A DNA stretch of 44,736 bases, taken from Candidatus Aegiribacteria sp. Its GTDB lineage: Bacteria; Fermentibacterota; Fermentibacteria; Fermentibacterales; JCC-6. Location of the stretch: assembly GCA_023138735.1 (NCBI GenBank), contig JAGLOY010000041.1:1-44736 (forward strand), given 5' to 3'. Below, in pieces: positions 1-44,736 of this stretch. The translations under genes were made by a program, and so were the position numbers. Positions within the stretch are counted from its first letter, which is position 1; every line of letters begins with the position of its first letter. The notes under the pieces are model-generated. The model ran no database searches. It saw nothing but the letters and a program-made list of their open reading frames with translations, and was not told where the DNA came from.

Positions 1-36
1 TCTCGGACGCGGGTTCGAATCCCGCCGCCTCCACCA
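1..36 (+). ncRNA. ssrA: 3' end of tmRNA (ssrA), 5' part outside window
   Basis: The sequence ends in a T-arm (GCGGG at 9-13, loop TTCGAAT, CCCGC at 21-25), a 7-nt acceptor strand CGCCTCC, a discriminator A and an encoded CCA at 34-36. The bases just before the T-arm (CGGAC) match the usual tmRNA 3' context CGGACGCGGGTTC better than a tRNA variable loop. tmRNA frees stalled ribosomes and tags the unfinished protein. Its 3' end is a known target of site-specific integrases, which fits the repeated copies downstream. A tRNA (for example serine) is the alternative, because the body of the gene lies outside the window. Confidence 0.72.
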
Positions 37-53
37 AATCATAACATATATAT

Positions 54-254
54 CTATATCAGTAAGTGGTTTAGTGACCTGGTATCGTGTGCCGTCTCCT
101 TCCGGTGCACGCATAGTGCACACTTCGAACTCGGAAGCACTGTCTCCCTGACCTTCTCAACATGGTCAGCGAGTCGGTCATTTCCAGCCCTTCCAGCCAC
201 ATGCAAATATCGAAAACGATCATACACTTCCCCTGCAAAACTCAGAATTCTCAT
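54..254 (-). pseudogene. C-terminal remnant of a tyrosine-recombinase-like gene
   Basis: A 66-residue minus-strand frame runs toward the RNA gene. It contains RYLHVAGRAGNDRLADHVEK, which resembles the end of a tyrosine recombinase, where the nucleophilic Tyr is followed by H-V/L and a helix of the type RLxxxVExL. It ends with SKCALCVH, a motif found again in every attachment module of this region. The catalytic core (Arg, His-x-x-Arg) is absent, so this is a relic or an integration-split end. Assignment to the recombinase family is by eye only. Confidence 0.45.
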
Positions 255-263
255 GTATCTTTC

Positions 264-292
264 TTGACTTCCCTCAGATAAGATTCTATTGT
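264..292 (+). promoter_or_regulatory. sigma70-type promoter for the C25 peptidase gene
   Basis: TTGACT at 264-269, a 17-bp spacer and TATTGT at 287-292. It lies about 50 bp upstream of the ribosome binding site AGGAGG (332-337). Confidence 0.5.
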
Positions 293-343
293 CTATTAAA
301 TTGATGTAGATGACTAATGCACTTGAATATCAGGAGGTGTTCG

Positions 344-3300
344 ATGTTGTCATTTCTTCTCCTCGCACTTACTGCTGGTACAGCGCCCATTCATACCACA
401 GTTGCAGACAGTACAAGGGTAGCGTTCATCGCGCAGACTCCCGTTTCCTGGGAATCTGTTGAGTACGACAGTCTGAGTTATATCAGATTCACAGACTCTC
501 CTCTAACAGACAGCATTGGCTATCCAGAACTCCCGATGATCACATGCCTGGTTGCTTTTCCGGACAGCGTAACACCCTACCTTGAATTCGCAGTATCTGC
601 CCAGAGGGAGCAATCTGTTGATCCTGTATATCCCGCACCGGCACAGGTAATGTCATACGAGTACACCCCTGCTGTTGTTGATTCCTTTGTGCAGGATTCC
701 ACTGCGTATGCATCTGATGAGTTCTGGCCTTCAGAGAGAGTCAGGATAATCGGCGAGACAAGGATATGCGATCAGCGATTGTTGATAGTGCAGATGTTCC
801 CGGCACAGTACAGGGCATCTGACAGCACTTTAAGCACAGTAATGTCATTTAGCGTTTCAGTTTCATTTGATAGTGCTTCGGCTGTCTGGAGCGGAACAGG
901 ACTGGGACCCTTCCAGAGGATGGTTGATGGGTCCTCAATTGTTGGATACCATCCTGTACTTCAGACGCGTGCTCCTGTACCTGAATACTTCGGAGAAGTT
1001 GAACCCCGAATTGGTCCGAGCCGTATGCCTGACTATGTGATTATCTGCGCTTCGGGGCTATACGACCAGTGCGGCGATGCTATTGATGATCTTGGGGAGC
1101 ACAGAGTAAGCCTTAATAATTTCGATGTGGCACTTGTTACCACTGATGCGATCCTGGAGGATTTTGGAGGAGCAGCTACCGTTATAACCGATGAGATCCT
1201 CAGAGATTTCACCGAGCACATGTGGGTCAACTGGGGGCAACCGACTGCTAAAAAGCCCGAATACCTTCTTCTCATCGGCGATCACGATGATGCTTACTAC
1301 GGAAGCGAACCATGGTTCCTGCCCACTCATGAGTACGGTATAACGCCGACTCCAGCATGGGACAAGATCGGCAACGATGAGTGGTACACCTACTTCAATT
1401 ACGATCGGGACATGGACAACGACTTCCCTGACATGATGGTCGGCAGATTATCTGTTAAGAACGGAGAGTGGGCTGATACCTTAAGTGTTCTGATACAGAA
1501 TCTCATCGATCTGGAGGATCCAGCTGGGCAGTCACCTTCACCCGATTACAGAAGAAGGATTCTCAGACTTGCCGGTACTGGACATGACGATAAAACGGGC
1601 CACCAAACATATCAGAGCTGGGATCCCGACAGGCTCTGGACGGCAGGTATTACCGACTGGATGGAGTACAACTATTCAACCTTCTACTGTGGAGATGGAA
1701 GGTATTTCACAGAAATAGATGGGAGTATTCTCAGAAGCTACGAGTGGCGTGACATCTGCCTGACCGAATTCGGAAAGGGTGCCGGAGTTGCATTCTACAG
1801 TAATCACGGCGATTTCCACATGTTAAGCGCCGGGCTTGAGTGGGTCTCACATCTCATACCTCTGGATCCGACCTTAGGCGCTCGGGACAGCACTTTCAAC
1901 AATTACCAGATCGAGGAGTACCTGAGTGCTATTGAAAACTATGCTCCGCCTTTTGTGCTTCTTCTGTGCTGCGGGTCAGGCACATTCAATCACACGATTG
2001 ACCATCATGAGAATCGCCCAACATACTTGGATTTATGCCACTTTGATAACGCGACTTCTCAGGTTGCAGCATATGATTTCGGTACCGACTGTCTTGGGGA
2101 GAAGCTTCTCAAATTCACCGATGTTCCTGTGGCCGGAGTATTCTGCGGATCCCTCTCCTCGAACATAAGCTCCTACGAATGTTACGGTAAGGGTATTCTT
2201 GAAGCTGTCTACATCAGAGGTTTTGGAATGCTTGGGGATGCTATTGCATCCGCAAGGACTGAATACGATGAATACTTTCTGGAGATTACAGGGTTCTATC
2301 GAAGAGAGATGGGTCAATTCAATCTTCTCGGAGATCCTGCTCTGGACATCAGTGACAGGGTCAAGTATCCCAACAGTTGCGATCTCCTGATCCATGAATG
2401 GGATATATCGGTTTCAGGATACCCTCTGGAAACTCCCACAGGAACCGACCTTGCCATGACATTCACCGTTAGAAACAGCGGAGCACTGGAGTCGGATGAA
2501 TTCGATGCAAGAATCACTTTCAGTTACGATGAATATTCTTTAATCGATTACGTTAGCTGTGATGAGCTTGCAGCCGGAGCGGAAGAAGAGTACGAGTATA
2601 CATGGGATTGTGCCAGGTGGTTCGATCCCCCGATGGAGATCACTGTAAAAGTTGAAGTCGATTACCTGGAGGAGTGCGATGACTCCTGGTGGGGGAATAA
2701 CACCGCCTCACTGGATGTTCAACTAAATGATACTTATCCCACAGAGAACGGATGGCCAATATCTGTTGAAGGTGTTGTCAGCACCACCCCATTGCTTGTT
2801 AATCTGGACGAGGATACTGATCTTGAGATCGTAGTACTCACCGGAACATTCTTAACTGCATTCGAGCCTGATGGTACAACAATTTGGGAGATCAGGGATC
2901 AGGGATTTTCCTCCGGGCAACACCCTCTGGCAGCCGATCTTGATGAGGATGGTGAGATTGAAATACTGGTGAAATACAGTGAAGGGATCAAGGTAATCAG
3001 TTCTGACGGCACGATTCTTGGCACACCCCTGACTTGCTCACCCAACGTCTTCGCTGTGGGCGATATGGATGAGGAGGAATCCGGCCTTGAACTTTGTATT
3101 GCACATGCTGATATCCTCTACCTTTACTATTGGAGCACAGTTACGAACAGATTTGTTTACATTACAGAAAAGGATTTCGACTATCAAGGATTCTGGTCTG
3201 GAAGCTCACTCGTTAGTACGGATCTCACAGGCGATTCTACCGAGGATGTGGCTTATTGCATCGGAGGATTTAGTGGAGGAGTAACGGAACCTGCACCAAG

Positions 3301-4018
3301 AATCCTGGTCGTGTACGATTGGGAATCCGATACAGCTCCTTATACTATGAAATGGGTTGAAGAGCCCTATACTGCCTATCTTGCAGCAGGAGAGCTTGCA
3401 GGCACGAAGATGGTCGGTTACTCCTTTGGAAGCTATGGCTCTGATCCATCAAGCAATCCTGGTCTCCTTGTTGAACCCGATGGTATTACTCAGGAGTTTC
3501 TCTGCGATAGGGGATCGGTGGATGCCGGTAATTTGAGATATGGTGTCTTTGCTGACTGGACTGTTGTCGAGGGTGCCGACGCATTCGTGCTTCCCTCTGA
3601 GGTGGAATGTTTGGCGTGGAATTATGAAGGAGAAATGATTCTAGACTGGCCCACAGGAGAATACCTTGGTTCAGAACTCAACTCCCTCATAAGCCCAACC
3701 GCATTGGGTGATCTGGATGAGTCAGGAGTTGCTGATGTCCTTTTCTGTACGGAACTTTCTGGAGATTATTCTTTGCTTGCGTTTAATTCAGATGGAGATA
3801 TTTTAGATAACCTGGATTTTCCGATAGTTCTTCCTGAGGAAGTATCAGCCCTCGGTGGATTCAGTATTGCCGATATTGATAGTGATGGTAATATAGAGAT
3901 TGTGTTCGGTACTACTGATGGCCTCCTTCACTGCTGGGAATTCGGGACATGCTCAACCGGTTATGCGCCCTGGGTTCAGTTCCAGCATGACGATGGAAGA
4001 ACAGGTGCGCTGGAATGA
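344..4018 (+). CDS. Secreted C25 (gingipain-type) cysteine peptidase with C-terminal FG-GAP repeats
   Basis: About 1224 residues. The ATG at 344 is preferred over one nine codons upstream because AGGAGG lies 6 bp before it and a signal peptide follows at once (MLSFLLLALTAG). Residues ~30-210 resemble the gingipain propeptide region. The C25 domain follows, with a candidate catalytic His in YSNHGDFHM (His about 488) and Cys in LLLCCGSGTF (542/543). The last third has FG-GAP/VCBS-like Asp-rich loops (NLDEDTDLEIV, DLDEDGEIEIL, DIDSDGNIEIV), as in a beta-propeller. There is no clear C-terminal sorting domain. The family cleaves proteins outside the cell. Its stop overlaps the next start (ATGA), so the two genes are probably translationally coupled. 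Confidence 0.85.
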   Translation: MLSFLLLALTAGTAPIHTTVADSTRVAFIAQTPVSWESVEYDSLSYIRFTDSPLTDSIGYPELPMITCLVAFPDSVTPYLEFAVSAQREQSVDPVYPAPAQVMSYEYTPAVVDSFVQDSTAYASDEFWPSERVRIIGETRICDQRLLIVQMFPAQYRASDSTLSTVMSFSVSVSFDSASAVWSGTGLGPFQRMVDGSSIVGYHPVLQTRAPVPEYFGEVEPRIGPSRMPDYVIICASGLYDQCGDAIDDLGEHRVSLNNFDVALVTTDAILEDFGGAATVITDEILRDFTEHMWVNWGQPTAKKPEYLLLIGDHDDAYYGSEPWFLPTHEYGITPTPAWDKIGNDEWYTYFNYDRDMDNDFPDMMVGRLSVKNGEWADTLSVLIQNLIDLEDPAGQSPSPDYRRRILRLAGTGHDDKTGHQTYQSWDPDRLWTAGITDWMEYNYSTFYCGDGRYFTEIDGSILRSYEWRDICLTEFGKGAGVAFYSNHGDFHMLSAGLEWVSHLIPLDPTLGARDSTFNNYQIEEYLSAIENYAPPFVLLLCCGSGTFNHTIDHHENRPTYLDLCHFDNATSQVAAYDFGTDCLGEKLLKFTDVPVAGVFCGSLSSNISSYECYGKGILEAVYIRGFGMLGDAIASARTEYDEYFLEITGFYRREMGQFNLLGDPALDISDRVKYPNSCDLLIHEWDISVSGYPLETPTGTDLAMTFTVRNSGALESDEFDARITFSYDEYSLIDYVSCDELAAGAEEEYEYTWDCARWFDPPMEITVKVEVDYLEECDDSWWGNNTASLDVQLNDTYPTENGWPISVEGVVSTTPLLVNLDEDTDLEIVVLTGTFLTAFEPDGTTIWEIRDQGFSSGQHPLAADLDEDGEIEILVKYSEGIKVISSDGTILGTPLTCSPNVFAVGDMDEEESGLELCIAHADILYLYYWSTVTNRFVYITEKDFDYQGFWSGSSLVSTDLTGDSTEDVAYCIGGFSGGVTEPAPRILVVYDWESDTAPYTMKWVEEPYTAYLAAGELAGTKMVGYSFGSYGSDPSSNPGLLVEPDGITQEFLCDRGSVDAGNLRYGVFADWTVVEGADAFVLPSEVECLAWNYEGEMILDWPTGEYLGSELNSLISPTALGDLDESGVADVLFCTELSGDYSLLAFNSDGDILDNLDFPIVLPEEVSALGGFSIADIDSDGNIEIVFGTTDGLLHCWEFGTCSTGYAPWVQFQHDDGRTGALE

Positions 4019-5430
4019 TCGGGTTCTGCGTTCTTCTTCTGACCTGCCTCGGGGTAACACCCGGCCCCGGGTGGAGTAACCCGATTCTGGTTACAGATTC
4101 TGCAAACACGATTAGACGTGTCCAGTACATCAACAGAGATTCTCAAGGCAGGTTTCATCTGGTGTGGGCAGGATTCAATGACGAGAGCAGGATAGCTTAC
4201 AAGATGTTTCTACTGGATGGTTCTACTGTGTATCCGGAAACAATGATCTCAAGGGATACACAAAGTTATTATCTATCTGTAGTAGCAATGGGAGACAGTC
4301 TCCTTGTATTCTGGAGGGAATCCAGCCCCATCTACTACGCCATCAGAAGTCTTGAGGATGGAAGTGAGATAACTCCTGCCACATATCTGTTCACCACTTC
4401 CACCCTCTATCCTTACATCAGAGCCTGTCCGGACAGTCTGGGAAGGCTTCATGTTCTATTCAACAGGGGCAAGGATGTGTATTATGCCGTCTGGACCCCC
4501 GCGCCCGGCTCAGGTTTTATCACTGATTACGAGTGGAAGGTGGAAGGTGCTTATGAGGGTGGAGTTCTTCTCGTGGATGGAAATCGAGTTCATCTGGTTG
4601 TTATGGATCCAGTCTATCATACATACGAATACCTGCAGTACGATCTGGAAGGGAATACCGTAATCCCGCTCACTGATTTCACTGTGGATGATATTTTTTG
4701 CAGCCGTGATCCGGAGCTGAGCCTGGATCAGGATGGCAACCTGATGGTTGTCGAGGATATTGTTGTCAGCTATGTGCTCTGGAAACTCGATAAGTTTACC
4801 GGTGCTACACTTATTGATGAGAAAGTAATAGTGTCCGATTTCCCGCCTGATATGGTCACTAGCACTCACTTCATCCTTCGCAATCTCCCTGGCGCAGACC
4901 AGTATTATCTCTGCTGGGCTAATGGAGGATCGTTGCAAAAAATCTTCTACCTTCTAATCGATGGTGATGGGAATGTCCTGCTGGACTGGCAGTTAGCCTA
5001 CGATTACAGCGATGAAGATCCTGAAGATCTGAAGTATATTGATGGTGTCGTTGATGATGCAGGCAACCTCTATATAGTCTATGCCCAAGTTGAAACAGAA
5101 CCGCAAATAGACTACTTTCCCACCTTCGGCTGGTTCAATCATGATTCTCTGGGGATTGAAGTTGAAGAGACTGTCCCTTCACCGGGAGTATCACTCAGAG
5201 CTTCACATAACCCCTCCTGTGGCAGTGTTCAGTTTTTCCTTGAGGGTGCTGATTCCATGGAACTTCAGGTCTTTGACATAAGCGGCAGGATGGTTGCAGG
5301 TGTACCCCTGTGCAATGGCAGTGGTTTTTGGAATGGAACCGGTTCTTCCGGTGAGAGATTACCTGCGGGAGTTTACACTGTTGTGGGAAATCAGGGAGTT
5401 TCTCTGCGCATTACTCTTCTCGGAGAGTGA
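4015..5430 (+). CDS. Secreted beta-propeller-like protein with C-terminal sorting domain
   Basis: 471 residues. The start overlaps the C25 peptidase stop by 4 bp, so they form one operon. The N-terminus is a signal peptide (MIGFCVLLLTCLGVTPGPGW). The middle has WD/BNR-like strands (RFHLVWAGFND, LLVFWRESSPIYY, YLCWANGGSL). The last ~80 residues are a FlgD/type-9-like sorting domain, with LQVFDISGRMV and a Trp-rich turn before LPAGVYTVV. Export through a type-9-like route and surface attachment are inferred from that tail. No catalytic motif is visible. It may be a partner or substrate-binding companion of the peptidase. Confidence 0.7.
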   Translation: MIGFCVLLLTCLGVTPGPGWSNPILVTDSANTIRRVQYINRDSQGRFHLVWAGFNDESRIAYKMFLLDGSTVYPETMISRDTQSYYLSVVAMGDSLLVFWRESSPIYYAIRSLEDGSEITPATYLFTTSTLYPYIRACPDSLGRLHVLFNRGKDVYYAVWTPAPGSGFITDYEWKVEGAYEGGVLLVDGNRVHLVVMDPVYHTYEYLQYDLEGNTVIPLTDFTVDDIFCSRDPELSLDQDGNLMVVEDIVVSYVLWKLDKFTGATLIDEKVIVSDFPPDMVTSTHFILRNLPGADQYYLCWANGGSLQKIFYLLIDGDGNVLLDWQLAYDYSDEDPEDLKYIDGVVDDAGNLYIVYAQVETEPQIDYFPTFGWFNHDSLGIEVEETVPSPGVSLRASHNPSCGSVQFFLEGADSMELQVFDISGRMVAGVPLCNGSGFWNGTGSSGERLPAGVYTVVGNQGVSLRITLLGE

Positions 5431-5468
5431 GGATGTACCGCTGCTGAAGAAGGCAATTCTGTTAATCA

Positions 5469-5818
5469 TATCATCGTGTAAGCTATGATGGATCATTCGT
5501 CTTCCCCGGTGGTCGACTGGACCATCACCAGGATTGCCGCACGGATCGACTTAGGCAGATCGAGCCAAGCATTCGCAACGATCTGAAGGTCTCGGGGTGC
5601 ATTATTCAAGTGCACGCATAGTGCACACTCAGGACGCAAACTACTGTCTGGATTCTGTTCGGAAACTGTGTGTGTTTTGTATTTACCAGGAATTTCATCT
5701 TGGAGCAAGTGTTTAGTTATGCAAGGATTTGTGCTATTTCTGTTACCATTGTGTCTGGGTTCTGTATGATGTAACATGTTGCCATGTAACAGGTTCGAAT
5801 CCCGCCGCCTCCACCATT
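5469..5818. repeat. Attachment-module direct repeat A1 (pairs with 7867-8216)
   Basis: About 350 bp repeated with only a handful of differences at 7867-8216, offset 2398 bp. It starts at TATCATCGTGTAAG, contains GTGCACGCATAGTGCACAC at ~5612, and ends at the tmRNA-3'-end copy (5792-5816). The two copies bracket the segment carrying the first VCBS gene, so that segment looks like a unit inserted or duplicated together with one repeat. Confidence 0.85.
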
Positions 5819-5820
5819 AG
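5493..5820 (-). pseudogene. Read-through recombinase tail, copy 1
   Basis: On the minus strand the frame runs through the tmRNA-end copy (WWRRRDSNLL, the antisense of the T-arm and acceptor). It continues into LHHTEPRHNGNRNSTNPC, then ECALCVH, then DLQIVANAWLDLPKSIRAAI, and stops at 5493. Copies near 8.2 and 19.2 kb conserve the same frame and motifs. No independent ribosome binding site or start is evident, so it is best read as the 3' end of a longer gene cut off by recombination at the attachment core. Confidence 0.55.
5792..5816 (+). repeat. tmRNA 3'-end copy 2 (putative attachment core)
   Basis: This is a perfect 25-bp copy of bases 12-36, from GGTTCGAATCCCGCC to CTCCACCA. The sequence before it (ATGTAACA) is not tmRNA-like, so only the 3' terminus is copied, as expected for an att site and not for a second tmRNA gene. 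Confidence 0.85.
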
Positions 5821-5990
5821 AAAGACCGTAAGTTCCTGTCATAAAGGGACTTGGGGTCTTGTATTATTTAGAGTGATTTTAAAGTGCACGCATACGACAC
5901 ACTCTGAATCCGATAGAAGAGTGTTGCAGACCTTTTCAGCAATTTACGGTTCACTCCACCGATGGATGCACTTTTCAACATCAGGCACAT
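5820..5990 (-). pseudogene. Right-flank recombinase C-terminus remnant, copy 2
   Basis: The minus strand encodes EKVCNTLLSDSECVVCVH and then DPKSLYDRNLRSF, followed by a stop and the att core. It aligns with the remnant at 54-254 (EKVRETVLPSSKCALCVH) and the one at 16316-16500. Upstream coding is broken by stops. Part of the DNA (ATAAAGGGACTTGGGGTC) recurs after the 16.3 and 19.2 kb cores. Confidence 0.4.
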
Positions 5991-6015
5991 AAGGTCCTGA
6001 CCCTTAATCTATAGT

Positions 6016-6231
6016 TTGCATAATTCTAAATTCATACGTTCTTCTGATAAATACGACCATTCTGTCGATGGCAGGCTTGTGACCCGGTATGAGAGTGAAG
6101 ATATTCAGGCAGGTAGAACAAACTTGCTTCTGAACGATGCAGGAGAGTATCCAACTGGGATGTACACAGTTTGCATTGAGGGATTGGATACAGGAAATAT
6201 TGTTAAGAAAGTAATCATTCTGAATGATTAG
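6016..6231 (+). pseudogene. Truncated C-terminal sorting domain of a lost secreted protein
   Basis: The 71-codon frame reads DGRLVTRYES...YPTGMYTVCIEGLDTGNIVKKV and ends LND. This is the tail of a FlgD/type-9-like sorting domain without its body. It is cut at the left by the attachment module. A shorter remnant with the same end (VKKVILLND) lies at 17248-17286, in front of the second VCBS gene, showing that both VCBS cassettes descend from an ancestor with another secreted-protein gene upstream. Confidence 0.6.
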
Positions 6232-6245
6232 GGAAAGTAGCAAAG

Positions 6246-7721
6246 ATGTATAAATACTTTGTTATCATATTTATGATCGCAATAACCACCTCCGCCCAGG
6301 CTGATTACATCTTCGAACTGGCATCTGAATATGAAGTTGAAGATGAATCGTGGCAAGCAATCTGTTTAGACGCTGGATATTTCAACGATGATGCATATCC
6401 TGATTTTGCTGTTGCGTATTTCTATGCAATCGGAGAAGACGCTTACCTATACACGTTCCTGGGAAATGGTGACTGTACATTCAGTGTAATGCCCACCGAA
6501 ATATTTGATTTCCCACTAGGGTCAATCACGGTAAATGATTTCGATAATGATGGGTATGATGATCTTCTTATTGGAGAAGGATATGCAGGTGGTGGAGGAG
6601 GACTTTATCACGAACTCCTCGTTCACATGTATAAAGGTAATGGAGACGGATCTTTTACAGAACTGGACACATTACATGTTATGAATGTCTGGGTAACTTC
6701 TGGGGATCTGAACGATGATGGAAACAATGATCTGGTTGTGTCAGGCTTTGAAAGTGGTAGTTTCGTAGTGTCTATAAAACTTGGTAATGGTGATTTCACT
6801 TTTCAGGAAACAGCAAGCTATGAAACATATCCGATACTACATACTGTCCAGATCATTGGTGATATGAACCTGGATGGTAATATCGATATTGGTGTACTTT
6901 GTTCTACTGGCTATAACGGGATTCAATTCCTTTATGGTAATGGTGAAGGTACTTTTCAGCCATGGGTTGGAGTAGGCGGTTATTTTCCTTGTGGACCATC
7001 ATACTGCTTTCTGGATGCAGGGGATTTCAACGAGGATGGTGTGCTGGATTTTGTAGCAACCTGTGGAGAAATTGTAGCGGATTATGATGTCGTTTTCCTT
7101 TGGGATGGAGACGAGTACATCCGGTCAGATTCGCTTACAGGTATAGGGGAGTGGGTTGAAGTAGAGGATTTCAATCTGGATGGTCATCTTGATATAGCAA
7201 TATCTACAATACTCGGTAGTATAGTTTATCCAGGATATGGTAATGGTAGTTTTTCACATGGCGCGGACAGTCTTCTCTTTCTAACTACAGAATATGACAC
7301 ATACGGCATGATATCTGAAGACTTCGACCTTGATGGAGATTTCGATCTAATCATATGCGAGCATAGTTATAGCCAACCAGATTACATTCGATGCTATGGA
7401 AACACCACCATCAACCTTGGTGTCGAGGAGCATGAATCCGGTTCAATATCTGACCTGCTCCTTGAAGTATCACCCAATCCATTTTCATCATCAGTCACTG
7501 TTTCAGCATCAGGATTTTTTAGTAATCCAAGCGATCTTCAAATCTTCGATCTATCCGGAAGATTGGTCAGCGAGATAGAACCTGTTTTCAATGGAAGTGA
7601 AGCAGTCTATCATTGGAACGGAAGATCGGCGTCAGGTGCAGAGCTTCCCGACGGGATCTATTCAGCAAGATTATCTTCTAATGATTCCAGTGCAGGTGTA
7701 ATGCTGTTGAAACTGGAGTAG
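6246..7721 (+). CDS. Secreted VCBS/FG-GAP beta-propeller protein with sorting domain, paralogue A
   Basis: 491 residues. A signal peptide (YKYFVIIFMIAITTSAQA) is followed by about seven FG-GAP/VCBS repeats with Asp-rich calcium-type loops (FDNDGYDDLLIGEGY, DLNDDGNNDLVVSG, DFNEDGVLDFVAT, DFNLDGHLDIAI). The C-terminal sorting domain from ~410 has SPNPFSSSVTVS, LQIFDLSGRLVSEIE and LPDGIYSAR. Such repeats form an integrin-like propeller; the ligand is unknown. The start lies 11 bp after the truncated sorting domain, with only a weak GGGAAAG ribosome binding site. Its paralogue is at 17292-18746. Confidence 0.8.
   Translation: MYKYFVIIFMIAITTSAQADYIFELASEYEVEDESWQAICLDAGYFNDDAYPDFAVAYFYAIGEDAYLYTFLGNGDCTFSVMPTEIFDFPLGSITVNDFDNDGYDDLLIGEGYAGGGGGLYHELLVHMYKGNGDGSFTELDTLHVMNVWVTSGDLNDDGNNDLVVSGFESGSFVVSIKLGNGDFTFQETASYETYPILHTVQIIGDMNLDGNIDIGVLCSTGYNGIQFLYGNGEGTFQPWVGVGGYFPCGPSYCFLDAGDFNEDGVLDFVATCGEIVADYDVVFLWDGDEYIRSDSLTGIGEWVEVEDFNLDGHLDIAISTILGSIVYPGYGNGSFSHGADSLLFLTTEYDTYGMISEDFDLDGDFDLIICEHSYSQPDYIRCYGNTTINLGVEEHESGSISDLLLEVSPNPFSSSVTVSASGFFSNPSDLQIFDLSGRLVSEIEPVFNGSEAVYHWNGRSASGAELPDGIYSARLSSNDSSAGVMLLKLE
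7476..7612 (+). repeat. 137-bp perfect repeat inside the sorting domain (pairs with 18513-18649)
   Basis: This stretch is base-for-base identical to 18513-18649, while the coding sequence on both sides of it differs at many positions. It codes for the core of the sorting domain. Gene conversion or recent exchange is the simplest reading. Confidence 0.8.
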
Positions 7722-7722
7722 T

Positions 7723-7830
7723 CTCTCCAGCCATTCCTCCGTGATATCCTTCACCTGGTCCAGATCCTCAAACTGGATTGTGTTCGGTATCATCCCCGGA
7801 TAGGGGAGACCTTTCGAAGGAGACTCTGTT
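7723..7830 (-). other. Conserved antisense block behind VCBS gene A
   Basis: The minus strand reads MIPNTIQFEDLDQVKDITEE and continues W-L-E-R-L-L-Q into the VCBS gene end. The same block follows VCBS gene B at ~18750-18825 (LIPNTIQFEVLDQVRNIIEE). It may be the end of a lost minus-strand gene, or simply DNA duplicated with the cassette. No start or domain is recognisable. Confidence 0.3.
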
Positions 7831-7866
7831 GATTGTAAATCCTTCCATCAGTGGTATTATCAGTTC

Positions 7867-8216
7867 TATCATCGTGTAAGTGATGATGGATCATTCGTCT
7901 TCCCCGGTGGTCGAGTGGACCATCACCAGGATTGCCGCACGGATCGACTTAGGCAGATCGAGCCAAGCATTCGCAACGATCTGAAGGTCTCGGGGTGCAT
8001 TATTCAAGTGCATGCATAGTGCACACTCAGGACGCAAACTACTGTCTGGATTCTGTTCGGAAACTGTGTGTGTTTTGTTTTTACCAGGAATTTCATCTTG
8101 GAGCAAGTGTTTAGTTATGCAAGGATTTGTGCTATTTCTGTTACCATTGTGTCTGGGTTCTGTATGATGTAAGACATTGCTATGTAACAGGTTCGAATCC
8201 CGCCGCCTCCACCATT
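7867..8216. repeat. Attachment-module direct repeat A2 (pairs with 5469-5818)
   Basis: Second copy of the ~350-bp module, differing at only a few places (for example GTGCATGCATAGTGCACAC instead of GTGCACGCATAGTGCACAC). It ends in the tmRNA-3'-end copy at 8190-8214. Confidence 0.85.
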
Positions 8217-8219
8217 TTT
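7891..8219 (-). pseudogene. Read-through recombinase tail, copy 2
   Basis: Same structure as copy 1: WWRRRDSNLLHSNVLHHTEP, ECALCMH and AWLDLPKSIRAAI, with a stop at 7891. Here the frame stays open to the right of the core for ~15 further codons (up to 8265), so a 124-codon frame exists. Its sequence right of the core is unrelated to the other right flanks, which points to a junction formed by recombination. Confidence 0.5.
8190..8214 (+). repeat. tmRNA 3'-end copy 3 (putative attachment core)
   Basis: Perfect copy of bases 12-36 with the same upstream ATGTAACA context as copy 2. Confidence 0.85.
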
Positions 8220-8232
8220 TAAGAGATTCTAA

Positions 8233-8364
8233 GAAAGTGATTTTTTCTGCATAATTGGTGATCAAAGATATAACAGTCTATTCTCCGGGCCTGATATAAG
8301 CGATGATGGCTCTGTGATGTATGGAACAAGCTGGGGTCGGCCAAAACTTACTCCCGCTTTTTAG
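8233..8364 (+). pseudogene. C-terminal fragment of a WD40/PD40-like protein
   Basis: Starting 19 bp right of the attachment core there is an open stretch reading YNSLFSGPDISDDGSVMYGT, ending at a TAG at 8362. The PDIS-DDGSVMYG pattern resembles a TolB/PD40 beta-propeller blade. There is no start codon, so the gene body was lost at the junction. Identification rests on one blade only. Confidence 0.3.
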
Positions 8365-8462
8365 TTACTATCTTTAAGTATAGGTTAACGGTCTTCACCC
8401 CTAGAACTGGTCGACCAAGACTAACACGTAACTGGTTGATGAGCTTAACCCATAATCCGGGA

Positions 8463-8660
8463 TACTGGAGACTGGATTACAATAAAGGCAGGCCTCATAG
8501 TGCCTTAGGACAGCTAACGCCAGACGAGTACGCTGCAAGTATATGCGTATGAATGGCATGGGACCACAAAACCGAAGATCCCTAAAGAACAGGGGTGTCC
8601 AGGAAAAGGGAAAGGCGCAACACAATCGATCCCTAAACTCTGGGGATGTCCAGCTTTGGA
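8463..8660 (+). mobile_element. IS3-family remnant, plus orientation
   Basis: The plus strand encodes the last 28 residues of an IS3-type OrfB transposase (WRLDYNKGRPHSALGQLTPD, then EYAASICV and a stop near 8552). It is followed by ~75 bp identical to the inverted copy at 11322-11400 (GGGGTGTCCAGGAAAAGGG...). Everything 5' of the C-terminus is gone. The copy is inverted relative to the one at 11280-11600. Confidence 0.7.
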
Positions 8661-8946
8661 GAAGGGCTCATCTTCCTGACGGGCAGCTTCAGATCAAGGT
8701 TGGATTTGATGGACCTGATACACTACCGCGATTCCCTTATGACGTTGTCCAGAAGATCGACTTTCGTGAAGGTCGGAAGTCCCTTTTACATATCGGCATC
8801 TATCTCCACTGGATACGAGTCTATCCCGATACCACCAGGCTTCTGGTGACAGCAAGCATCGATCTCCCGTCTTATCTACAATCAGTCTATCCTGCAGTGA
8901 GAGAGCTCACGTCCCAAAGGTTCAACTGCCGAAAGGATCAGTTGTT
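8661..8946. other. Gene-poor stretch between IS remnant and sensor kinase end
   Basis: One long plus frame spans this stretch, but it starts inside the IS remnant, runs on antisense to the kinase end, has no ribosome binding site and shows no domain. I see nothing supportable here beyond possible IS terminal sequence at its left edge. Confidence 0.3.
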
Positions 8947-11091
8947 TCACATGTCCAGTATCTCTCTGATTCGAAGAAGGAGTTCGTCAGGATGGAAGGG
9001 TTTCTGTAGGATTGTTATGTTCTCCTCTCTGAGATTCCGCCGCTGGAACTCATCATGACTGTAGCCGCTGATGAAGATAGTCTGAATATCCGGGTACCGT
9101 TTCAGGATGATATCATTGATCTGGAAGCCTGTCATGCCGGGCATGATTACGTCCAGTACGGCTATTCCCATATTACCATCATTTGCAGAGAGCAGTTTCA
9201 GGACTTCATTCCCGTTACTTGCGGCGAGAACCCTATATCCAGCATTTCTCAGGCTCTCCAAGAGCATGAATCTCACGGAATCGTCATCCTCAACAAGCAA
9301 CACCGTCTCTGAACCTCCAGACACCATCTTCTTTGAGGTCTTGGTCTTTATCGGTCCCCTATCCTGCAGTGCAGGGATATAGACACTGAAGGTGGAACCG
9401 CTGCCTACCGTGCTTTCGACGTAGATTACTCCCAGGTGCTGGCTTACGATACCATAGACCGTGGCAAGACCAAGTCCTGTTCCCTTTCCGAGCTCCTTGG
9501 TTGTGTAGAACGGATCGAATATCATTGATATGGTATCCTCATCCATGCCCTCCCCGGTGTCAGAAACAGTAATGAGAACGAAATTCCCTTCCATCGACCA
9601 TGGGTGCTCACGGACGAAGGATTCGTCAAGTGAAACATTCATGGCTTTCAACGTCAGAACTCCCCCATTCGGCATGGCATCCCTTGCATTGACACATAGG
9701 TTCATCAGCACCTGGTCAATCTGACTCTGGTCAGCCAGTATATGCCAGAGATCGGGATCCGGTAAGAATTCCATCTCGATAGTCTCACCAATCATTCTGT
9801 CCACCATGCTCAGGAGGTTGTTGATCAGGGAGGTGACGTCGATTTCTATCTTCTGTAGAATCTGACGTCTTCCGAAGGCAAGCAGCTGACGTATCAGGGT
9901 GGCAGCCCTGTTGGCCTCATTCAGGATCTCCTCGAGTCGTTTGTAGCATAAGTCATCATGTGAGAGGTTTTCCTTGATCAGGGAGATATTTCCGATTATG
10001 GCCTGAAGGATGTTGTTGAAATCGTGTGCAATGCCACCAGCCAGGCGTCCTATTGCTTCCATCTTCTGGGCTTGTCTAAGCTGCTCCTCAAGTTGAAGCT
10101 TATCAGCGAGACCGTTTTCAAGGTCCCTGGTACGCTGGTTCACTTCTTTTCGCAGTGATCTGTTCCACAGAAGGATGAGCACGAGTATAAGCAAGACGGA
10201 ACCCATAACAATGAATGTCGTCTTCCAGAACTCACTCCTGGTAAAGAAAACTTTCGAGTATTCCAGGCGTACCCATGCTCTGAAGACAGCGGTTCTCTCT
10301 TCCTCCGATATCAGCTCCAGTCCTTTATCCAGTATTGAGTTGAGCAAGGGCCAATCGTCCCTGCTGGCGAAAGCCAGGCTTGTATGCCAGCCTGTCTCAC
10401 CGGCAACCTGCAGATTGGTTATGGCCATCTCCTCTATGGCGTAGGATGCGGTAGCTATGTTCTCTATAAAGACGTCGACCTCTCCGAAGGATACGCTTCG
10501 AATTCCGGTATAGATATCTGGAACAGATATCAGATCTAATTCAGGATACTCGTTCTCAATGTTATCCTGCCATATATAATCGGCTACCACCGCGATTCTA
10601 AGACCATCCAGGTCGTCCATGGTGAGTGTCTCATCGGAACCCTGAAGATTAATTATTACTCCGGCTATCACCGTGTGTGGTTCAGTGAAGAGGAGGTACT
10701 CCCTTCTCTGAGGGGAAGGGCTTGCGGCGCTGAGGATATCAACCCGCTTCGCTTTAGCTTCCTCGATAACCTCTGCCCAGTTCTCCAAGTGGACATACTC
10801 GAACTCGATCCCAAGTCTCTCAGCGATGAGATCAAGGTACTCAGAGGCGATGCCCCTGAGGACACCATCATCATCGAAGAACTCAACCGGAGGAAAGTCT
10901 GGATCGGGAGCTACTATTATGACAGGATGATCCTTTAGCCACTGGCGCTCTGTCGCAGTGAGAGGATCATTGCCATTGTACACGGAAATGAAAGAACCGG
11001 ATTCTTCACCGCATGTAGTCAGCATAAGCAAGAGTGATACGACAACAAGAAACTTCAAGCAGTGGTCAATACACATCCGCATTCCGTTCAT
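8947..11091 (-). CDS. Hybrid sensor histidine kinase with periplasmic SBP_bac_3 sensor and receiver domain
   Basis: About 714 residues with the start at 11091 (GGGGA just upstream); an in-frame start at 11202 would put 37 residues before the signal sequence. The N-terminal signal LVVVSLLLMLTTCG may be a lipobox. A solute-binding family-3 domain follows (~40-290: RQWLKDHPVIIVAPDPDFPP, RREYLLFTEP), then a transmembrane helix (~294-310), a HisKA domain with phospho-accepting His (GGIAHDFNN, His ~356), a HATPase domain (NARDAMP, GKGTGLGLATVYG) and a C-terminal receiver with Asp ~647 (VLDVIMPGMTG) and Lys in LQKPF. It senses a small periplasmic ligand, probably an amino acid. No separate output regulator is adjacent. 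It lies between inverted IS3 remnants. Confidence 0.88.
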   Translation of the reverse strand: MNGMRMCIDHCLKFLVVVSLLLMLTTCGEESGSFISVYNGNDPLTATERQWLKDHPVIIVAPDPDFPPVEFFDDDGVLRGIASEYLDLIAERLGIEFEYVHLENWAEVIEEAKAKRVDILSAASPSPQRREYLLFTEPHTVIAGVIINLQGSDETLTMDDLDGLRIAVVADYIWQDNIENEYPELDLISVPDIYTGIRSVSFGEVDVFIENIATASYAIEEMAITNLQVAGETGWHTSLAFASRDDWPLLNSILDKGLELISEEERTAVFRAWVRLEYSKVFFTRSEFWKTTFIVMGSVLLILVLILLWNRSLRKEVNQRTRDLENGLADKLQLEEQLRQAQKMEAIGRLAGGIAHDFNNILQAIIGNISLIKENLSHDDLCYKRLEEILNEANRAATLIRQLLAFGRRQILQKIEIDVTSLINNLLSMVDRMIGETIEMEFLPDPDLWHILADQSQIDQVLMNLCVNARDAMPNGGVLTLKAMNVSLDESFVREHPWSMEGNFVLITVSDTGEGMDEDTISMIFDPFYTTKELGKGTGLGLATVYGIVSQHLGVIYVESTVGSGSTFSVYIPALQDRGPIKTKTSKKMVSGGSETVLLVEDDDSVRFMLLESLRNAGYRVLAASNGNEVLKLLSANDGNMGIAVLDVIMPGMTGFQINDIILKRYPDIQTIFISGYSHDEFQRRNLREENITILQKPFHPDELLLRIREILDM

Positions 11092-11279
11092 GTGTTCCCC
11101 ATCAGTCTTTCCAATACAACCGATATTCTCAACGCAGATATTCAATATACTCAGTTTTAAGGAAAATGTATATCCATACGCAGAATATCCAATGTACATC
11201 AAGATTCTGGAGAGCTATCTGAGGAGAATGAATCGTCCTGTGTAATTCGGAGGTTTCATTGCTTTAGTCCCTTCGAAAG

Positions 11280-11600
11280 CTTGCCCTAAATCAGGACACT
11301 TCACAGAGTGAGACTTCCTCGGTGTTGCGCCTTTCCCTTTTCCTGGACACCCCTGTTCTTTAGGGATCTTCGGTTTTGTGGTCCCATGCCATTCATACGC
11401 AGACACTTGCAGCGTATTCGTCTGGCGTTAGCTGTCCTAAGGAACTATGAGGGCGGAACGAGTTGTAGTCCAGCCTCCATTCCTCCAGCTTCTCTCTGGC
11501 GTCTTCAAGAGTCCAGAAGAGATGGATGTTAAGGCACTCATCCCGTAGACGACCATTGAAGCTCTCGATCAGGCCGTTGGTGGCAAGCCACACAGGGTGT
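11280..11600 (-). mobile_element. IS3-family remnant, minus orientation
   Basis: It carries the C-terminal 66 residues of an IS3-type OrfB DDE transposase at 11393-11593: NGLIESFNGRLRDECLN holds the third catalytic acidic residue (E), followed by WRLDYNSFRPHSSLGQLTPD. The first two catalytic Asp residues are missing. Downstream non-coding sequence (11322-11400) is an inverted copy of 8550-8623. It is a non-functional relic cut at ~11600. Confidence 0.8.
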
Positions 11601-11748
11601 CATGTGGATCCTGCTTAATTTAACTCTCCATCCATTCGTATGTGTTCACTGTATATGGAATAGATCATCTCGAATTTCATCACAGATTGATGCATTCAGT
11701 ATAAGCCGAGTGAATAAAGACAATCAAGGATGTATGACTTCCGAAGTA

Positions 11749-11953
11749 GTGGCACGCATACGGCACACTTTGAGTGCAAACATCTGTTCAACTTCTGTTA
11801 TGGAAGTGTACTGGTTTTGTCTTTGGCAAGGAATCCGCTCCTGAGCCAATGTCAGAATCTGCACGGATTTGTAGCATTTGTGTAGTGAAAGTGTACAGGT
11901 TCTGTCGAGCTAACTATATGTAAGGCAACGGTTTCGAATCCCGCCGCCTCCAC
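11749..11953. repeat. Attachment-module direct repeat B1 (205 bp, identical to 16109-16313)
   Basis: A 205-bp stretch with no difference from 16109-16313. The identity begins exactly at the motif GTGGCACGCATACGGCACAC and ends in the tmRNA-end copy. On the minus strand it encodes a decayed read-through tail (TEPVHFHYTNATNPC, KDKTSTLP, KCAVCVP) with internal stops. Perfect identity over a decayed sequence points to recent duplication. Confidence 0.9.
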
Positions 11954-11955
11954 TA
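11930..11955 (+). repeat. tmRNA 3'-end copy 4 (putative attachment core)
   Basis: The copy has one extra T (GGTTTCGAATCCCGCC) and ends CCACTA instead of CCACCA. The extra T is shared with copy 5, the CCACTA ending is not. Confidence 0.8.
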
Positions 11956-11999
11956 ATCTATGACAGCATCCATGTCCATACAGGACAGTTATATATCAG

Positions 12000-12115
12000 A
12001 TATCTTGAATAGTGGCATTTCACTAGATGACACACATGTGACACACTATTTCTGTGGTAAAACTGCTTCACCGATAGTTTCAATCAGGGAAGTCAGTCTT
12101 TCATCTTTTAAACGA
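12000..12115 (-). pseudogene. Right-flank recombinase C-terminus remnant, copy 3
   Basis: The minus strand reads LKDERLTSLIETIGEAVLPQ, one codon, a stop, then CVTCVSSSEMPLF. It aligns with NDRLADHVEKVRETVLPSSKC at 54-254. The DNA carries the related motif GATGACACACATGTGACACAC near 12030. It is a short decayed relic between the att core and the next gene. Confidence 0.4.
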
Positions 12116-12148
12116 GCTTAGGCGTTCATAGTTAATTCCGGTCACGTC

Positions 12149-14209
12149 TTATGCTTTGCTGTCGAGTTCGTTGGCATCGTCGGTCTTCCCGATTCGCTGA
12201 CCGGTTCGTAGTCCTTTTCTTGAAATACGGATCATAGAGCCTGCCAGCTCGTTCATGAGAGACTGATAACACAATCTCCGGAGTGAGATGAGTCTGCCTT
12301 CGAAAGCCTTGCTGTCAAACATTTCGCTATTGAAGAGATGGGATTGCAGCTGGTCCCTCATCACCCTTCTGTGTTTGCGGATCGTCTCCAGGATGAAGTC
12401 AAAGTCCGATGTATCCATTTCAGATATATGCTGGAGCACGTCTCCTGTCATCCTGGATACATCTTCGACGTACATGGCCCTGTTGGTCTCGAAGCTTCCG
12501 TGGATACCGGGAATTCCCAGATCCTCGACTGACTCCTCCAGGTAGGGACCCAGTATCCAATCCCTCAGGTCCATCTCAAGGTATTTTAGGTGGGGTGGCT
12601 CAATACCGCTGAAGACCAGTCGCTTCCTGGCGTATAAACGGAGCTGTCTGTCTATCCTCCATCCGGCTTTGTCGGTAACTCTCAAGTTGAGGTCGATGTA
12701 GGCATCCTGATCGAAATCGATATCCCTGAATCCATCACTAATGCGGATATTCGGGCTGTTCTCTGTCAGGATGTCGTTCACGCAGAAACTATCTTCCTCC
12801 GTTACGACCTTGTTACACCCAGACCATCTGAAGGGATCTTCTCCCGGAGAATGACGACTCCAGAATGAGGCAATGACCGTGTCCACCTGGTCGAAGAATA
12901 AACTACTTCTCTTCGCGCAGCTGATCTTCTTGGTGATGAAACCAACTGATGTGCAGGCACCAAAGAGGTTCTCGGAGAGAGAAGCATCACTGTCCCACCC
13001 TCTAGCGCGACCACTCCCCTCGACGAGTACTGTCTGCGAGGCAGGTATCTCTCCATGGATGGATACATCATGGTCATCCCTTACAGTCACCTGGTCGGAG
13101 GTGACACCATGGATCAGCTCGCTGTCCGCGTATCCAAATTCGAAGAAGTCCGGCCATCGAGTGTAGAATGTCCAGGCGACCTCTGGTGACTTGGGACTGT
13201 ATTCGATGGTGTATTGCAGGCCCGGGAGATCAATCCTGATGACTCTCGTCCAGCAGCCGAAGGGCTCGACAACTGTCTTGAAGACGTAGTTCTGCGTGCC
13301 CGATGTCCCCGGGAGGGGGAAGTACAGGCGCAGTTCACCCAAATCCGGATGACCCACACCGTCGGTACTGAACATCCTTATCATATCCATCAGTGTGAAG
13401 GTTTCACAGCCGCTGCTAACATATCTGCTGTACATATCCTCCGATCTCAAAATCAAGCTGTGATAGGGAACGTAGTTGCCGCTCCATGGTATTGAGATGC
13501 CCACAGAGTCCACCCTATAGAACCTGTCCGCCCAGATACACTTGACCGCTTCGCTCTGGATGGAGGACAGGGTTGGTACGGCAGCTGTCTGTAGCTGGGG
13601 AACGGGCCTGTCGTACGGGTACTCGAAGGCTCCGTAGACAGAGCCGTGATTCAAGAACCCTATTGCACCTGAGTCATCGGGAGTCCTCGGGCAGAAGAAC
13701 ACATTGAGGTCCGAACCAGCGACTCCGGGTTCACTCTCACTGACACTGTCCTCCTCGTGCGGATCGTAGATATAGAGCTTGCATCCGCTCGTACTGCTCG
13801 AATCGACATGATGTACCACAACCGGGCAAATCTCGTACTTTCTAAACAGAGAGTAACTATGACGAAGGAGTATGAGTATCCTGGGATGATCCAGCGGTTG
13901 GATGCTGTCCAGCATCTCCCAGGTCTTGTCGTACCTGTCAGTAGCGTTCATCGCATTGGTCCAGTTGGCAAGAGTCGCTTTCAGGCTAACCAGCACGAAT
14001 TCTCCGCGGGACTTGAACCTCGATCTGAGAGAGCTACGCTTTGTGGGCGCATGCTGATTCCTGCCGATGAACTGTCCGGCATAGAAATAGTCCAAGACTA
14101 AGTACACCATGCCGAGAGCCTCCACCAGATCGTATTCGTTGGCGAATGGCCATCCGTGAACACCCGGCAAGAACAACGAATCCTTGTCGAACAGCTTGTA
14201 CGGTACCAT
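12149..14209 (-). CDS. Cysteine-peptidase-like protein lacking the catalytic Cys; function unknown
   Basis: 686 residues, no signal peptide. The N-terminal ~190 residues resemble a family of uncharacterised papain-fold-like proteins that carry NGFxFxN, GLCGGM-x-Y-x-x-LDYF-x-AG and later HQVLAYGY plus YDPN. Here the corresponding segments are GVHGWPFANEY, VEALGMVYLVLDYFYAG, VVVHHVD and LYIYDPH. The Cys expected before GM is absent (VEALGM), so a peptidase activity would be lost. The rest (~200-686) is unrecognised; it has beta-rich stretches, and the C-terminus (~590-660) is helical and charged. The family call is from memory of motif patterns. It lies alone on the minus strand of its cassette. 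Confidence 0.55.
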   Translation of the reverse strand: MVPYKLFDKDSLFLPGVHGWPFANEYDLVEALGMVYLVLDYFYAGQFIGRNQHAPTKRSSLRSRFKSRGEFVLVSLKATLANWTNAMNATDRYDKTWEMLDSIQPLDHPRILILLRHSYSLFRKYEICPVVVHHVDSSSTSGCKLYIYDPHEEDSVSESEPGVAGSDLNVFFCPRTPDDSGAIGFLNHGSVYGAFEYPYDRPVPQLQTAAVPTLSSIQSEAVKCIWADRFYRVDSVGISIPWSGNYVPYHSLILRSEDMYSRYVSSGCETFTLMDMIRMFSTDGVGHPDLGELRLYFPLPGTSGTQNYVFKTVVEPFGCWTRVIRIDLPGLQYTIEYSPKSPEVAWTFYTRWPDFFEFGYADSELIHGVTSDQVTVRDDHDVSIHGEIPASQTVLVEGSGRARGWDSDASLSENLFGACTSVGFITKKISCAKRSSLFFDQVDTVIASFWSRHSPGEDPFRWSGCNKVVTEEDSFCVNDILTENSPNIRISDGFRDIDFDQDAYIDLNLRVTDKAGWRIDRQLRLYARKRLVFSGIEPPHLKYLEMDLRDWILGPYLEESVEDLGIPGIHGSFETNRAMYVEDVSRMTGDVLQHISEMDTSDFDFILETIRKHRRVMRDQLQSHLFNSEMFDSKAFEGRLISLRRLCYQSLMNELAGSMIRISRKGLRTGQRIGKTDDANELDSKA

Positions 14210-14608
14210 CTGAGCGCTCCCTTCATTCTTTGGTAAATTCTATTTCAGCATTCAATCGCATACATGTAGAGCTAGGGGCATTAGACTTGAAACGCAATTA
14301 AATAGGAAACTGGATACTCCTTATTCCGATCTTCTGTATTTGAACCATCCTCCTGACCCCCGATAATCCATGATTCTTCTATCAAATTGACAATACTTCC
14401 CGGAGAACCTGCAGTCAATCAATGTCGTAGACATCAAGGTACCTGATACGAACCGGGGATACGGAATGGGGGTGAATAATATTCTTGGAATCAGGATTGT
14501 CTTATCACCCAACCTCATCTTGGTACGTCATCCCGCCGCCACTCTCCGGATTTGCAGGATTGGCAGTATAATTTGTTCCGGGGATTGATTTTATAGGAGC
14601 ACAGGCTA
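14210..14608. other. Intergenic stretch between two divergent unknown genes
   Basis: A short minus-strand frame (14321-14518, 65 codons) lies here but shows no ribosome binding site or recognisable domain. I see no convincing promoter, RNA or repeat. It should hold the divergent promoters of the genes at 12149-14209 and 14609/14824. Confidence 0.3.
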
Positions 14609-14791
14609 TTGTTACTGTACTGGAGGGAGGTTCTTGAAAAAGCTGAAAATGATCCTGGATATGCACACAAAATGCTCTGGAATTGGCGCATACTTGAGCA
14701 CCCTCCGGACAGTAAGAGTGTTAACAGGCTACTATTGGTTCTTATAAGCAGGAAGGAGTATTTACTTCTGGGAGGTGTGCTAGTAACTTAG
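14609..14791 (+). CDS. Possible small protein of unknown function
   Basis: 60 codons from a TTG with GGAGC 8 bp upstream. It reads YWREVLEKAENDPGYAHKML, then an alpha-helical hydrophobic end (LLLVLISRKEYLLLGGVL). It lies 32 bp upstream of the 332-residue unknown gene and points the same way. The composition is protein-like, but the start is weak and no family is recognised. It could be a remnant. Confidence 0.35.
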   Translation: MLLYWREVLEKAENDPGYAHKMLWNWRILEHPPDSKSVNRLLLVLISRKEYLLLGGVLVT

Positions 14792-14812
14792 TTGGACAAT
14801 AGTTTCAATCAA

Positions 14813-14820
14813 GGGGGGGG
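14813..14820 (+). promoter_or_regulatory. G8 tract as ribosome binding site of the next gene
   Basis: A run of eight G ends 3 bp before the ATG at 14824 and must serve as the ribosome binding site. Slippage of such a tract would change spacing only, so it could modulate translation. Confidence 0.4.
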
Positions 14821-14823
14821 AAT

Positions 14824-15822
14824 ATGAAAAAGCAGAAAAAGAACGGGTTCAGACTTCCGGATGTCCTGGAGCAGAAGCTTTCGGTTCTCAGGGCTATGAG
14901 GCGCGGCAATACATCTGATGATCACTGGAAAATAATGACAATTGAGAGTGAGTTGAATGACTCGGAGGATTCGGATGAACATAAAAGCATCACTCTGGCC
15001 ACAGCCGGCAAGATCTATGCGGAATCAAGATCGCATAGAAGAGCAATGCGCGAGGAGTACGGAAAGATAGTAAGGGGAATGGCTTCTTCCCCATTGCTGC
15101 GTCCTCTTCCTCCTCCTTTCCCTGATGATGAAGATGAGCGCTGGGATGATGAGTTTGTTGAAAGGACGAGCGCTAAAGATCTATCATCTCTGCGACTGAG
15201 GAACCCGATCTGGGGATGTGAGGAACCGTCAGAACCTCAGGGATTTGAACTCAGTTTCATTTCGAACTCATCAACCAGTGCATGGAATACATCCGATATC
15301 ACGAGTTACAACTGCGGAATCATGGGATGGTGTGATTCTGCCGTCGAACCGCCCAGGATTGCCAACATGAACGGCAAAGGTGTGATCGAAGGTGATCTGG
15401 ACCTTGACTGGGAGGGTATGGTTCCCGAGGACAATATCTACATGATGAATCCGACAATGGAGTTATGGCTCAGAGGATACTGTTTTGCCGAGGGTTACTA
15501 CAAGATAGGGGTGGATGCAAAATCGAGTGTCTACGTTGAAACGTCGATTATGATCAATGAAGATTTAATCAGCTACAACCATGTCCCTGTGGTATCCGTC
15601 GAATCGAGATACTCTGACAGTCATGTCCCCTTTGATCTGAGAATCTACCTGCACAGTGATGAGTTCCCCTTCAGGGCTTCCAAGGATCAGTTCCTGAGAA
15701 TGCTCATAAGACTTCACGGTGAAACCTGGACCAGGGGAGAAGGGGATGCGGAGATTTCTATTGGGGCATTCGGAGTGATAAGCAATACGGTAAATGATCT
15801 GAATATTCCTGTGATGCCCTGA
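14824..15822 (+). CDS. Hypothetical cytoplasmic protein
   Basis: 332 residues, no signal peptide or membrane segment. The N-terminus is basic (MKKQKKNGFRLPDVLEQKL). Residues ~10-90 are helical and charged, followed by a proline-rich acidic linker (LRPLPPPFPDDEDERWDDE). The C-terminal ~190 residues are probably all-beta (FELSFISNSSTSAWNTSDIT, MELWLRGYCFAEGYYKIGV, SYNHVPVVSVESRYSDSHV). I do not recognise the family. It shares its att-bounded cassette with the Cys-less peptidase-like protein, so they may work together. Confidence 0.6.
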   Translation: MKKQKKNGFRLPDVLEQKLSVLRAMRRGNTSDDHWKIMTIESELNDSEDSDEHKSITLATAGKIYAESRSHRRAMREEYGKIVRGMASSPLLRPLPPPFPDDEDERWDDEFVERTSAKDLSSLRLRNPIWGCEEPSEPQGFELSFISNSSTSAWNTSDITSYNCGIMGWCDSAVEPPRIANMNGKGVIEGDLDLDWEGMVPEDNIYMMNPTMELWLRGYCFAEGYYKIGVDAKSSVYVETSIMINEDLISYNHVPVVSVESRYSDSHVPFDLRIYLHSDEFPFRASKDQFLRMLIRLHGETWTRGEGDAEISIGAFGVISNTVNDLNIPVMP

Positions 15823-15838
15823 GCAGATTCAACGACTT

Positions 15839-15855
15839 GAGATCAGCGTGATCTC
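15839..15855. other. Small hairpin after the unknown gene
   Basis: GAGATCA-GCG-TGATCTC is a perfect 7-bp stem nested within GAGCAG...CTGCTC, 17 bp after the stop codon. No T-tract follows, so an intrinsic terminator is not certain. The rest of 15856-16108 shows nothing I can name. Confidence 0.35.
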
Positions 15856-16108
15856 CTGAACTGCTCCGGATCCTTTATGTAAGGATTCTGGTCGGTATTA
15901 CCTTTGATGGGTAGACCATGCGTTTAAGTTTCTTCTAGGTGGGAATACCCATTCATTCCCGAGTTCTGTCAATTCTGTCAGGAGGTCATAGCAGAAGTAA
16001 TAAACTAACCGAAGTCTCAAGAACAAACCTGTCACTGCCGAGTTGGCGTTCTTTGGTTATCCGGATCTTGAATACGTTTCGATCTCAAAATACATGATCA
16101 CCCCAATC

Positions 16109-16313
16109 GTGGCACGCATACGGCACACTTTGAGTGCAAACATCTGTTCAACTTCTGTTATGGAAGTGTACTGGTTTTGTCTTTGGCAAGGAATCCGCTC
16201 CTGAGCCAATGTCAGAATCTGCACGGATTTGTAGCATTTGTGTAGTGAAAGTGTACAGGTTCTGTCGAGCTAACTATATGTAAGGCAACGGTTTCGAATC
16301 CCGCCGCCTCCAC
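16109..16313. repeat. Attachment-module direct repeat B2 (identical to 11749-11953)
   Basis: Second copy of the 205-bp module bracketing the 4.4-kb cassette 11956-16315. Left of it the two copies share nothing. Confidence 0.9.
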
Positions 16314-16315
16314 CA
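16290..16315 (+). repeat. tmRNA 3'-end copy 5 (putative attachment core)
   Basis: Carries the extra T of copy 4 but retains the CCACCA end. Confidence 0.85.
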
Positions 16316-16500
16316 TTAACATGGCCTTAAGTTACTACCATAAAGGAACTTAGGGTCGTGTTTGTTTTGGAGTGAATTTTCCGTGCACGCATACGACACA
16401 CTTTGAATCCGATAGAACAGTGTTACCGACCTTCTCAGTAAACATCGGTGCACTCCACCGATGGATGCTCTTTCCATTATCAGGCTCAAATTGCAACCCT
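16316..16500 (-). pseudogene. Right-flank recombinase C-terminus remnant, copy 4
   Basis: One minus frame reads FTEKVGNTVLSDSKCVVCVH, then a stop; another carries HDPKFLYGSNLR before the core. It is closely related to the flank at 5820-5990, including the DNA motif GTGCACGCATACGACACAC at ~16382. It is frameshifted and has no catalytic core. Confidence 0.45.
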
Positions 16501-16547
16501 TGACCAATACCCGGGAAAACCGGATGTTCTTCTGACGGAGGTTAGAT

Positions 16548-16835
16548 ATGAGTCTTGAAAAAACACTTGCTGTGCTGAGAAAGCTGAAGCCTTTGCTCAA
16601 AGAACGTTTTGGGATCATAAGACTTGGTGTCTTCGGTTCTGTGGCTCGTAATGAAGCCGAAAAAGACAGTGATGTTGATATTGTTGTTGAAATGCCTCCA
16701 GATCTTTACGCAATGGTCCATGCAAAGGAACAGCTAGAAGAAGCCCTTCATACACCTGTGGATCTGGTTCGATACAGGAGCAGAATGAATGCTTTATTGA
16801 AGGAGCGCATTGAACGGGAAGCAATCTATGTCTGA
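16548..16835 (+). CDS. mntA: MntA-type minimal nucleotidyltransferase antitoxin
   Basis: 95 residues. The nucleotidyltransferase signature is complete: GVFGSVARNEAEKDSDVDIV gives GS-x10-D-x-D, with a later Asp in TPVDLVRY. In this family the enzyme adds AMP to a tyrosine of the HepT toxin and so silences it. ATG at 16548. The stop overlaps the downstream hepT start, the usual arrangement. It lies just right of attachment copy 5, so it is the first gene of its cassette. Confidence 0.88.
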   Translation: MSLEKTLAVLRKLKPLLKERFGIIRLGVFGSVARNEAEKDSDVDIVVEMPPDLYAMVHAKEQLEEALHTPVDLVRYRSRMNALLKERIEREAIYV

Positions 16836-17202
16836 TGTAAGACTATTGGAAGACGTAGCAGAGCACATATTGGAGAGCATCGAGAAAGTCGAACGCCGTT
16901 TCAGTGGCATTAAGGCTCCTGATGATTTTCTTAGGGACGATGAAGGTATCGACAGGCTGGACGGGATAGTGCTAATGCTTATCACTATCGGAGAGAATCT
17001 GAAGCGCTTTCAGAAATATGGTGGAAAGCCATTAATGGATGATCATCCTGATGTTGACTGGAAGGGCGCGATAGGAGTAAGAGATTTTCTAAGTCACCAT
17101 TACTTTGATCTTGATGCAGAGGTCATCTTCAACATTTGCGTAGATCATATCTCTGAACTGAAACACGCAATAGCAGATCTTCTGAAAAAACTGAAAAAGT
17201 AA
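16828..17202 (+). CDS. hepT: HepT-type HEPN RNase toxin
   Basis: About 124 residues from the ATG at 16828 (GGGAAG 8 bp upstream); a TTG six codons earlier is possible. The HEPN active site R-x4-H-x-Y is intact in RDFLSHHYFD, and the Tyr is the residue AMPylated by MntA. Its first helix (VRLLEDVAEHILESIEKVE) and DDHPDVDWKGAIGVRDF are typical. It overlaps mntA by 8 bp, forming one toxin-antitoxin operon that can stabilise the cassette. Confidence 0.88.
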   Translation: MSDVRLLEDVAEHILESIEKVERRFSGIKAPDDFLRDDEGIDRLDGIVLMLITIGENLKRFQKYGGKPLMDDHPDVDWKGAIGVRDFLSHHYFDLDAEVIFNICVDHISELKHAIADLLKKLKK

Positions 17203-17247
17203 CTCGTAGATCCTGTACACATTATACTGTTATAGCTGTGGATGTTC

Positions 17248-17286
17248 GTTAAGAAAGTAATCCTTCTGAATGATCAGGGGAAGTAA
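17248..17286 (+). pseudogene. Last codons of a lost sorting domain
   Basis: The frame reads VKKVILLND plus three codons and a stop. It matches the last codons of the truncated sorting domain at 6016-6231. Homology between the two VCBS cassettes starts here, so mntA-hepT replaced the sequence to the left. Confidence 0.5.
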
Positions 17287-17291
17287 CGGAT

Positions 17292-18746
17292 ATGTGTAAA
17301 TACCTTGTTATCATATTTATGATCGCAATAACCACTTCAGCCCGGGCTGATTACATCTTCGAGCTGGCATCCGAATATGAAGTTGAAGATGAACCCTGGG
17401 GAGCAATCTGTTTAGACACTGGATACTTCAATGACGATGCATATCCTGATTTTGCAGTTGCATATTATGGAGCAGAAGACAGCTACTTATATACATTCAT
17501 TGGAAATGGTGACTGTACATTCGATATGCTTACTACGGATATGTTTGATTATTCGCTTGGATCAATCACTGTAAATGATTTTGACAATGACGGGTACGAT
17601 GATCTTCTTATTGGAGAAGGATATGCAGGTGGTGGTGGAGGGATCTATCACAAACTCCTCATCCATTTGTATACGGGCAATGGTGATGGTACTTTTACAG
17701 AACTGGATACATTACATGTTATGAATGTCTGGATAACTTCAGGGGATCTTAATGCTGATGGCAACAATGATCTGGTTGTGTCAGGGTATGAAAGTGGTAG
17801 TAGCACAGTTTCAGTAAGACTTGGAAATAGTGATTATACTTTTCAGGATACAGAAAGCTATGAAATTCCTGGGAGTACTTTTCACACACTTCAGATACTT
17901 GGTGATATGAATCTGAATGGCAATGTCGATATTGGTGCAATTTGTTTCGATGGTTCTATCCGATTTCTCTACGGAAACGGTGATGGAACATTTCAGGCAC
18001 CGGTTAGTGTGGTGAATTATTTTCCTTGTGGACCATCGTACTGTTTTCTGGATTCCGGTGATTTCAATGAGGACGGTATGCCTGATTTTGTTGCTACCTG
18101 TGGAGCAATTGCAGCAGATTATGATATTGTTTTCATCTGGTGTGGAACTGGATACGGACAATCAGATTTATTGACAAGTGCAGGCGAATGGGTTGAAGTG
18201 GAAGATTTTAATCTGGATGGTCATCTGGACGTAGCTATTTCTACCTGCCTTGGCAGTATAGTCTATCCCGGTCTTGGAGATGGGAGCTTTTCACATGAGG
18301 CGGATAGTCTTCTCTTTCTATATACGGAATATGTTACGTACGGTATGATATCCGAGGACTTCGACCTTGATGGAGATTACGATCTTATTTTCAACGAAGA
18401 GTATCCTTACAAACCAGCTTACATTCGATGCTATGGAAACACCACTATCAACCTTGGTGTCGAAGAAGATGAATTGGGTCCAATATCTAACCTGATCCTT
18501 GAAGTATCACCTAATCCATTTTCATCATCAGTCACTGTTTCAGCATCAGGATTTTTTAGTAATCCAAGCGATCTTCAAATCTTCGATCTATCCGGAAGAT
18601 TGGTCAGCGAGATAGAACCTGTTTTCAATGGAAGTGAAGCAGTCTATCACTGGGATGGGAGATCAGAAACAGGAGCAGAGTTTCCCGATGGTATCTATTC
18701 CGCAAGGTTCTCTTCTACTGCTGTAATGCTGCTGAAGCTGGAGTAG
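17292..18746 (+). CDS. Secreted VCBS/FG-GAP beta-propeller protein with sorting domain, paralogue B
   Basis: 484 residues, colinear with the protein at 6246-7721: signal peptide (YLVIIFMIAITTSARA), FG-GAP repeats (DFDNDGYDDLLIGEGY, DLNADGNNDLVVSG, DFNEDGMPDFVATC, DFDLDGDYDLIF), and a sorting domain with SPNPFSSSVTVS and LQIFDLSGRLVSEIE. It lacks seven residues compared with A, two of the gaps being near the N-terminus (after VAY) and the C-terminus. It follows the MntA-HepT pair in its cassette. Divergence from A is clear except in the 137 bp that are identical. Confidence 0.8.
   Translation: MCKYLVIIFMIAITTSARADYIFELASEYEVEDEPWGAICLDTGYFNDDAYPDFAVAYYGAEDSYLYTFIGNGDCTFDMLTTDMFDYSLGSITVNDFDNDGYDDLLIGEGYAGGGGGIYHKLLIHLYTGNGDGTFTELDTLHVMNVWITSGDLNADGNNDLVVSGYESGSSTVSVRLGNSDYTFQDTESYEIPGSTFHTLQILGDMNLNGNVDIGAICFDGSIRFLYGNGDGTFQAPVSVVNYFPCGPSYCFLDSGDFNEDGMPDFVATCGAIAADYDIVFIWCGTGYGQSDLLTSAGEWVEVEDFNLDGHLDVAISTCLGSIVYPGLGDGSFSHEADSLLFLYTEYVTYGMISEDFDLDGDYDLIFNEEYPYKPAYIRCYGNTTINLGVEEDELGPISNLILEVSPNPFSSSVTVSASGFFSNPSDLQIFDLSGRLVSEIEPVFNGSEAVYHWDGRSETGAEFPDGIYSARFSSTAVMLLKLE
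18513..18649 (+). repeat. 137-bp perfect repeat inside the sorting domain (pairs with 7476-7612)
   Basis: Identical to 7476-7612 in paralogue A, while adjacent positions on both sides differ. Confidence 0.8.
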
Positions 18747-18915
18747 TCTCCTCAGCCATTCCTCGATGATATTCCTCACTTGGTCCAGAACCTCAAACTG
18801 GATTGTGTTCGGTATCAAACCCTTGAGCGGAGACTATGCATTTCAGATACTTCGAGTGGAAGTACCGCTCCATCTACTAGTTCTATCAGTTCTGTCGACT
18901 AGATGGATATTGGTT

Positions 18916-19222
18916 TCAATCTCTTTCGGCTTTCACTGATTTCACGATTGCCAAAATCGCAGCGCGGATCGGTTCAGGCAGATACGACCAAGCATTCACT
19001 ACATCCCAAAGATCTTCAGCCCAGTCCAGGTGTGACACACATATGACACACTTTGAGTGCAATACTCTGTCTGGATTCTGTTCTGGTTTTGTGTGGGTTC
19101 TGCTCTGACCCAGGATTTCCTCTTTTCTTAAGTGTTTGGTTTCGCAGTGATTTGTATCATTTATGTCAGTAATGTGTTGTGGTTCTGGATGGTGTAACAG
19201 GTTCGAATCCCGCCGCCTCCAT
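18916..19222 (-). pseudogene. Read-through recombinase tail, best-preserved copy
   Basis: The frame is open from right of the attachment core (NDPKFLYGNNFWSFQL), through its antisense (WRRRDSNLL), and on through HHPEPQHITDINDTNHCETK, THTKPEQNPDRVLHSKCVIC and VVNAWSYLPEPIRAAILAIV to a stop at 18916. That is over 100 codons without a stop, colinear with copies 1 and 2 and with many replacements between copies, which suggests selection on a protein in the past. No start codon with a ribosome binding site was found. Left of it (18750-18825) lies the antisense block also seen behind VCBS gene A. Confidence 0.55.
19200..19222 (+). repeat. tmRNA 3'-end copy 6 (putative attachment core)
   Basis: Matches GGTTCGAATCCCGCC and then GCCTCC, but ends ATAA instead of ACCA. 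To its right ATAAAGGAACTTAGGGTC repeats the flank seen after copies 2 and 5. Confidence 0.8.
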
Positions 19223-19383
19223 AATTGGAAAGACCAAAAATTATTACCATAAAGGAACTTAGGGTCATTTTATATTCCTTGTATTACCTCATTGCACTGT
19301 GGACTCGGAACCTCAGATCGAAGAGCTAATTGGCGAGTTTATCCGGGCGACTGAAAAGACTCGAACGGAATCCAGTTTGGTTC

Positions 19384-19940
19384 TTACTGGCGTCCTTTCG
19401 TTGATTTATCCAATTCTTCTCTGAAGCGGTTGAACAGTTCGATTTTTCCCTCTATGGTGGACCAGTCAGAAATGCATTTCATGTCCACATCATGAAGTGC
19501 GGTAACCAGTATAGCCTGTGCCAGAGACTGTGTATCACTCCAGTGGTAGAAGGCTGACAACCTGTCCATGACGCACTGAGTTGGTGTGAGAAGATTTAGA
19601 GTGGAATTTCCGATTGTTATTTTGTTTGTGCTGGAAACAGGGGAATAACCAATAGAGAGTGGACCGGGAGGAAATTCAATCAGTAGTTCTGTATCAGGAT
19701 GTGAAAAATATCGTCCCATACCCTTATTGAATCCAAGCTCTTCAAGAGCAATTTCTACTCGTTCCATGCTACTGAGAGTAATGAAATCAAGATCAGTAGT
19801 AAGGTAACGGTCATCCGAGTAAATCGATACTACAGCGCCGCCTGTGAGGACGGCGTGGATGTCTCTATTCGAAAGATGCTGGCATATTATTGCCGCAAGA
19901 CCAGCTATTCCGCATTCCCGCGATATCTTTTCAGTGTCTT
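19384..19940 (-). CDS. Nucleotidyltransferase-fold protein without a canonical start codon
   Basis: The open frame covers about 185 codons down to 19384, but the first ATG (19767) falls inside the domain. The conserved part begins far upstream: GLAAIICQHLSNRDIHAVLT, then GGAVVSIYSDDRYLTTDLDF (Gly-Gly and D-x-D of a nucleotidyltransferase), LIEFPPGPLSIGY and CVMDRLSAFYHW. These motifs match a widespread partner of winged-helix proteins with the same gene order. No ATG, GTG or TTG exists between the upstream in-frame stop (20005-20007) and 19767. Expression may occur by -1 frameshifting from the overlapping winged-helix gene at AAAGGGA (19941-19947), by a rare start codon, or not at all. Confidence 0.6.
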
Positions 19941-20276
19941 TCCCTTTGTCCGTGGCCTTCTCCTCTTCGTATAATAAGCTATTATCTCTTCCTCTGGAAG
20001 ATATTCAAGAGCCTTCTGGAGTAGATTCATCAGCTCATTCTGCAAAACGTACCTGGGATTAATCCTGTACAGTCTTGTCCTGCCAACGAGTCTGCTCTTG
20101 AGTATCCCAGCATCCTCAAGCTTCTCCATCTGATACTGAACCCTTTGTTGATTCATTAAGAAGTTATTCGCTATCTCCGTAGGATAGGAATCACCGAACC
20201 GTGCAATGTAGAAGAGAGTTCTGGATACAGTCTCTCCTAAAAGAGAGTAAATAAAACTAAAATCGTACATTTTCAT
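19905..20276 (-). CDS. Winged-helix regulator (ArsR-like fold)
   Basis: 123 residues. The helix-turn-helix lies at ~30-65 (YPTEIANNFLMNQQRVQYQM, then EKLEDAGIL), and the wing reads VGRTRLYRINPRY. The basic end is typical of the regulator paired with the nucleotidyltransferase (AYYTKRRRPRTKGK). It overlaps the partner by ~40 bp. Three GTTATAT sites lie just upstream and probably serve autoregulation. Confidence 0.75.
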   Translation of the reverse strand: MKMYDFSFIYSLLGETVSRTLFYIARFGDSYPTEIANNFLMNQQRVQYQMEKLEDAGILKSRLVGRTRLYRINPRYVLQNELMNLLQKALEYLPEEEIIAYYTKRRRPRTKGKTLKRYRGNAE

Positions 20277-20309
20277 CTTGACATTGCTCCTATATGAACC
20301 AATAAATTC

Positions 20310-20360
20310 AGTTATATAACAAAAATTTTAAGTTATATCACAAATCTATTTAGTTATATA
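20310..20360. promoter_or_regulatory. Three 21-bp-spaced operator-like repeats
   Basis: AGTTATAT occurs at 20310, 20331 and 20352, spaced exactly 21 bp (two helical turns). The first lies in the perfect palindrome GTTATATAAC (20311-20320); the others are GTTATATCAC and GTTATATAAG. They sit 34-84 bp upstream of the winged-helix start, where autoregulation would act. Confidence 0.6.
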
Positions 20361-20404
20361 AGAGTTGTCAATAGCTTTGGAATAACGAACTTGAAGATCA
20401 AGTT

Positions 20405-20494
20405 CTACTCCTTAGCCGCGCGGACCATCTCTAGGATTGCTACGCAGATTGACTTAGGCAGGTCGGTCCAGGCATACGCCACATACTTCAGGAA
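20405..20494 (-). pseudogene. Orphan recombinase-tail fragment
   Basis: The minus strand reads FLKYVAYAWTDLPKSICVAI, then LEMVRAAKE and a stop at 20405. It is the last ~29 codons of the read-through tail found at 5.5, 7.9 and 18.9 kb, but without the Cys motif or an attachment core. It therefore marks an erased junction inside the last segment. Confidence 0.5.
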
Positions 20495-20523
20495 CATCAT
20501 CCTTTCAGGAAACGTGGTTGAAG

Positions 20524-21120
20524 TTAATCGAAGATACTCTTAATACTGCCAAATGTAGCGGGTTGGAGATCTGATGATGAATAATCGATTTCCAGTCTTG
20601 GTCGATTTGTTGAACTCTCCTTCGAGTAGATGAAAAAGTAGTCGTTGTCAGTATCACCCTTATACACCTGAAAACCGTAGTTAGGTTCGGTTCCATCTAC
20701 AATTGCCTGGACCCAGTCAGTAACATAAATATCCCACCAGCCGTTTATTCCAGGTGCAACGAGGTCTTTGCGCCCGTTAAATCCTGGTTTGTTGCTCCAG
20801 GTTACAGTGCTCTCATCCCAATCCGCGTTATTCATCGTTATTCTTATCTCGTCTGTCGGGAAAGCTCCACCATGACTGAAGACGTATAATCTGATATAAG
20901 CGTCGTTGATGGTTACTCCTGAGTAAGGTGAGAGATCAAATTTCATGAGTGAATTTACCCAGCCGTTCTGATATCCAACCACGAATTTCGTTTCGCTACC
21001 AAAATTATACGCGGGGTCGTACTCCATAACGTAAGAATCATCAGTCGGGAGGAGCGATGCCGAATCAGCAATTGCACTAAACGAAAGAAAAAGCACGAAG
21101 ATTACTTTAAGACTTTTCAC
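20524..21120 (-). CDS. Secreted DNRLRE-domain protein
   Basis: 198 residues from a GTG with AGGAGGT upstream. A signal peptide (KVIFVLFLSFSAIADSA) is followed by one DNRLRE (CBM96-like) domain: LLPTDDSYVMEYDPAYNFGS, LMKFDLSPYSGVTINDAYIR, WDESTVTWSNKPGF, WDIYVTDWVQAIVDG and RPRLEIDY. The domain is a beta-sandwich found in secreted carbohydrate-related and surface proteins. It lacks the sorting domain seen in other secreted proteins here; the last ~20 residues are unstructured. Confidence 0.78.
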   Translation of the reverse strand: MKSLKVIFVLFLSFSAIADSASLLPTDDSYVMEYDPAYNFGSETKFVVGYQNGWVNSLMKFDLSPYSGVTINDAYIRLYVFSHGGAFPTDEIRITMNNADWDESTVTWSNKPGFNGRKDLVAPGINGWWDIYVTDWVQAIVDGTEPNYGFQVYKGDTDNDYFFIYSKESSTNRPRLEIDYSSSDLQPATFGSIKSIFD

Positions 21121-21557
21121 TATGTTTTACCTCCTGAGAGAATTCTGGCAATTGGAAAGTGGATTTTCCACAATCCCATGGTCTACTCACAAAGCAGCCA
21201 ATTCGACCCAATATTATCCAATTTCGCTACCGGAAACTGACCATACTACCCGAATTCCTCCGCCGTCAATGAAGAAACCCTCTGATCACTGCGAAAACCC
21301 CACATTGGTAACAACTTCACCCATGCAGTCCGATTGCAGAGTTTCTAACCGACTTCAATCTCAGGATTTGTCAGTTTCGATTATCGTTCAGCGTGAACCC
21401 ACTAAAACAGAACATGAATCACGTCATTCTCTTCTCTTCTTCATATCCTATTCCGTGACTAGCTGCACCTCTCAATAATCAACTGCGCTATGCTCTTTTC
21501 AGCTTCTATTCAGTAAGTTCTGTCAGTTATGTCAATCTAAACTATTGTAAGGCAATA

Positions 21558-21582
21558 ACTACAAATCTCGCCGCTTCCACCA
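21558..21582 (+). repeat. tmRNA 3'-end copy 7 (decayed attachment core)
   Basis: ACAAATCTCGCCGCTTCCAC plus CA matches the core with a few changes. Upstream AACTATTGTAAGGCAA matches the context of copies 4 and 5 (AACTATATGTAAGGCAA). It probably marks the outer end of the array. Confidence 0.6.
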
Positions 21583-21788
21583 CCAATAACAATATTCTAG
21601 GTCACTACCATCCATAATACCGAGCATACGGTATGTATTTTCAGAAGCATCATTTACTGGGATGAGTTCTTAATTGTATTCTTGGGTTCACAGTAGCTAA
21701 CACTATGATAACTACTAATGTAACCAAGCAATGTCCTGTACAAAGATCAGCCCAAATCGATCATGGCAAACGGGAGATTCGAAAGGAC

Positions 21789-21817
21789 TTGACAGGGACA
21801 GTCTTGTAATGTAGTAT
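21789..21817 (+). promoter_or_regulatory. sigma70-type promoter for the ArsR gene
   Basis: TTGACA (21789-21794), 17-bp spacer, TAGTAT (21812-21817), about 25 bp before the start codon. Confidence 0.65.
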
Positions 21818-21846
21818 TTAAGCAATTACTGAATTGGATTGGGAGC

Positions 21847-22266
21847 ATGGACGATATTGGAAAAGCCGAATTATTCAAAATACTGAGCGTTGGATCAAGA
21901 ATCAAGATCATCGATTTGCTCAAGAATAAAGGTCCTCTGGGGGTTAAGGAGCTGTCCGAGGCTCTTGGAATTACCCCTTCGGCCGTCTCGCAGCACCTGA
22001 AGATTCTTCGCTTCGCAGGTATGGTTCGTAGTGAGCGGAAAGGTTACTGTCTGCCCTATGAGATCGATGAGAAAGCTATGAATCACTGCAGAGAAATCCT
22101 GTCCGAAGTCTGTGCCTGCGGTTGCAGGAGCAATGGTCTTATCCACGGAGAAGAGCGGGAGAAAATGGAAACCGACCTCTGCCTGTTGAAGAAGTATAAA
22201 ATGAAACTCAAGAAGGAACTGAGCGAAGTTAATGCAAGTATCAGAAAACTCGAACTGAAGGAGTGA
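21847..22266 (+). CDS. ArsR-family winged-helix regulator with Cys cluster and coiled-coil tail
   Basis: 139 residues. The winged helix spans ~5-80 (SRIKIIDLLKNKGPLGVKEL, ITPSAVSQHLKILRFAGMV). It is followed by the Cys-rich segment EVCACGCRSNG, a plausible metal or redox sensor site, and a charged coiled coil (~105-139). GGGAG lies 4 bp before the ATG. It precedes the Cys-rich small protein and probably controls it. Confidence 0.8.
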   Translation: MDDIGKAELFKILSVGSRIKIIDLLKNKGPLGVKELSEALGITPSAVSQHLKILRFAGMVRSERKGYCLPYEIDEKAMNHCREILSEVCACGCRSNGLIHGEEREKMETDLCLLKKYKMKLKKELSEVNASIRKLELKE

Positions 22267-22375
22267 GTCGTTTTTTTTTGAGTTATTATTAAGTATTTGC
22301 TTCATTACTGAATCATACTATCGAGTGATTCAATAAGGATGTTACACGCAAAGAGTATGAAAGGAGGTGATTGTA

Positions 22376-22570
22376 ATGCATAAGAGTGGAAAAGGCCATG
22401 GATTCAAAGGATCTGGAGGATGCAGCTGCGGATGCTGCGGATCCGGTCACGGATTTCGTCGCTTCTTTACCGCCGAAGAGAAACGGGAATCCCTGGAGAA
22501 CTACCGGGAGCAGTTAAAGAAGGAACTTGCTGGTCTCGAGGAGCGGATAGAGCAATGCGAATGCAAGTGA
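22376..22570 (+). CDS. Small Cys/Gly-rich coiled-coil protein (DUF5320-like)
   Basis: 64 residues. The ATG at 22376 follows AAGGAGGTG with ideal spacing. The N-terminal Gly/Cys cluster (GSGGCSCGCCGSGHGF) could bind a metal. The second half is a coiled coil (EEKRESLENYREQLKKELAG) ending CEC. The pattern resembles DUF5320 proteins of anaerobes, often found with Fe-S or metal genes. It lies 110 bp behind the Cys-bearing ArsR gene. Confidence 0.65.
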   Translation: MHKSGKGHGFKGSGGCSCGCCGSGHGFRRFFTAEEKRESLENYREQLKKELAGLEERIEQCECK

Positions 22571-22597
22571 GATCGGCATAGAATAGGTAAGAAACGT

Positions 22598-22628
22598 ACT
22601 CCGATCCTGGAAAGACCAGGATCGGAGT
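22598..22628. terminator. Bidirectional terminator hairpin between convergent genes
   Basis: ACTCCGATCCTGG pairs perfectly with CCAGGATCGGAGT (13 bp, loop AAAGA). It lies between the plus-strand small protein and the minus-strand PFOR gene. T-tracts are poor on both sides. Confidence 0.7.
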
Positions 22629-22646
22629 TACTTCATCTATCGATAA

Positions 22647-25600
22647 CTAGATCTTCCAGCTCATTTCAGCCATCTGCTTGTAGATATTCCATCTGCGGGT
22701 AACCTCTTCCTGGGCATCAACCAGCAGCTTCGCAGCATGCTCAGGTTTGGTTTTCGTCAAGCTCTTGAAACGGGCTTCATTGTAGGCGAAGTCTTTGAAC
22801 GTGATTGAGGGATCCTTGCTGTCAAGCATCAGAGGTTTTCCATCTATATCAATTTTCCTTGGATCGAACCTCAGAAGCGGCCAGAATCCGGAGTTAACCG
22901 CATTCTTCTGCTCATCCAGACCACAGGTCATATCAATACCATGCGCAATGCAGTGAGTGTAAGCTATAATGATACTTGATCCTTTGTAGCTTTCAGCTTC
23001 CACAAATGCTTTGACAGTCTGATTGTAGTTCGCACCAAGCGCCACCTGTGCAACGTAGATGTTACCGTAGCTCATGCAAAGCATGGCCAGATCCTTCTTC
23101 GGCTGAGGTTTTCCGGAATCTGCAAATTTGGCAACTGCTGCAAGAGGTGTTGCCTTGGAACACTGTCCTCCGGTATTGGAGTAAACGCCGGTATCCAGAA
23201 CCAGAATGTTCATATCCCTGCCCTGCGCAAGAACGTGATCCAATCCACCGTAACCGATGTCGTACGCCCAGCCGTCTCCTCCGATTGTCCAGACACTCCT
23301 GTGAACGAAGTAATCGATCACACTTTCCAGCATCCGTGCATCCATTGAATCAATTGCCGATAGATTCTTCCGAAGCTCCAGAACCCTCTCACGCTGTTCA
23401 AAAATATCCTTCTCGGTATTCTGCTCAGCGCTCAGGATAGCTCCCGCAAGGTTTTCTCCCACCTGTGAAGCCAGCTTTTCAAGGAGTTCCCTTGCTATCT
23501 GAGTATGCTTATCGGCCGTAAGTCTGAATCCGTAACCGAATTCAGCAGCATCTTCAAACAGACTGTTATTCCATGCCGGTCCTCTGCCGTCATGGTTCTG
23601 GGAGTAAGGAGTGGTTGGCAGGTTTCCCCCGTAAATTGAACTGCATCCTGTGGCGTTGGCGATTACTGCCCTGTCTCCATACATCTGAGTGAGCAGTTTA
23701 ACGTATGCGGTTTCGCCGCATCCAGCGCATGCACCGGAGTATTCAAACAGAGGCTGAAGTAACTGCGATTCCTTGACCATTGAAGGATTCAGTTCGTTAC
23801 GATCGTAATCGGGAAGATCAAGGAAGAAACTGTAATTCTCCCTTTCCGGTACTCTAAGCGGCATCTGGTCCGCCATGTTGATGGCTTTCCGGTCCGGATT
23901 CTCCTTGTTTTTGGCGGGGCAGATATGTACACATGTCCCGCATCCTGTGCAATCTTCCGGAGCCACCTGGATAGTGAATTTAAGATCCTTGAATTTTCCG
24001 CCCTTAGCATCTGCAGACTTGAAAGTCTCAGGCGTATTTTCAAGAAGTCCTCCTTCGTACACTTTCATTCTAATTGCAGCATGGGGGCAGACAAGGCTGC
24101 AGAATCCGCACTGAATGCAGGTATCAGCATCCCATACGGGAATCTCAAGAGCAACATTACGTTTTTCCCATTGTGTGGTTCCCGTCGGCCAGCTTCCATC
24201 AGCTGGCATATCGGAAACTGGAATACTGTCGCCGTCCATACGGATAATCTTGGCCGTTACACGTTTTACAAACTCCGGAGCTTCATCGGGAACGGTGGGG
24301 GGTATTGGTATGGTGCTTGTAACCTTTTTCGGATAGTCCACTTCGAAGAGATGGACCAGTGTATGATCAACGGCATTGTAATTCTTCTGGACTATATCAT
24401 CACCCTTGTTGCCGTACGTCTTCCTGATTGCATCCTTTATCTTCTGGATAGCTTCTTCCCTTGGAAGCACTCCCGAAATGGCAAAGAAACATGTCTGCAT
24501 GATTGTGTTTATCCTTGCACCCATGCCCGTTTCCTTGGCAACATCGTAGGCGTTGATGACGTAGAATTTGATTTCCTTTTCTATCATGGCTTCCTGTACG
24601 GACTGTGGAAGCATATCCCACGCATCATCCTTTCCGTACGGGGTATTGAGCAGGAATGTGGCTCCCTCTGCCGCGTATCCGAGCACATCGTATTTCTCGA
24701 GGAAGATGCTCTGGTGACAGCCGACAAAATCGGCTGCTGAAATCAGGCATGTCTGCCCTATGGGTTCAGGACCGAACCTGAGGTGGCTGACAGTTCTGGC
24801 GCCTGCTTTCTTGGAGTCATAAACGAAGTAACCCTGCGCGTAATTGTCCGTTTCCTCTCCGATTATCTTGATGCTGTTCTTATTAGCACCAACGGTTCCA
24901 TCGGAGCCGAGTCCGATGAAAACAGCCTGAATCGTATTAGGGAATTCGAGCTTGAAGCTGTAATCAACTTCCAGGGATGTATCTGTAACATCATCGTTTA
25001 TACCTAAAGTGAAATGATTCTTGGGCTTCGGTTTTCTGGCCTCATCGATAACGGTCTTGACCATTGATGGGCAGTATTCCTTGCTGGATAACCCGTACCT
25101 GCCTCCTATGACTCTGATATCGCTTCTGCCGTTCTCTACCAGTGTGGTAACAACATCAAGGTAAAGAGGCTCTCCCGGAGCGCCGGATTCCTTTGTTCTG
25201 TCCAGTACTGCTATGTTCTTAACGGTATCCGGGATGGCTTTGAGAAGAGCTTCCTTGTGGAACGGCCTGTAAAGCCGGACCTTTATCAGCCCAACCTTGG
25301 AGCCCTTCTTTGAGAGATATTCCACTGTTTCATGAGCGGTTTCGCATCCTGATGCCATCTGTATTACTACCGTATCTGCATCCGGAGCGCCCACGTAGTC
25401 AAACAGATGATAGTTTCTTCCCGTAAGCTCAGCGAACCTGTCCATATAATCCTGTACTATTCCCGGAGTAGCAAGATAATATGGATTAACCGTTTCCCTT
25501 CCCTGGAAGTAAACATCCGGGTTCTGGCTGGTTCCCCTTACGACCGGGTGGTTCGGATCAAGGCACCTGTTCCTCGTTGCAATAATGAGTTCGTTATCGA

Positions 25601-26183
25601 TCATGCTTTTAAGAACCTCGTCCGGTACCAATTCAATCTTCTGGATCTCATGGCTGGTTCTGAAGCCATCGAAGAAATGGATAAAGGGAATTCTTGACTT
25701 GAGTGTCGATGCATGTGCTATCACTGCCAGATCCATCGCTTCCTGAACTGAAGCGCTTGCAAGAAGGGCGAACCCGGTCTGTCTGACACCCATGGTATCG
25801 CTGTGATCCCCGAAGATTGACAATGCCTGGCATGCAAGGCTTCTGGCTGATACGTGAAATACGGCAGGTGTAAGCTCGGCTGCGATCTTGTACATCGATG
25901 GTATCATCAGAAGAAGACCCTGGGATGCGGTAAAGGTTGTCGTTAGGGCACCTGTCTGAAGTGCCCCATGCACGGCCGCGGCGGCACCGCCTTCACTCTG
26001 CATCTCCTGAACCAGAGGAATTGTTCCCCAGATATTAGTTCTTCCCTGAGATGACCACGCGTCAGCGTATTCACCCATGCCGCTTGAGGGGGTGATCGGA
26101 TAGATGGCTACTACTTCACTCAGCTTATGCCCGATGCGTGCTGTAGCTTCGTTGCCGTCAATAGTGATCATTTTCCTGTCCAT
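22647..26183 (-). CDS. nifJ: Pyruvate:ferredoxin (flavodoxin) oxidoreductase
   Basis: 1178 residues, the full single-chain length. It converts pyruvate and CoA to acetyl-CoA, CO2 and reduced ferredoxin, in the cytoplasm of anaerobes. Visible parts: the N-terminal domain with YPITPSSGMGEY; a ferredoxin insert with two clusters, CIQCGFCSLVCPH (~688) and CTGCGTCVHICPA (~743); a proximal Cys motif GACAGCGETAYV; and the thiamine-diphosphate domain with ATGCSSIYGGNLPTTPY (~840) and GDGWAYDIGYGGLDHVL. GGACGGAG precedes the ATG. It lies 43 bp downstream of asnS on the same strand, so co-transcription is possible. Confidence 0.97.
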   Translation of the reverse strand: MDRKMITIDGNEATARIGHKLSEVVAIYPITPSSGMGEYADAWSSQGRTNIWGTIPLVQEMQSEGGAAAAVHGALQTGALTTTFTASQGLLLMIPSMYKIAAELTPAVFHVSARSLACQALSIFGDHSDTMGVRQTGFALLASASVQEAMDLAVIAHASTLKSRIPFIHFFDGFRTSHEIQKIELVPDEVLKSMIDNELIIATRNRCLDPNHPVVRGTSQNPDVYFQGRETVNPYYLATPGIVQDYMDRFAELTGRNYHLFDYVGAPDADTVVIQMASGCETAHETVEYLSKKGSKVGLIKVRLYRPFHKEALLKAIPDTVKNIAVLDRTKESGAPGEPLYLDVVTTLVENGRSDIRVIGGRYGLSSKEYCPSMVKTVIDEARKPKPKNHFTLGINDDVTDTSLEVDYSFKLEFPNTIQAVFIGLGSDGTVGANKNSIKIIGEETDNYAQGYFVYDSKKAGARTVSHLRFGPEPIGQTCLISAADFVGCHQSIFLEKYDVLGYAAEGATFLLNTPYGKDDAWDMLPQSVQEAMIEKEIKFYVINAYDVAKETGMGARINTIMQTCFFAISGVLPREEAIQKIKDAIRKTYGNKGDDIVQKNYNAVDHTLVHLFEVDYPKKVTSTIPIPPTVPDEAPEFVKRVTAKIIRMDGDSIPVSDMPADGSWPTGTTQWEKRNVALEIPVWDADTCIQCGFCSLVCPHAAIRMKVYEGGLLENTPETFKSADAKGGKFKDLKFTIQVAPEDCTGCGTCVHICPAKNKENPDRKAINMADQMPLRVPERENYSFFLDLPDYDRNELNPSMVKESQLLQPLFEYSGACAGCGETAYVKLLTQMYGDRAVIANATGCSSIYGGNLPTTPYSQNHDGRGPAWNNSLFEDAAEFGYGFRLTADKHTQIARELLEKLASQVGENLAGAILSAEQNTEKDIFEQRERVLELRKNLSAIDSMDARMLESVIDYFVHRSVWTIGGDGWAYDIGYGGLDHVLAQGRDMNILVLDTGVYSNTGGQCSKATPLAAVAKFADSGKPQPKKDLAMLCMSYGNIYVAQVALGANYNQTVKAFVEAESYKGSSIIIAYTHCIAHGIDMTCGLDEQKNAVNSGFWPLLRFDPRKIDIDGKPLMLDSKDPSITFKDFAYNEARFKSLTKTKPEHAAKLLVDAQEEVTRRWNIYKQMAEMSWKI

Positions 26184-26226
26184 TATGCTCCGTCCTGTTC
26201 TATGCAGATAAACAGTGTTTTGGTTT

Positions 26227-27600
26227 TTATATCATTTTTCCTTTTGATCTTGGGAATGGAATCACGTCACGAATATTTTCCATCCCGGTGAGATACATCA
26301 GCAGTCTTTCAAATCCTAGTCCGAATCCGGAATGAGGAGCTGAACCCCATTTTCTTAAATCGAAGTACCAGGAGTAATCTTCAGAATCAATGCCGCACTC
26401 ATTTGCTCGTGTGCGGAGAACATTCAGTCTTTCCTCCCTCTGGCTGCCGCCGACGATCTCACCTACCTGGGGGAAGAGAAGGTCTGTACAGGCAACCGTT
26501 TTCCCATCATCGTTCATCCGCATATAGAATGGTTTAATAATTGCCGGATAATCGGTTACGAAAACAGGGCATCCGAAGTGCTCGTCGGTAAGGAATCTCT
26601 CGTATTCGGTTGAAATATCGCTTCCCCATTCGGGTGCTGCTTCAAAACGGTCGCTGTTCTTCGCAAGCAATTCAAACGCATCTGTGTATGTGATTCGGGT
26701 GAATTTACTTTCGATAAGCATGCTGTAGCGTTCCTTGAGTTGCTTCTCATAGAATCTGCTGAAGAAGGAAATTTCTTCAGGGCACTTCTCAAATAGATAA
26801 CTGGCTGTGTACTTGATGAAATCCTCTATAAGAGAGATATCATCGTCCAGATCGAAGAACGCCATCTCGGGTTCGATCATCCAGAATTCCGCCGTATGAA
26901 AACGGGTATCGGATGGATCAGCCCTGAAAGTAGGGCCGAAAGTATATACTTTTCCCATGGCCAGAGCCAGAGGTTCAGCTTCAAGCTGGGCACTTACCGT
27001 AAGAAAGGCCTGTCTCTTAAAATAATCCTTAGAATAATCCACATCACCGTTCGAAAGTGTTATGCTGTCAAGGCGCATGGAGGTAACCTGGAAGGCTTCT
27101 CCGGCACCCTCTGCATCGCTTACTGTAATAAGTGGTGCATGGATAAAGAAGAAGCCGTTTTCATCGAAGAACCTGTGAATTGCGAGGCTTAAGTGGTGGC
27201 TCATCCTGAAAACAGCTCCGAATGTATTAGTTCTGGCCCTCAAGTGAGGCATTGATCTCAAAAACTCTATTGAGTGCTTTTTCTTCTGGAGAGGGTAATC
27301 ATCTCCAACCGGACCGACAATTTCCAGTTCATCCGCATTGATCTCACTGGACTGTTCAGCACCTGGTGATTCGACGATCGTACCGGTGACTTTAATACAT
27401 GCGCCTGTGGCGAGTCCTGTGATGTCGAACTTATCCCGGTCGAATACGACCTGCAGGGTGGAAGAAGTCGAACCGTCCGTTATGGATGCGAATGCAACAT
27501 TTTTACCTGATCTTGCAGTTCGAATCCAGCCGTAAACGGTTACTCTTTCCTCTTTGCATTCTCCCTCGAGAATGGATTTTATGGATGTTCGCTCAATCAT
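26227..27600 (-). CDS. asnS: Asparaginyl-tRNA synthetase
   Basis: 457 residues, the normal length. The N-terminal OB-fold anticodon domain (VTVYGWIRTARSGKNVAFAS) is followed by a class II catalytic core: motif 2 FGPTFRADPSDTRFHTAEFW and motif 3 GFGLGFERLLMYLTGM. The ending IRDVIPFPRSKGKM is usual for AsnS; an aspartyl enzyme would carry a GAD insertion, which is absent. ATG with AGGAGA upstream. Confidence 0.96.
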   Translation of the reverse strand: MIERTSIKSILEGECKEERVTVYGWIRTARSGKNVAFASITDGSTSSTLQVVFDRDKFDITGLATGACIKVTGTIVESPGAEQSSEINADELEIVGPVGDDYPLQKKKHSIEFLRSMPHLRARTNTFGAVFRMSHHLSLAIHRFFDENGFFFIHAPLITVSDAEGAGEAFQVTSMRLDSITLSNGDVDYSKDYFKRQAFLTVSAQLEAEPLALAMGKVYTFGPTFRADPSDTRFHTAEFWMIEPEMAFFDLDDDISLIEDFIKYTASYLFEKCPEEISFFSRFYEKQLKERYSMLIESKFTRITYTDAFELLAKNSDRFEAAPEWGSDISTEYERFLTDEHFGCPVFVTDYPAIIKPFYMRMNDDGKTVACTDLLFPQVGEIVGGSQREERLNVLRTRANECGIDSEDYSWYFDLRKWGSAPHSGFGLGFERLLMYLTGMENIRDVIPFPRSKGKMI

Positions 27601-27674
27601 CAGGTCTCCTGGTTAACGGGTAGTTCGGGAATCAGATTCCCGGCTCGGTTCAATCTTGAGAATTCGGAGAGTTT

Positions 27675-27703
27675 AATCTATAAAGGGAGTAGTGTTCACG
27701 CAA
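27675..27703 (-). promoter_or_regulatory. Possible promoter of asnS-nifJ
   Basis: On the minus strand TTGCGT, 17 bp and TAGATT, about 75 bp before asnS. A short inverted repeat CGGGAATC-A-GATTCCCG (27626-27642) follows in the leader. Confidence 0.4.
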
Positions 27704-27707
27704 TACT

Positions 27708-28682
27708 TCAGTCCGTTCTCCAGTGAGTCCGTATATTCGCCAGTGGTTCTCTGATAGTCGATTTACTGAATCCCAGGGCCTTTCCCTGCCACGTATCCCT
27801 TTCTTTCATCTCCCCATGAATCTCATTCAGAATAGTCATCTTATGCAGTGACCATTGCGGAGCTACGGTCAGTTTATCAGGAGCTTCTCCGGTGAGTCTC
27901 AGTATCACCACGTCAGGTTCTGTATGTTCAAGAAAAAGAATCACCATATTAATATACTCATCCATCGATATAAGCTCGAATTCGTCTGCAGAGAATCGAC
28001 TTTCAATAGTGGTATTCCTTACAATATGCAGATTCTGAAGCTTGACTCCATCCGTACCGGTATTTCTGATAAACGCTGCATCAGCCAGCACCGTTTCTCT
28101 GGTGGAACCGGGGTAACCGATTATCATGTGGGCAGCGGAGAAGATATTTCTTTCATGCAGAGCTCTGAAAGAGTTAACCGTATCAAGGGATGTGTGGCAT
28201 CTGTTCATATCCCTCAGGATTCCATCATCAGATGTCTGCACACCGACCTCTAACCAGAGGAATGTCCGCCTTGAAAGATCTTCCAGATAATCAAGTACGG
28301 ATTCCGGAAGGCAGTCCGGACGTGTGCACAATGACAATCCCACAACTCCAGGATATGAAAGAGCTTCGGAATAGAGGGCGTCCAGTTCGAGCAGGTCTCC
28401 GTAAGTTGTCGTGTAATCCTGAAAATAGGAAATGAAGCTGTTTACGCTGAATCTCCAGGTAATGTATCTGCATCCGTCGGTGAGCTGTTGAGTGATCGAT
28501 TTGCCTTCTACAAAGCTCTTTGGATGGCTGGAGAGGGGGTTGCAGAAGGTGCATCCATTACTGCTGAGCGTTCCATCCCTGTTGGGGCACGAAAAGCCTC
28601 CCCAGAGACCAACCTTGTAAATTTTCCGTCCGAAAACCTGCCTGAAGAAACTGTTAAGGTTGCGAATTCGTGTATCTTCCAT
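27708..28682 (-). CDS. Radical SAM protein of the YhcC/TIGR01212 type
   Basis: 324 residues. The N-terminus has the family's marker sequence (LWGGFSCPNRDGT) and the Fe-S motif C-x11-C-x2-C ending GCTFCNP. Further markers are YFQDYTTTYGDL, LCTRPDCLPESVLDYL, LWLEVGVQTSDD and AAHMIIGYPGSTRETV. The C-terminal part (LRLTGEAPDKLTVAPQWSLH) is also typical. The family probably modifies tRNA or another cytoplasmic substrate; the exact product is not known to me. It is divergent from the NAT-like gene, with starts nearly touching. Confidence 0.88.
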   Translation of the reverse strand: MEDTRIRNLNSFFRQVFGRKIYKVGLWGGFSCPNRDGTLSSNGCTFCNPLSSHPKSFVEGKSITQQLTDGCRYITWRFSVNSFISYFQDYTTTYGDLLELDALYSEALSYPGVVGLSLCTRPDCLPESVLDYLEDLSRRTFLWLEVGVQTSDDGILRDMNRCHTSLDTVNSFRALHERNIFSAAHMIIGYPGSTRETVLADAAFIRNTGTDGVKLQNLHIVRNTTIESRFSADEFELISMDEYINMVILFLEHTEPDVVILRLTGEAPDKLTVAPQWSLHKMTILNEIHGEMKERDTWQGKALGFSKSTIREPLANIRTHWRTD

Positions 28683-28714
28683 TAAACTTTCAACCTGTCA
28701 TGAGGATTACTGCA

Positions 28715-29572
28715 ATGATCAGTGTACCTGCAGGCTTCGGACGAAAGGAAACGGCTCAAGTGTACAATAAACAGAGAATGCAGGCTGCGGCCATGTTCTT
28801 CGATCATTTCTGTATATCACCAGCCAGACCCGACAGGGATTCACTCCAGATGATTCTGTCATGTTTCTCACATATTCCATGGGAAAACCTAACCAAGTTC
28901 CTTGTTAAAGCACAGCTGTTTCCAGCAGAGAATAGACTGAGAATGGCTGACACATTGATAAGTGAGCATATAGAGAAAGGAACGGGAGGTACCTGCTTTT
29001 CCCTTACAGAAGCGCTGGGCGCGATTCTATCTTTTGCCGGTTTTCAATGCCAGCCAGTTATGGCTGATATGAACCATGGCAAGAACATTCACTGTGCTCT
29101 TTCAGTTACCGCTGCTGACGGATTACTGTTTCTGGCGGATCCCGGTTATCTGGTACCAGAACCTGTGTTGATGGAGCCAGGGAAAACAACTCAGATAGAG
29201 ACATCATTGCAGACACTTGTCTGGGAGCCATCAGAAAGTGCTGATTCCTTTGATCTCTACTCCATAGACGGTGATGTAAGAAACTGGAGATATCGTATCA
29301 GAATGGATCCTGTCAGTTCTGCAGAGTTCAGGAATCACTGGCAGAGGTCATTCGATGCTACCGGTATGAACAGCCTTCATCTGAACTGCAGAAGTGAAGA
29401 AGGAAGACTGTCCGCTCATAACCTGAATCTCCGCAGGGTAACTTCCCATGGAAATACGAACGAAAAACTCAAGGACAGCTATGCCGAGAAGGTAGAGGAA
29501 TATTTCGGTCTCAGCCGGGAAATAGCGGGAGCTGCCGAGAAGGAATGGGAAAGATCATGTCTGGACCGCTAG
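28715..29572 (+). CDS. Arylamine N-acetyltransferase-like protein
   Basis: About 285 residues if started at the ATG at 28715 (TGAGGA 7 bp upstream). Longer starts at 28670 or 28700 would overlap or abut the divergent radical SAM gene. The Cys-His-Asp triad of the NAT fold is visible: GTGGTCFSLTEALGAIL (Cys; the usual RGG is TGG here), IHCALSV (His) and FLADPGYL (Asp). HIPWENLTKF matches the IPFENL motif. NAT enzymes transfer acetyl from acetyl-CoA to amines, but many relatives have other acyl substrates. It overlaps the DUF4416 gene by 16 bp. Confidence 0.7.
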   Translation: MISVPAGFGRKETAQVYNKQRMQAAAMFFDHFCISPARPDRDSLQMILSCFSHIPWENLTKFLVKAQLFPAENRLRMADTLISEHIEKGTGGTCFSLTEALGAILSFAGFQCQPVMADMNHGKNIHCALSVTAADGLLFLADPGYLVPEPVLMEPGKTTQIETSLQTLVWEPSESADSFDLYSIDGDVRNWRYRIRMDPVSSAEFRNHWQRSFDATGMNSLHLNCRSEEGRLSAHNLNLRRVTSHGNTNEKLKDSYAEKVEEYFGLSREIAGAAEKEWERSCLDR

Positions 29573-30093
29573 AAGTTCTCCCGGTCATCCCGGTGATCAG
29601 CGTTATCTCGTCAGATGAAGGGTTGAAAGAGAAAACGGAACTCGTTCTTGAATCACATTTCGGTTCTACAGACCTGATCAGCGGGTTCTACCCCTTCGAC
29701 CTTTCTGACTATTACGAAGAGGAAATGGGAATGAAGCTGACCAGGCAGTGGTTCAGTTTCAATATACTAAGGGATGCATCCCGTCTAGCCGAATGGAAAC
29801 TTATCTGTGCTGAGCTCGAAGAGCAGTTTCTAGACAAGCTCAGCAACCGAAGAGTTAACATAGATCCGGGATACCTGGATTACGGAAAACTGGTCCTCGC
29901 GTCGTTCAAGAGTGCTCCCGACAAGATCTACATCGGCCGGGGGGTATGGGCACACACCTGCCTCCGGTATGGCCATGGCAGGTTCACCGCGCCCGATCAC
30001 AGCTTCCCTGATTTTATTGATGGAAGATTCAACAGCTTCATGCTGGAAGTCAGAGTAAATTATCGGAGGATCCTGAAGCTGCATCCGATGTAG
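29557..30093 (+). CDS. DUF4416 family protein
   Basis: 178 residues from the ATG at 29557 (GGGAAAG upstream). The family signature is clear: YYEEEMGMKLTRQW, RRVNIDPGYLDYGKLVLASF, DKIYIGRGVWAHTCL and FPDFIDGRFNSFMLEVR. Cytoplasmic, function unknown. Translationally coupled to the NAT-like gene. Confidence 0.85.
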   Translation: MSGPLEVLPVIPVISVISSDEGLKEKTELVLESHFGSTDLISGFYPFDLSDYYEEEMGMKLTRQWFSFNILRDASRLAEWKLICAELEEQFLDKLSNRRVNIDPGYLDYGKLVLASFKSAPDKIYIGRGVWAHTCLRYGHGRFTAPDHSFPDFIDGRFNSFMLEVRVNYRRILKLHPM

Positions 30094-30131
30094 TGGAGTA
30101 ATAAGACGGTAGACAGACAGGAGGGAAAATC

Positions 30132-31316
30132 ATGCGCACAGGATTGTTGCTGGTTTCAATAGCGTTATTAACGGCTGCTGTTGCTGTTTCTGATACCTGG
30201 GAACATACATTTGGCAGTGATCTGCCCGAACAGGCCTTCTTCTCCCTGGCTCTCGAAGACGGGGGATTTCTGATTTGCGGGATTCTTGTAATAGATGTCT
30301 CCTATTCTATCGTTTCATTGGAGAGCGCCGGTGGTGTAGACTGCATACTGGTTCGGATCGATGACAACCAGGAAACCCTATGGGAAGCTGATTATTTTTC
30401 CGGACCATGGCCTGATCTTGCCGTGGCCGGAGTAGAAACGGAAGATGGATGCTATGTTCTTGCAGGTATCACAACAACCATGGATGAGGGGCAGCGGAAC
30501 TGGCTGTTCAAGGTTGACGGGACAGGGCAGATTATCTGGGAGAAGTTACTCGGGACCGATTATGATGACTGGACCTACGATATGGTGGAAACCGCTGACG
30601 AAGGCTTTGTGCTGGCCGGATACGTTGATTTTGTAGACGGAACCGGTCGCTTGATTAGTCTTCTGAAGACAGACAATCAGGGAGATGAGCTCTGGAACCG
30701 GCAATACACTACAGCTGGCAGCGGTACAGCTGAGGCTTTGCTGGAAACTGCTGAAGGTGATCTTCTGATCACCGGGTACGTTCAGAAGGAAGGGGAGGGG
30801 AACGTAGTTCCATTCCTTCTACGAACCGATGCTGATGGGAATGAAATATGGCTGAAAACCATTACGGGACAGCCGGAAAACTGCTACGCGCTTGATATGA
30901 CCTTGAAGAATAACGGTAATATCATCCTTGCAGGTTATACTGTTAGTTCTACTGGAGACTACGATTTCTGGGTCGCAGAGATATCCACCGATGGAGAGCT
31001 TGTTCACCAGTCCGTATTCGGAGGTAAAAGGGATGATATGGCATTCACGGCAGCTCCATGCCCCGAGGGTTGCGTTGTAGCTGGTTTTACAGCGTCTGAA
31101 GGCGCGGGCAGGGACGATATCTGGATACTGTGCATCGATGACTCCGGTGAAGAAGTATGGTCCGTTACCCATGGAGGTCCTGGCAATGAATGCGCCGAGG
31201 ATATAATCCCTGCGGCAGGAGGGGGATATATCGTTTCAGGATACACATCATCATGGGGAGCCGGTGACACTGACATATGGGTTCTAAAAGTGGATGAGGA
31301 GGGACAGCTGGATTAG
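30132..31316 (+). CDS. Secreted repeat beta-propeller protein
   Basis: 394 residues. AGGAGGGAAAATC precedes the ATG, and a signal peptide follows (LLLVSIALLTAAVAVSDT). About seven repeats of ~50 residues share GGFLICG/GFVLAGY, then D-x-W-x-x-K-x-D-x-x-G, then W-x-x-x-x-GG (WLFKVDGTGQIIWEKLLGT, IWILCIDDSGEEVWSVTHGG). The repeat is common in secreted proteins of this type of bacterium. There is no sorting domain, so it may be periplasmic or soluble. It follows the DUF4416 gene by 38 bp. Confidence 0.75.
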   Translation: MRTGLLLVSIALLTAAVAVSDTWEHTFGSDLPEQAFFSLALEDGGFLICGILVIDVSYSIVSLESAGGVDCILVRIDDNQETLWEADYFSGPWPDLAVAGVETEDGCYVLAGITTTMDEGQRNWLFKVDGTGQIIWEKLLGTDYDDWTYDMVETADEGFVLAGYVDFVDGTGRLISLLKTDNQGDELWNRQYTTAGSGTAEALLETAEGDLLITGYVQKEGEGNVVPFLLRTDADGNEIWLKTITGQPENCYALDMTLKNNGNIILAGYTVSSTGDYDFWVAEISTDGELVHQSVFGGKRDDMAFTAAPCPEGCVVAGFTASEGAGRDDIWILCIDDSGEEVWSVTHGGPGNECAEDIIPAAGGGYIVSGYTSSWGAGDTDIWVLKVDEEGQLD

Positions 31317-31392
31317 AGGTTCGGGCGAACTGAAATCCCCGGAATGCTATATCAGTATCAGCTTCAGGGCACCTGTCCCGTCATCCATCACG

Positions 31393-31422
31393 TTGACAGG
31401 ACATTAACTGCAGTATTATCAT
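31393..31422 (+). promoter_or_regulatory. sigma70-type promoter for the beta-helix gene
   Basis: TTGACA (31393-31398), 18-bp spacer, TATCAT (31417-31422). It lies in the 200-bp gap after the beta-propeller gene; the rest of that gap shows nothing I can name. Confidence 0.5.
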
Positions 31423-31516
31423 TTTGTTAAGTGATCAGGATCAATGGAATAGAATAATATGCTGGGAATGAAGAATGGTTCGGAATTGACTTTCACTTTA
31501 CTTGAAAGGAATTCTA

Positions 31517-32977
31517 ATGAAAGAAATATTCGCTCTCCTGAGCATTATGGGTTTGACCACTTTCGCAACTGCAGATGTTATTCATGTACCATCAGAATAC
31601 AGTACTATTCAGGATGGAATAAATGCTGCTTCCAGTGGTGATACAGTACTGGTCGCACAGGGAACTTATACTGGCAGTGGAAACAGAGATATCGATTTTC
31701 TGGGAAAAGCGATAACTGTGAAGTCAGAAAATGGTCCTTCTGAAACAATCGTTGACTGTCAGGCAAACCAGAGTTATCCACACAGGGGATTTGATTTCAG
31801 CAGTGGTGAAAGCTCCAGTTCACGGCTTGAAGGATTTACAATTCGGAATGGGTATGTTACGGGAAGCGGGTTCAGTGCTTTCGGTGCAGGTATTAGTTGC
31901 AGCAATTCTTCTCCAATTATCTCTGATTGCATAATCACAGAAAACACGGCGGATGGTGGAGGTGGTGGGATCTCCTGCACCGAAAACTCTGCCCCTCTCA
32001 TTACAAGTAATACAATTATCTGGAATACGGCCTATGGTGATGGCGGCGGAATTCACTTCAAAGATTCCCATCTAACCATCACAAACAACACGATTAACTT
32101 GAACAGTGCCAGCCATGGTGGTGGGATCTATGCTTACTACTCCGGCGCCACAGTCACAGACAATATTATCTCCGGAAACACAGCTTCCAGCTGGGGGGGT
32201 GGGCTGGCAGTCCTCGAAGCATCGCACGCTCCAGATCCCATCTGGCAAATCTGCAATAACCTGATCGTGGATAATTCGGGTGGCAGTGATGGAGGTGGAT
32301 TATCTATCCAATGTTCCTTTCCCGCTCCCGGCCATAACATGATGAACAACACGATAACAGGGAACACTGCCGTATCAGGTGGCGCGATTGCCCTCTGGTT
32401 AAGTGCTTACCCGGTTATCACAAATTCGATCCTATGGAATAACAGTGCACCGGAGATTTACATATCATCAGGAGGAGGAGAACCAACCGTCAGTTATACC
32501 GACATCGCGGGTGGATGGGCGGGAACAGGCAACATAGATACTGACCCGCTTTTCACACCTGACTATCATCTTTTGCCGGGCTCTCCATGCATCGATACGG
32601 GTGATCCCGCATCACCTTCGGATCCCGATGGAACAAGGGCCGATATGGGGGCTTTCTACTACGACCAGGGTACTGGAATGACAGGATCTGCTGGACTGGT
32701 TCCCATTTTTGAACTGTATCCTGTTTATCCAAATCCTTCCAATTCTTTTGTGAATGTCTCCTATAACCTTTCCCATGATGAAGATGTGAGGATAATCATT
32801 TACGATATTGCGGGTCATGATGTCTTAACGCTTATCGATCGATCTTCAACTTCAGGCGTTCACAGTATATCCTGGGATGGAAGGAACAATGCAGGGCAGA
32901 AAGTAGAGAGCGGTATCTACTTCTGCAGGTGCGAGGTTGACGGTCTCTCCCAGACGCAACGGTTGATAATGCTGTGA
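31517..32977 (+). CDS. Secreted right-handed beta-helix protein with sorting domain
   Basis: 486 residues from the ATG at 31517 (AAAGGA 6 bp upstream; a TTG five codons earlier is less likely). After the signal peptide comes HVPSEYSTIQDGINAASSGD, the usual start of DUF1565/pectate-lyase-like beta-helices, then coils rich in N-T-A-x-G-G-G-I. The end of the helix has the DPLFTPDYHLLPGSPCIDTG pattern. The C-terminal FlgD/type-9-like sorting domain (PVYPNPSNSFVNVSY, VRIIIYDIAGHDVLTL, GIYFCRCEV) implies surface export. Catalytic residues are not obvious. Confidence 0.82.
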   Translation: MKEIFALLSIMGLTTFATADVIHVPSEYSTIQDGINAASSGDTVLVAQGTYTGSGNRDIDFLGKAITVKSENGPSETIVDCQANQSYPHRGFDFSSGESSSSRLEGFTIRNGYVTGSGFSAFGAGISCSNSSPIISDCIITENTADGGGGGISCTENSAPLITSNTIIWNTAYGDGGGIHFKDSHLTITNNTINLNSASHGGGIYAYYSGATVTDNIISGNTASSWGGGLAVLEASHAPDPIWQICNNLIVDNSGGSDGGGLSIQCSFPAPGHNMMNNTITGNTAVSGGAIALWLSAYPVITNSILWNNSAPEIYISSGGGEPTVSYTDIAGGWAGTGNIDTDPLFTPDYHLLPGSPCIDTGDPASPSDPDGTRADMGAFYYDQGTGMTGSAGLVPIFELYPVYPNPSNSFVNVSYNLSHDEDVRIIIYDIAGHDVLTLIDRSSTSGVHSISWDGRNNAGQKVESGIYFCRCEVDGLSQTQRLIML

Positions 32978-33023
32978 TTTAGTGGTTCGAAAGCATCTTC
33001 AGTAGTTCAATCCTAAACCTTAA

Positions 33024-33044
33024 GTCTTGATAAGACCTCCTTTT
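33024..33044 (+). terminator. Weak terminator-like hairpin
   Basis: GTCTT-GAT-AAGAC followed by CTCCTTTT, 47 bp behind the beta-helix gene. The stem is only 5 bp. Confidence 0.3.
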
Positions 33045-33063
33045 CAGATTACCGACGGGAAAC

Positions 33064-33091
33064 TTGACATCTGAGAAACATATATTACATT
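33064..33091 (+). promoter_or_regulatory. Promoter of the arsR-hgcA-hgcB operon
   Basis: TTGACA (33064-33069), 16-bp AT-rich spacer, TACATT (33086-33091), about 30 bp before the arsR start. An operator would be expected within CATATATTACATTTGCATAG, but no clean palindrome is visible. Confidence 0.5.
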
Positions 33092-33122
33092 TGCATAGTG
33101 GCACAAACGAGAAAGTGTAAAT

Positions 33123-33470
33123 ATGAATAAACTAATTGAGAATGACTGTTGTTCGGGGCTCGAAGGAATACTTCTACCGAAGATGTTCAAAGCTCTAAGT
33201 GATCCCAATCGGGTATCCATACTGATCCGCCTTGCCGAATGCTGTGCTCCCTGCAGTGTCAGCGAGGTTGCCGAATGTTGTCCTGTGGATCTTTCCGTGG
33301 TTTCCCGTCATCTGGCCATCCTGCGCGAGGCTGGTATTCTCGAGGCGCAGAAACGGGGTAAGGAAGTTTACTACACAGTGTGTTCTCGGACTCTGGTCAA
33401 TACCCTGCGAAGGATTGCCGACGCCCTCGAATCATGCTGTCCCGTGGATGCGGACCCTGAGGTAAACTGA
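33123..33470 (+). CDS. Cys-rich ArsR-family regulator of the hgc operon
   Basis: 115 residues. The winged helix (PKMFKALSDPNRVSILIRLA, VDLSVVSRHLAILREAGIL, KRGKEVYYTV) is a textbook ArsR fold. Unusually it has four Cys pairs or clusters: NDCCSG near the N-terminus, ECCAPC and ECCPVD in the middle, ESCCPVD near the end. Such thiols could sense a thiophilic metal such as Hg(II), arsenic or cadmium (inference). It ends 2 bp before hgcA, so it is the first gene of the operon. ArsR-type regulators next to hgcAB are known. Confidence 0.85.
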   Translation: MNKLIENDCCSGLEGILLPKMFKALSDPNRVSILIRLAECCAPCSVSEVAECCPVDLSVVSRHLAILREAGILEAQKRGKEVYYTVCSRTLVNTLRRIADALESCCPVDADPEVN

Positions 33471-33472
33471 TT

Positions 33473-34561
33473 ATGCCATCTGAAGATTCCATCAGGGAAA
33501 CTCAAAGCCCCAGCTTTGATCAGTGCTTCGTTATCGATAGTCTGGAGACACTCGCGGGATCAGTACCTGTGATCGATTCCCGCATTACGCGGATCGATAA
33601 TCTGGGGAAGATCAAGATCCGCCTGGGTTTGAACCGTATGGGCTACATGATCGATCCCGGGTTGTACGCTCTGGGACGGCCTGATAGCCATTCACCAGTT
33701 CTGCTGTCGGCCAACTATAAACTGAGCTTTGATAATCTTAGGAGCGTCCTGCCTGGTCGTTCTGTCTGGCTGCTTGTGCTGGATACGAAGGGCATCAATG
33801 TCTGGTGCGCCGCCGGTAAGGGAACCTTTGGGACCACTGAATTGGTTGCCCGAGTGGCAAGCAGCCGGCTGGCAGATATTGTCGATCACCGTACCTTAAT
33901 CGTTCCACAACTTGGCGCTCCGGGTGTGGCTGCTCATCAAGTTCAAAGGCAGAGCGGATTCAGAGTGATCTACGGGCCAGTTGAAGCAAAGGATCTTCCT
34001 GCCTTCATTGACTCGGGGAACAGGGCTACTCCCGAAATGAGACGAAAAACGTTCACTCTGAAAGAACGGGCAGTGCTGATCGGAGTGGAGCTCAGTATTG
34101 TCGTTAAGTATGGTATCATGGTGGGTCTGGTGATGTTTTTCCTGGCAGGCCTGGGATGGGCCGGAAATCTCTGGTCCAACGTGGTTTTCCACGGTACCCT
34201 TGCGGTGAGTGCATTTGTTGCAGCCATTATGGCCGGTGCCGTATTAACACCTCTGCTGCTTCCCTGGCTGCCTGGAAGAGCATTCTCGGTGAAAGGTCTG
34301 ACTGCCGGTCTTTGTCTGGCAGCTCTGCATGGTGCAATCTGGTTGTCTGCAGCTGCTGCCCGGACGAACCACCTTGAGATTGGAGGCTGGATGCTGCTGG
34401 GCCCGGCATTCGCCTCATTCCTGGCTATGAACTTCACCGGTGCTTCGACCTTTACTTCGCTTTCCGGTGTAAAGAAGGAGATGCACTTTGCTCTGCCACT
34501 GGAGATAGGCGGGGCGCTTATCGGACTTACTATGATAATTGTTGCTCGCTTTGTGACATGA
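33473..34561 (+). CDS. hgcA: HgcA, corrinoid protein for mercury methylation
   Basis: 362 residues. The diagnostic cap-helix motif NVWCAAGK is present (Asn109, Cys112), placing the Cys thiolate that coordinates cobalt. It is followed by GTFGTTELVARV and LIVPQLGAPGVAAHQVQ, as in the corrinoid-binding domain. The second half has five membrane helices (YGIMVGLVMFFLAGLGW to LEIGGALIGLTMIIVARFV), the HgcA architecture. HgcA passes a methyl group from corrinoid to Hg(II). The start lies 2 bp after arsR, with GAGGT upstream. Its stop overlaps the hgcB leader. Full length, no broken motif. Confidence 0.95.
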   Translation: MPSEDSIRETQSPSFDQCFVIDSLETLAGSVPVIDSRITRIDNLGKIKIRLGLNRMGYMIDPGLYALGRPDSHSPVLLSANYKLSFDNLRSVLPGRSVWLLVLDTKGINVWCAAGKGTFGTTELVARVASSRLADIVDHRTLIVPQLGAPGVAAHQVQRQSGFRVIYGPVEAKDLPAFIDSGNRATPEMRRKTFTLKERAVLIGVELSIVVKYGIMVGLVMFFLAGLGWAGNLWSNVVFHGTLAVSAFVAAIMAGAVLTPLLLPWLPGRAFSVKGLTAGLCLAALHGAIWLSAAAARTNHLEIGGWMLLGPAFASFLAMNFTGASTFTSLSGVKKEMHFALPLEIGGALIGLTMIIVARFVT

Positions 34562-34572
34562 GGAGGATACCG

Positions 34573-34872
34573 ATGATCTACCTGCGCAATGTTGTCAGTC
34601 TGGAGTTGGACAGAGACAAATGTACCGGGTGCGGGGTATGTCTGAAAGTATGTCCGCAAGGTGTGCTGGCACGATGTGGTGATTTTGTGCAGATCGTGAA
34701 CCAGGATGCCTGCATTGAGTGTGGGGCATGCGCCATGAACTGCGAGTTTGATGCAATCCGAGTCCGGTCTGGAGTGGGTTGCGCTGCTGCTGTCCTCAAC
34801 GTCATGCTCGGCCGAACTTCGACCCCCTGCTGCGGTTCATCGGACGACTCCTGCACTACCAGTTGCTGCTGA
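34573..34872 (+). CDS. hgcB: HgcB, ferredoxin partner of HgcA
   Basis: 99 residues from the ATG at 34573 (AGGAGG at 34562-34567). Two 4Fe-4S motifs are visible, CTGCGVCLKVCP and CIECGACAMNC, and a further Cys in SGVGCAAAV where HgcB carries its conserved strand Cys. The C-terminus is Cys-rich (TPCCGSSDDSCTTSCC) with the terminal vicinal pair typical of HgcB, thought to hand Hg(II) to HgcA. The second cluster's final Cys is followed by EFD, not Pro. It reduces the HgcA corrinoid. Confidence 0.93.
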   Translation: MIYLRNVVSLELDRDKCTGCGVCLKVCPQGVLARCGDFVQIVNQDACIECGACAMNCEFDAIRVRSGVGCAAAVLNVMLGRTSTPCCGSSDDSCTTSCC

Positions 34873-34961
34873 TCTTCCAACCAATATCGTTCAATACATC
34901 CTTCTACTGACCCACCCATTTACGGTTGAAAGTATGAACCGGATTCGTACCACGTTCCGAA

Positions 34962-35162
34962 CTATAAAAGGTCAGATATCAAGCTTATCTTTTGTTTTTT
35001 CGCAAATCCTGCAAGGAGAAGCAGAGAGGCAAAAGAGCCTCCTGCAAGAATGGTCAGTATCTCTTTGTATTCTCCTGTACCTTTCAATGCAAGCGAACAG
35101 CCAATTATTACTAATCCCCAGATTATGCTGTTGATGATTATCACAACGCCCAGTTGTTTCAC
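34962..35162 (-). CDS. Small two-helix membrane protein, copy 1
   Basis: 66 residues from a GTG with AAGGAG upstream. Two hydrophobic helices (VVIIINSIIWGLVIIGC and ILTILAGGSFASLLLLAGF) flank a short loop (KGTGEYKE). It is a paralogue of the next gene. Family unknown. Confidence 0.6.
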   Translation of the reverse strand: MKQLGVVIIINSIIWGLVIIGCSLALKGTGEYKEILTILAGGSFASLLLLAGFAKKQKISLISDLL

Positions 35163-35242
35163 AGTTTTCTCCTTCGTGAAGTTAGATTCACCAGTGTCAT
35201 CTGGAGTCTGATGGTCCGGATTAACAATTGTGCTCAGCCAGA

Positions 35243-35422
35243 TTAGTCCTTTGGCTTCCAGTTATACTTTTCAAGGAGACTGGTCGAGATCACAGCACCC
35301 CCCGCGAGAATTAACCATATCTTTTCATAGGCTCCGGTACCTCTGAGAACAATCGCACATCCTATAAGAACAAGCCCCCAGATTATGCTGTTGATGATTA
35401 TTACTTTACCATGTTTCTTCAT
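35243..35422 (-). CDS. Small two-helix membrane protein, copy 2
   Basis: 59 residues from an ATG with GGAGG upstream: MKKHGKVIIINSIIWGLVLI, GCAIVLRGTGAYEKIWLILA, then GGAVIS and a basic tail. It shares the N-terminal helix almost exactly with copy 1 (VIIINSIIWGLV), and the spacing of both helices is the same. Tandem duplication 80 bp apart. Function unknown. Confidence 0.6.
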   Translation of the reverse strand: MKKHGKVIIINSIIWGLVLIGCAIVLRGTGAYEKIWLILAGGAVISTSLLEKYNWKPKD

Positions 35423-35500
35423 AGTTTTCTCCTCCGTTAAGTTAAATTCAGCAATGTTCCCTGCAGTCCAGCAATTTATTGCCGACAGGAATACAGCACT

Positions 35501-36739
35501 TTATCTGAGCAGCAGCACCTTCTTCTTTGCAGCACTTTGGGCACTGGTGATACGCAATATATAGGTTCCGGAGGCGACCGTCTGACCATTGAGATCCATT
35601 CCCTCCCAGTTGTAGCAGTGAGGTCCGGTTTCAAGTAAACCGTCAACCAGCACTGCGATACGCCTGCCGGTCAAATCAAAAACGCAAAGTTCCACCGATT
35701 GGGGGTTGTCAAGAGTGAAGGAAATGCTGGTGTGGAGGTTGAAGGGATTTGGCTGGACCGATAGGTTGGTCAGGAAATATGGTGTAATAGCTCCCTCACT
35801 TATTCCGGTTCCACTGAAATCCGCTTCTTCAACAATGTTATAAAATGGAAACCCTCCCTGACTGACGGGTACAGAACCTGCAATGGCGAAAAATCTGCCA
35901 TCCACCGCTGCGCCAATTAATCCCTCACGAGCGGTTGGCATTGGGGACAAACTGGCCCACGTATTAATTACCGGGTTGAAACACTCGAATTGACGTGAGT
36001 TTCCTCCACGCCCCCCCGCAACGTAAATCGTATCGTTAATAACTGCAATACCGCTTGCTCCCCTTGAAGTTGGCATTGAAGCCATTGTCGTCCATACTTT
36101 TGTTACGGGATCGTATTCCTGTACTAAATCTGAACCCCATCCGCCAATCAGATAGACCTTATCATTTGCCTGCGCAGTCATAAATGTATACCTGCCATTT
36201 GGCATATTGGCCTCGGTAAACCAGGTATCTTTTGGTGGGTAGTATTTTAGAACCGCTGAAGATAAGCCACCATATCCTCCGAAAACAAAGATCGTATCAT
36301 TGACAACAGCGCACCCACCCCAGCCGCGAGCAGAAGGTATTGGTGCTATTGCAGTCCAGGTATTTGTACCAGGATCGTACACTTCCGCAGCATCTGTTGC
36401 CGAATAACCTCCAACGAAAGAACCTGTCAAACCACCAATAACATAGATTTTGTTATCTACTACTGCTGCCATTGCCCCCCAGCGACTCATTGTCATGGGA
36501 GTCATTGTTTCACAACTGTCCCCCGGCACATCATAGACTTCAACAATCGTAAGTGATGAATAAGGTGAAGTTTCACCCATTCCGCCAATAACATATATTT
36601 TTTCATCAATAACGACTGAGCAGGGGTACCAGCGGGAAGTGGGAATGGGAGTACGTTCGACCCATGTTTGTGCAAACAGTTGTACACCAGTTGACAGCAG
36701 AATAAGCAATATCAGGAAATGTAAACGAATTTGTCTCAT
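35501..36739 (-). CDS. Secreted Kelch-repeat protein with sorting domain
   Basis: 412 residues. AAGGAGGT precedes the ATG, and the signal peptide is RLHFLILLILLSTGVQLFAQ. Six Kelch repeats follow (W-x-x-x-x-P-x-P-T-x-R, then V-V-x-x-x-I-Y-V-I-G-G: IDEKIYVIGGMG, VDNKIYVIGGLTG, VNDTIFVFGGYGG, VNDTIYVAGGRGG), forming a beta-propeller. The end is a FlgD/type-9-like sorting domain (LSVQPNPFNLHTSISF, VELCVFDLTGRRIAVLVDG, VASGTYILRI). It is controlled by a promoter with a TrmB-type palindrome. Confidence 0.85.
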   Translation of the reverse strand: MRQIRLHFLILLILLSTGVQLFAQTWVERTPIPTSRWYPCSVVIDEKIYVIGGMGETSPYSSLTIVEVYDVPGDSCETMTPMTMSRWGAMAAVVDNKIYVIGGLTGSFVGGYSATDAAEVYDPGTNTWTAIAPIPSARGWGGCAVVNDTIFVFGGYGGLSSAVLKYYPPKDTWFTEANMPNGRYTFMTAQANDKVYLIGGWGSDLVQEYDPVTKVWTTMASMPTSRGASGIAVINDTIYVAGGRGGNSRQFECFNPVINTWASLSPMPTAREGLIGAAVDGRFFAIAGSVPVSQGGFPFYNIVEEADFSGTGISEGAITPYFLTNLSVQPNPFNLHTSISFTLDNPQSVELCVFDLTGRRIAVLVDGLLETGPHCYNWEGMDLNGQTVASGTYILRITSAQSAAKKKVLLLR

Positions 36740-36754
36740 ATGTAGACCTCCTTA

Positions 36755-36791
36755 ATATTGGTAGCATATGCTACCAATATAAGATTGTCAA
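36755..36791 (-). promoter_or_regulatory. Kelch-gene promoter with 26-bp palindromic operator
   Basis: On the minus strand TTGACA (36786-36791), 17-bp spacer, TATGCT (36763-36768). A perfect 26-bp palindrome with half-site ATATTGGTAGCAT covers 36755-36780, i.e. the -10 element and half the spacer. A bound repressor would block RNA polymerase. The core GGTAG-N6-CTACC recurs at the TrmB-type gene. Confidence 0.8.
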
Positions 36792-36885
36792 TTCAATTCC
36801 GACCAGGGATAGTTCAAATATTCGAAAAATCTTCTTCATACCGGGTTGTTACTGTATGAAACTCATGCACAGTTCATGCGGGATT

Positions 36886-37758
36886 TCAGGATGCGCCATC
36901 CTCCAGGGATGTCTTGGGACTGGATTTATAACGCTGGCGTAGCGTCTCGAGGCCGGATGGATGGAATTTCAGCAGTGAGATATGGTTAAATCCCTCCTCG
37001 AACGCATCGTACAGAGCCGGATGTTCCGATTTTATACCCGTGAACAGGATTTCAGATGCCACATTGTTATGATGGATGCAGGATAGAAAAGTACTGTTGC
37101 TCCACACTGCCTCATGCACACTCGTCATATCCCTGGTGAGTAAACCCAGCAGGTACTCTTCGCTGTCGATGATGATGCTGATCTGTTGTCCCGGCCAGAT
37201 ATCCAGCGCTTGTTTGTCCTCGGTCAGTTGACAGGTTTTTACACCTGGTATCTGTTCATCATTATAAACTTTGCATGCCACAAGTACACCCCTGGCTGCG
37301 GTTTCGCTGAGGGAATCTGCAAGCAGTTCAAAAGGGCCAGGGAACAGGTCACAAAGGACGATCCCCTGTGCTCGCTTCAACATGGCCCGGCCCCGCTGAA
37401 TCACCTGATCCACGGTCTTGAGATGATAGATACCATCATCCGGTGACTGGCGGGAGAGAGCCTCGAGCGCACTGTTTGCCTCCCTGCTGTTCTGTCTGAA
37501 GCGTTGTTCGAGATTGTTAAGCAGTTCCTTGGGCGGTACCGCCCGGCAAAGCCGTTTATCCCCCACCTCAACTATGATCGCTCCTTTGTTCTCTAGAGTG
37601 ACGATCGCTTTATAGGTATTGGGAGGTTGTTTGCCGATGGCATGGCTGATCCGATAACCAGTCGCAGGGGAGTTTTCGACAAGATAACCGTAGATGAGAG
37701 CCTCGATCTCAGTGAAACCTAGAGCCTGCAATGGCTGCGTGTAGTCCTTGTCATTCAT
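36886..37758 (-). CDS. TrmB-family transcriptional regulator
   Basis: 290 residues. The N-terminal TrmB winged helix (PLQALGFTEIEALIYGYLVE, GYRISHAIGKQPPNTYKAIV) is followed by a coiled coil (~80-105) and a C-terminal effector domain with a phospholipase-D-like fold (LFPGPFELLADSLSETAARG, IIIDSEEYLLGLL). TrmB proteins usually sense sugars. The start codon lies 2 bp from an operator that also covers its own -10 region, so it is probably an autorepressor. No ribosome binding site precedes the ATG, consistent with a leaderless mRNA. Confidence 0.85.
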   Translation of the reverse strand: MNDKDYTQPLQALGFTEIEALIYGYLVENSPATGYRISHAIGKQPPNTYKAIVTLENKGAIIVEVGDKRLCRAVPPKELLNNLEQRFRQNSREANSALEALSRQSPDDGIYHLKTVDQVIQRGRAMLKRAQGIVLCDLFPGPFELLADSLSETAARGVLVACKVYNDEQIPGVKTCQLTEDKQALDIWPGQQISIIIDSEEYLLGLLTRDMTSVHEAVWSNSTFLSCIHHNNVASEILFTGIKSEHPALYDAFEEGFNHISLLKFHPSGLETLRQRYKSSPKTSLEDGAS

Positions 37759-37760
37759 GT

Positions 37761-37793
37761 TGGTAGTTTAAGCTACCAGTACACTTTCGTCAA
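37761..37793 (-). promoter_or_regulatory. Promoter and operator of the TrmB-type gene, leaderless
   Basis: Minus strand TTGACG (37788-37793), 17-bp spacer, TAAACT (37765-37770), ending 6 bp before the ATG, so transcription would start at or next to the start codon. The inverted repeat TGGTAG-N6-CTACCA (37761-37778) overlaps the -10 element, exactly as at the Kelch gene. Confidence 0.75.
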
Positions 37794-37841
37794 ACCCATT
37801 CATTTCCGGTCGATCACTCACATTGAAAAGGCATGTCCATC

Positions 37842-39206
37842 TCAGTTCATTAAAACCATCCACCTGGCTTCATTATTCTGTGGTGTTTCAACAAGATAGA
37901 AGTATACACCGGCTGAGACGGATCGACCTGATTCATCGCTACCGTCCCATGTTACAGCATGAAGTCCCGGATCACAGGATTCTCCTGAAAGCAATCTCCG
38001 CACCATGCGGCCGGTGACATCGAAAATAGTAAGTGTTACCGGGCCGGAGGTGGAAAGCTCAAAGCTGATCGTGGTTTGGGAATTGAAGGGGTTAGGGGTA
38101 TTCTGCTGCAGGTGGAACCCCATCATCCATTCTCCTGATCCAGTGCCGCCTGGAGGCTCATACCAGGCGTAGTCCAGGTCACCATTGTCGATATCTCGAT
38201 AGACGATATGAGGCAAGTAGTTACCATCCAGAGCGAGAGCGGTGGAGACACCAACCTCGCCAGTGTTGTCAACTGTTTCAAGTTCCCAGGTGGTGCCATT
38301 CCACTTTGCGTACTTCAGTGAAGTGTTGAGCAGATCGTGATGAGTAATTTGTGGATAATCATCAACATCCAGGGCTAAAGAAGTATAACGTCCACCGTTA
38401 TCGACGACCTCCGTATGCCATGTGCTGCCATCCCACCTGGCGTATTTTAGGCTGTCAGGCCAGTAGTAGTAACTGATATGTGCATAGCCCATATCATCGA
38501 GGGCAATAGAAGTGAAAGCTCCCACTGACTCGAGAGCATCGACGGTTTCTATCACCCACGTGTCACTTGTATCGTCCCATTCGGCGTACTTCAGATCTCC
38601 TGTAGAGTTGTTGCGGTAGCATATGTGTGCATTGTCGTCCTCATCCAGAACCATGTCACCATAGACTCCAACGTAGCCATCACTGTCCACAGTCTCGAGG
38701 TGCCAGGAGCTCCCATCCCAATAGGCATATCTGAGATCGACGTTTATGTTGTCAACGTATGATATGTGCGGATAACCGTTGGAATCGATATCTATGGCGG
38801 TATCCTGGCCGCAATCCTCGCTGGCGTCCACGGTTTCGATCAGCCAGTCACTTCCGTCCCAATAAGCGTATTTCAGATGACCTGTATACAGGCTCAGATC
38901 ATCGTAGTAGGCGATATGGGGATGGTCATCAGCGTCCAGCGCCAAACTGATGCAGCTGCCGACATCACCGGCTGAGTCCACGATTTCGATCTGCCAGCTG
39001 CTTCCATCCCAATAAGCGTATTTAACATCATCACTTCCGTAGTCAGAGTAGGCAACGTGCTTATTCCACTGGCTGTCGAATACCAGACTGGCATACCCGC
39101 CCACTAACCCACCAGAGTCAATTGTAGAGAACTGCCAGTCTGCAAGGGCGGGCATGGAAAGTCCAAGCAGAAACGCACATGCGAACCAAAGCATTATCCT
39201 TTTCAT
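37842..39206 (-). CDS. Secreted repeat beta-propeller protein with sorting domain
   Basis: 454 residues from the ATG at 39206 (AAGGAGT upstream); an upstream ATG at 39260 would add 18 residues before the signal peptide (LWFACAFLLGLSMPALA). About seven repeats of ~46 residues read S-L-A-L-D-x-D-x-x-P-H-I-A-Y-x-D, then L-K-Y-A-Y-W-D-G-S, then W-x-x-E-T-V-D. The C-terminal sorting domain has NTPNPFNSQTTISFELS, LTIFDVTGRMVRRL and SAGVYFYLVE. A ligand-binding or adhesive surface propeller is likely; no catalytic motif. Confidence 0.8.
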   Translation of the reverse strand: MKRIMLWFACAFLLGLSMPALADWQFSTIDSGGLVGGYASLVFDSQWNKHVAYSDYGSDDVKYAYWDGSSWQIEIVDSAGDVGSCISLALDADDHPHIAYYDDLSLYTGHLKYAYWDGSDWLIETVDASEDCGQDTAIDIDSNGYPHISYVDNINVDLRYAYWDGSSWHLETVDSDGYVGVYGDMVLDEDDNAHICYRNNSTGDLKYAEWDDTSDTWVIETVDALESVGAFTSIALDDMGYAHISYYYWPDSLKYARWDGSTWHTEVVDNGGRYTSLALDVDDYPQITHHDLLNTSLKYAKWNGTTWELETVDNTGEVGVSTALALDGNYLPHIVYRDIDNGDLDYAWYEPPGGTGSGEWMMGFHLQQNTPNPFNSQTTISFELSTSGPVTLTIFDVTGRMVRRLLSGESCDPGLHAVTWDGSDESGRSVSAGVYFYLVETPQNNEARWMVLMN

Positions 39207-39280
39207 GAAGTTACTCCTTAACGCACAAAGCTTCAACCTAATCACATCTGCATCAGGCATTGGGCGGTTGCTGCGATTTC

Positions 39281-39838
39281 TCAGCGAAGTACCATTTTAA
39301 TTGCATCCGTGGGACAGGCGTACTCACACGCAGAACAGCCGGGGCATTTATCGCCGTCGACGAGCATCTCGCCACTCTCGATGGAGCGAGCCCCGTAAGC
39401 ACAGACGTCGACGCATGTGCCGCATAGTGTGCACTTGTCAAGGTCAGTTTTCTCGATGAAGGGAGCATTCTCGCATGTATCCTGAATCTTTTGTCCGTTC
39501 TCATCCCTGAAGAAGGCGCAACCGCAGCCGCAGCAGAAACAGAGCCAGTCATCATCCACCATGAATCTGAAGAAGTTGCCCTGCTGTTTCCAGTTTTCGA
39601 ACTTATCCAGCGCTTCCCGCTGTGAAATTCTGACATACTCGTATCCTGCATCCTCACCGGATGGTTCACGAAAACTCATGCAGTTATTAACATCATGTCC
39701 ACAATAATCCCATGATGTCTCACCTGCCTTTGCAGGTCCCCTGCAGAAGCACTCGTTCACGTAGAATTCCGATTGGTCTCTTATTGCCTTTTCGGCCTCC
39801 TCGTACGTACACAGTCTGTGCTTGTGGTCTGTTCCCAT
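39281..39838 (-). CDS. Fe-S protein with two C-terminal ferredoxin clusters and N-terminal Cys-rich domain
   Basis: 185 residues from the ATG at 39838 (AAAGGA upstream). The N-terminal part has Cys-rich stretches unlike a plain ferredoxin: ECFCRGPAKAG, DYCGHDVNNCMSF and WLCFCCGCGCAFF. The C-terminal part holds two 4Fe-4S motifs, CTLCGTCVDVCAYGA (CP replaced by CA) and CPGCSACEYACPTDA. Similar proteins of anaerobes carry this N-terminal CFCR pattern, but the function is unknown to me. Its promoter contains a TetR-type palindrome. Confidence 0.8.
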   Translation of the reverse strand: MGTDHKHRLCTYEEAEKAIRDQSEFYVNECFCRGPAKAGETSWDYCGHDVNNCMSFREPSGEDAGYEYVRISQREALDKFENWKQQGNFFRFMVDDDWLCFCCGCGCAFFRDENGQKIQDTCENAPFIEKTDLDKCTLCGTCVDVCAYGARSIESGEMLVDGDKCPGCSACEYACPTDAIKMVLR

Positions 39839-39878
39839 TAAAATCCTTTCTCTCAAAAAAAATCGTGTTCAATGAATA

Positions 39879-39907
39879 ACATTAGACCAGTCGTCTAGAG
39901 ATGTCAA
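39879..39907 (-). promoter_or_regulatory. Fe-S protein promoter with operator in the spacer
   Basis: Minus strand TTGACA (39902-39907), 17-bp spacer, TAATGT (39879-39884). Within the spacer TAGAC-N5-GTCTA (39883-39897) is an inverted repeat resembling TetR-family operators. No TetR gene is in the window. Confidence 0.65.
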
Positions 39908-39935
39908 GTTTGTATTTCTTGACTCAGATCTGAGA

Positions 39936-41108
39936 TCATTCTGGGAATGATACCTCCGACAGGAGCTTCATGGCAGGCTCAAGTTCTTCATCGGACAGAC
40001 ATCCGAAACTGATGCGAAGGTGCCCCTCTCCGGATTTACCGAAGGCGGAGCCCGGAATTGTTCCGATACCGTATTCATTAAGCAGGTACATCGTTGCTTT
40101 CTGAGCTTTCATACTGCTCTTATATGCCGCAAGCGTGAAGAAAGCGCCTCCGGCTTCCCGCCAGAAGAGGGAATTGCTTGCATCGAGCGCGCTCCTGCAC
40201 AATTCCAGCCTTTTTGAAACTCCATCTGACATCTCCCTGATCCACTCCTCTTCCTTTAGAGCTTCCACAAGAAGATACTGGGAGGGGGAGGGTGGGCAGA
40301 TTACAACGGAATCCTGAACTTTTATCGCCTGTTCGAGCAGATCTGCAGAACCGAACAGGTAGCCCAGTCTCCAGCCCGGAATACCAAGGCTTTTGGAAAA
40401 ACTGCCCAGAGTCAGGATATGTTTCTGGTGCTCATCCTTCCATGGATGCCAGGTATCACCGGTGAATACGAATCGTTCGTAGGTTTCATCGATGATAAGA
40501 TAAGTACCGCTTTCCGCAGTCATTCGGACGATCTGCATCATTACTGAGTCCGGTATTACTTTCCCTGTGGGGTTTCCCGGATTGACTATTACTAGCGCTT
40601 CTACTTCCGGAAGCACCCTGTTCAGGTCTTCCATTGGTACCGTCCAGCCTCCATCAATTTCAATCATTGGTAATGAGCGTAAACCGAGATCACTGAACTT
40701 GACCGCGAACACGTGATCGAAATAGTAGGGTTCTATAACAGCTACTTTTCCTCCCGGATTGGTGACTGTAAGCAGTGCGCTTAGGAATGCCTGGCTTGCT
40801 CCGCATGTCAGGTGGATCTCAGAGAGCGGATCAAGATCAATTTCCCGCCTTACTCTGAAATCTTCTGCAACAGCCTTTCTGGCCCACGGAAACCCAGGAT
40901 CAGGGCTGTACATGTGAATTGCAGGATCTTTTAATTTAGCCGCAAGGTTGTCCAGAACGCTGGATGGAGGAGAGTACCAGGGAACCGCCTGCCCCATGCT
41001 GTAGACTCTTCTTCCAGATGACACAAGCTCAGATATCCTGCTCATGATCTCTGCAATCGGAGGCATTTTTATTGCCATCATTCTCTCAGGCGGGTGGAAG
41101 GTGTTCAT
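39936..41108 (-). CDS. PLP-dependent class I/II aminotransferase
   Basis: 390 residues. Markers: LTCGASQAFLSALLTVTNPG, VNPGNPTGKVI (cofactor contact), IIDETYERFVF (Asp/Tyr), and the Schiff-base Lys in LGSFSKSLGIPGWRLGYLFG. The end has LRISFGCLSDEEL with the substrate carboxylate Arg. It is an aspartate/aromatic-type fold I enzyme; the substrate cannot be read. AAAGGAG precedes the start. It is divergent from the glycosyltransferase. Confidence 0.9.
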   Translation of the reverse strand: MNTFHPPERMMAIKMPPIAEIMSRISELVSSGRRVYSMGQAVPWYSPPSSVLDNLAAKLKDPAIHMYSPDPGFPWARKAVAEDFRVRREIDLDPLSEIHLTCGASQAFLSALLTVTNPGGKVAVIEPYYFDHVFAVKFSDLGLRSLPMIEIDGGWTVPMEDLNRVLPEVEALVIVNPGNPTGKVIPDSVMMQIVRMTAESGTYLIIDETYERFVFTGDTWHPWKDEHQKHILTLGSFSKSLGIPGWRLGYLFGSADLLEQAIKVQDSVVICPPSPSQYLLVEALKEEEWIREMSDGVSKRLELCRSALDASNSLFWREAGGAFFTLAAYKSSMKAQKATMYLLNEYGIGTIPGSAFGKSGEGHLRISFGCLSDEELEPAMKLLSEVSFPE

Positions 41109-41154
41109 TCATGCTCCTTTCCTTTGCTATATTGCAACCATGATATAATTATAA

Positions 41155-42270
41155 ATGAGCAGCCCATTAGAAAAAACCGCTGGAGTTCATTTGAGAATTC
41201 TTCTAACCATCAATTGCCAGGGTGTTGACGCTTCAGCAGCCGGCGGAATCGCCATTGCCAGAATGATGGATGAAGCGGGGCATTCCGTTACCCTCCAGGC
41301 CGCCCCTGATGGTCCTGTTGCCAGGGCTGCAACTGCGCAGGGTCTGGAATGTGCCGGCCTGAACCTTCAGAAGTCAGCCTTTCTAACCGGGCTTTTATCT
41401 TTCAGTAAGCTTATCAGGAGTATTGCACCCGATGTGATAATAACAACCCGGGCCGATGGTCAAACGGCTTCCGCCATGGTTGCCGGCAGCGTTCCGATGG
41501 TCAGGATAAGGTGTGATATACGGAAACCCCGCTCGGGGAGATTCTGGAGATTAGTGGACAGAAGAACTGATCTAGTCGTATTTCCCTCACCTTTCATGAT
41601 TAATAGAAGTTATAGCGGAGAGCGAAATGGGCTGGTTGCAGTTCTGCCCCATCCTGTGGATACAGATCTTTATACTGACGCAGAGGAGAGAGAAGCACTC
41701 GAACCTCTTCTCGTTTCCATCGGCAGGCTCAGCCCCATGAAGGGCCACAGAACATTGATCAGAGCCCTTGAATTGCTGCCGGAAGAAGTTAAAGCGGTAG
41801 TCGCCGGTGCTCCAAGCCAGCAGTCGATTGACGAACTTAAGACATTCGCGCGGAGCCTCAGAGTGGAGAAGAGGATCACTTTCGCCGGAAAGGTAGATGA
41901 TATACGGGGTCTGATTTCGAAAGGAGCAATAGGAGTTGTTACGAGCCTTGGAAGTGAAGTTGTCTCCAGGGCTGGAATGGAGATGATGAGTTCAGGGCTC
42001 CCACTTCTTGCAGCGGCAACGAACGGGCTTCTCGACCTTGTAGAAGATGGCAGAACAGGCCTGTTTCACTCTCCGGGAAACTACCGGCAGCTTGCGTCAC
42101 AGGCAGCGTTTCTGCTCCGAAACCCGTCCATGACACGGAGAATGGGCAGGCGCGCCAGGAAAATGTGTATTGACAGACTCAGTTACACTGTGATAGCCGA
42201 AAAATGGAACCTCACCCTTAATGCTTTGACAGAAGGGAACAAGATTGCCTCTCGCTGGTATCATCAGTGA
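41155..42270 (+). CDS. GT4-family glycosyltransferase
   Basis: 371 residues. The N-terminal Rossmann domain opens with ILLTINCQGVDASAAGGIAI. The C-terminal GT-B domain has LVSIGRLSPMKGHRTLIRAL, the usual phosphate-binding start, and EVVSRAGMEMMSSGLPLLAA, the donor-site E-x-x-x-x-x-x-x-E-like region. It transfers a sugar from a nucleotide donor, probably to a cell-envelope lipid or polysaccharide. The ribosome binding site is weak. Confidence 0.85.
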   Translation: MSSPLEKTAGVHLRILLTINCQGVDASAAGGIAIARMMDEAGHSVTLQAAPDGPVARAATAQGLECAGLNLQKSAFLTGLLSFSKLIRSIAPDVIITTRADGQTASAMVAGSVPMVRIRCDIRKPRSGRFWRLVDRRTDLVVFPSPFMINRSYSGERNGLVAVLPHPVDTDLYTDAEEREALEPLLVSIGRLSPMKGHRTLIRALELLPEEVKAVVAGAPSQQSIDELKTFARSLRVEKRITFAGKVDDIRGLISKGAIGVVTSLGSEVVSRAGMEMMSSGLPLLAAATNGLLDLVEDGRTGLFHSPGNYRQLASQAAFLLRNPSMTRRMGRRARKMCIDRLSYTVIAEKWNLTLNALTEGNKIASRWYHQ

Positions 42271-42288
42271 AATAGAAAGCAGGTTGAT

Positions 42289-43113
42289 ATGACAATAGTT
42301 CTTATTGTGATGAGTTTATTGCTGACGGATTCTCTGGAGACCGTTGACTCTTTCGTGGAATCCCTGCCAAGATACGTCGAGAACAACGCGTTCGGAGCGG
42401 GAGAGAGGCTGGAGTTCAGTGTTGAATATGGGATCATCAAAGCAGGAACAGCTGTTCTGGCAGTAACCGGACCGGAGCAGTTCGAGGGTCTTATGGCATA
42501 CAGGATATCAGCCACCGCCAGATCCAACCCTGCGTTCAGCACTTTTTTTGAGGTCAATGACGTCAATGAAGCTCTTCTGGATATCGTACAGTTTCATACA
42601 CTCAAATTCTCAAAAGACTTGCATGAAGGTGATTTTGAGTACCGGGAGGAAGTGTTTTTTGATCAGGACGCAGGGATAGTGTATTATCCTGGCGAGACCG
42701 ATTCTTCACTTATGAAGATGGATATTCCACCCCACGCTCTGGACGTCCTTAGCTGCCTGTATTTCGCCAGGACGCTTCCGCTTGAAGTCGGGAATACCTA
42801 CTATGTGGACAGTCATGTAGATAACGAGAATTACCCCCTCGAGATTATCGTCCACGAGAGGGATCATATACGGGTACCAGCCGGAGAATTCGACTGTATA
42901 CTGGTTCAACCCGCTCTTCAGTCCCAGGGTCTTTTCGACCAGCAGGGGGAGATTTGGGTCTGGCTGACTGACGATGAGAGACACATGCCGGTTCTTATGA
43001 GAAGTGCTATCGTCATTGGTGAAATCGTATGTGTACTTGAGAATTATACACTCGGCACCCCGATCGAAGTTGAAAACCCCGGGTTTGATGTATACAGCAC
43101 GGAAACTCAGTGA
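42289..43113 (+). CDS. DUF3108 envelope protein
   Basis: 274 residues. A short N-terminal hydrophobic segment (TIVLIVMSLLLTDSL) may be a signal. The DUF3108 pattern is clear: AGERLEFSVEYGIIKAGTA, ISATARSNPAFSTFFEVND, SCLYFARTLPLEVGNTYYVD and FDCILVQPALQ, with IWVWLTDDERHMPVLM near the end. The family lies in the envelope; its role is unknown. Its stop overlaps the rnhC start. Confidence 0.85.
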   Translation: MTIVLIVMSLLLTDSLETVDSFVESLPRYVENNAFGAGERLEFSVEYGIIKAGTAVLAVTGPEQFEGLMAYRISATARSNPAFSTFFEVNDVNEALLDIVQFHTLKFSKDLHEGDFEYREEVFFDQDAGIVYYPGETDSSLMKMDIPPHALDVLSCLYFARTLPLEVGNTYYVDSHVDNENYPLEIIVHERDHIRVPAGEFDCILVQPALQSQGLFDQQGEIWVWLTDDERHMPVLMRSAIVIGEIVCVLENYTLGTPIEVENPGFDVYSTETQ

Positions 43114-44018
43114 TCCCCGGCGGAGAACTTTCACAGCTGGTTGATTCCGCAGCAGAGAAACTTGAGAAATCAGGTATCACCGCCACGGATAGAAGAATAC
43201 TGGCAAACGGTATTCGGATAACCTTCATAAAGAACAATAGAAGCTGCGGTATCAATTTCTACTATTCAAGCAAAAAGGGATTCTCCGTTGTTCCCTCCGG
43301 TGGAGACGTTGATCTATCGCAGAGAATAAAGGATATTCTGCCATCGGATTCTTCTTCACTCCCTGACGGCACCTGGACAGGTTCCGACGAGGCAGGGAAG
43401 GGAGATTACATGGGTCCTCTGACCGTAGCGGCAGTTTATGTAGATCGGAGGCAGGCGGAGCAGTACCGGAGCATTGGCATAACCGATTCCAAACAGCTCA
43501 GCAACGATTCTGTACGGGGATATGCTGAACGGATCAGAAGTTCTTCAGGCGGCTGTTTCTCCATTGTATCTCTTCCACCTCTTGATTACAACAGACGGTT
43601 CACCGTGCTTTCTGGAAGGGGGAAGAACAGCCTTGATCTCCTTGCCGAATGCCATGCCGAAGCTATCACAGAGCTCCTGCGGAAGACTCCAGAACCTGTA
43701 CGCGTTATCATAGATAAATTCTGCAATGAAAAGCGGATTGCATATCTGCTTCCTGAAGGAGATTACATGCTTGATCTTCGTATCAGGGGAGAGTCGGATC
43801 CGGCGGTCGCGGCTGCATCCATACTGGCCAGGGATGCATACCTTGATGGACTGGATCGGATTTCACATAAATTCGGCATTACAGCTCTCTCAGGTGCAGG
43901 AGAGAAGACCGATATGGCTTGCAGAGAGTTCGTCAGGGAGTTCGGACCGGATGTCCTGGACGAGATAGCCAAAATTCATTTCAGAAACACGTTGAAGGTC
44001 CTGTCTCTGTTCGGCTGA
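43110..44018 (+). CDS. rnhC: Ribonuclease HIII
   Basis: 302 residues from a GTG overlapping the DUF3108 stop (GTGA). The N-terminal ~85 residues form the TBP-like substrate-binding domain (DRRILANGIRITFIKN, GINFYYSSKKGFSVVPSGG). The catalytic domain has GSDEAGKGDYMGPLTVAAV (Asp-Glu), ITDSKQLS, VIIDKF (Asp) and DPAVAAASILARD (Asp), the full DEDD set. It removes RNA from RNA:DNA hybrids. Confidence 0.95.
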   Translation: MIPGGELSQLVDSAAEKLEKSGITATDRRILANGIRITFIKNNRSCGINFYYSSKKGFSVVPSGGDVDLSQRIKDILPSDSSSLPDGTWTGSDEAGKGDYMGPLTVAAVYVDRRQAEQYRSIGITDSKQLSNDSVRGYAERIRSSSGGCFSIVSLPPLDYNRRFTVLSGRGKNSLDLLAECHAEAITELLRKTPEPVRVIIDKFCNEKRIAYLLPEGDYMLDLRIRGESDPAVAAASILARDAYLDGLDRISHKFGITALSGAGEKTDMACREFVREFGPDVLDEIAKIHFRNTLKVLSLFG

Positions 44019-44098
44019 ATCACTGCACAACAAATCCGTTTCCCCCCTCGGATATGAAACCAGAATTATGGAGATCGATTACCGAAGCATAAATGTTC

Positions 44099-44127
44099 TT
44101 GACATGGGTGTTGATTTCACTTATTTA
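44099..44127 (+). promoter_or_regulatory. sigma70-type promoter for the lipoprotein gene
   Basis: TTGACA (44099-44104), 17-bp spacer, TATTTA (44122-44127), giving a ~70-nt leader. Confidence 0.6.
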
Positions 44128-44204
44128 TCCCGCTTGTATATGGAGATACTCTCTTCATTTATGATTTTGTTATCTAATGATTAGAAACCCCGAAAGGAGC
44201 AAAT

Positions 44205-44582
44205 GTGAAGTATTTGTTAACTGGAATCATCACCGCCTTCATTCTTGTACTTGCCGCTGGTTGCGGAGGCGATAGTGCTGAGGATGCAAATGAAGCTGCT
44301 GAAGAGGCCATTGAAGCTGCTAATGAGGCTGCTGAAGAGGCGATAGAAGCTGCTGAACAGGCAACCGAAGAAGCTCTTGAACAGGCTGAAGAGGCACTTG
44401 AAGCTGCTGAAGAAGCTCTTGAAGAAGTAGAAGTACCAGAAGAAGTTCTTGAACAGGTTGAAGAAGCTCTTGAAGAGACTGAAGAAGTATTAGAAGAAGT
44501 CGTTGAAGAGACTGAAGAAGCTCTTGAAGAAGCCGGAGAGCTCGTTGAAGAAGCCGGAGAAATTCTGGAAGAGACACTCTAA
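44205..44582 (+). CDS. Glu/Ala-rich coiled-coil lipoprotein
   Basis: 125 residues from a GTG with AAAGGAG upstream. The lipobox LVLAAGC places the lipidated Cys at ~20. The mature part is almost only Glu, Ala, Leu and Val in repeats such as EAAEEAIEAANEAAEEAIEA and LEEVVEETEEALEEA, a long acidic helix of about 95 residues. It resembles a small helical outer-membrane lipoprotein (Lpp-like in shape), with very high negative charge. Function unknown. Confidence 0.75.
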   Translation: MKYLLTGIITAFILVLAAGCGGDSAEDANEAAEEAIEAANEAAEEAIEAAEQATEEALEQAEEALEAAEEALEEVEVPEEVLEQVEEALEETEEVLEEVVEETEEALEEAGELVEEAGEILEETL

Positions 44583-44642
44583 GAGGAACCACTCTCTGCA
44601 GGGTTTACACGGTTAATTCTCAATATTGCGAAGATAGATCAG

Positions 44643-44666
44643 GGCGGCGCTTTTGCGCCGCCTTTT
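44643..44666 (+). terminator. Intrinsic terminator of the lipoprotein gene
   Basis: GGCGGCGC-TTTT-GCGCCGCC, perfect 8-bp GC stem, followed by TTTTCATTT. The remaining bases to 44736 show no feature. Confidence 0.9.
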
Positions 44667-44736
44667 CATTTCCTCAGAAAATCCGTTATTCGACTCACCC
44701 CGCCTGATAGAAGCTGTATCGAACCATCCCTGAACC

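Follow-up and report, generated by a model that had tools for sequence, protein, structure and literature searches.

Tandem integrase-less segments behind the tmRNA gene of a Candidatus Aegiribacteria genome: probable serial integration of small islands into the ssrA 3′ end

The window, i.e. the whole 44,736-nucleotide stretch analysed here, opens with the end of a tmRNA gene. The body of that gene was located on a second contig, C188, where the RF00023 covariance model matched positions 1-331 with 122.5 bits. C188 has an overlap of exactly 25 bases with the window; after joining, ARAGORN recognized one complete tmRNA. The gene is complete and split over two contigs, and the ssrA-like terminus reported at the window start in a preliminary description, made from the sequence alone, belongs to a true tmRNA. 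The 24-bp core of this terminus, GGTTCGAATCCCGCCGCCTCCACC, was searched for with up to three mismatches. Six matches were found in the window, all on the plus strand (mean of 0.00 in 100 shuffles), starting at positions 12, 5792, 8190, 11931, 16291 and 19200 with 0, 0, 0, 2, 1 and 2 mismatches, respectively; as previously described, the copies share one orientation and a seventh, at 21558, is decayed. Elsewhere in the 3.22-Mb genome the sole further match within the same limit is a three-mismatch site on contig C22. The cores are specific to the tmRNA, which speaks against the dispersed repeat for which the preliminary description had allowed. Each unit is bounded by repeats of the 3′ end of the target gene, as in CIMEs and ssrA islands, and the six segments behind the tmRNA measure 2.4-5.8 kb each, the sizes first given being correct.

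1..36, plus strand: terminal (3′) part of the tmRNA gene ssrA, including the core (12-36); the rest of the gene lies on contig C188, and joining gives a complete tmRNA
37..5791: segment S1; C25-type peptidase gene (317-4018) and FlgD_ig-domain protein (4015-5430; Pfam)
5792..5816, plus strand: core 2, exact copy
5817..8189: segment S2; FG-GAP propeller protein (6246-7721; Pfam)
8190..8214, plus strand: core 3, exact copy
8215..11930: segment S3; hybrid histidine kinase (8947-11202, minus strand), flanked by 158-bp inverted repeats
11931..11954, plus strand: core 4, two mismatches
11955..16290: segment S4; ORFs 12149-14209 (minus strand) and 14824-15822, without Pfam match at E≤0.1
16291..16314, plus strand: core 5, one mismatch
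16315..19199: segment S5; nucleotidyltransferase (16548-16835), HepT-like RNase (16810-17202) and FG-GAP protein (17292-18746)
19200..19223, plus strand: core 6, two mismatches
19224..21557: segment S6; HTH protein (19905-20276, minus strand) and CBM96 protein (20524-21120, minus strand)
21558..21581, plus strand: decayed core 7, 6 of 24 positions mismatched, counted by eye

The nucleotidyltransferase and HepT-like RNase of S5 form an MNT/HepT-type pair. S2 and S5 are 77.6% identical over 2028 bp and are related along the left end, the cargo and the right end; neither has an integrase. No long mutual similarity was found among the cargo of S1, S3, S4 and S6 by all-against-all blastn. At a threshold of E≤1e-15, 30 of the order's 42 genomes have homologues of the window cargo, its own genome counted.

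Approximately 205 bp preceding each of five distal cores constitute a right arm, in which TGT repeats recur at 11-bp spacing. More than the tmRNA 3′ end is copied, contrary to what the preliminary description had assumed: right ends share 205-350 bp, and some left ends are related as well.

5608..5791, plus strand: right arm of S1; blastn to relatives; match to arm model R1 (94.7 bits, model member) at 5608-5744, extended to the core
8006..8189, plus strand: right arm of S2; blastn; R1 match 8006-8142, extended to the core
11749..11930, plus strand: right arm of S3; blastn; R1 match 11749-11883, extended to the core; model member
16109..16290, plus strand: right arm of S4; blastn and R1; equal to the S3 arm over 205 bp, core included
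19033..19199, plus strand: right arm of S5; R1 match 19033-19168, extended to the core; model member

The right ends of S3 and S4 are 100% identical over 205 bp and those of S1 and S2 97.4% identical over 350 bp, the core being included in both cases, and the cargo ahead of the identical S3 and S4 arms is unrelated. Exact repeats of 205 bp could mislead a short-read assembly as to the order of S3-S5. Other species, belonging to two genera, have such arms at their distal cores too: by plain blastn, pre-core stretches of the window match those preceding distal cores in G002 (75%), G011 (90%, for the S5 arm over 205 bp), G022 (68.5%), G025 (74%) and G028 (69%). TGT pairs 11 bp apart numbered 78 in 17 arms, which are related and hence not independent, compared with 7.1±2.5 in 200 shuffles (largest, 15). 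Model R1 gave 25 matches in 42 genomes, a partly circular result in that 12 were its own members and four more were pre-core matches already known; six of the remaining nine are not followed by a core (G016:C132, G001:C2, G001:C32, G007:C102 twice and G022:C52). R1 missed the right arm of G023 and found none in S6. A relative of decayed core 7, with a partial right arm, is carried by contig C90 of G002.

No complete integrase was found among the 20 window ORFs scanned with Pfam (of 81 ORFs of at least 80 aa), as the preliminary description had held for the array. The genome has six PF00589 matches, and the five among the matches listed lie outside the window contig. An intact tyrosine integrase at the same core, which that description had suggested seeking in related genomes, does exist: it abuts the tmRNA core in Candidatus Sabulitectum silens and Fermentibacteraceae BB12 (an intact PF00589 protein in G035, with a 60% relative in G022). 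Scanning the genome collection with this integrase pair gave three relatives, two being the same two genomes; no intact member of the family was found in the present genome, G000 giving no match at E≤0.001.

At E≤0.5, plain tblastn with the two integrases revealed no remnant in any of seven left ends of the window (a reversed control gave one match at 0.017), and a profile search was therefore used. Three sequences, drawn from two other genomes, went into a profile of the integrase C-terminus, with which all six frames of the window were scanned. Its two best places are the left ends after the cores at 11931 and 12 (E values of 2.6e-5 and 0.0018; best for the reversed control, 6.0). When three left ends of other genomes, chosen by eye, were added, four left ends were matched (E≤2.3e-6; next, 1.9).

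93..191, minus strand: decayed integrase C-terminus, S1 left end; 96-191 at E=0.0018 (g5 integrase sequences only), 93-188 at E=2.3e-6 (left ends added)
5872..5946, minus strand: probable integrase C-terminus remnant, S2 left end; E=2.5e-7 only with added left ends, E=34 with g5 sequences alone
12019..12144, minus strand: decayed integrase C-terminus, S4 left end; best window match, E=2.6e-5, g5 integrase sequences only
16368..16436, minus strand: probable integrase C-terminus remnant, S5 left end; E=6.2e-7 only with added left ends, E=21 with g5 sequences alone

Judged from these comparisons, the remnants in S1 and S4 are clear and those in S2 and S5 probable; no remnant was found by profile at the left ends of S3 and S6. 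The S4 remnant has a stop at the position of the catalytic Tyr (read by eye). Kept arms and a lost integrase, as in CIMEs, are thus represented by right arms at five of six distal cores and by remnants at two left ends, or four with the extended profile.

The variation in segment number among relatives that the preliminary description had envisaged was found, and it includes the empty site, likewise a CIME feature, in seven loci (G006, G008, G010, G012, G017, G018 and G019). There, 1.16-1.25 kb separate the tmRNA core from the PFOR gene downstream of it; in this genome the distance is 22.6 kb.

~22628: end of the insert, where homology with empty-site relatives resumes; PFOR gene at 22647..26183, minus strand

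The native flank of the relatives was not found at 21585-22628. Only its last ~70 bp match, so a lost seventh unit between these positions is possible. For contigs bearing the tmRNA, the downstream contig end is the nearer in 26 of 30 (p=6e-5), which fits variation behind the tmRNA yet is expected of any repeat. G025 and G028 share 1345 bp of cargo at 96.7% identity, their PFOR loci being 85.6% identical. Behind this cargo G028 showed no right arm, so that transfer can be argued for the cargo but not for a whole unit. The exact core also occurs in 11 stretches of viral contigs, where by eye the flanks resemble the ends of tmRNA genes, or attachment copies, from other bacteria, and none of the 11 resembles the right arm described here.

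Taken together, the repeated cores and arms, the integrase remnants, the intact integrase in two relatives and the empty sites, to which the kinship of S2 and S5 may be added, argue for serial integration at the tmRNA with loss of the integrase. It is likely that small islands were integrated site-specifically and repeatedly at the 3′ end of ssrA, and that the integrase was lost and the arms kept; movement in trans perhaps occurs. A phage-type tyrosine integrase would perform the insertions. In the autonomous form its gene occupies the left end, in minus orientation, and its last codons thereby contribute to the left attachment arm. Members of the array would have lost this gene save for remnants of the last ~23-42 codons; they retain the core that restores the tmRNA and, in five of six, the ~205-bp right arm as well. 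The units would then be cargo-only and CIME- or satellite-like with attachment sites kept, and an integrase supplied in trans may still move them. From this pattern we infer an integrase acting on these arms, movement in trans and a route between cells. Of what had been proposed initially, attachment sites at the tmRNA and serial insertion with loss are both supported; action in trans stays possible.

The ssrA islands of Dehalococcoides are a close precedent, being tandem behind ssrA, and the initial view that the array is unlike an ordinary prophage or island was too strong. The islands are bounded by ~20-bp repeats of the ssrA 3′ end, 15 of 31 are without an integration module, the integrase gene overlaps attL with its 3′ end, a conserved 15-bp motif lies directly upstream of distal repeats, and CIME-like accretion is proposed (PMC3146451). 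Integration there relies on the serine recombinase DsiB, encoded with DsiA in a six-gene module (PMC3146451), whereas at the corresponding place G035 and G022 carry a PF00589-type tyrosine integrase, of which no intact copy was found in the window, and the right arm of ~205 bp has 11-bp-spaced repeats. In CIMEs and accreted ICEs/IMEs, as described in PMC5704250, integration genes are likewise lost, attL/attR are kept and elements lie in tandem at one target gene. They differ in that no conjugation gene is among the window ORFs scanned, which are part of the ORF set, and that the integrase-bearing relative in G035 carries phage-type genes, for an exonuclease, an anti-repressor and a replication initiator. 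In additive flexible genomic islands of Alteromonas and Methylophilaceae, cassettes are added at one tRNA (PMC4119200 and PMC10872708), and in Methylophilaceae the final 20 bp of a tRNA gene are repeated (PMC10872708). The target here is instead a tmRNA, and attachment arms and integrase remnants are described. Tycheposons, some of which have no recombinase of their own, may also be compared: they carry cargo, sit at tRNA genes and are associated with tyrosine recombinases (PMC10872708). In the literature on Fermentibacter with integrase or integron, the accessible part of which mostly excludes subscription journals, no description of this array was encountered.

Phyla such as Fermentibacterota are known mainly through genomes. 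The array marks one loading place for variable genes in this phylum and yields a precise attachment site with its arms, plus a likely integrase in relatives; its integrase-less units are a natural series for asking what a minimal satellite must retain.

The same accretion history is shared by a reading in which all segments were complete islands with an integrase on arrival and lost it afterwards, so that only dead islands are left and nothing moves in trans; it is a serious though less than even possibility, and that judgement concerns the trans step only. It is favoured by the decayed remnants, one with its stop at the catalytic Tyr, by core decay that grows roughly with distance from the tmRNA (0, 0, 2, 1, 2 and 6 mismatches) and by its match to the usual CIME history (PMC5704250). 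However, the kinship of S2 and S5 takes in both ends and the cargo with no integrase in either, which is simpler if their ancestor was already integrase-less; non-coding right arms are still recognizable across two genera in integrase-less units; and S3 and S4 carry unrelated cargo before identical arms. A stronger form of movement in trans, namely a dedicated non-autonomous system in which cargo between an integrase-remnant left arm and a 205-bp right arm is added at the tmRNA and passed between species, is put forward only tentatively and seems rather unlikely. If true, Fermentibacteraceae would run a double-stranded analogue of the integron in a genome that has true integrons as well.

Much less probable than either is a dispersed repeat, or tandem duplication with unequal crossing-over between cores. 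S2 and S5 are indeed paralogous and neighbouring right arms nearly identical, and ends may therefore have been reshuffled through homologous exchange of arms. These readings are opposed by the core, which within three mismatches recurs elsewhere only at the C22 site, by the cargo of four segments, among which no long similarity was found, and by the empty sites of relatives; they are largely refuted as the origin, though such a process may act secondarily.

A chromosomal integron or superintegron, in which IntI acts on attC-like sites at cassette ends, is scarcely credible and was rejected, since the attC motif is absent, the boundaries are unfolded and IntI is on other contigs. The term 'integron-like' used at first is not supported, although the array is modular with boundary sites in one orientation; the recombinase to which the array is related is a tyrosine integrase of phage type, encoded at the element left end. 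The attC motif of this genome's integrons has 0 matches in the window, and five and three on C169 and C127. Five boundaries show no single-strand folding (z of +0.46 to +1.29, plus strand only), whereas four of five comparison attC stretches fold at z of -2.06 to -5.31; among left-end stretches, 16312-16350 folds slightly (z=-1.83) and 5813-5850 has z=+0.43. A stricter attC pattern is uninformative, as it yielded no folded candidate even on the integron contigs, and none in the window. Units as large as 5.8 kb, a shared site that is a tmRNA end and left-end remnants matching an integrase other than IntI also speak against an integron. The genome does have two full integron integrases (TIGR02249, 357.7 and 353.2 bits), with all ten TIGR02249 matches on C169, C127, C101, C9 and C2 and none at the array (C129); one genome thus holds two cassette systems, a true integron and the tmRNA array.

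The window is the whole of contig C129 of the Candidatus Aegiribacteria sp. assembly (G000; 3.22 Mb, 192 contigs, 91% complete), and it opens with the 3′ end of ssrA, as the preliminary description had proposed. The Rfam tmRNA model matches the start of contig C188 with 122.5 bits; exactly 25 bases are common to the two contigs, and their joining gives one complete tmRNA, with the tag AASLNWRIEITAA. The recurrence of this 3′ end in one orientation was likewise borne out: five further plus-strand copies of the 24-bp core were found in the window, with 0–2 mismatches, where none is expected by chance. Elsewhere in G000 only one site lies within three mismatches (C22, with three). The decayed copy at 21558, with 6 of 24 mismatches by eye, is supported because its counterpart in the related genome G002 retains part of the right arm (the approximately 205 bp, core included, that end a segment). 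Near this copy, a stretch of about 175 bp (window ~21190–21366) finds numerous matches among genomes of the genus.

It is apparent that more than the ssrA 3′ end is copied, contrary to the initial reading, as conserved sequence flanks the core on both sides in the boundary alignment. Among the six segments between successive cores (S1–S6, numbered outward from the tmRNA), right-end identity, with the core counted in, is 97.4% across 350 bp for S1 and S2 and 100% across 205 bp for S3 and S4, while the cargo differs in both pairs. S2 and S5 share left ends (82% over 196 bp) as well as cargo and right end (77.6% over 2028 bp); in this comparison an MNT/HepT-type pair was found in S5 alone, and no integrase was found in either segment. 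In a blastn comparison of the window with 38 stretches from relatives, the same right ends precede distal cores in G002, G011, G022, G025 and G028 (68–90%). In S3, 158-bp inverted repeats (91%; window 8466–8623 and 11322–11479) bracket a histidine kinase gene. Paralogues of the second S1 gene lie at G000:C190:3556–6557, preceded by an 88% copy of window 258–370; C190 contains no core within three mismatches.

Distal cores were gathered from ten genomes (17 in all), and a sequence-only model excluding the core, R1, was built on the −185 to −45 stretch of 12 of them, two near-duplicates and three poorly aligning cores being left out. In the window R1 matches five right arms (E≤1.3e–27; three of them went into the model, and the other two are near-duplicates of sequences in it), ending 31–47 bp ahead of the cores, and the same motif appears weakly in two left ends (104–144 and 16383–16410, E about 0.003). 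Over 42 genomes of the order, a scan in which the G023 right arm gave no match, R1 occurs at 25 places in 12 genomes. Sixteen lie directly ahead of a core, but these are not independent support, because 12 are model members and the other four precede cores already known. The remaining nine comprise the left arm of an integrase-bearing element in G035, a match preceding the decayed core in G002, a match truncated at the end of its contig, and six with no following core.

Right-arm sequences without a following tmRNA core, detected with R1
G016:C132:10701-10836, right-arm sequence
G022:C52:180467-180537, right-arm sequence
G001:C2:2053-2185, right-arm sequence
G001:C32:202237-202364, right-arm sequence
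G007:C102:543-674, right-arm sequence
G007:C102:5494-5628, right-arm sequence

In G016 and G022 the core-less arms both stop abruptly at CAACGGTT, which might reflect a junction with a different site or a deletion starting there. A GCACGCATA-type motif occurs in the right arm, where inspection by eye also shows TGT in two clusters with 11-bp spacing. TGT pairs at distance 11 number 78 in the 17 arms, whereas 200 shuffles averaged 7.1±2.5 and never exceeded 15; the 78 are not independent events, as the arms are related. Phased direct repeats of this kind resemble the arm sites of tyrosine integrases or their accessory proteins.

G035 encodes, on the minus strand, an intact tyrosine recombinase of 364 aa (PF00589, 71.5 bits; PHROG 1, integrase), whose last codon begins 15 bp beyond the tmRNA core, and a 60% identical integrase occupies the same position in G022. 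No match to this type was obtained in G000 at E≤0.001. A GTDB contig scan returned the two integrase contigs, of Candidatus Sabulitectum silens and a Fermentibacteraceae bacterium, both listed under the same family as the window, and one distant relative from the Planctomycetota. The G035 element extends 31.9 kb to the next core (G035:C13:34538–66449; L086, L087), with 31 listed ORFs of 150 aa or more. Besides the integrase, 14 were scanned (ten with Pfam, six with PHROGs, two by both). The matches include type I restriction genes, proteins with SIR2 and DUF4011 domains and a serine recombinase, together with phage-type exonuclease, anti-repressor and replication genes; no capsid gene was among the matches of these 14. 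Three adjoining tyrosine recombinases of about 350–380, 319 and 434 aa, at G011:C8:552–2904 and G025:C110:864–3219, resemble recombinase-in-trio elements.

Decayed integrase ends are present at left ends in the window. A C-terminus profile of the G035 and G022 integrases and an interior G022 copy, searched against all six frames, ranks the left ends of S4 (E 2.6e–5) and S1 (E 0.0018) first and second, on the minus strand (best reversed control, E 6.0); with these sequences alone, S5 (E 21) and S2 (E 34) were not significant. Adding three left ends (G008, G011, G016) gave matches at S4, S2, S5 and S1 (E≤2.3e–6; next 1.9, best control 19), which reflect left-end kinship more than integrase kinship because the added stretches were picked by eye. 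With plain tblastn, no window remnant emerged at E≤0.5; outside the window the search detected one at an interior core of G022 (E 1e–11) and another, short, in G035 (E 3e–6), and its reversed control yielded one match at 0.017. A remnant retaining the tyrosine motif lies at the tmRNA of G037, from another family. Beside this C-terminal remnant (G037:C50, L032) is an apparent IS3-type transposase frame, by eye.

The PFOR gene and its neighbours, which follow the insert, occupy the window from 22628 on. PFOR lies 1.16–1.25 kb past the tmRNA core start at seven loci (G006, G008, G010, G012, G017 and G018 of the genus; G019 of the family), about 0.7 kb past it in G040 (another family), 2.5 kb in G020 and 22.6 kb in G000. 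Native flank and PFOR come after a distal core in G011, and in G016 a core-less right arm stops 112 bp from PFOR. The site is therefore empty in some species and occupied in others. G008 has a second tmRNA, with an island; its two genes in one assembly (G008:C127, L058; G008:C209, L059), of which one has an empty site and the other an island-like left end, perhaps represent a strain mixture. In the second genus, cargo adjoining the tmRNA in G029 sits 10.9 kb away in G031, with one full unit and another 3.5 kb, starting at a core, in between. A 1345-bp cargo stretch is 96.7% identical between the G025 and G028 arrays, whose PFOR loci differ by 14%.

Serial integration at the tmRNA gene, with loss of the integrase and retention of the arms, is the likely origin of the array. 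Strand exchange probably takes place right of the core base before TTCG, since the tmRNA genes examined have G there and the distal copies have G, T or C. Newcomers would insert at the tmRNA and displace older units outward, which fits core mismatches rising with distance (0, 0, 2, 1, 2, 6; only six points). That integrase-less units were served in trans, taken as a step by itself, seems slightly favoured; a graveyard in which nothing moved in trans is a more doubtful alternative.

The ssrA islands of Dehalococcoides (PMC3146451) share the layout, the repeats, the proportion of units lacking an integration module and an integrase 3′ end overlapping attL; their enzyme, however, is a serine recombinase. 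Integrase-less units with attachment sites fall under the CIME concept (PMC5704250), and a less close parallel is offered by additive islands at tRNA genes (PMC4119200, PMC10872708). On these parallels, the array appears to be a variant of an already known island type.

The integron-like character first suggested was rejected: the attC motif of the genome's integron contigs (five matches on C169, three on C127) has none in the window, and the five window boundaries fold, on the plus strand, with z of +0.46 to +1.29. Those contigs have repeated attC-like sites, four of which (one on both strands) gave z of −2.06 to −5.31 in four of five folds and −0.53 in one; two short window left-end stretches gave −1.83 and +0.43. 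G000 encodes two full integron integrases (TIGR02249; C169:12906–13829, L258, and C127:14936–15856, L259), a class for which 0 of 14 control genomes reach the cut-off. A third, broken, lies at C101:12310–12929.
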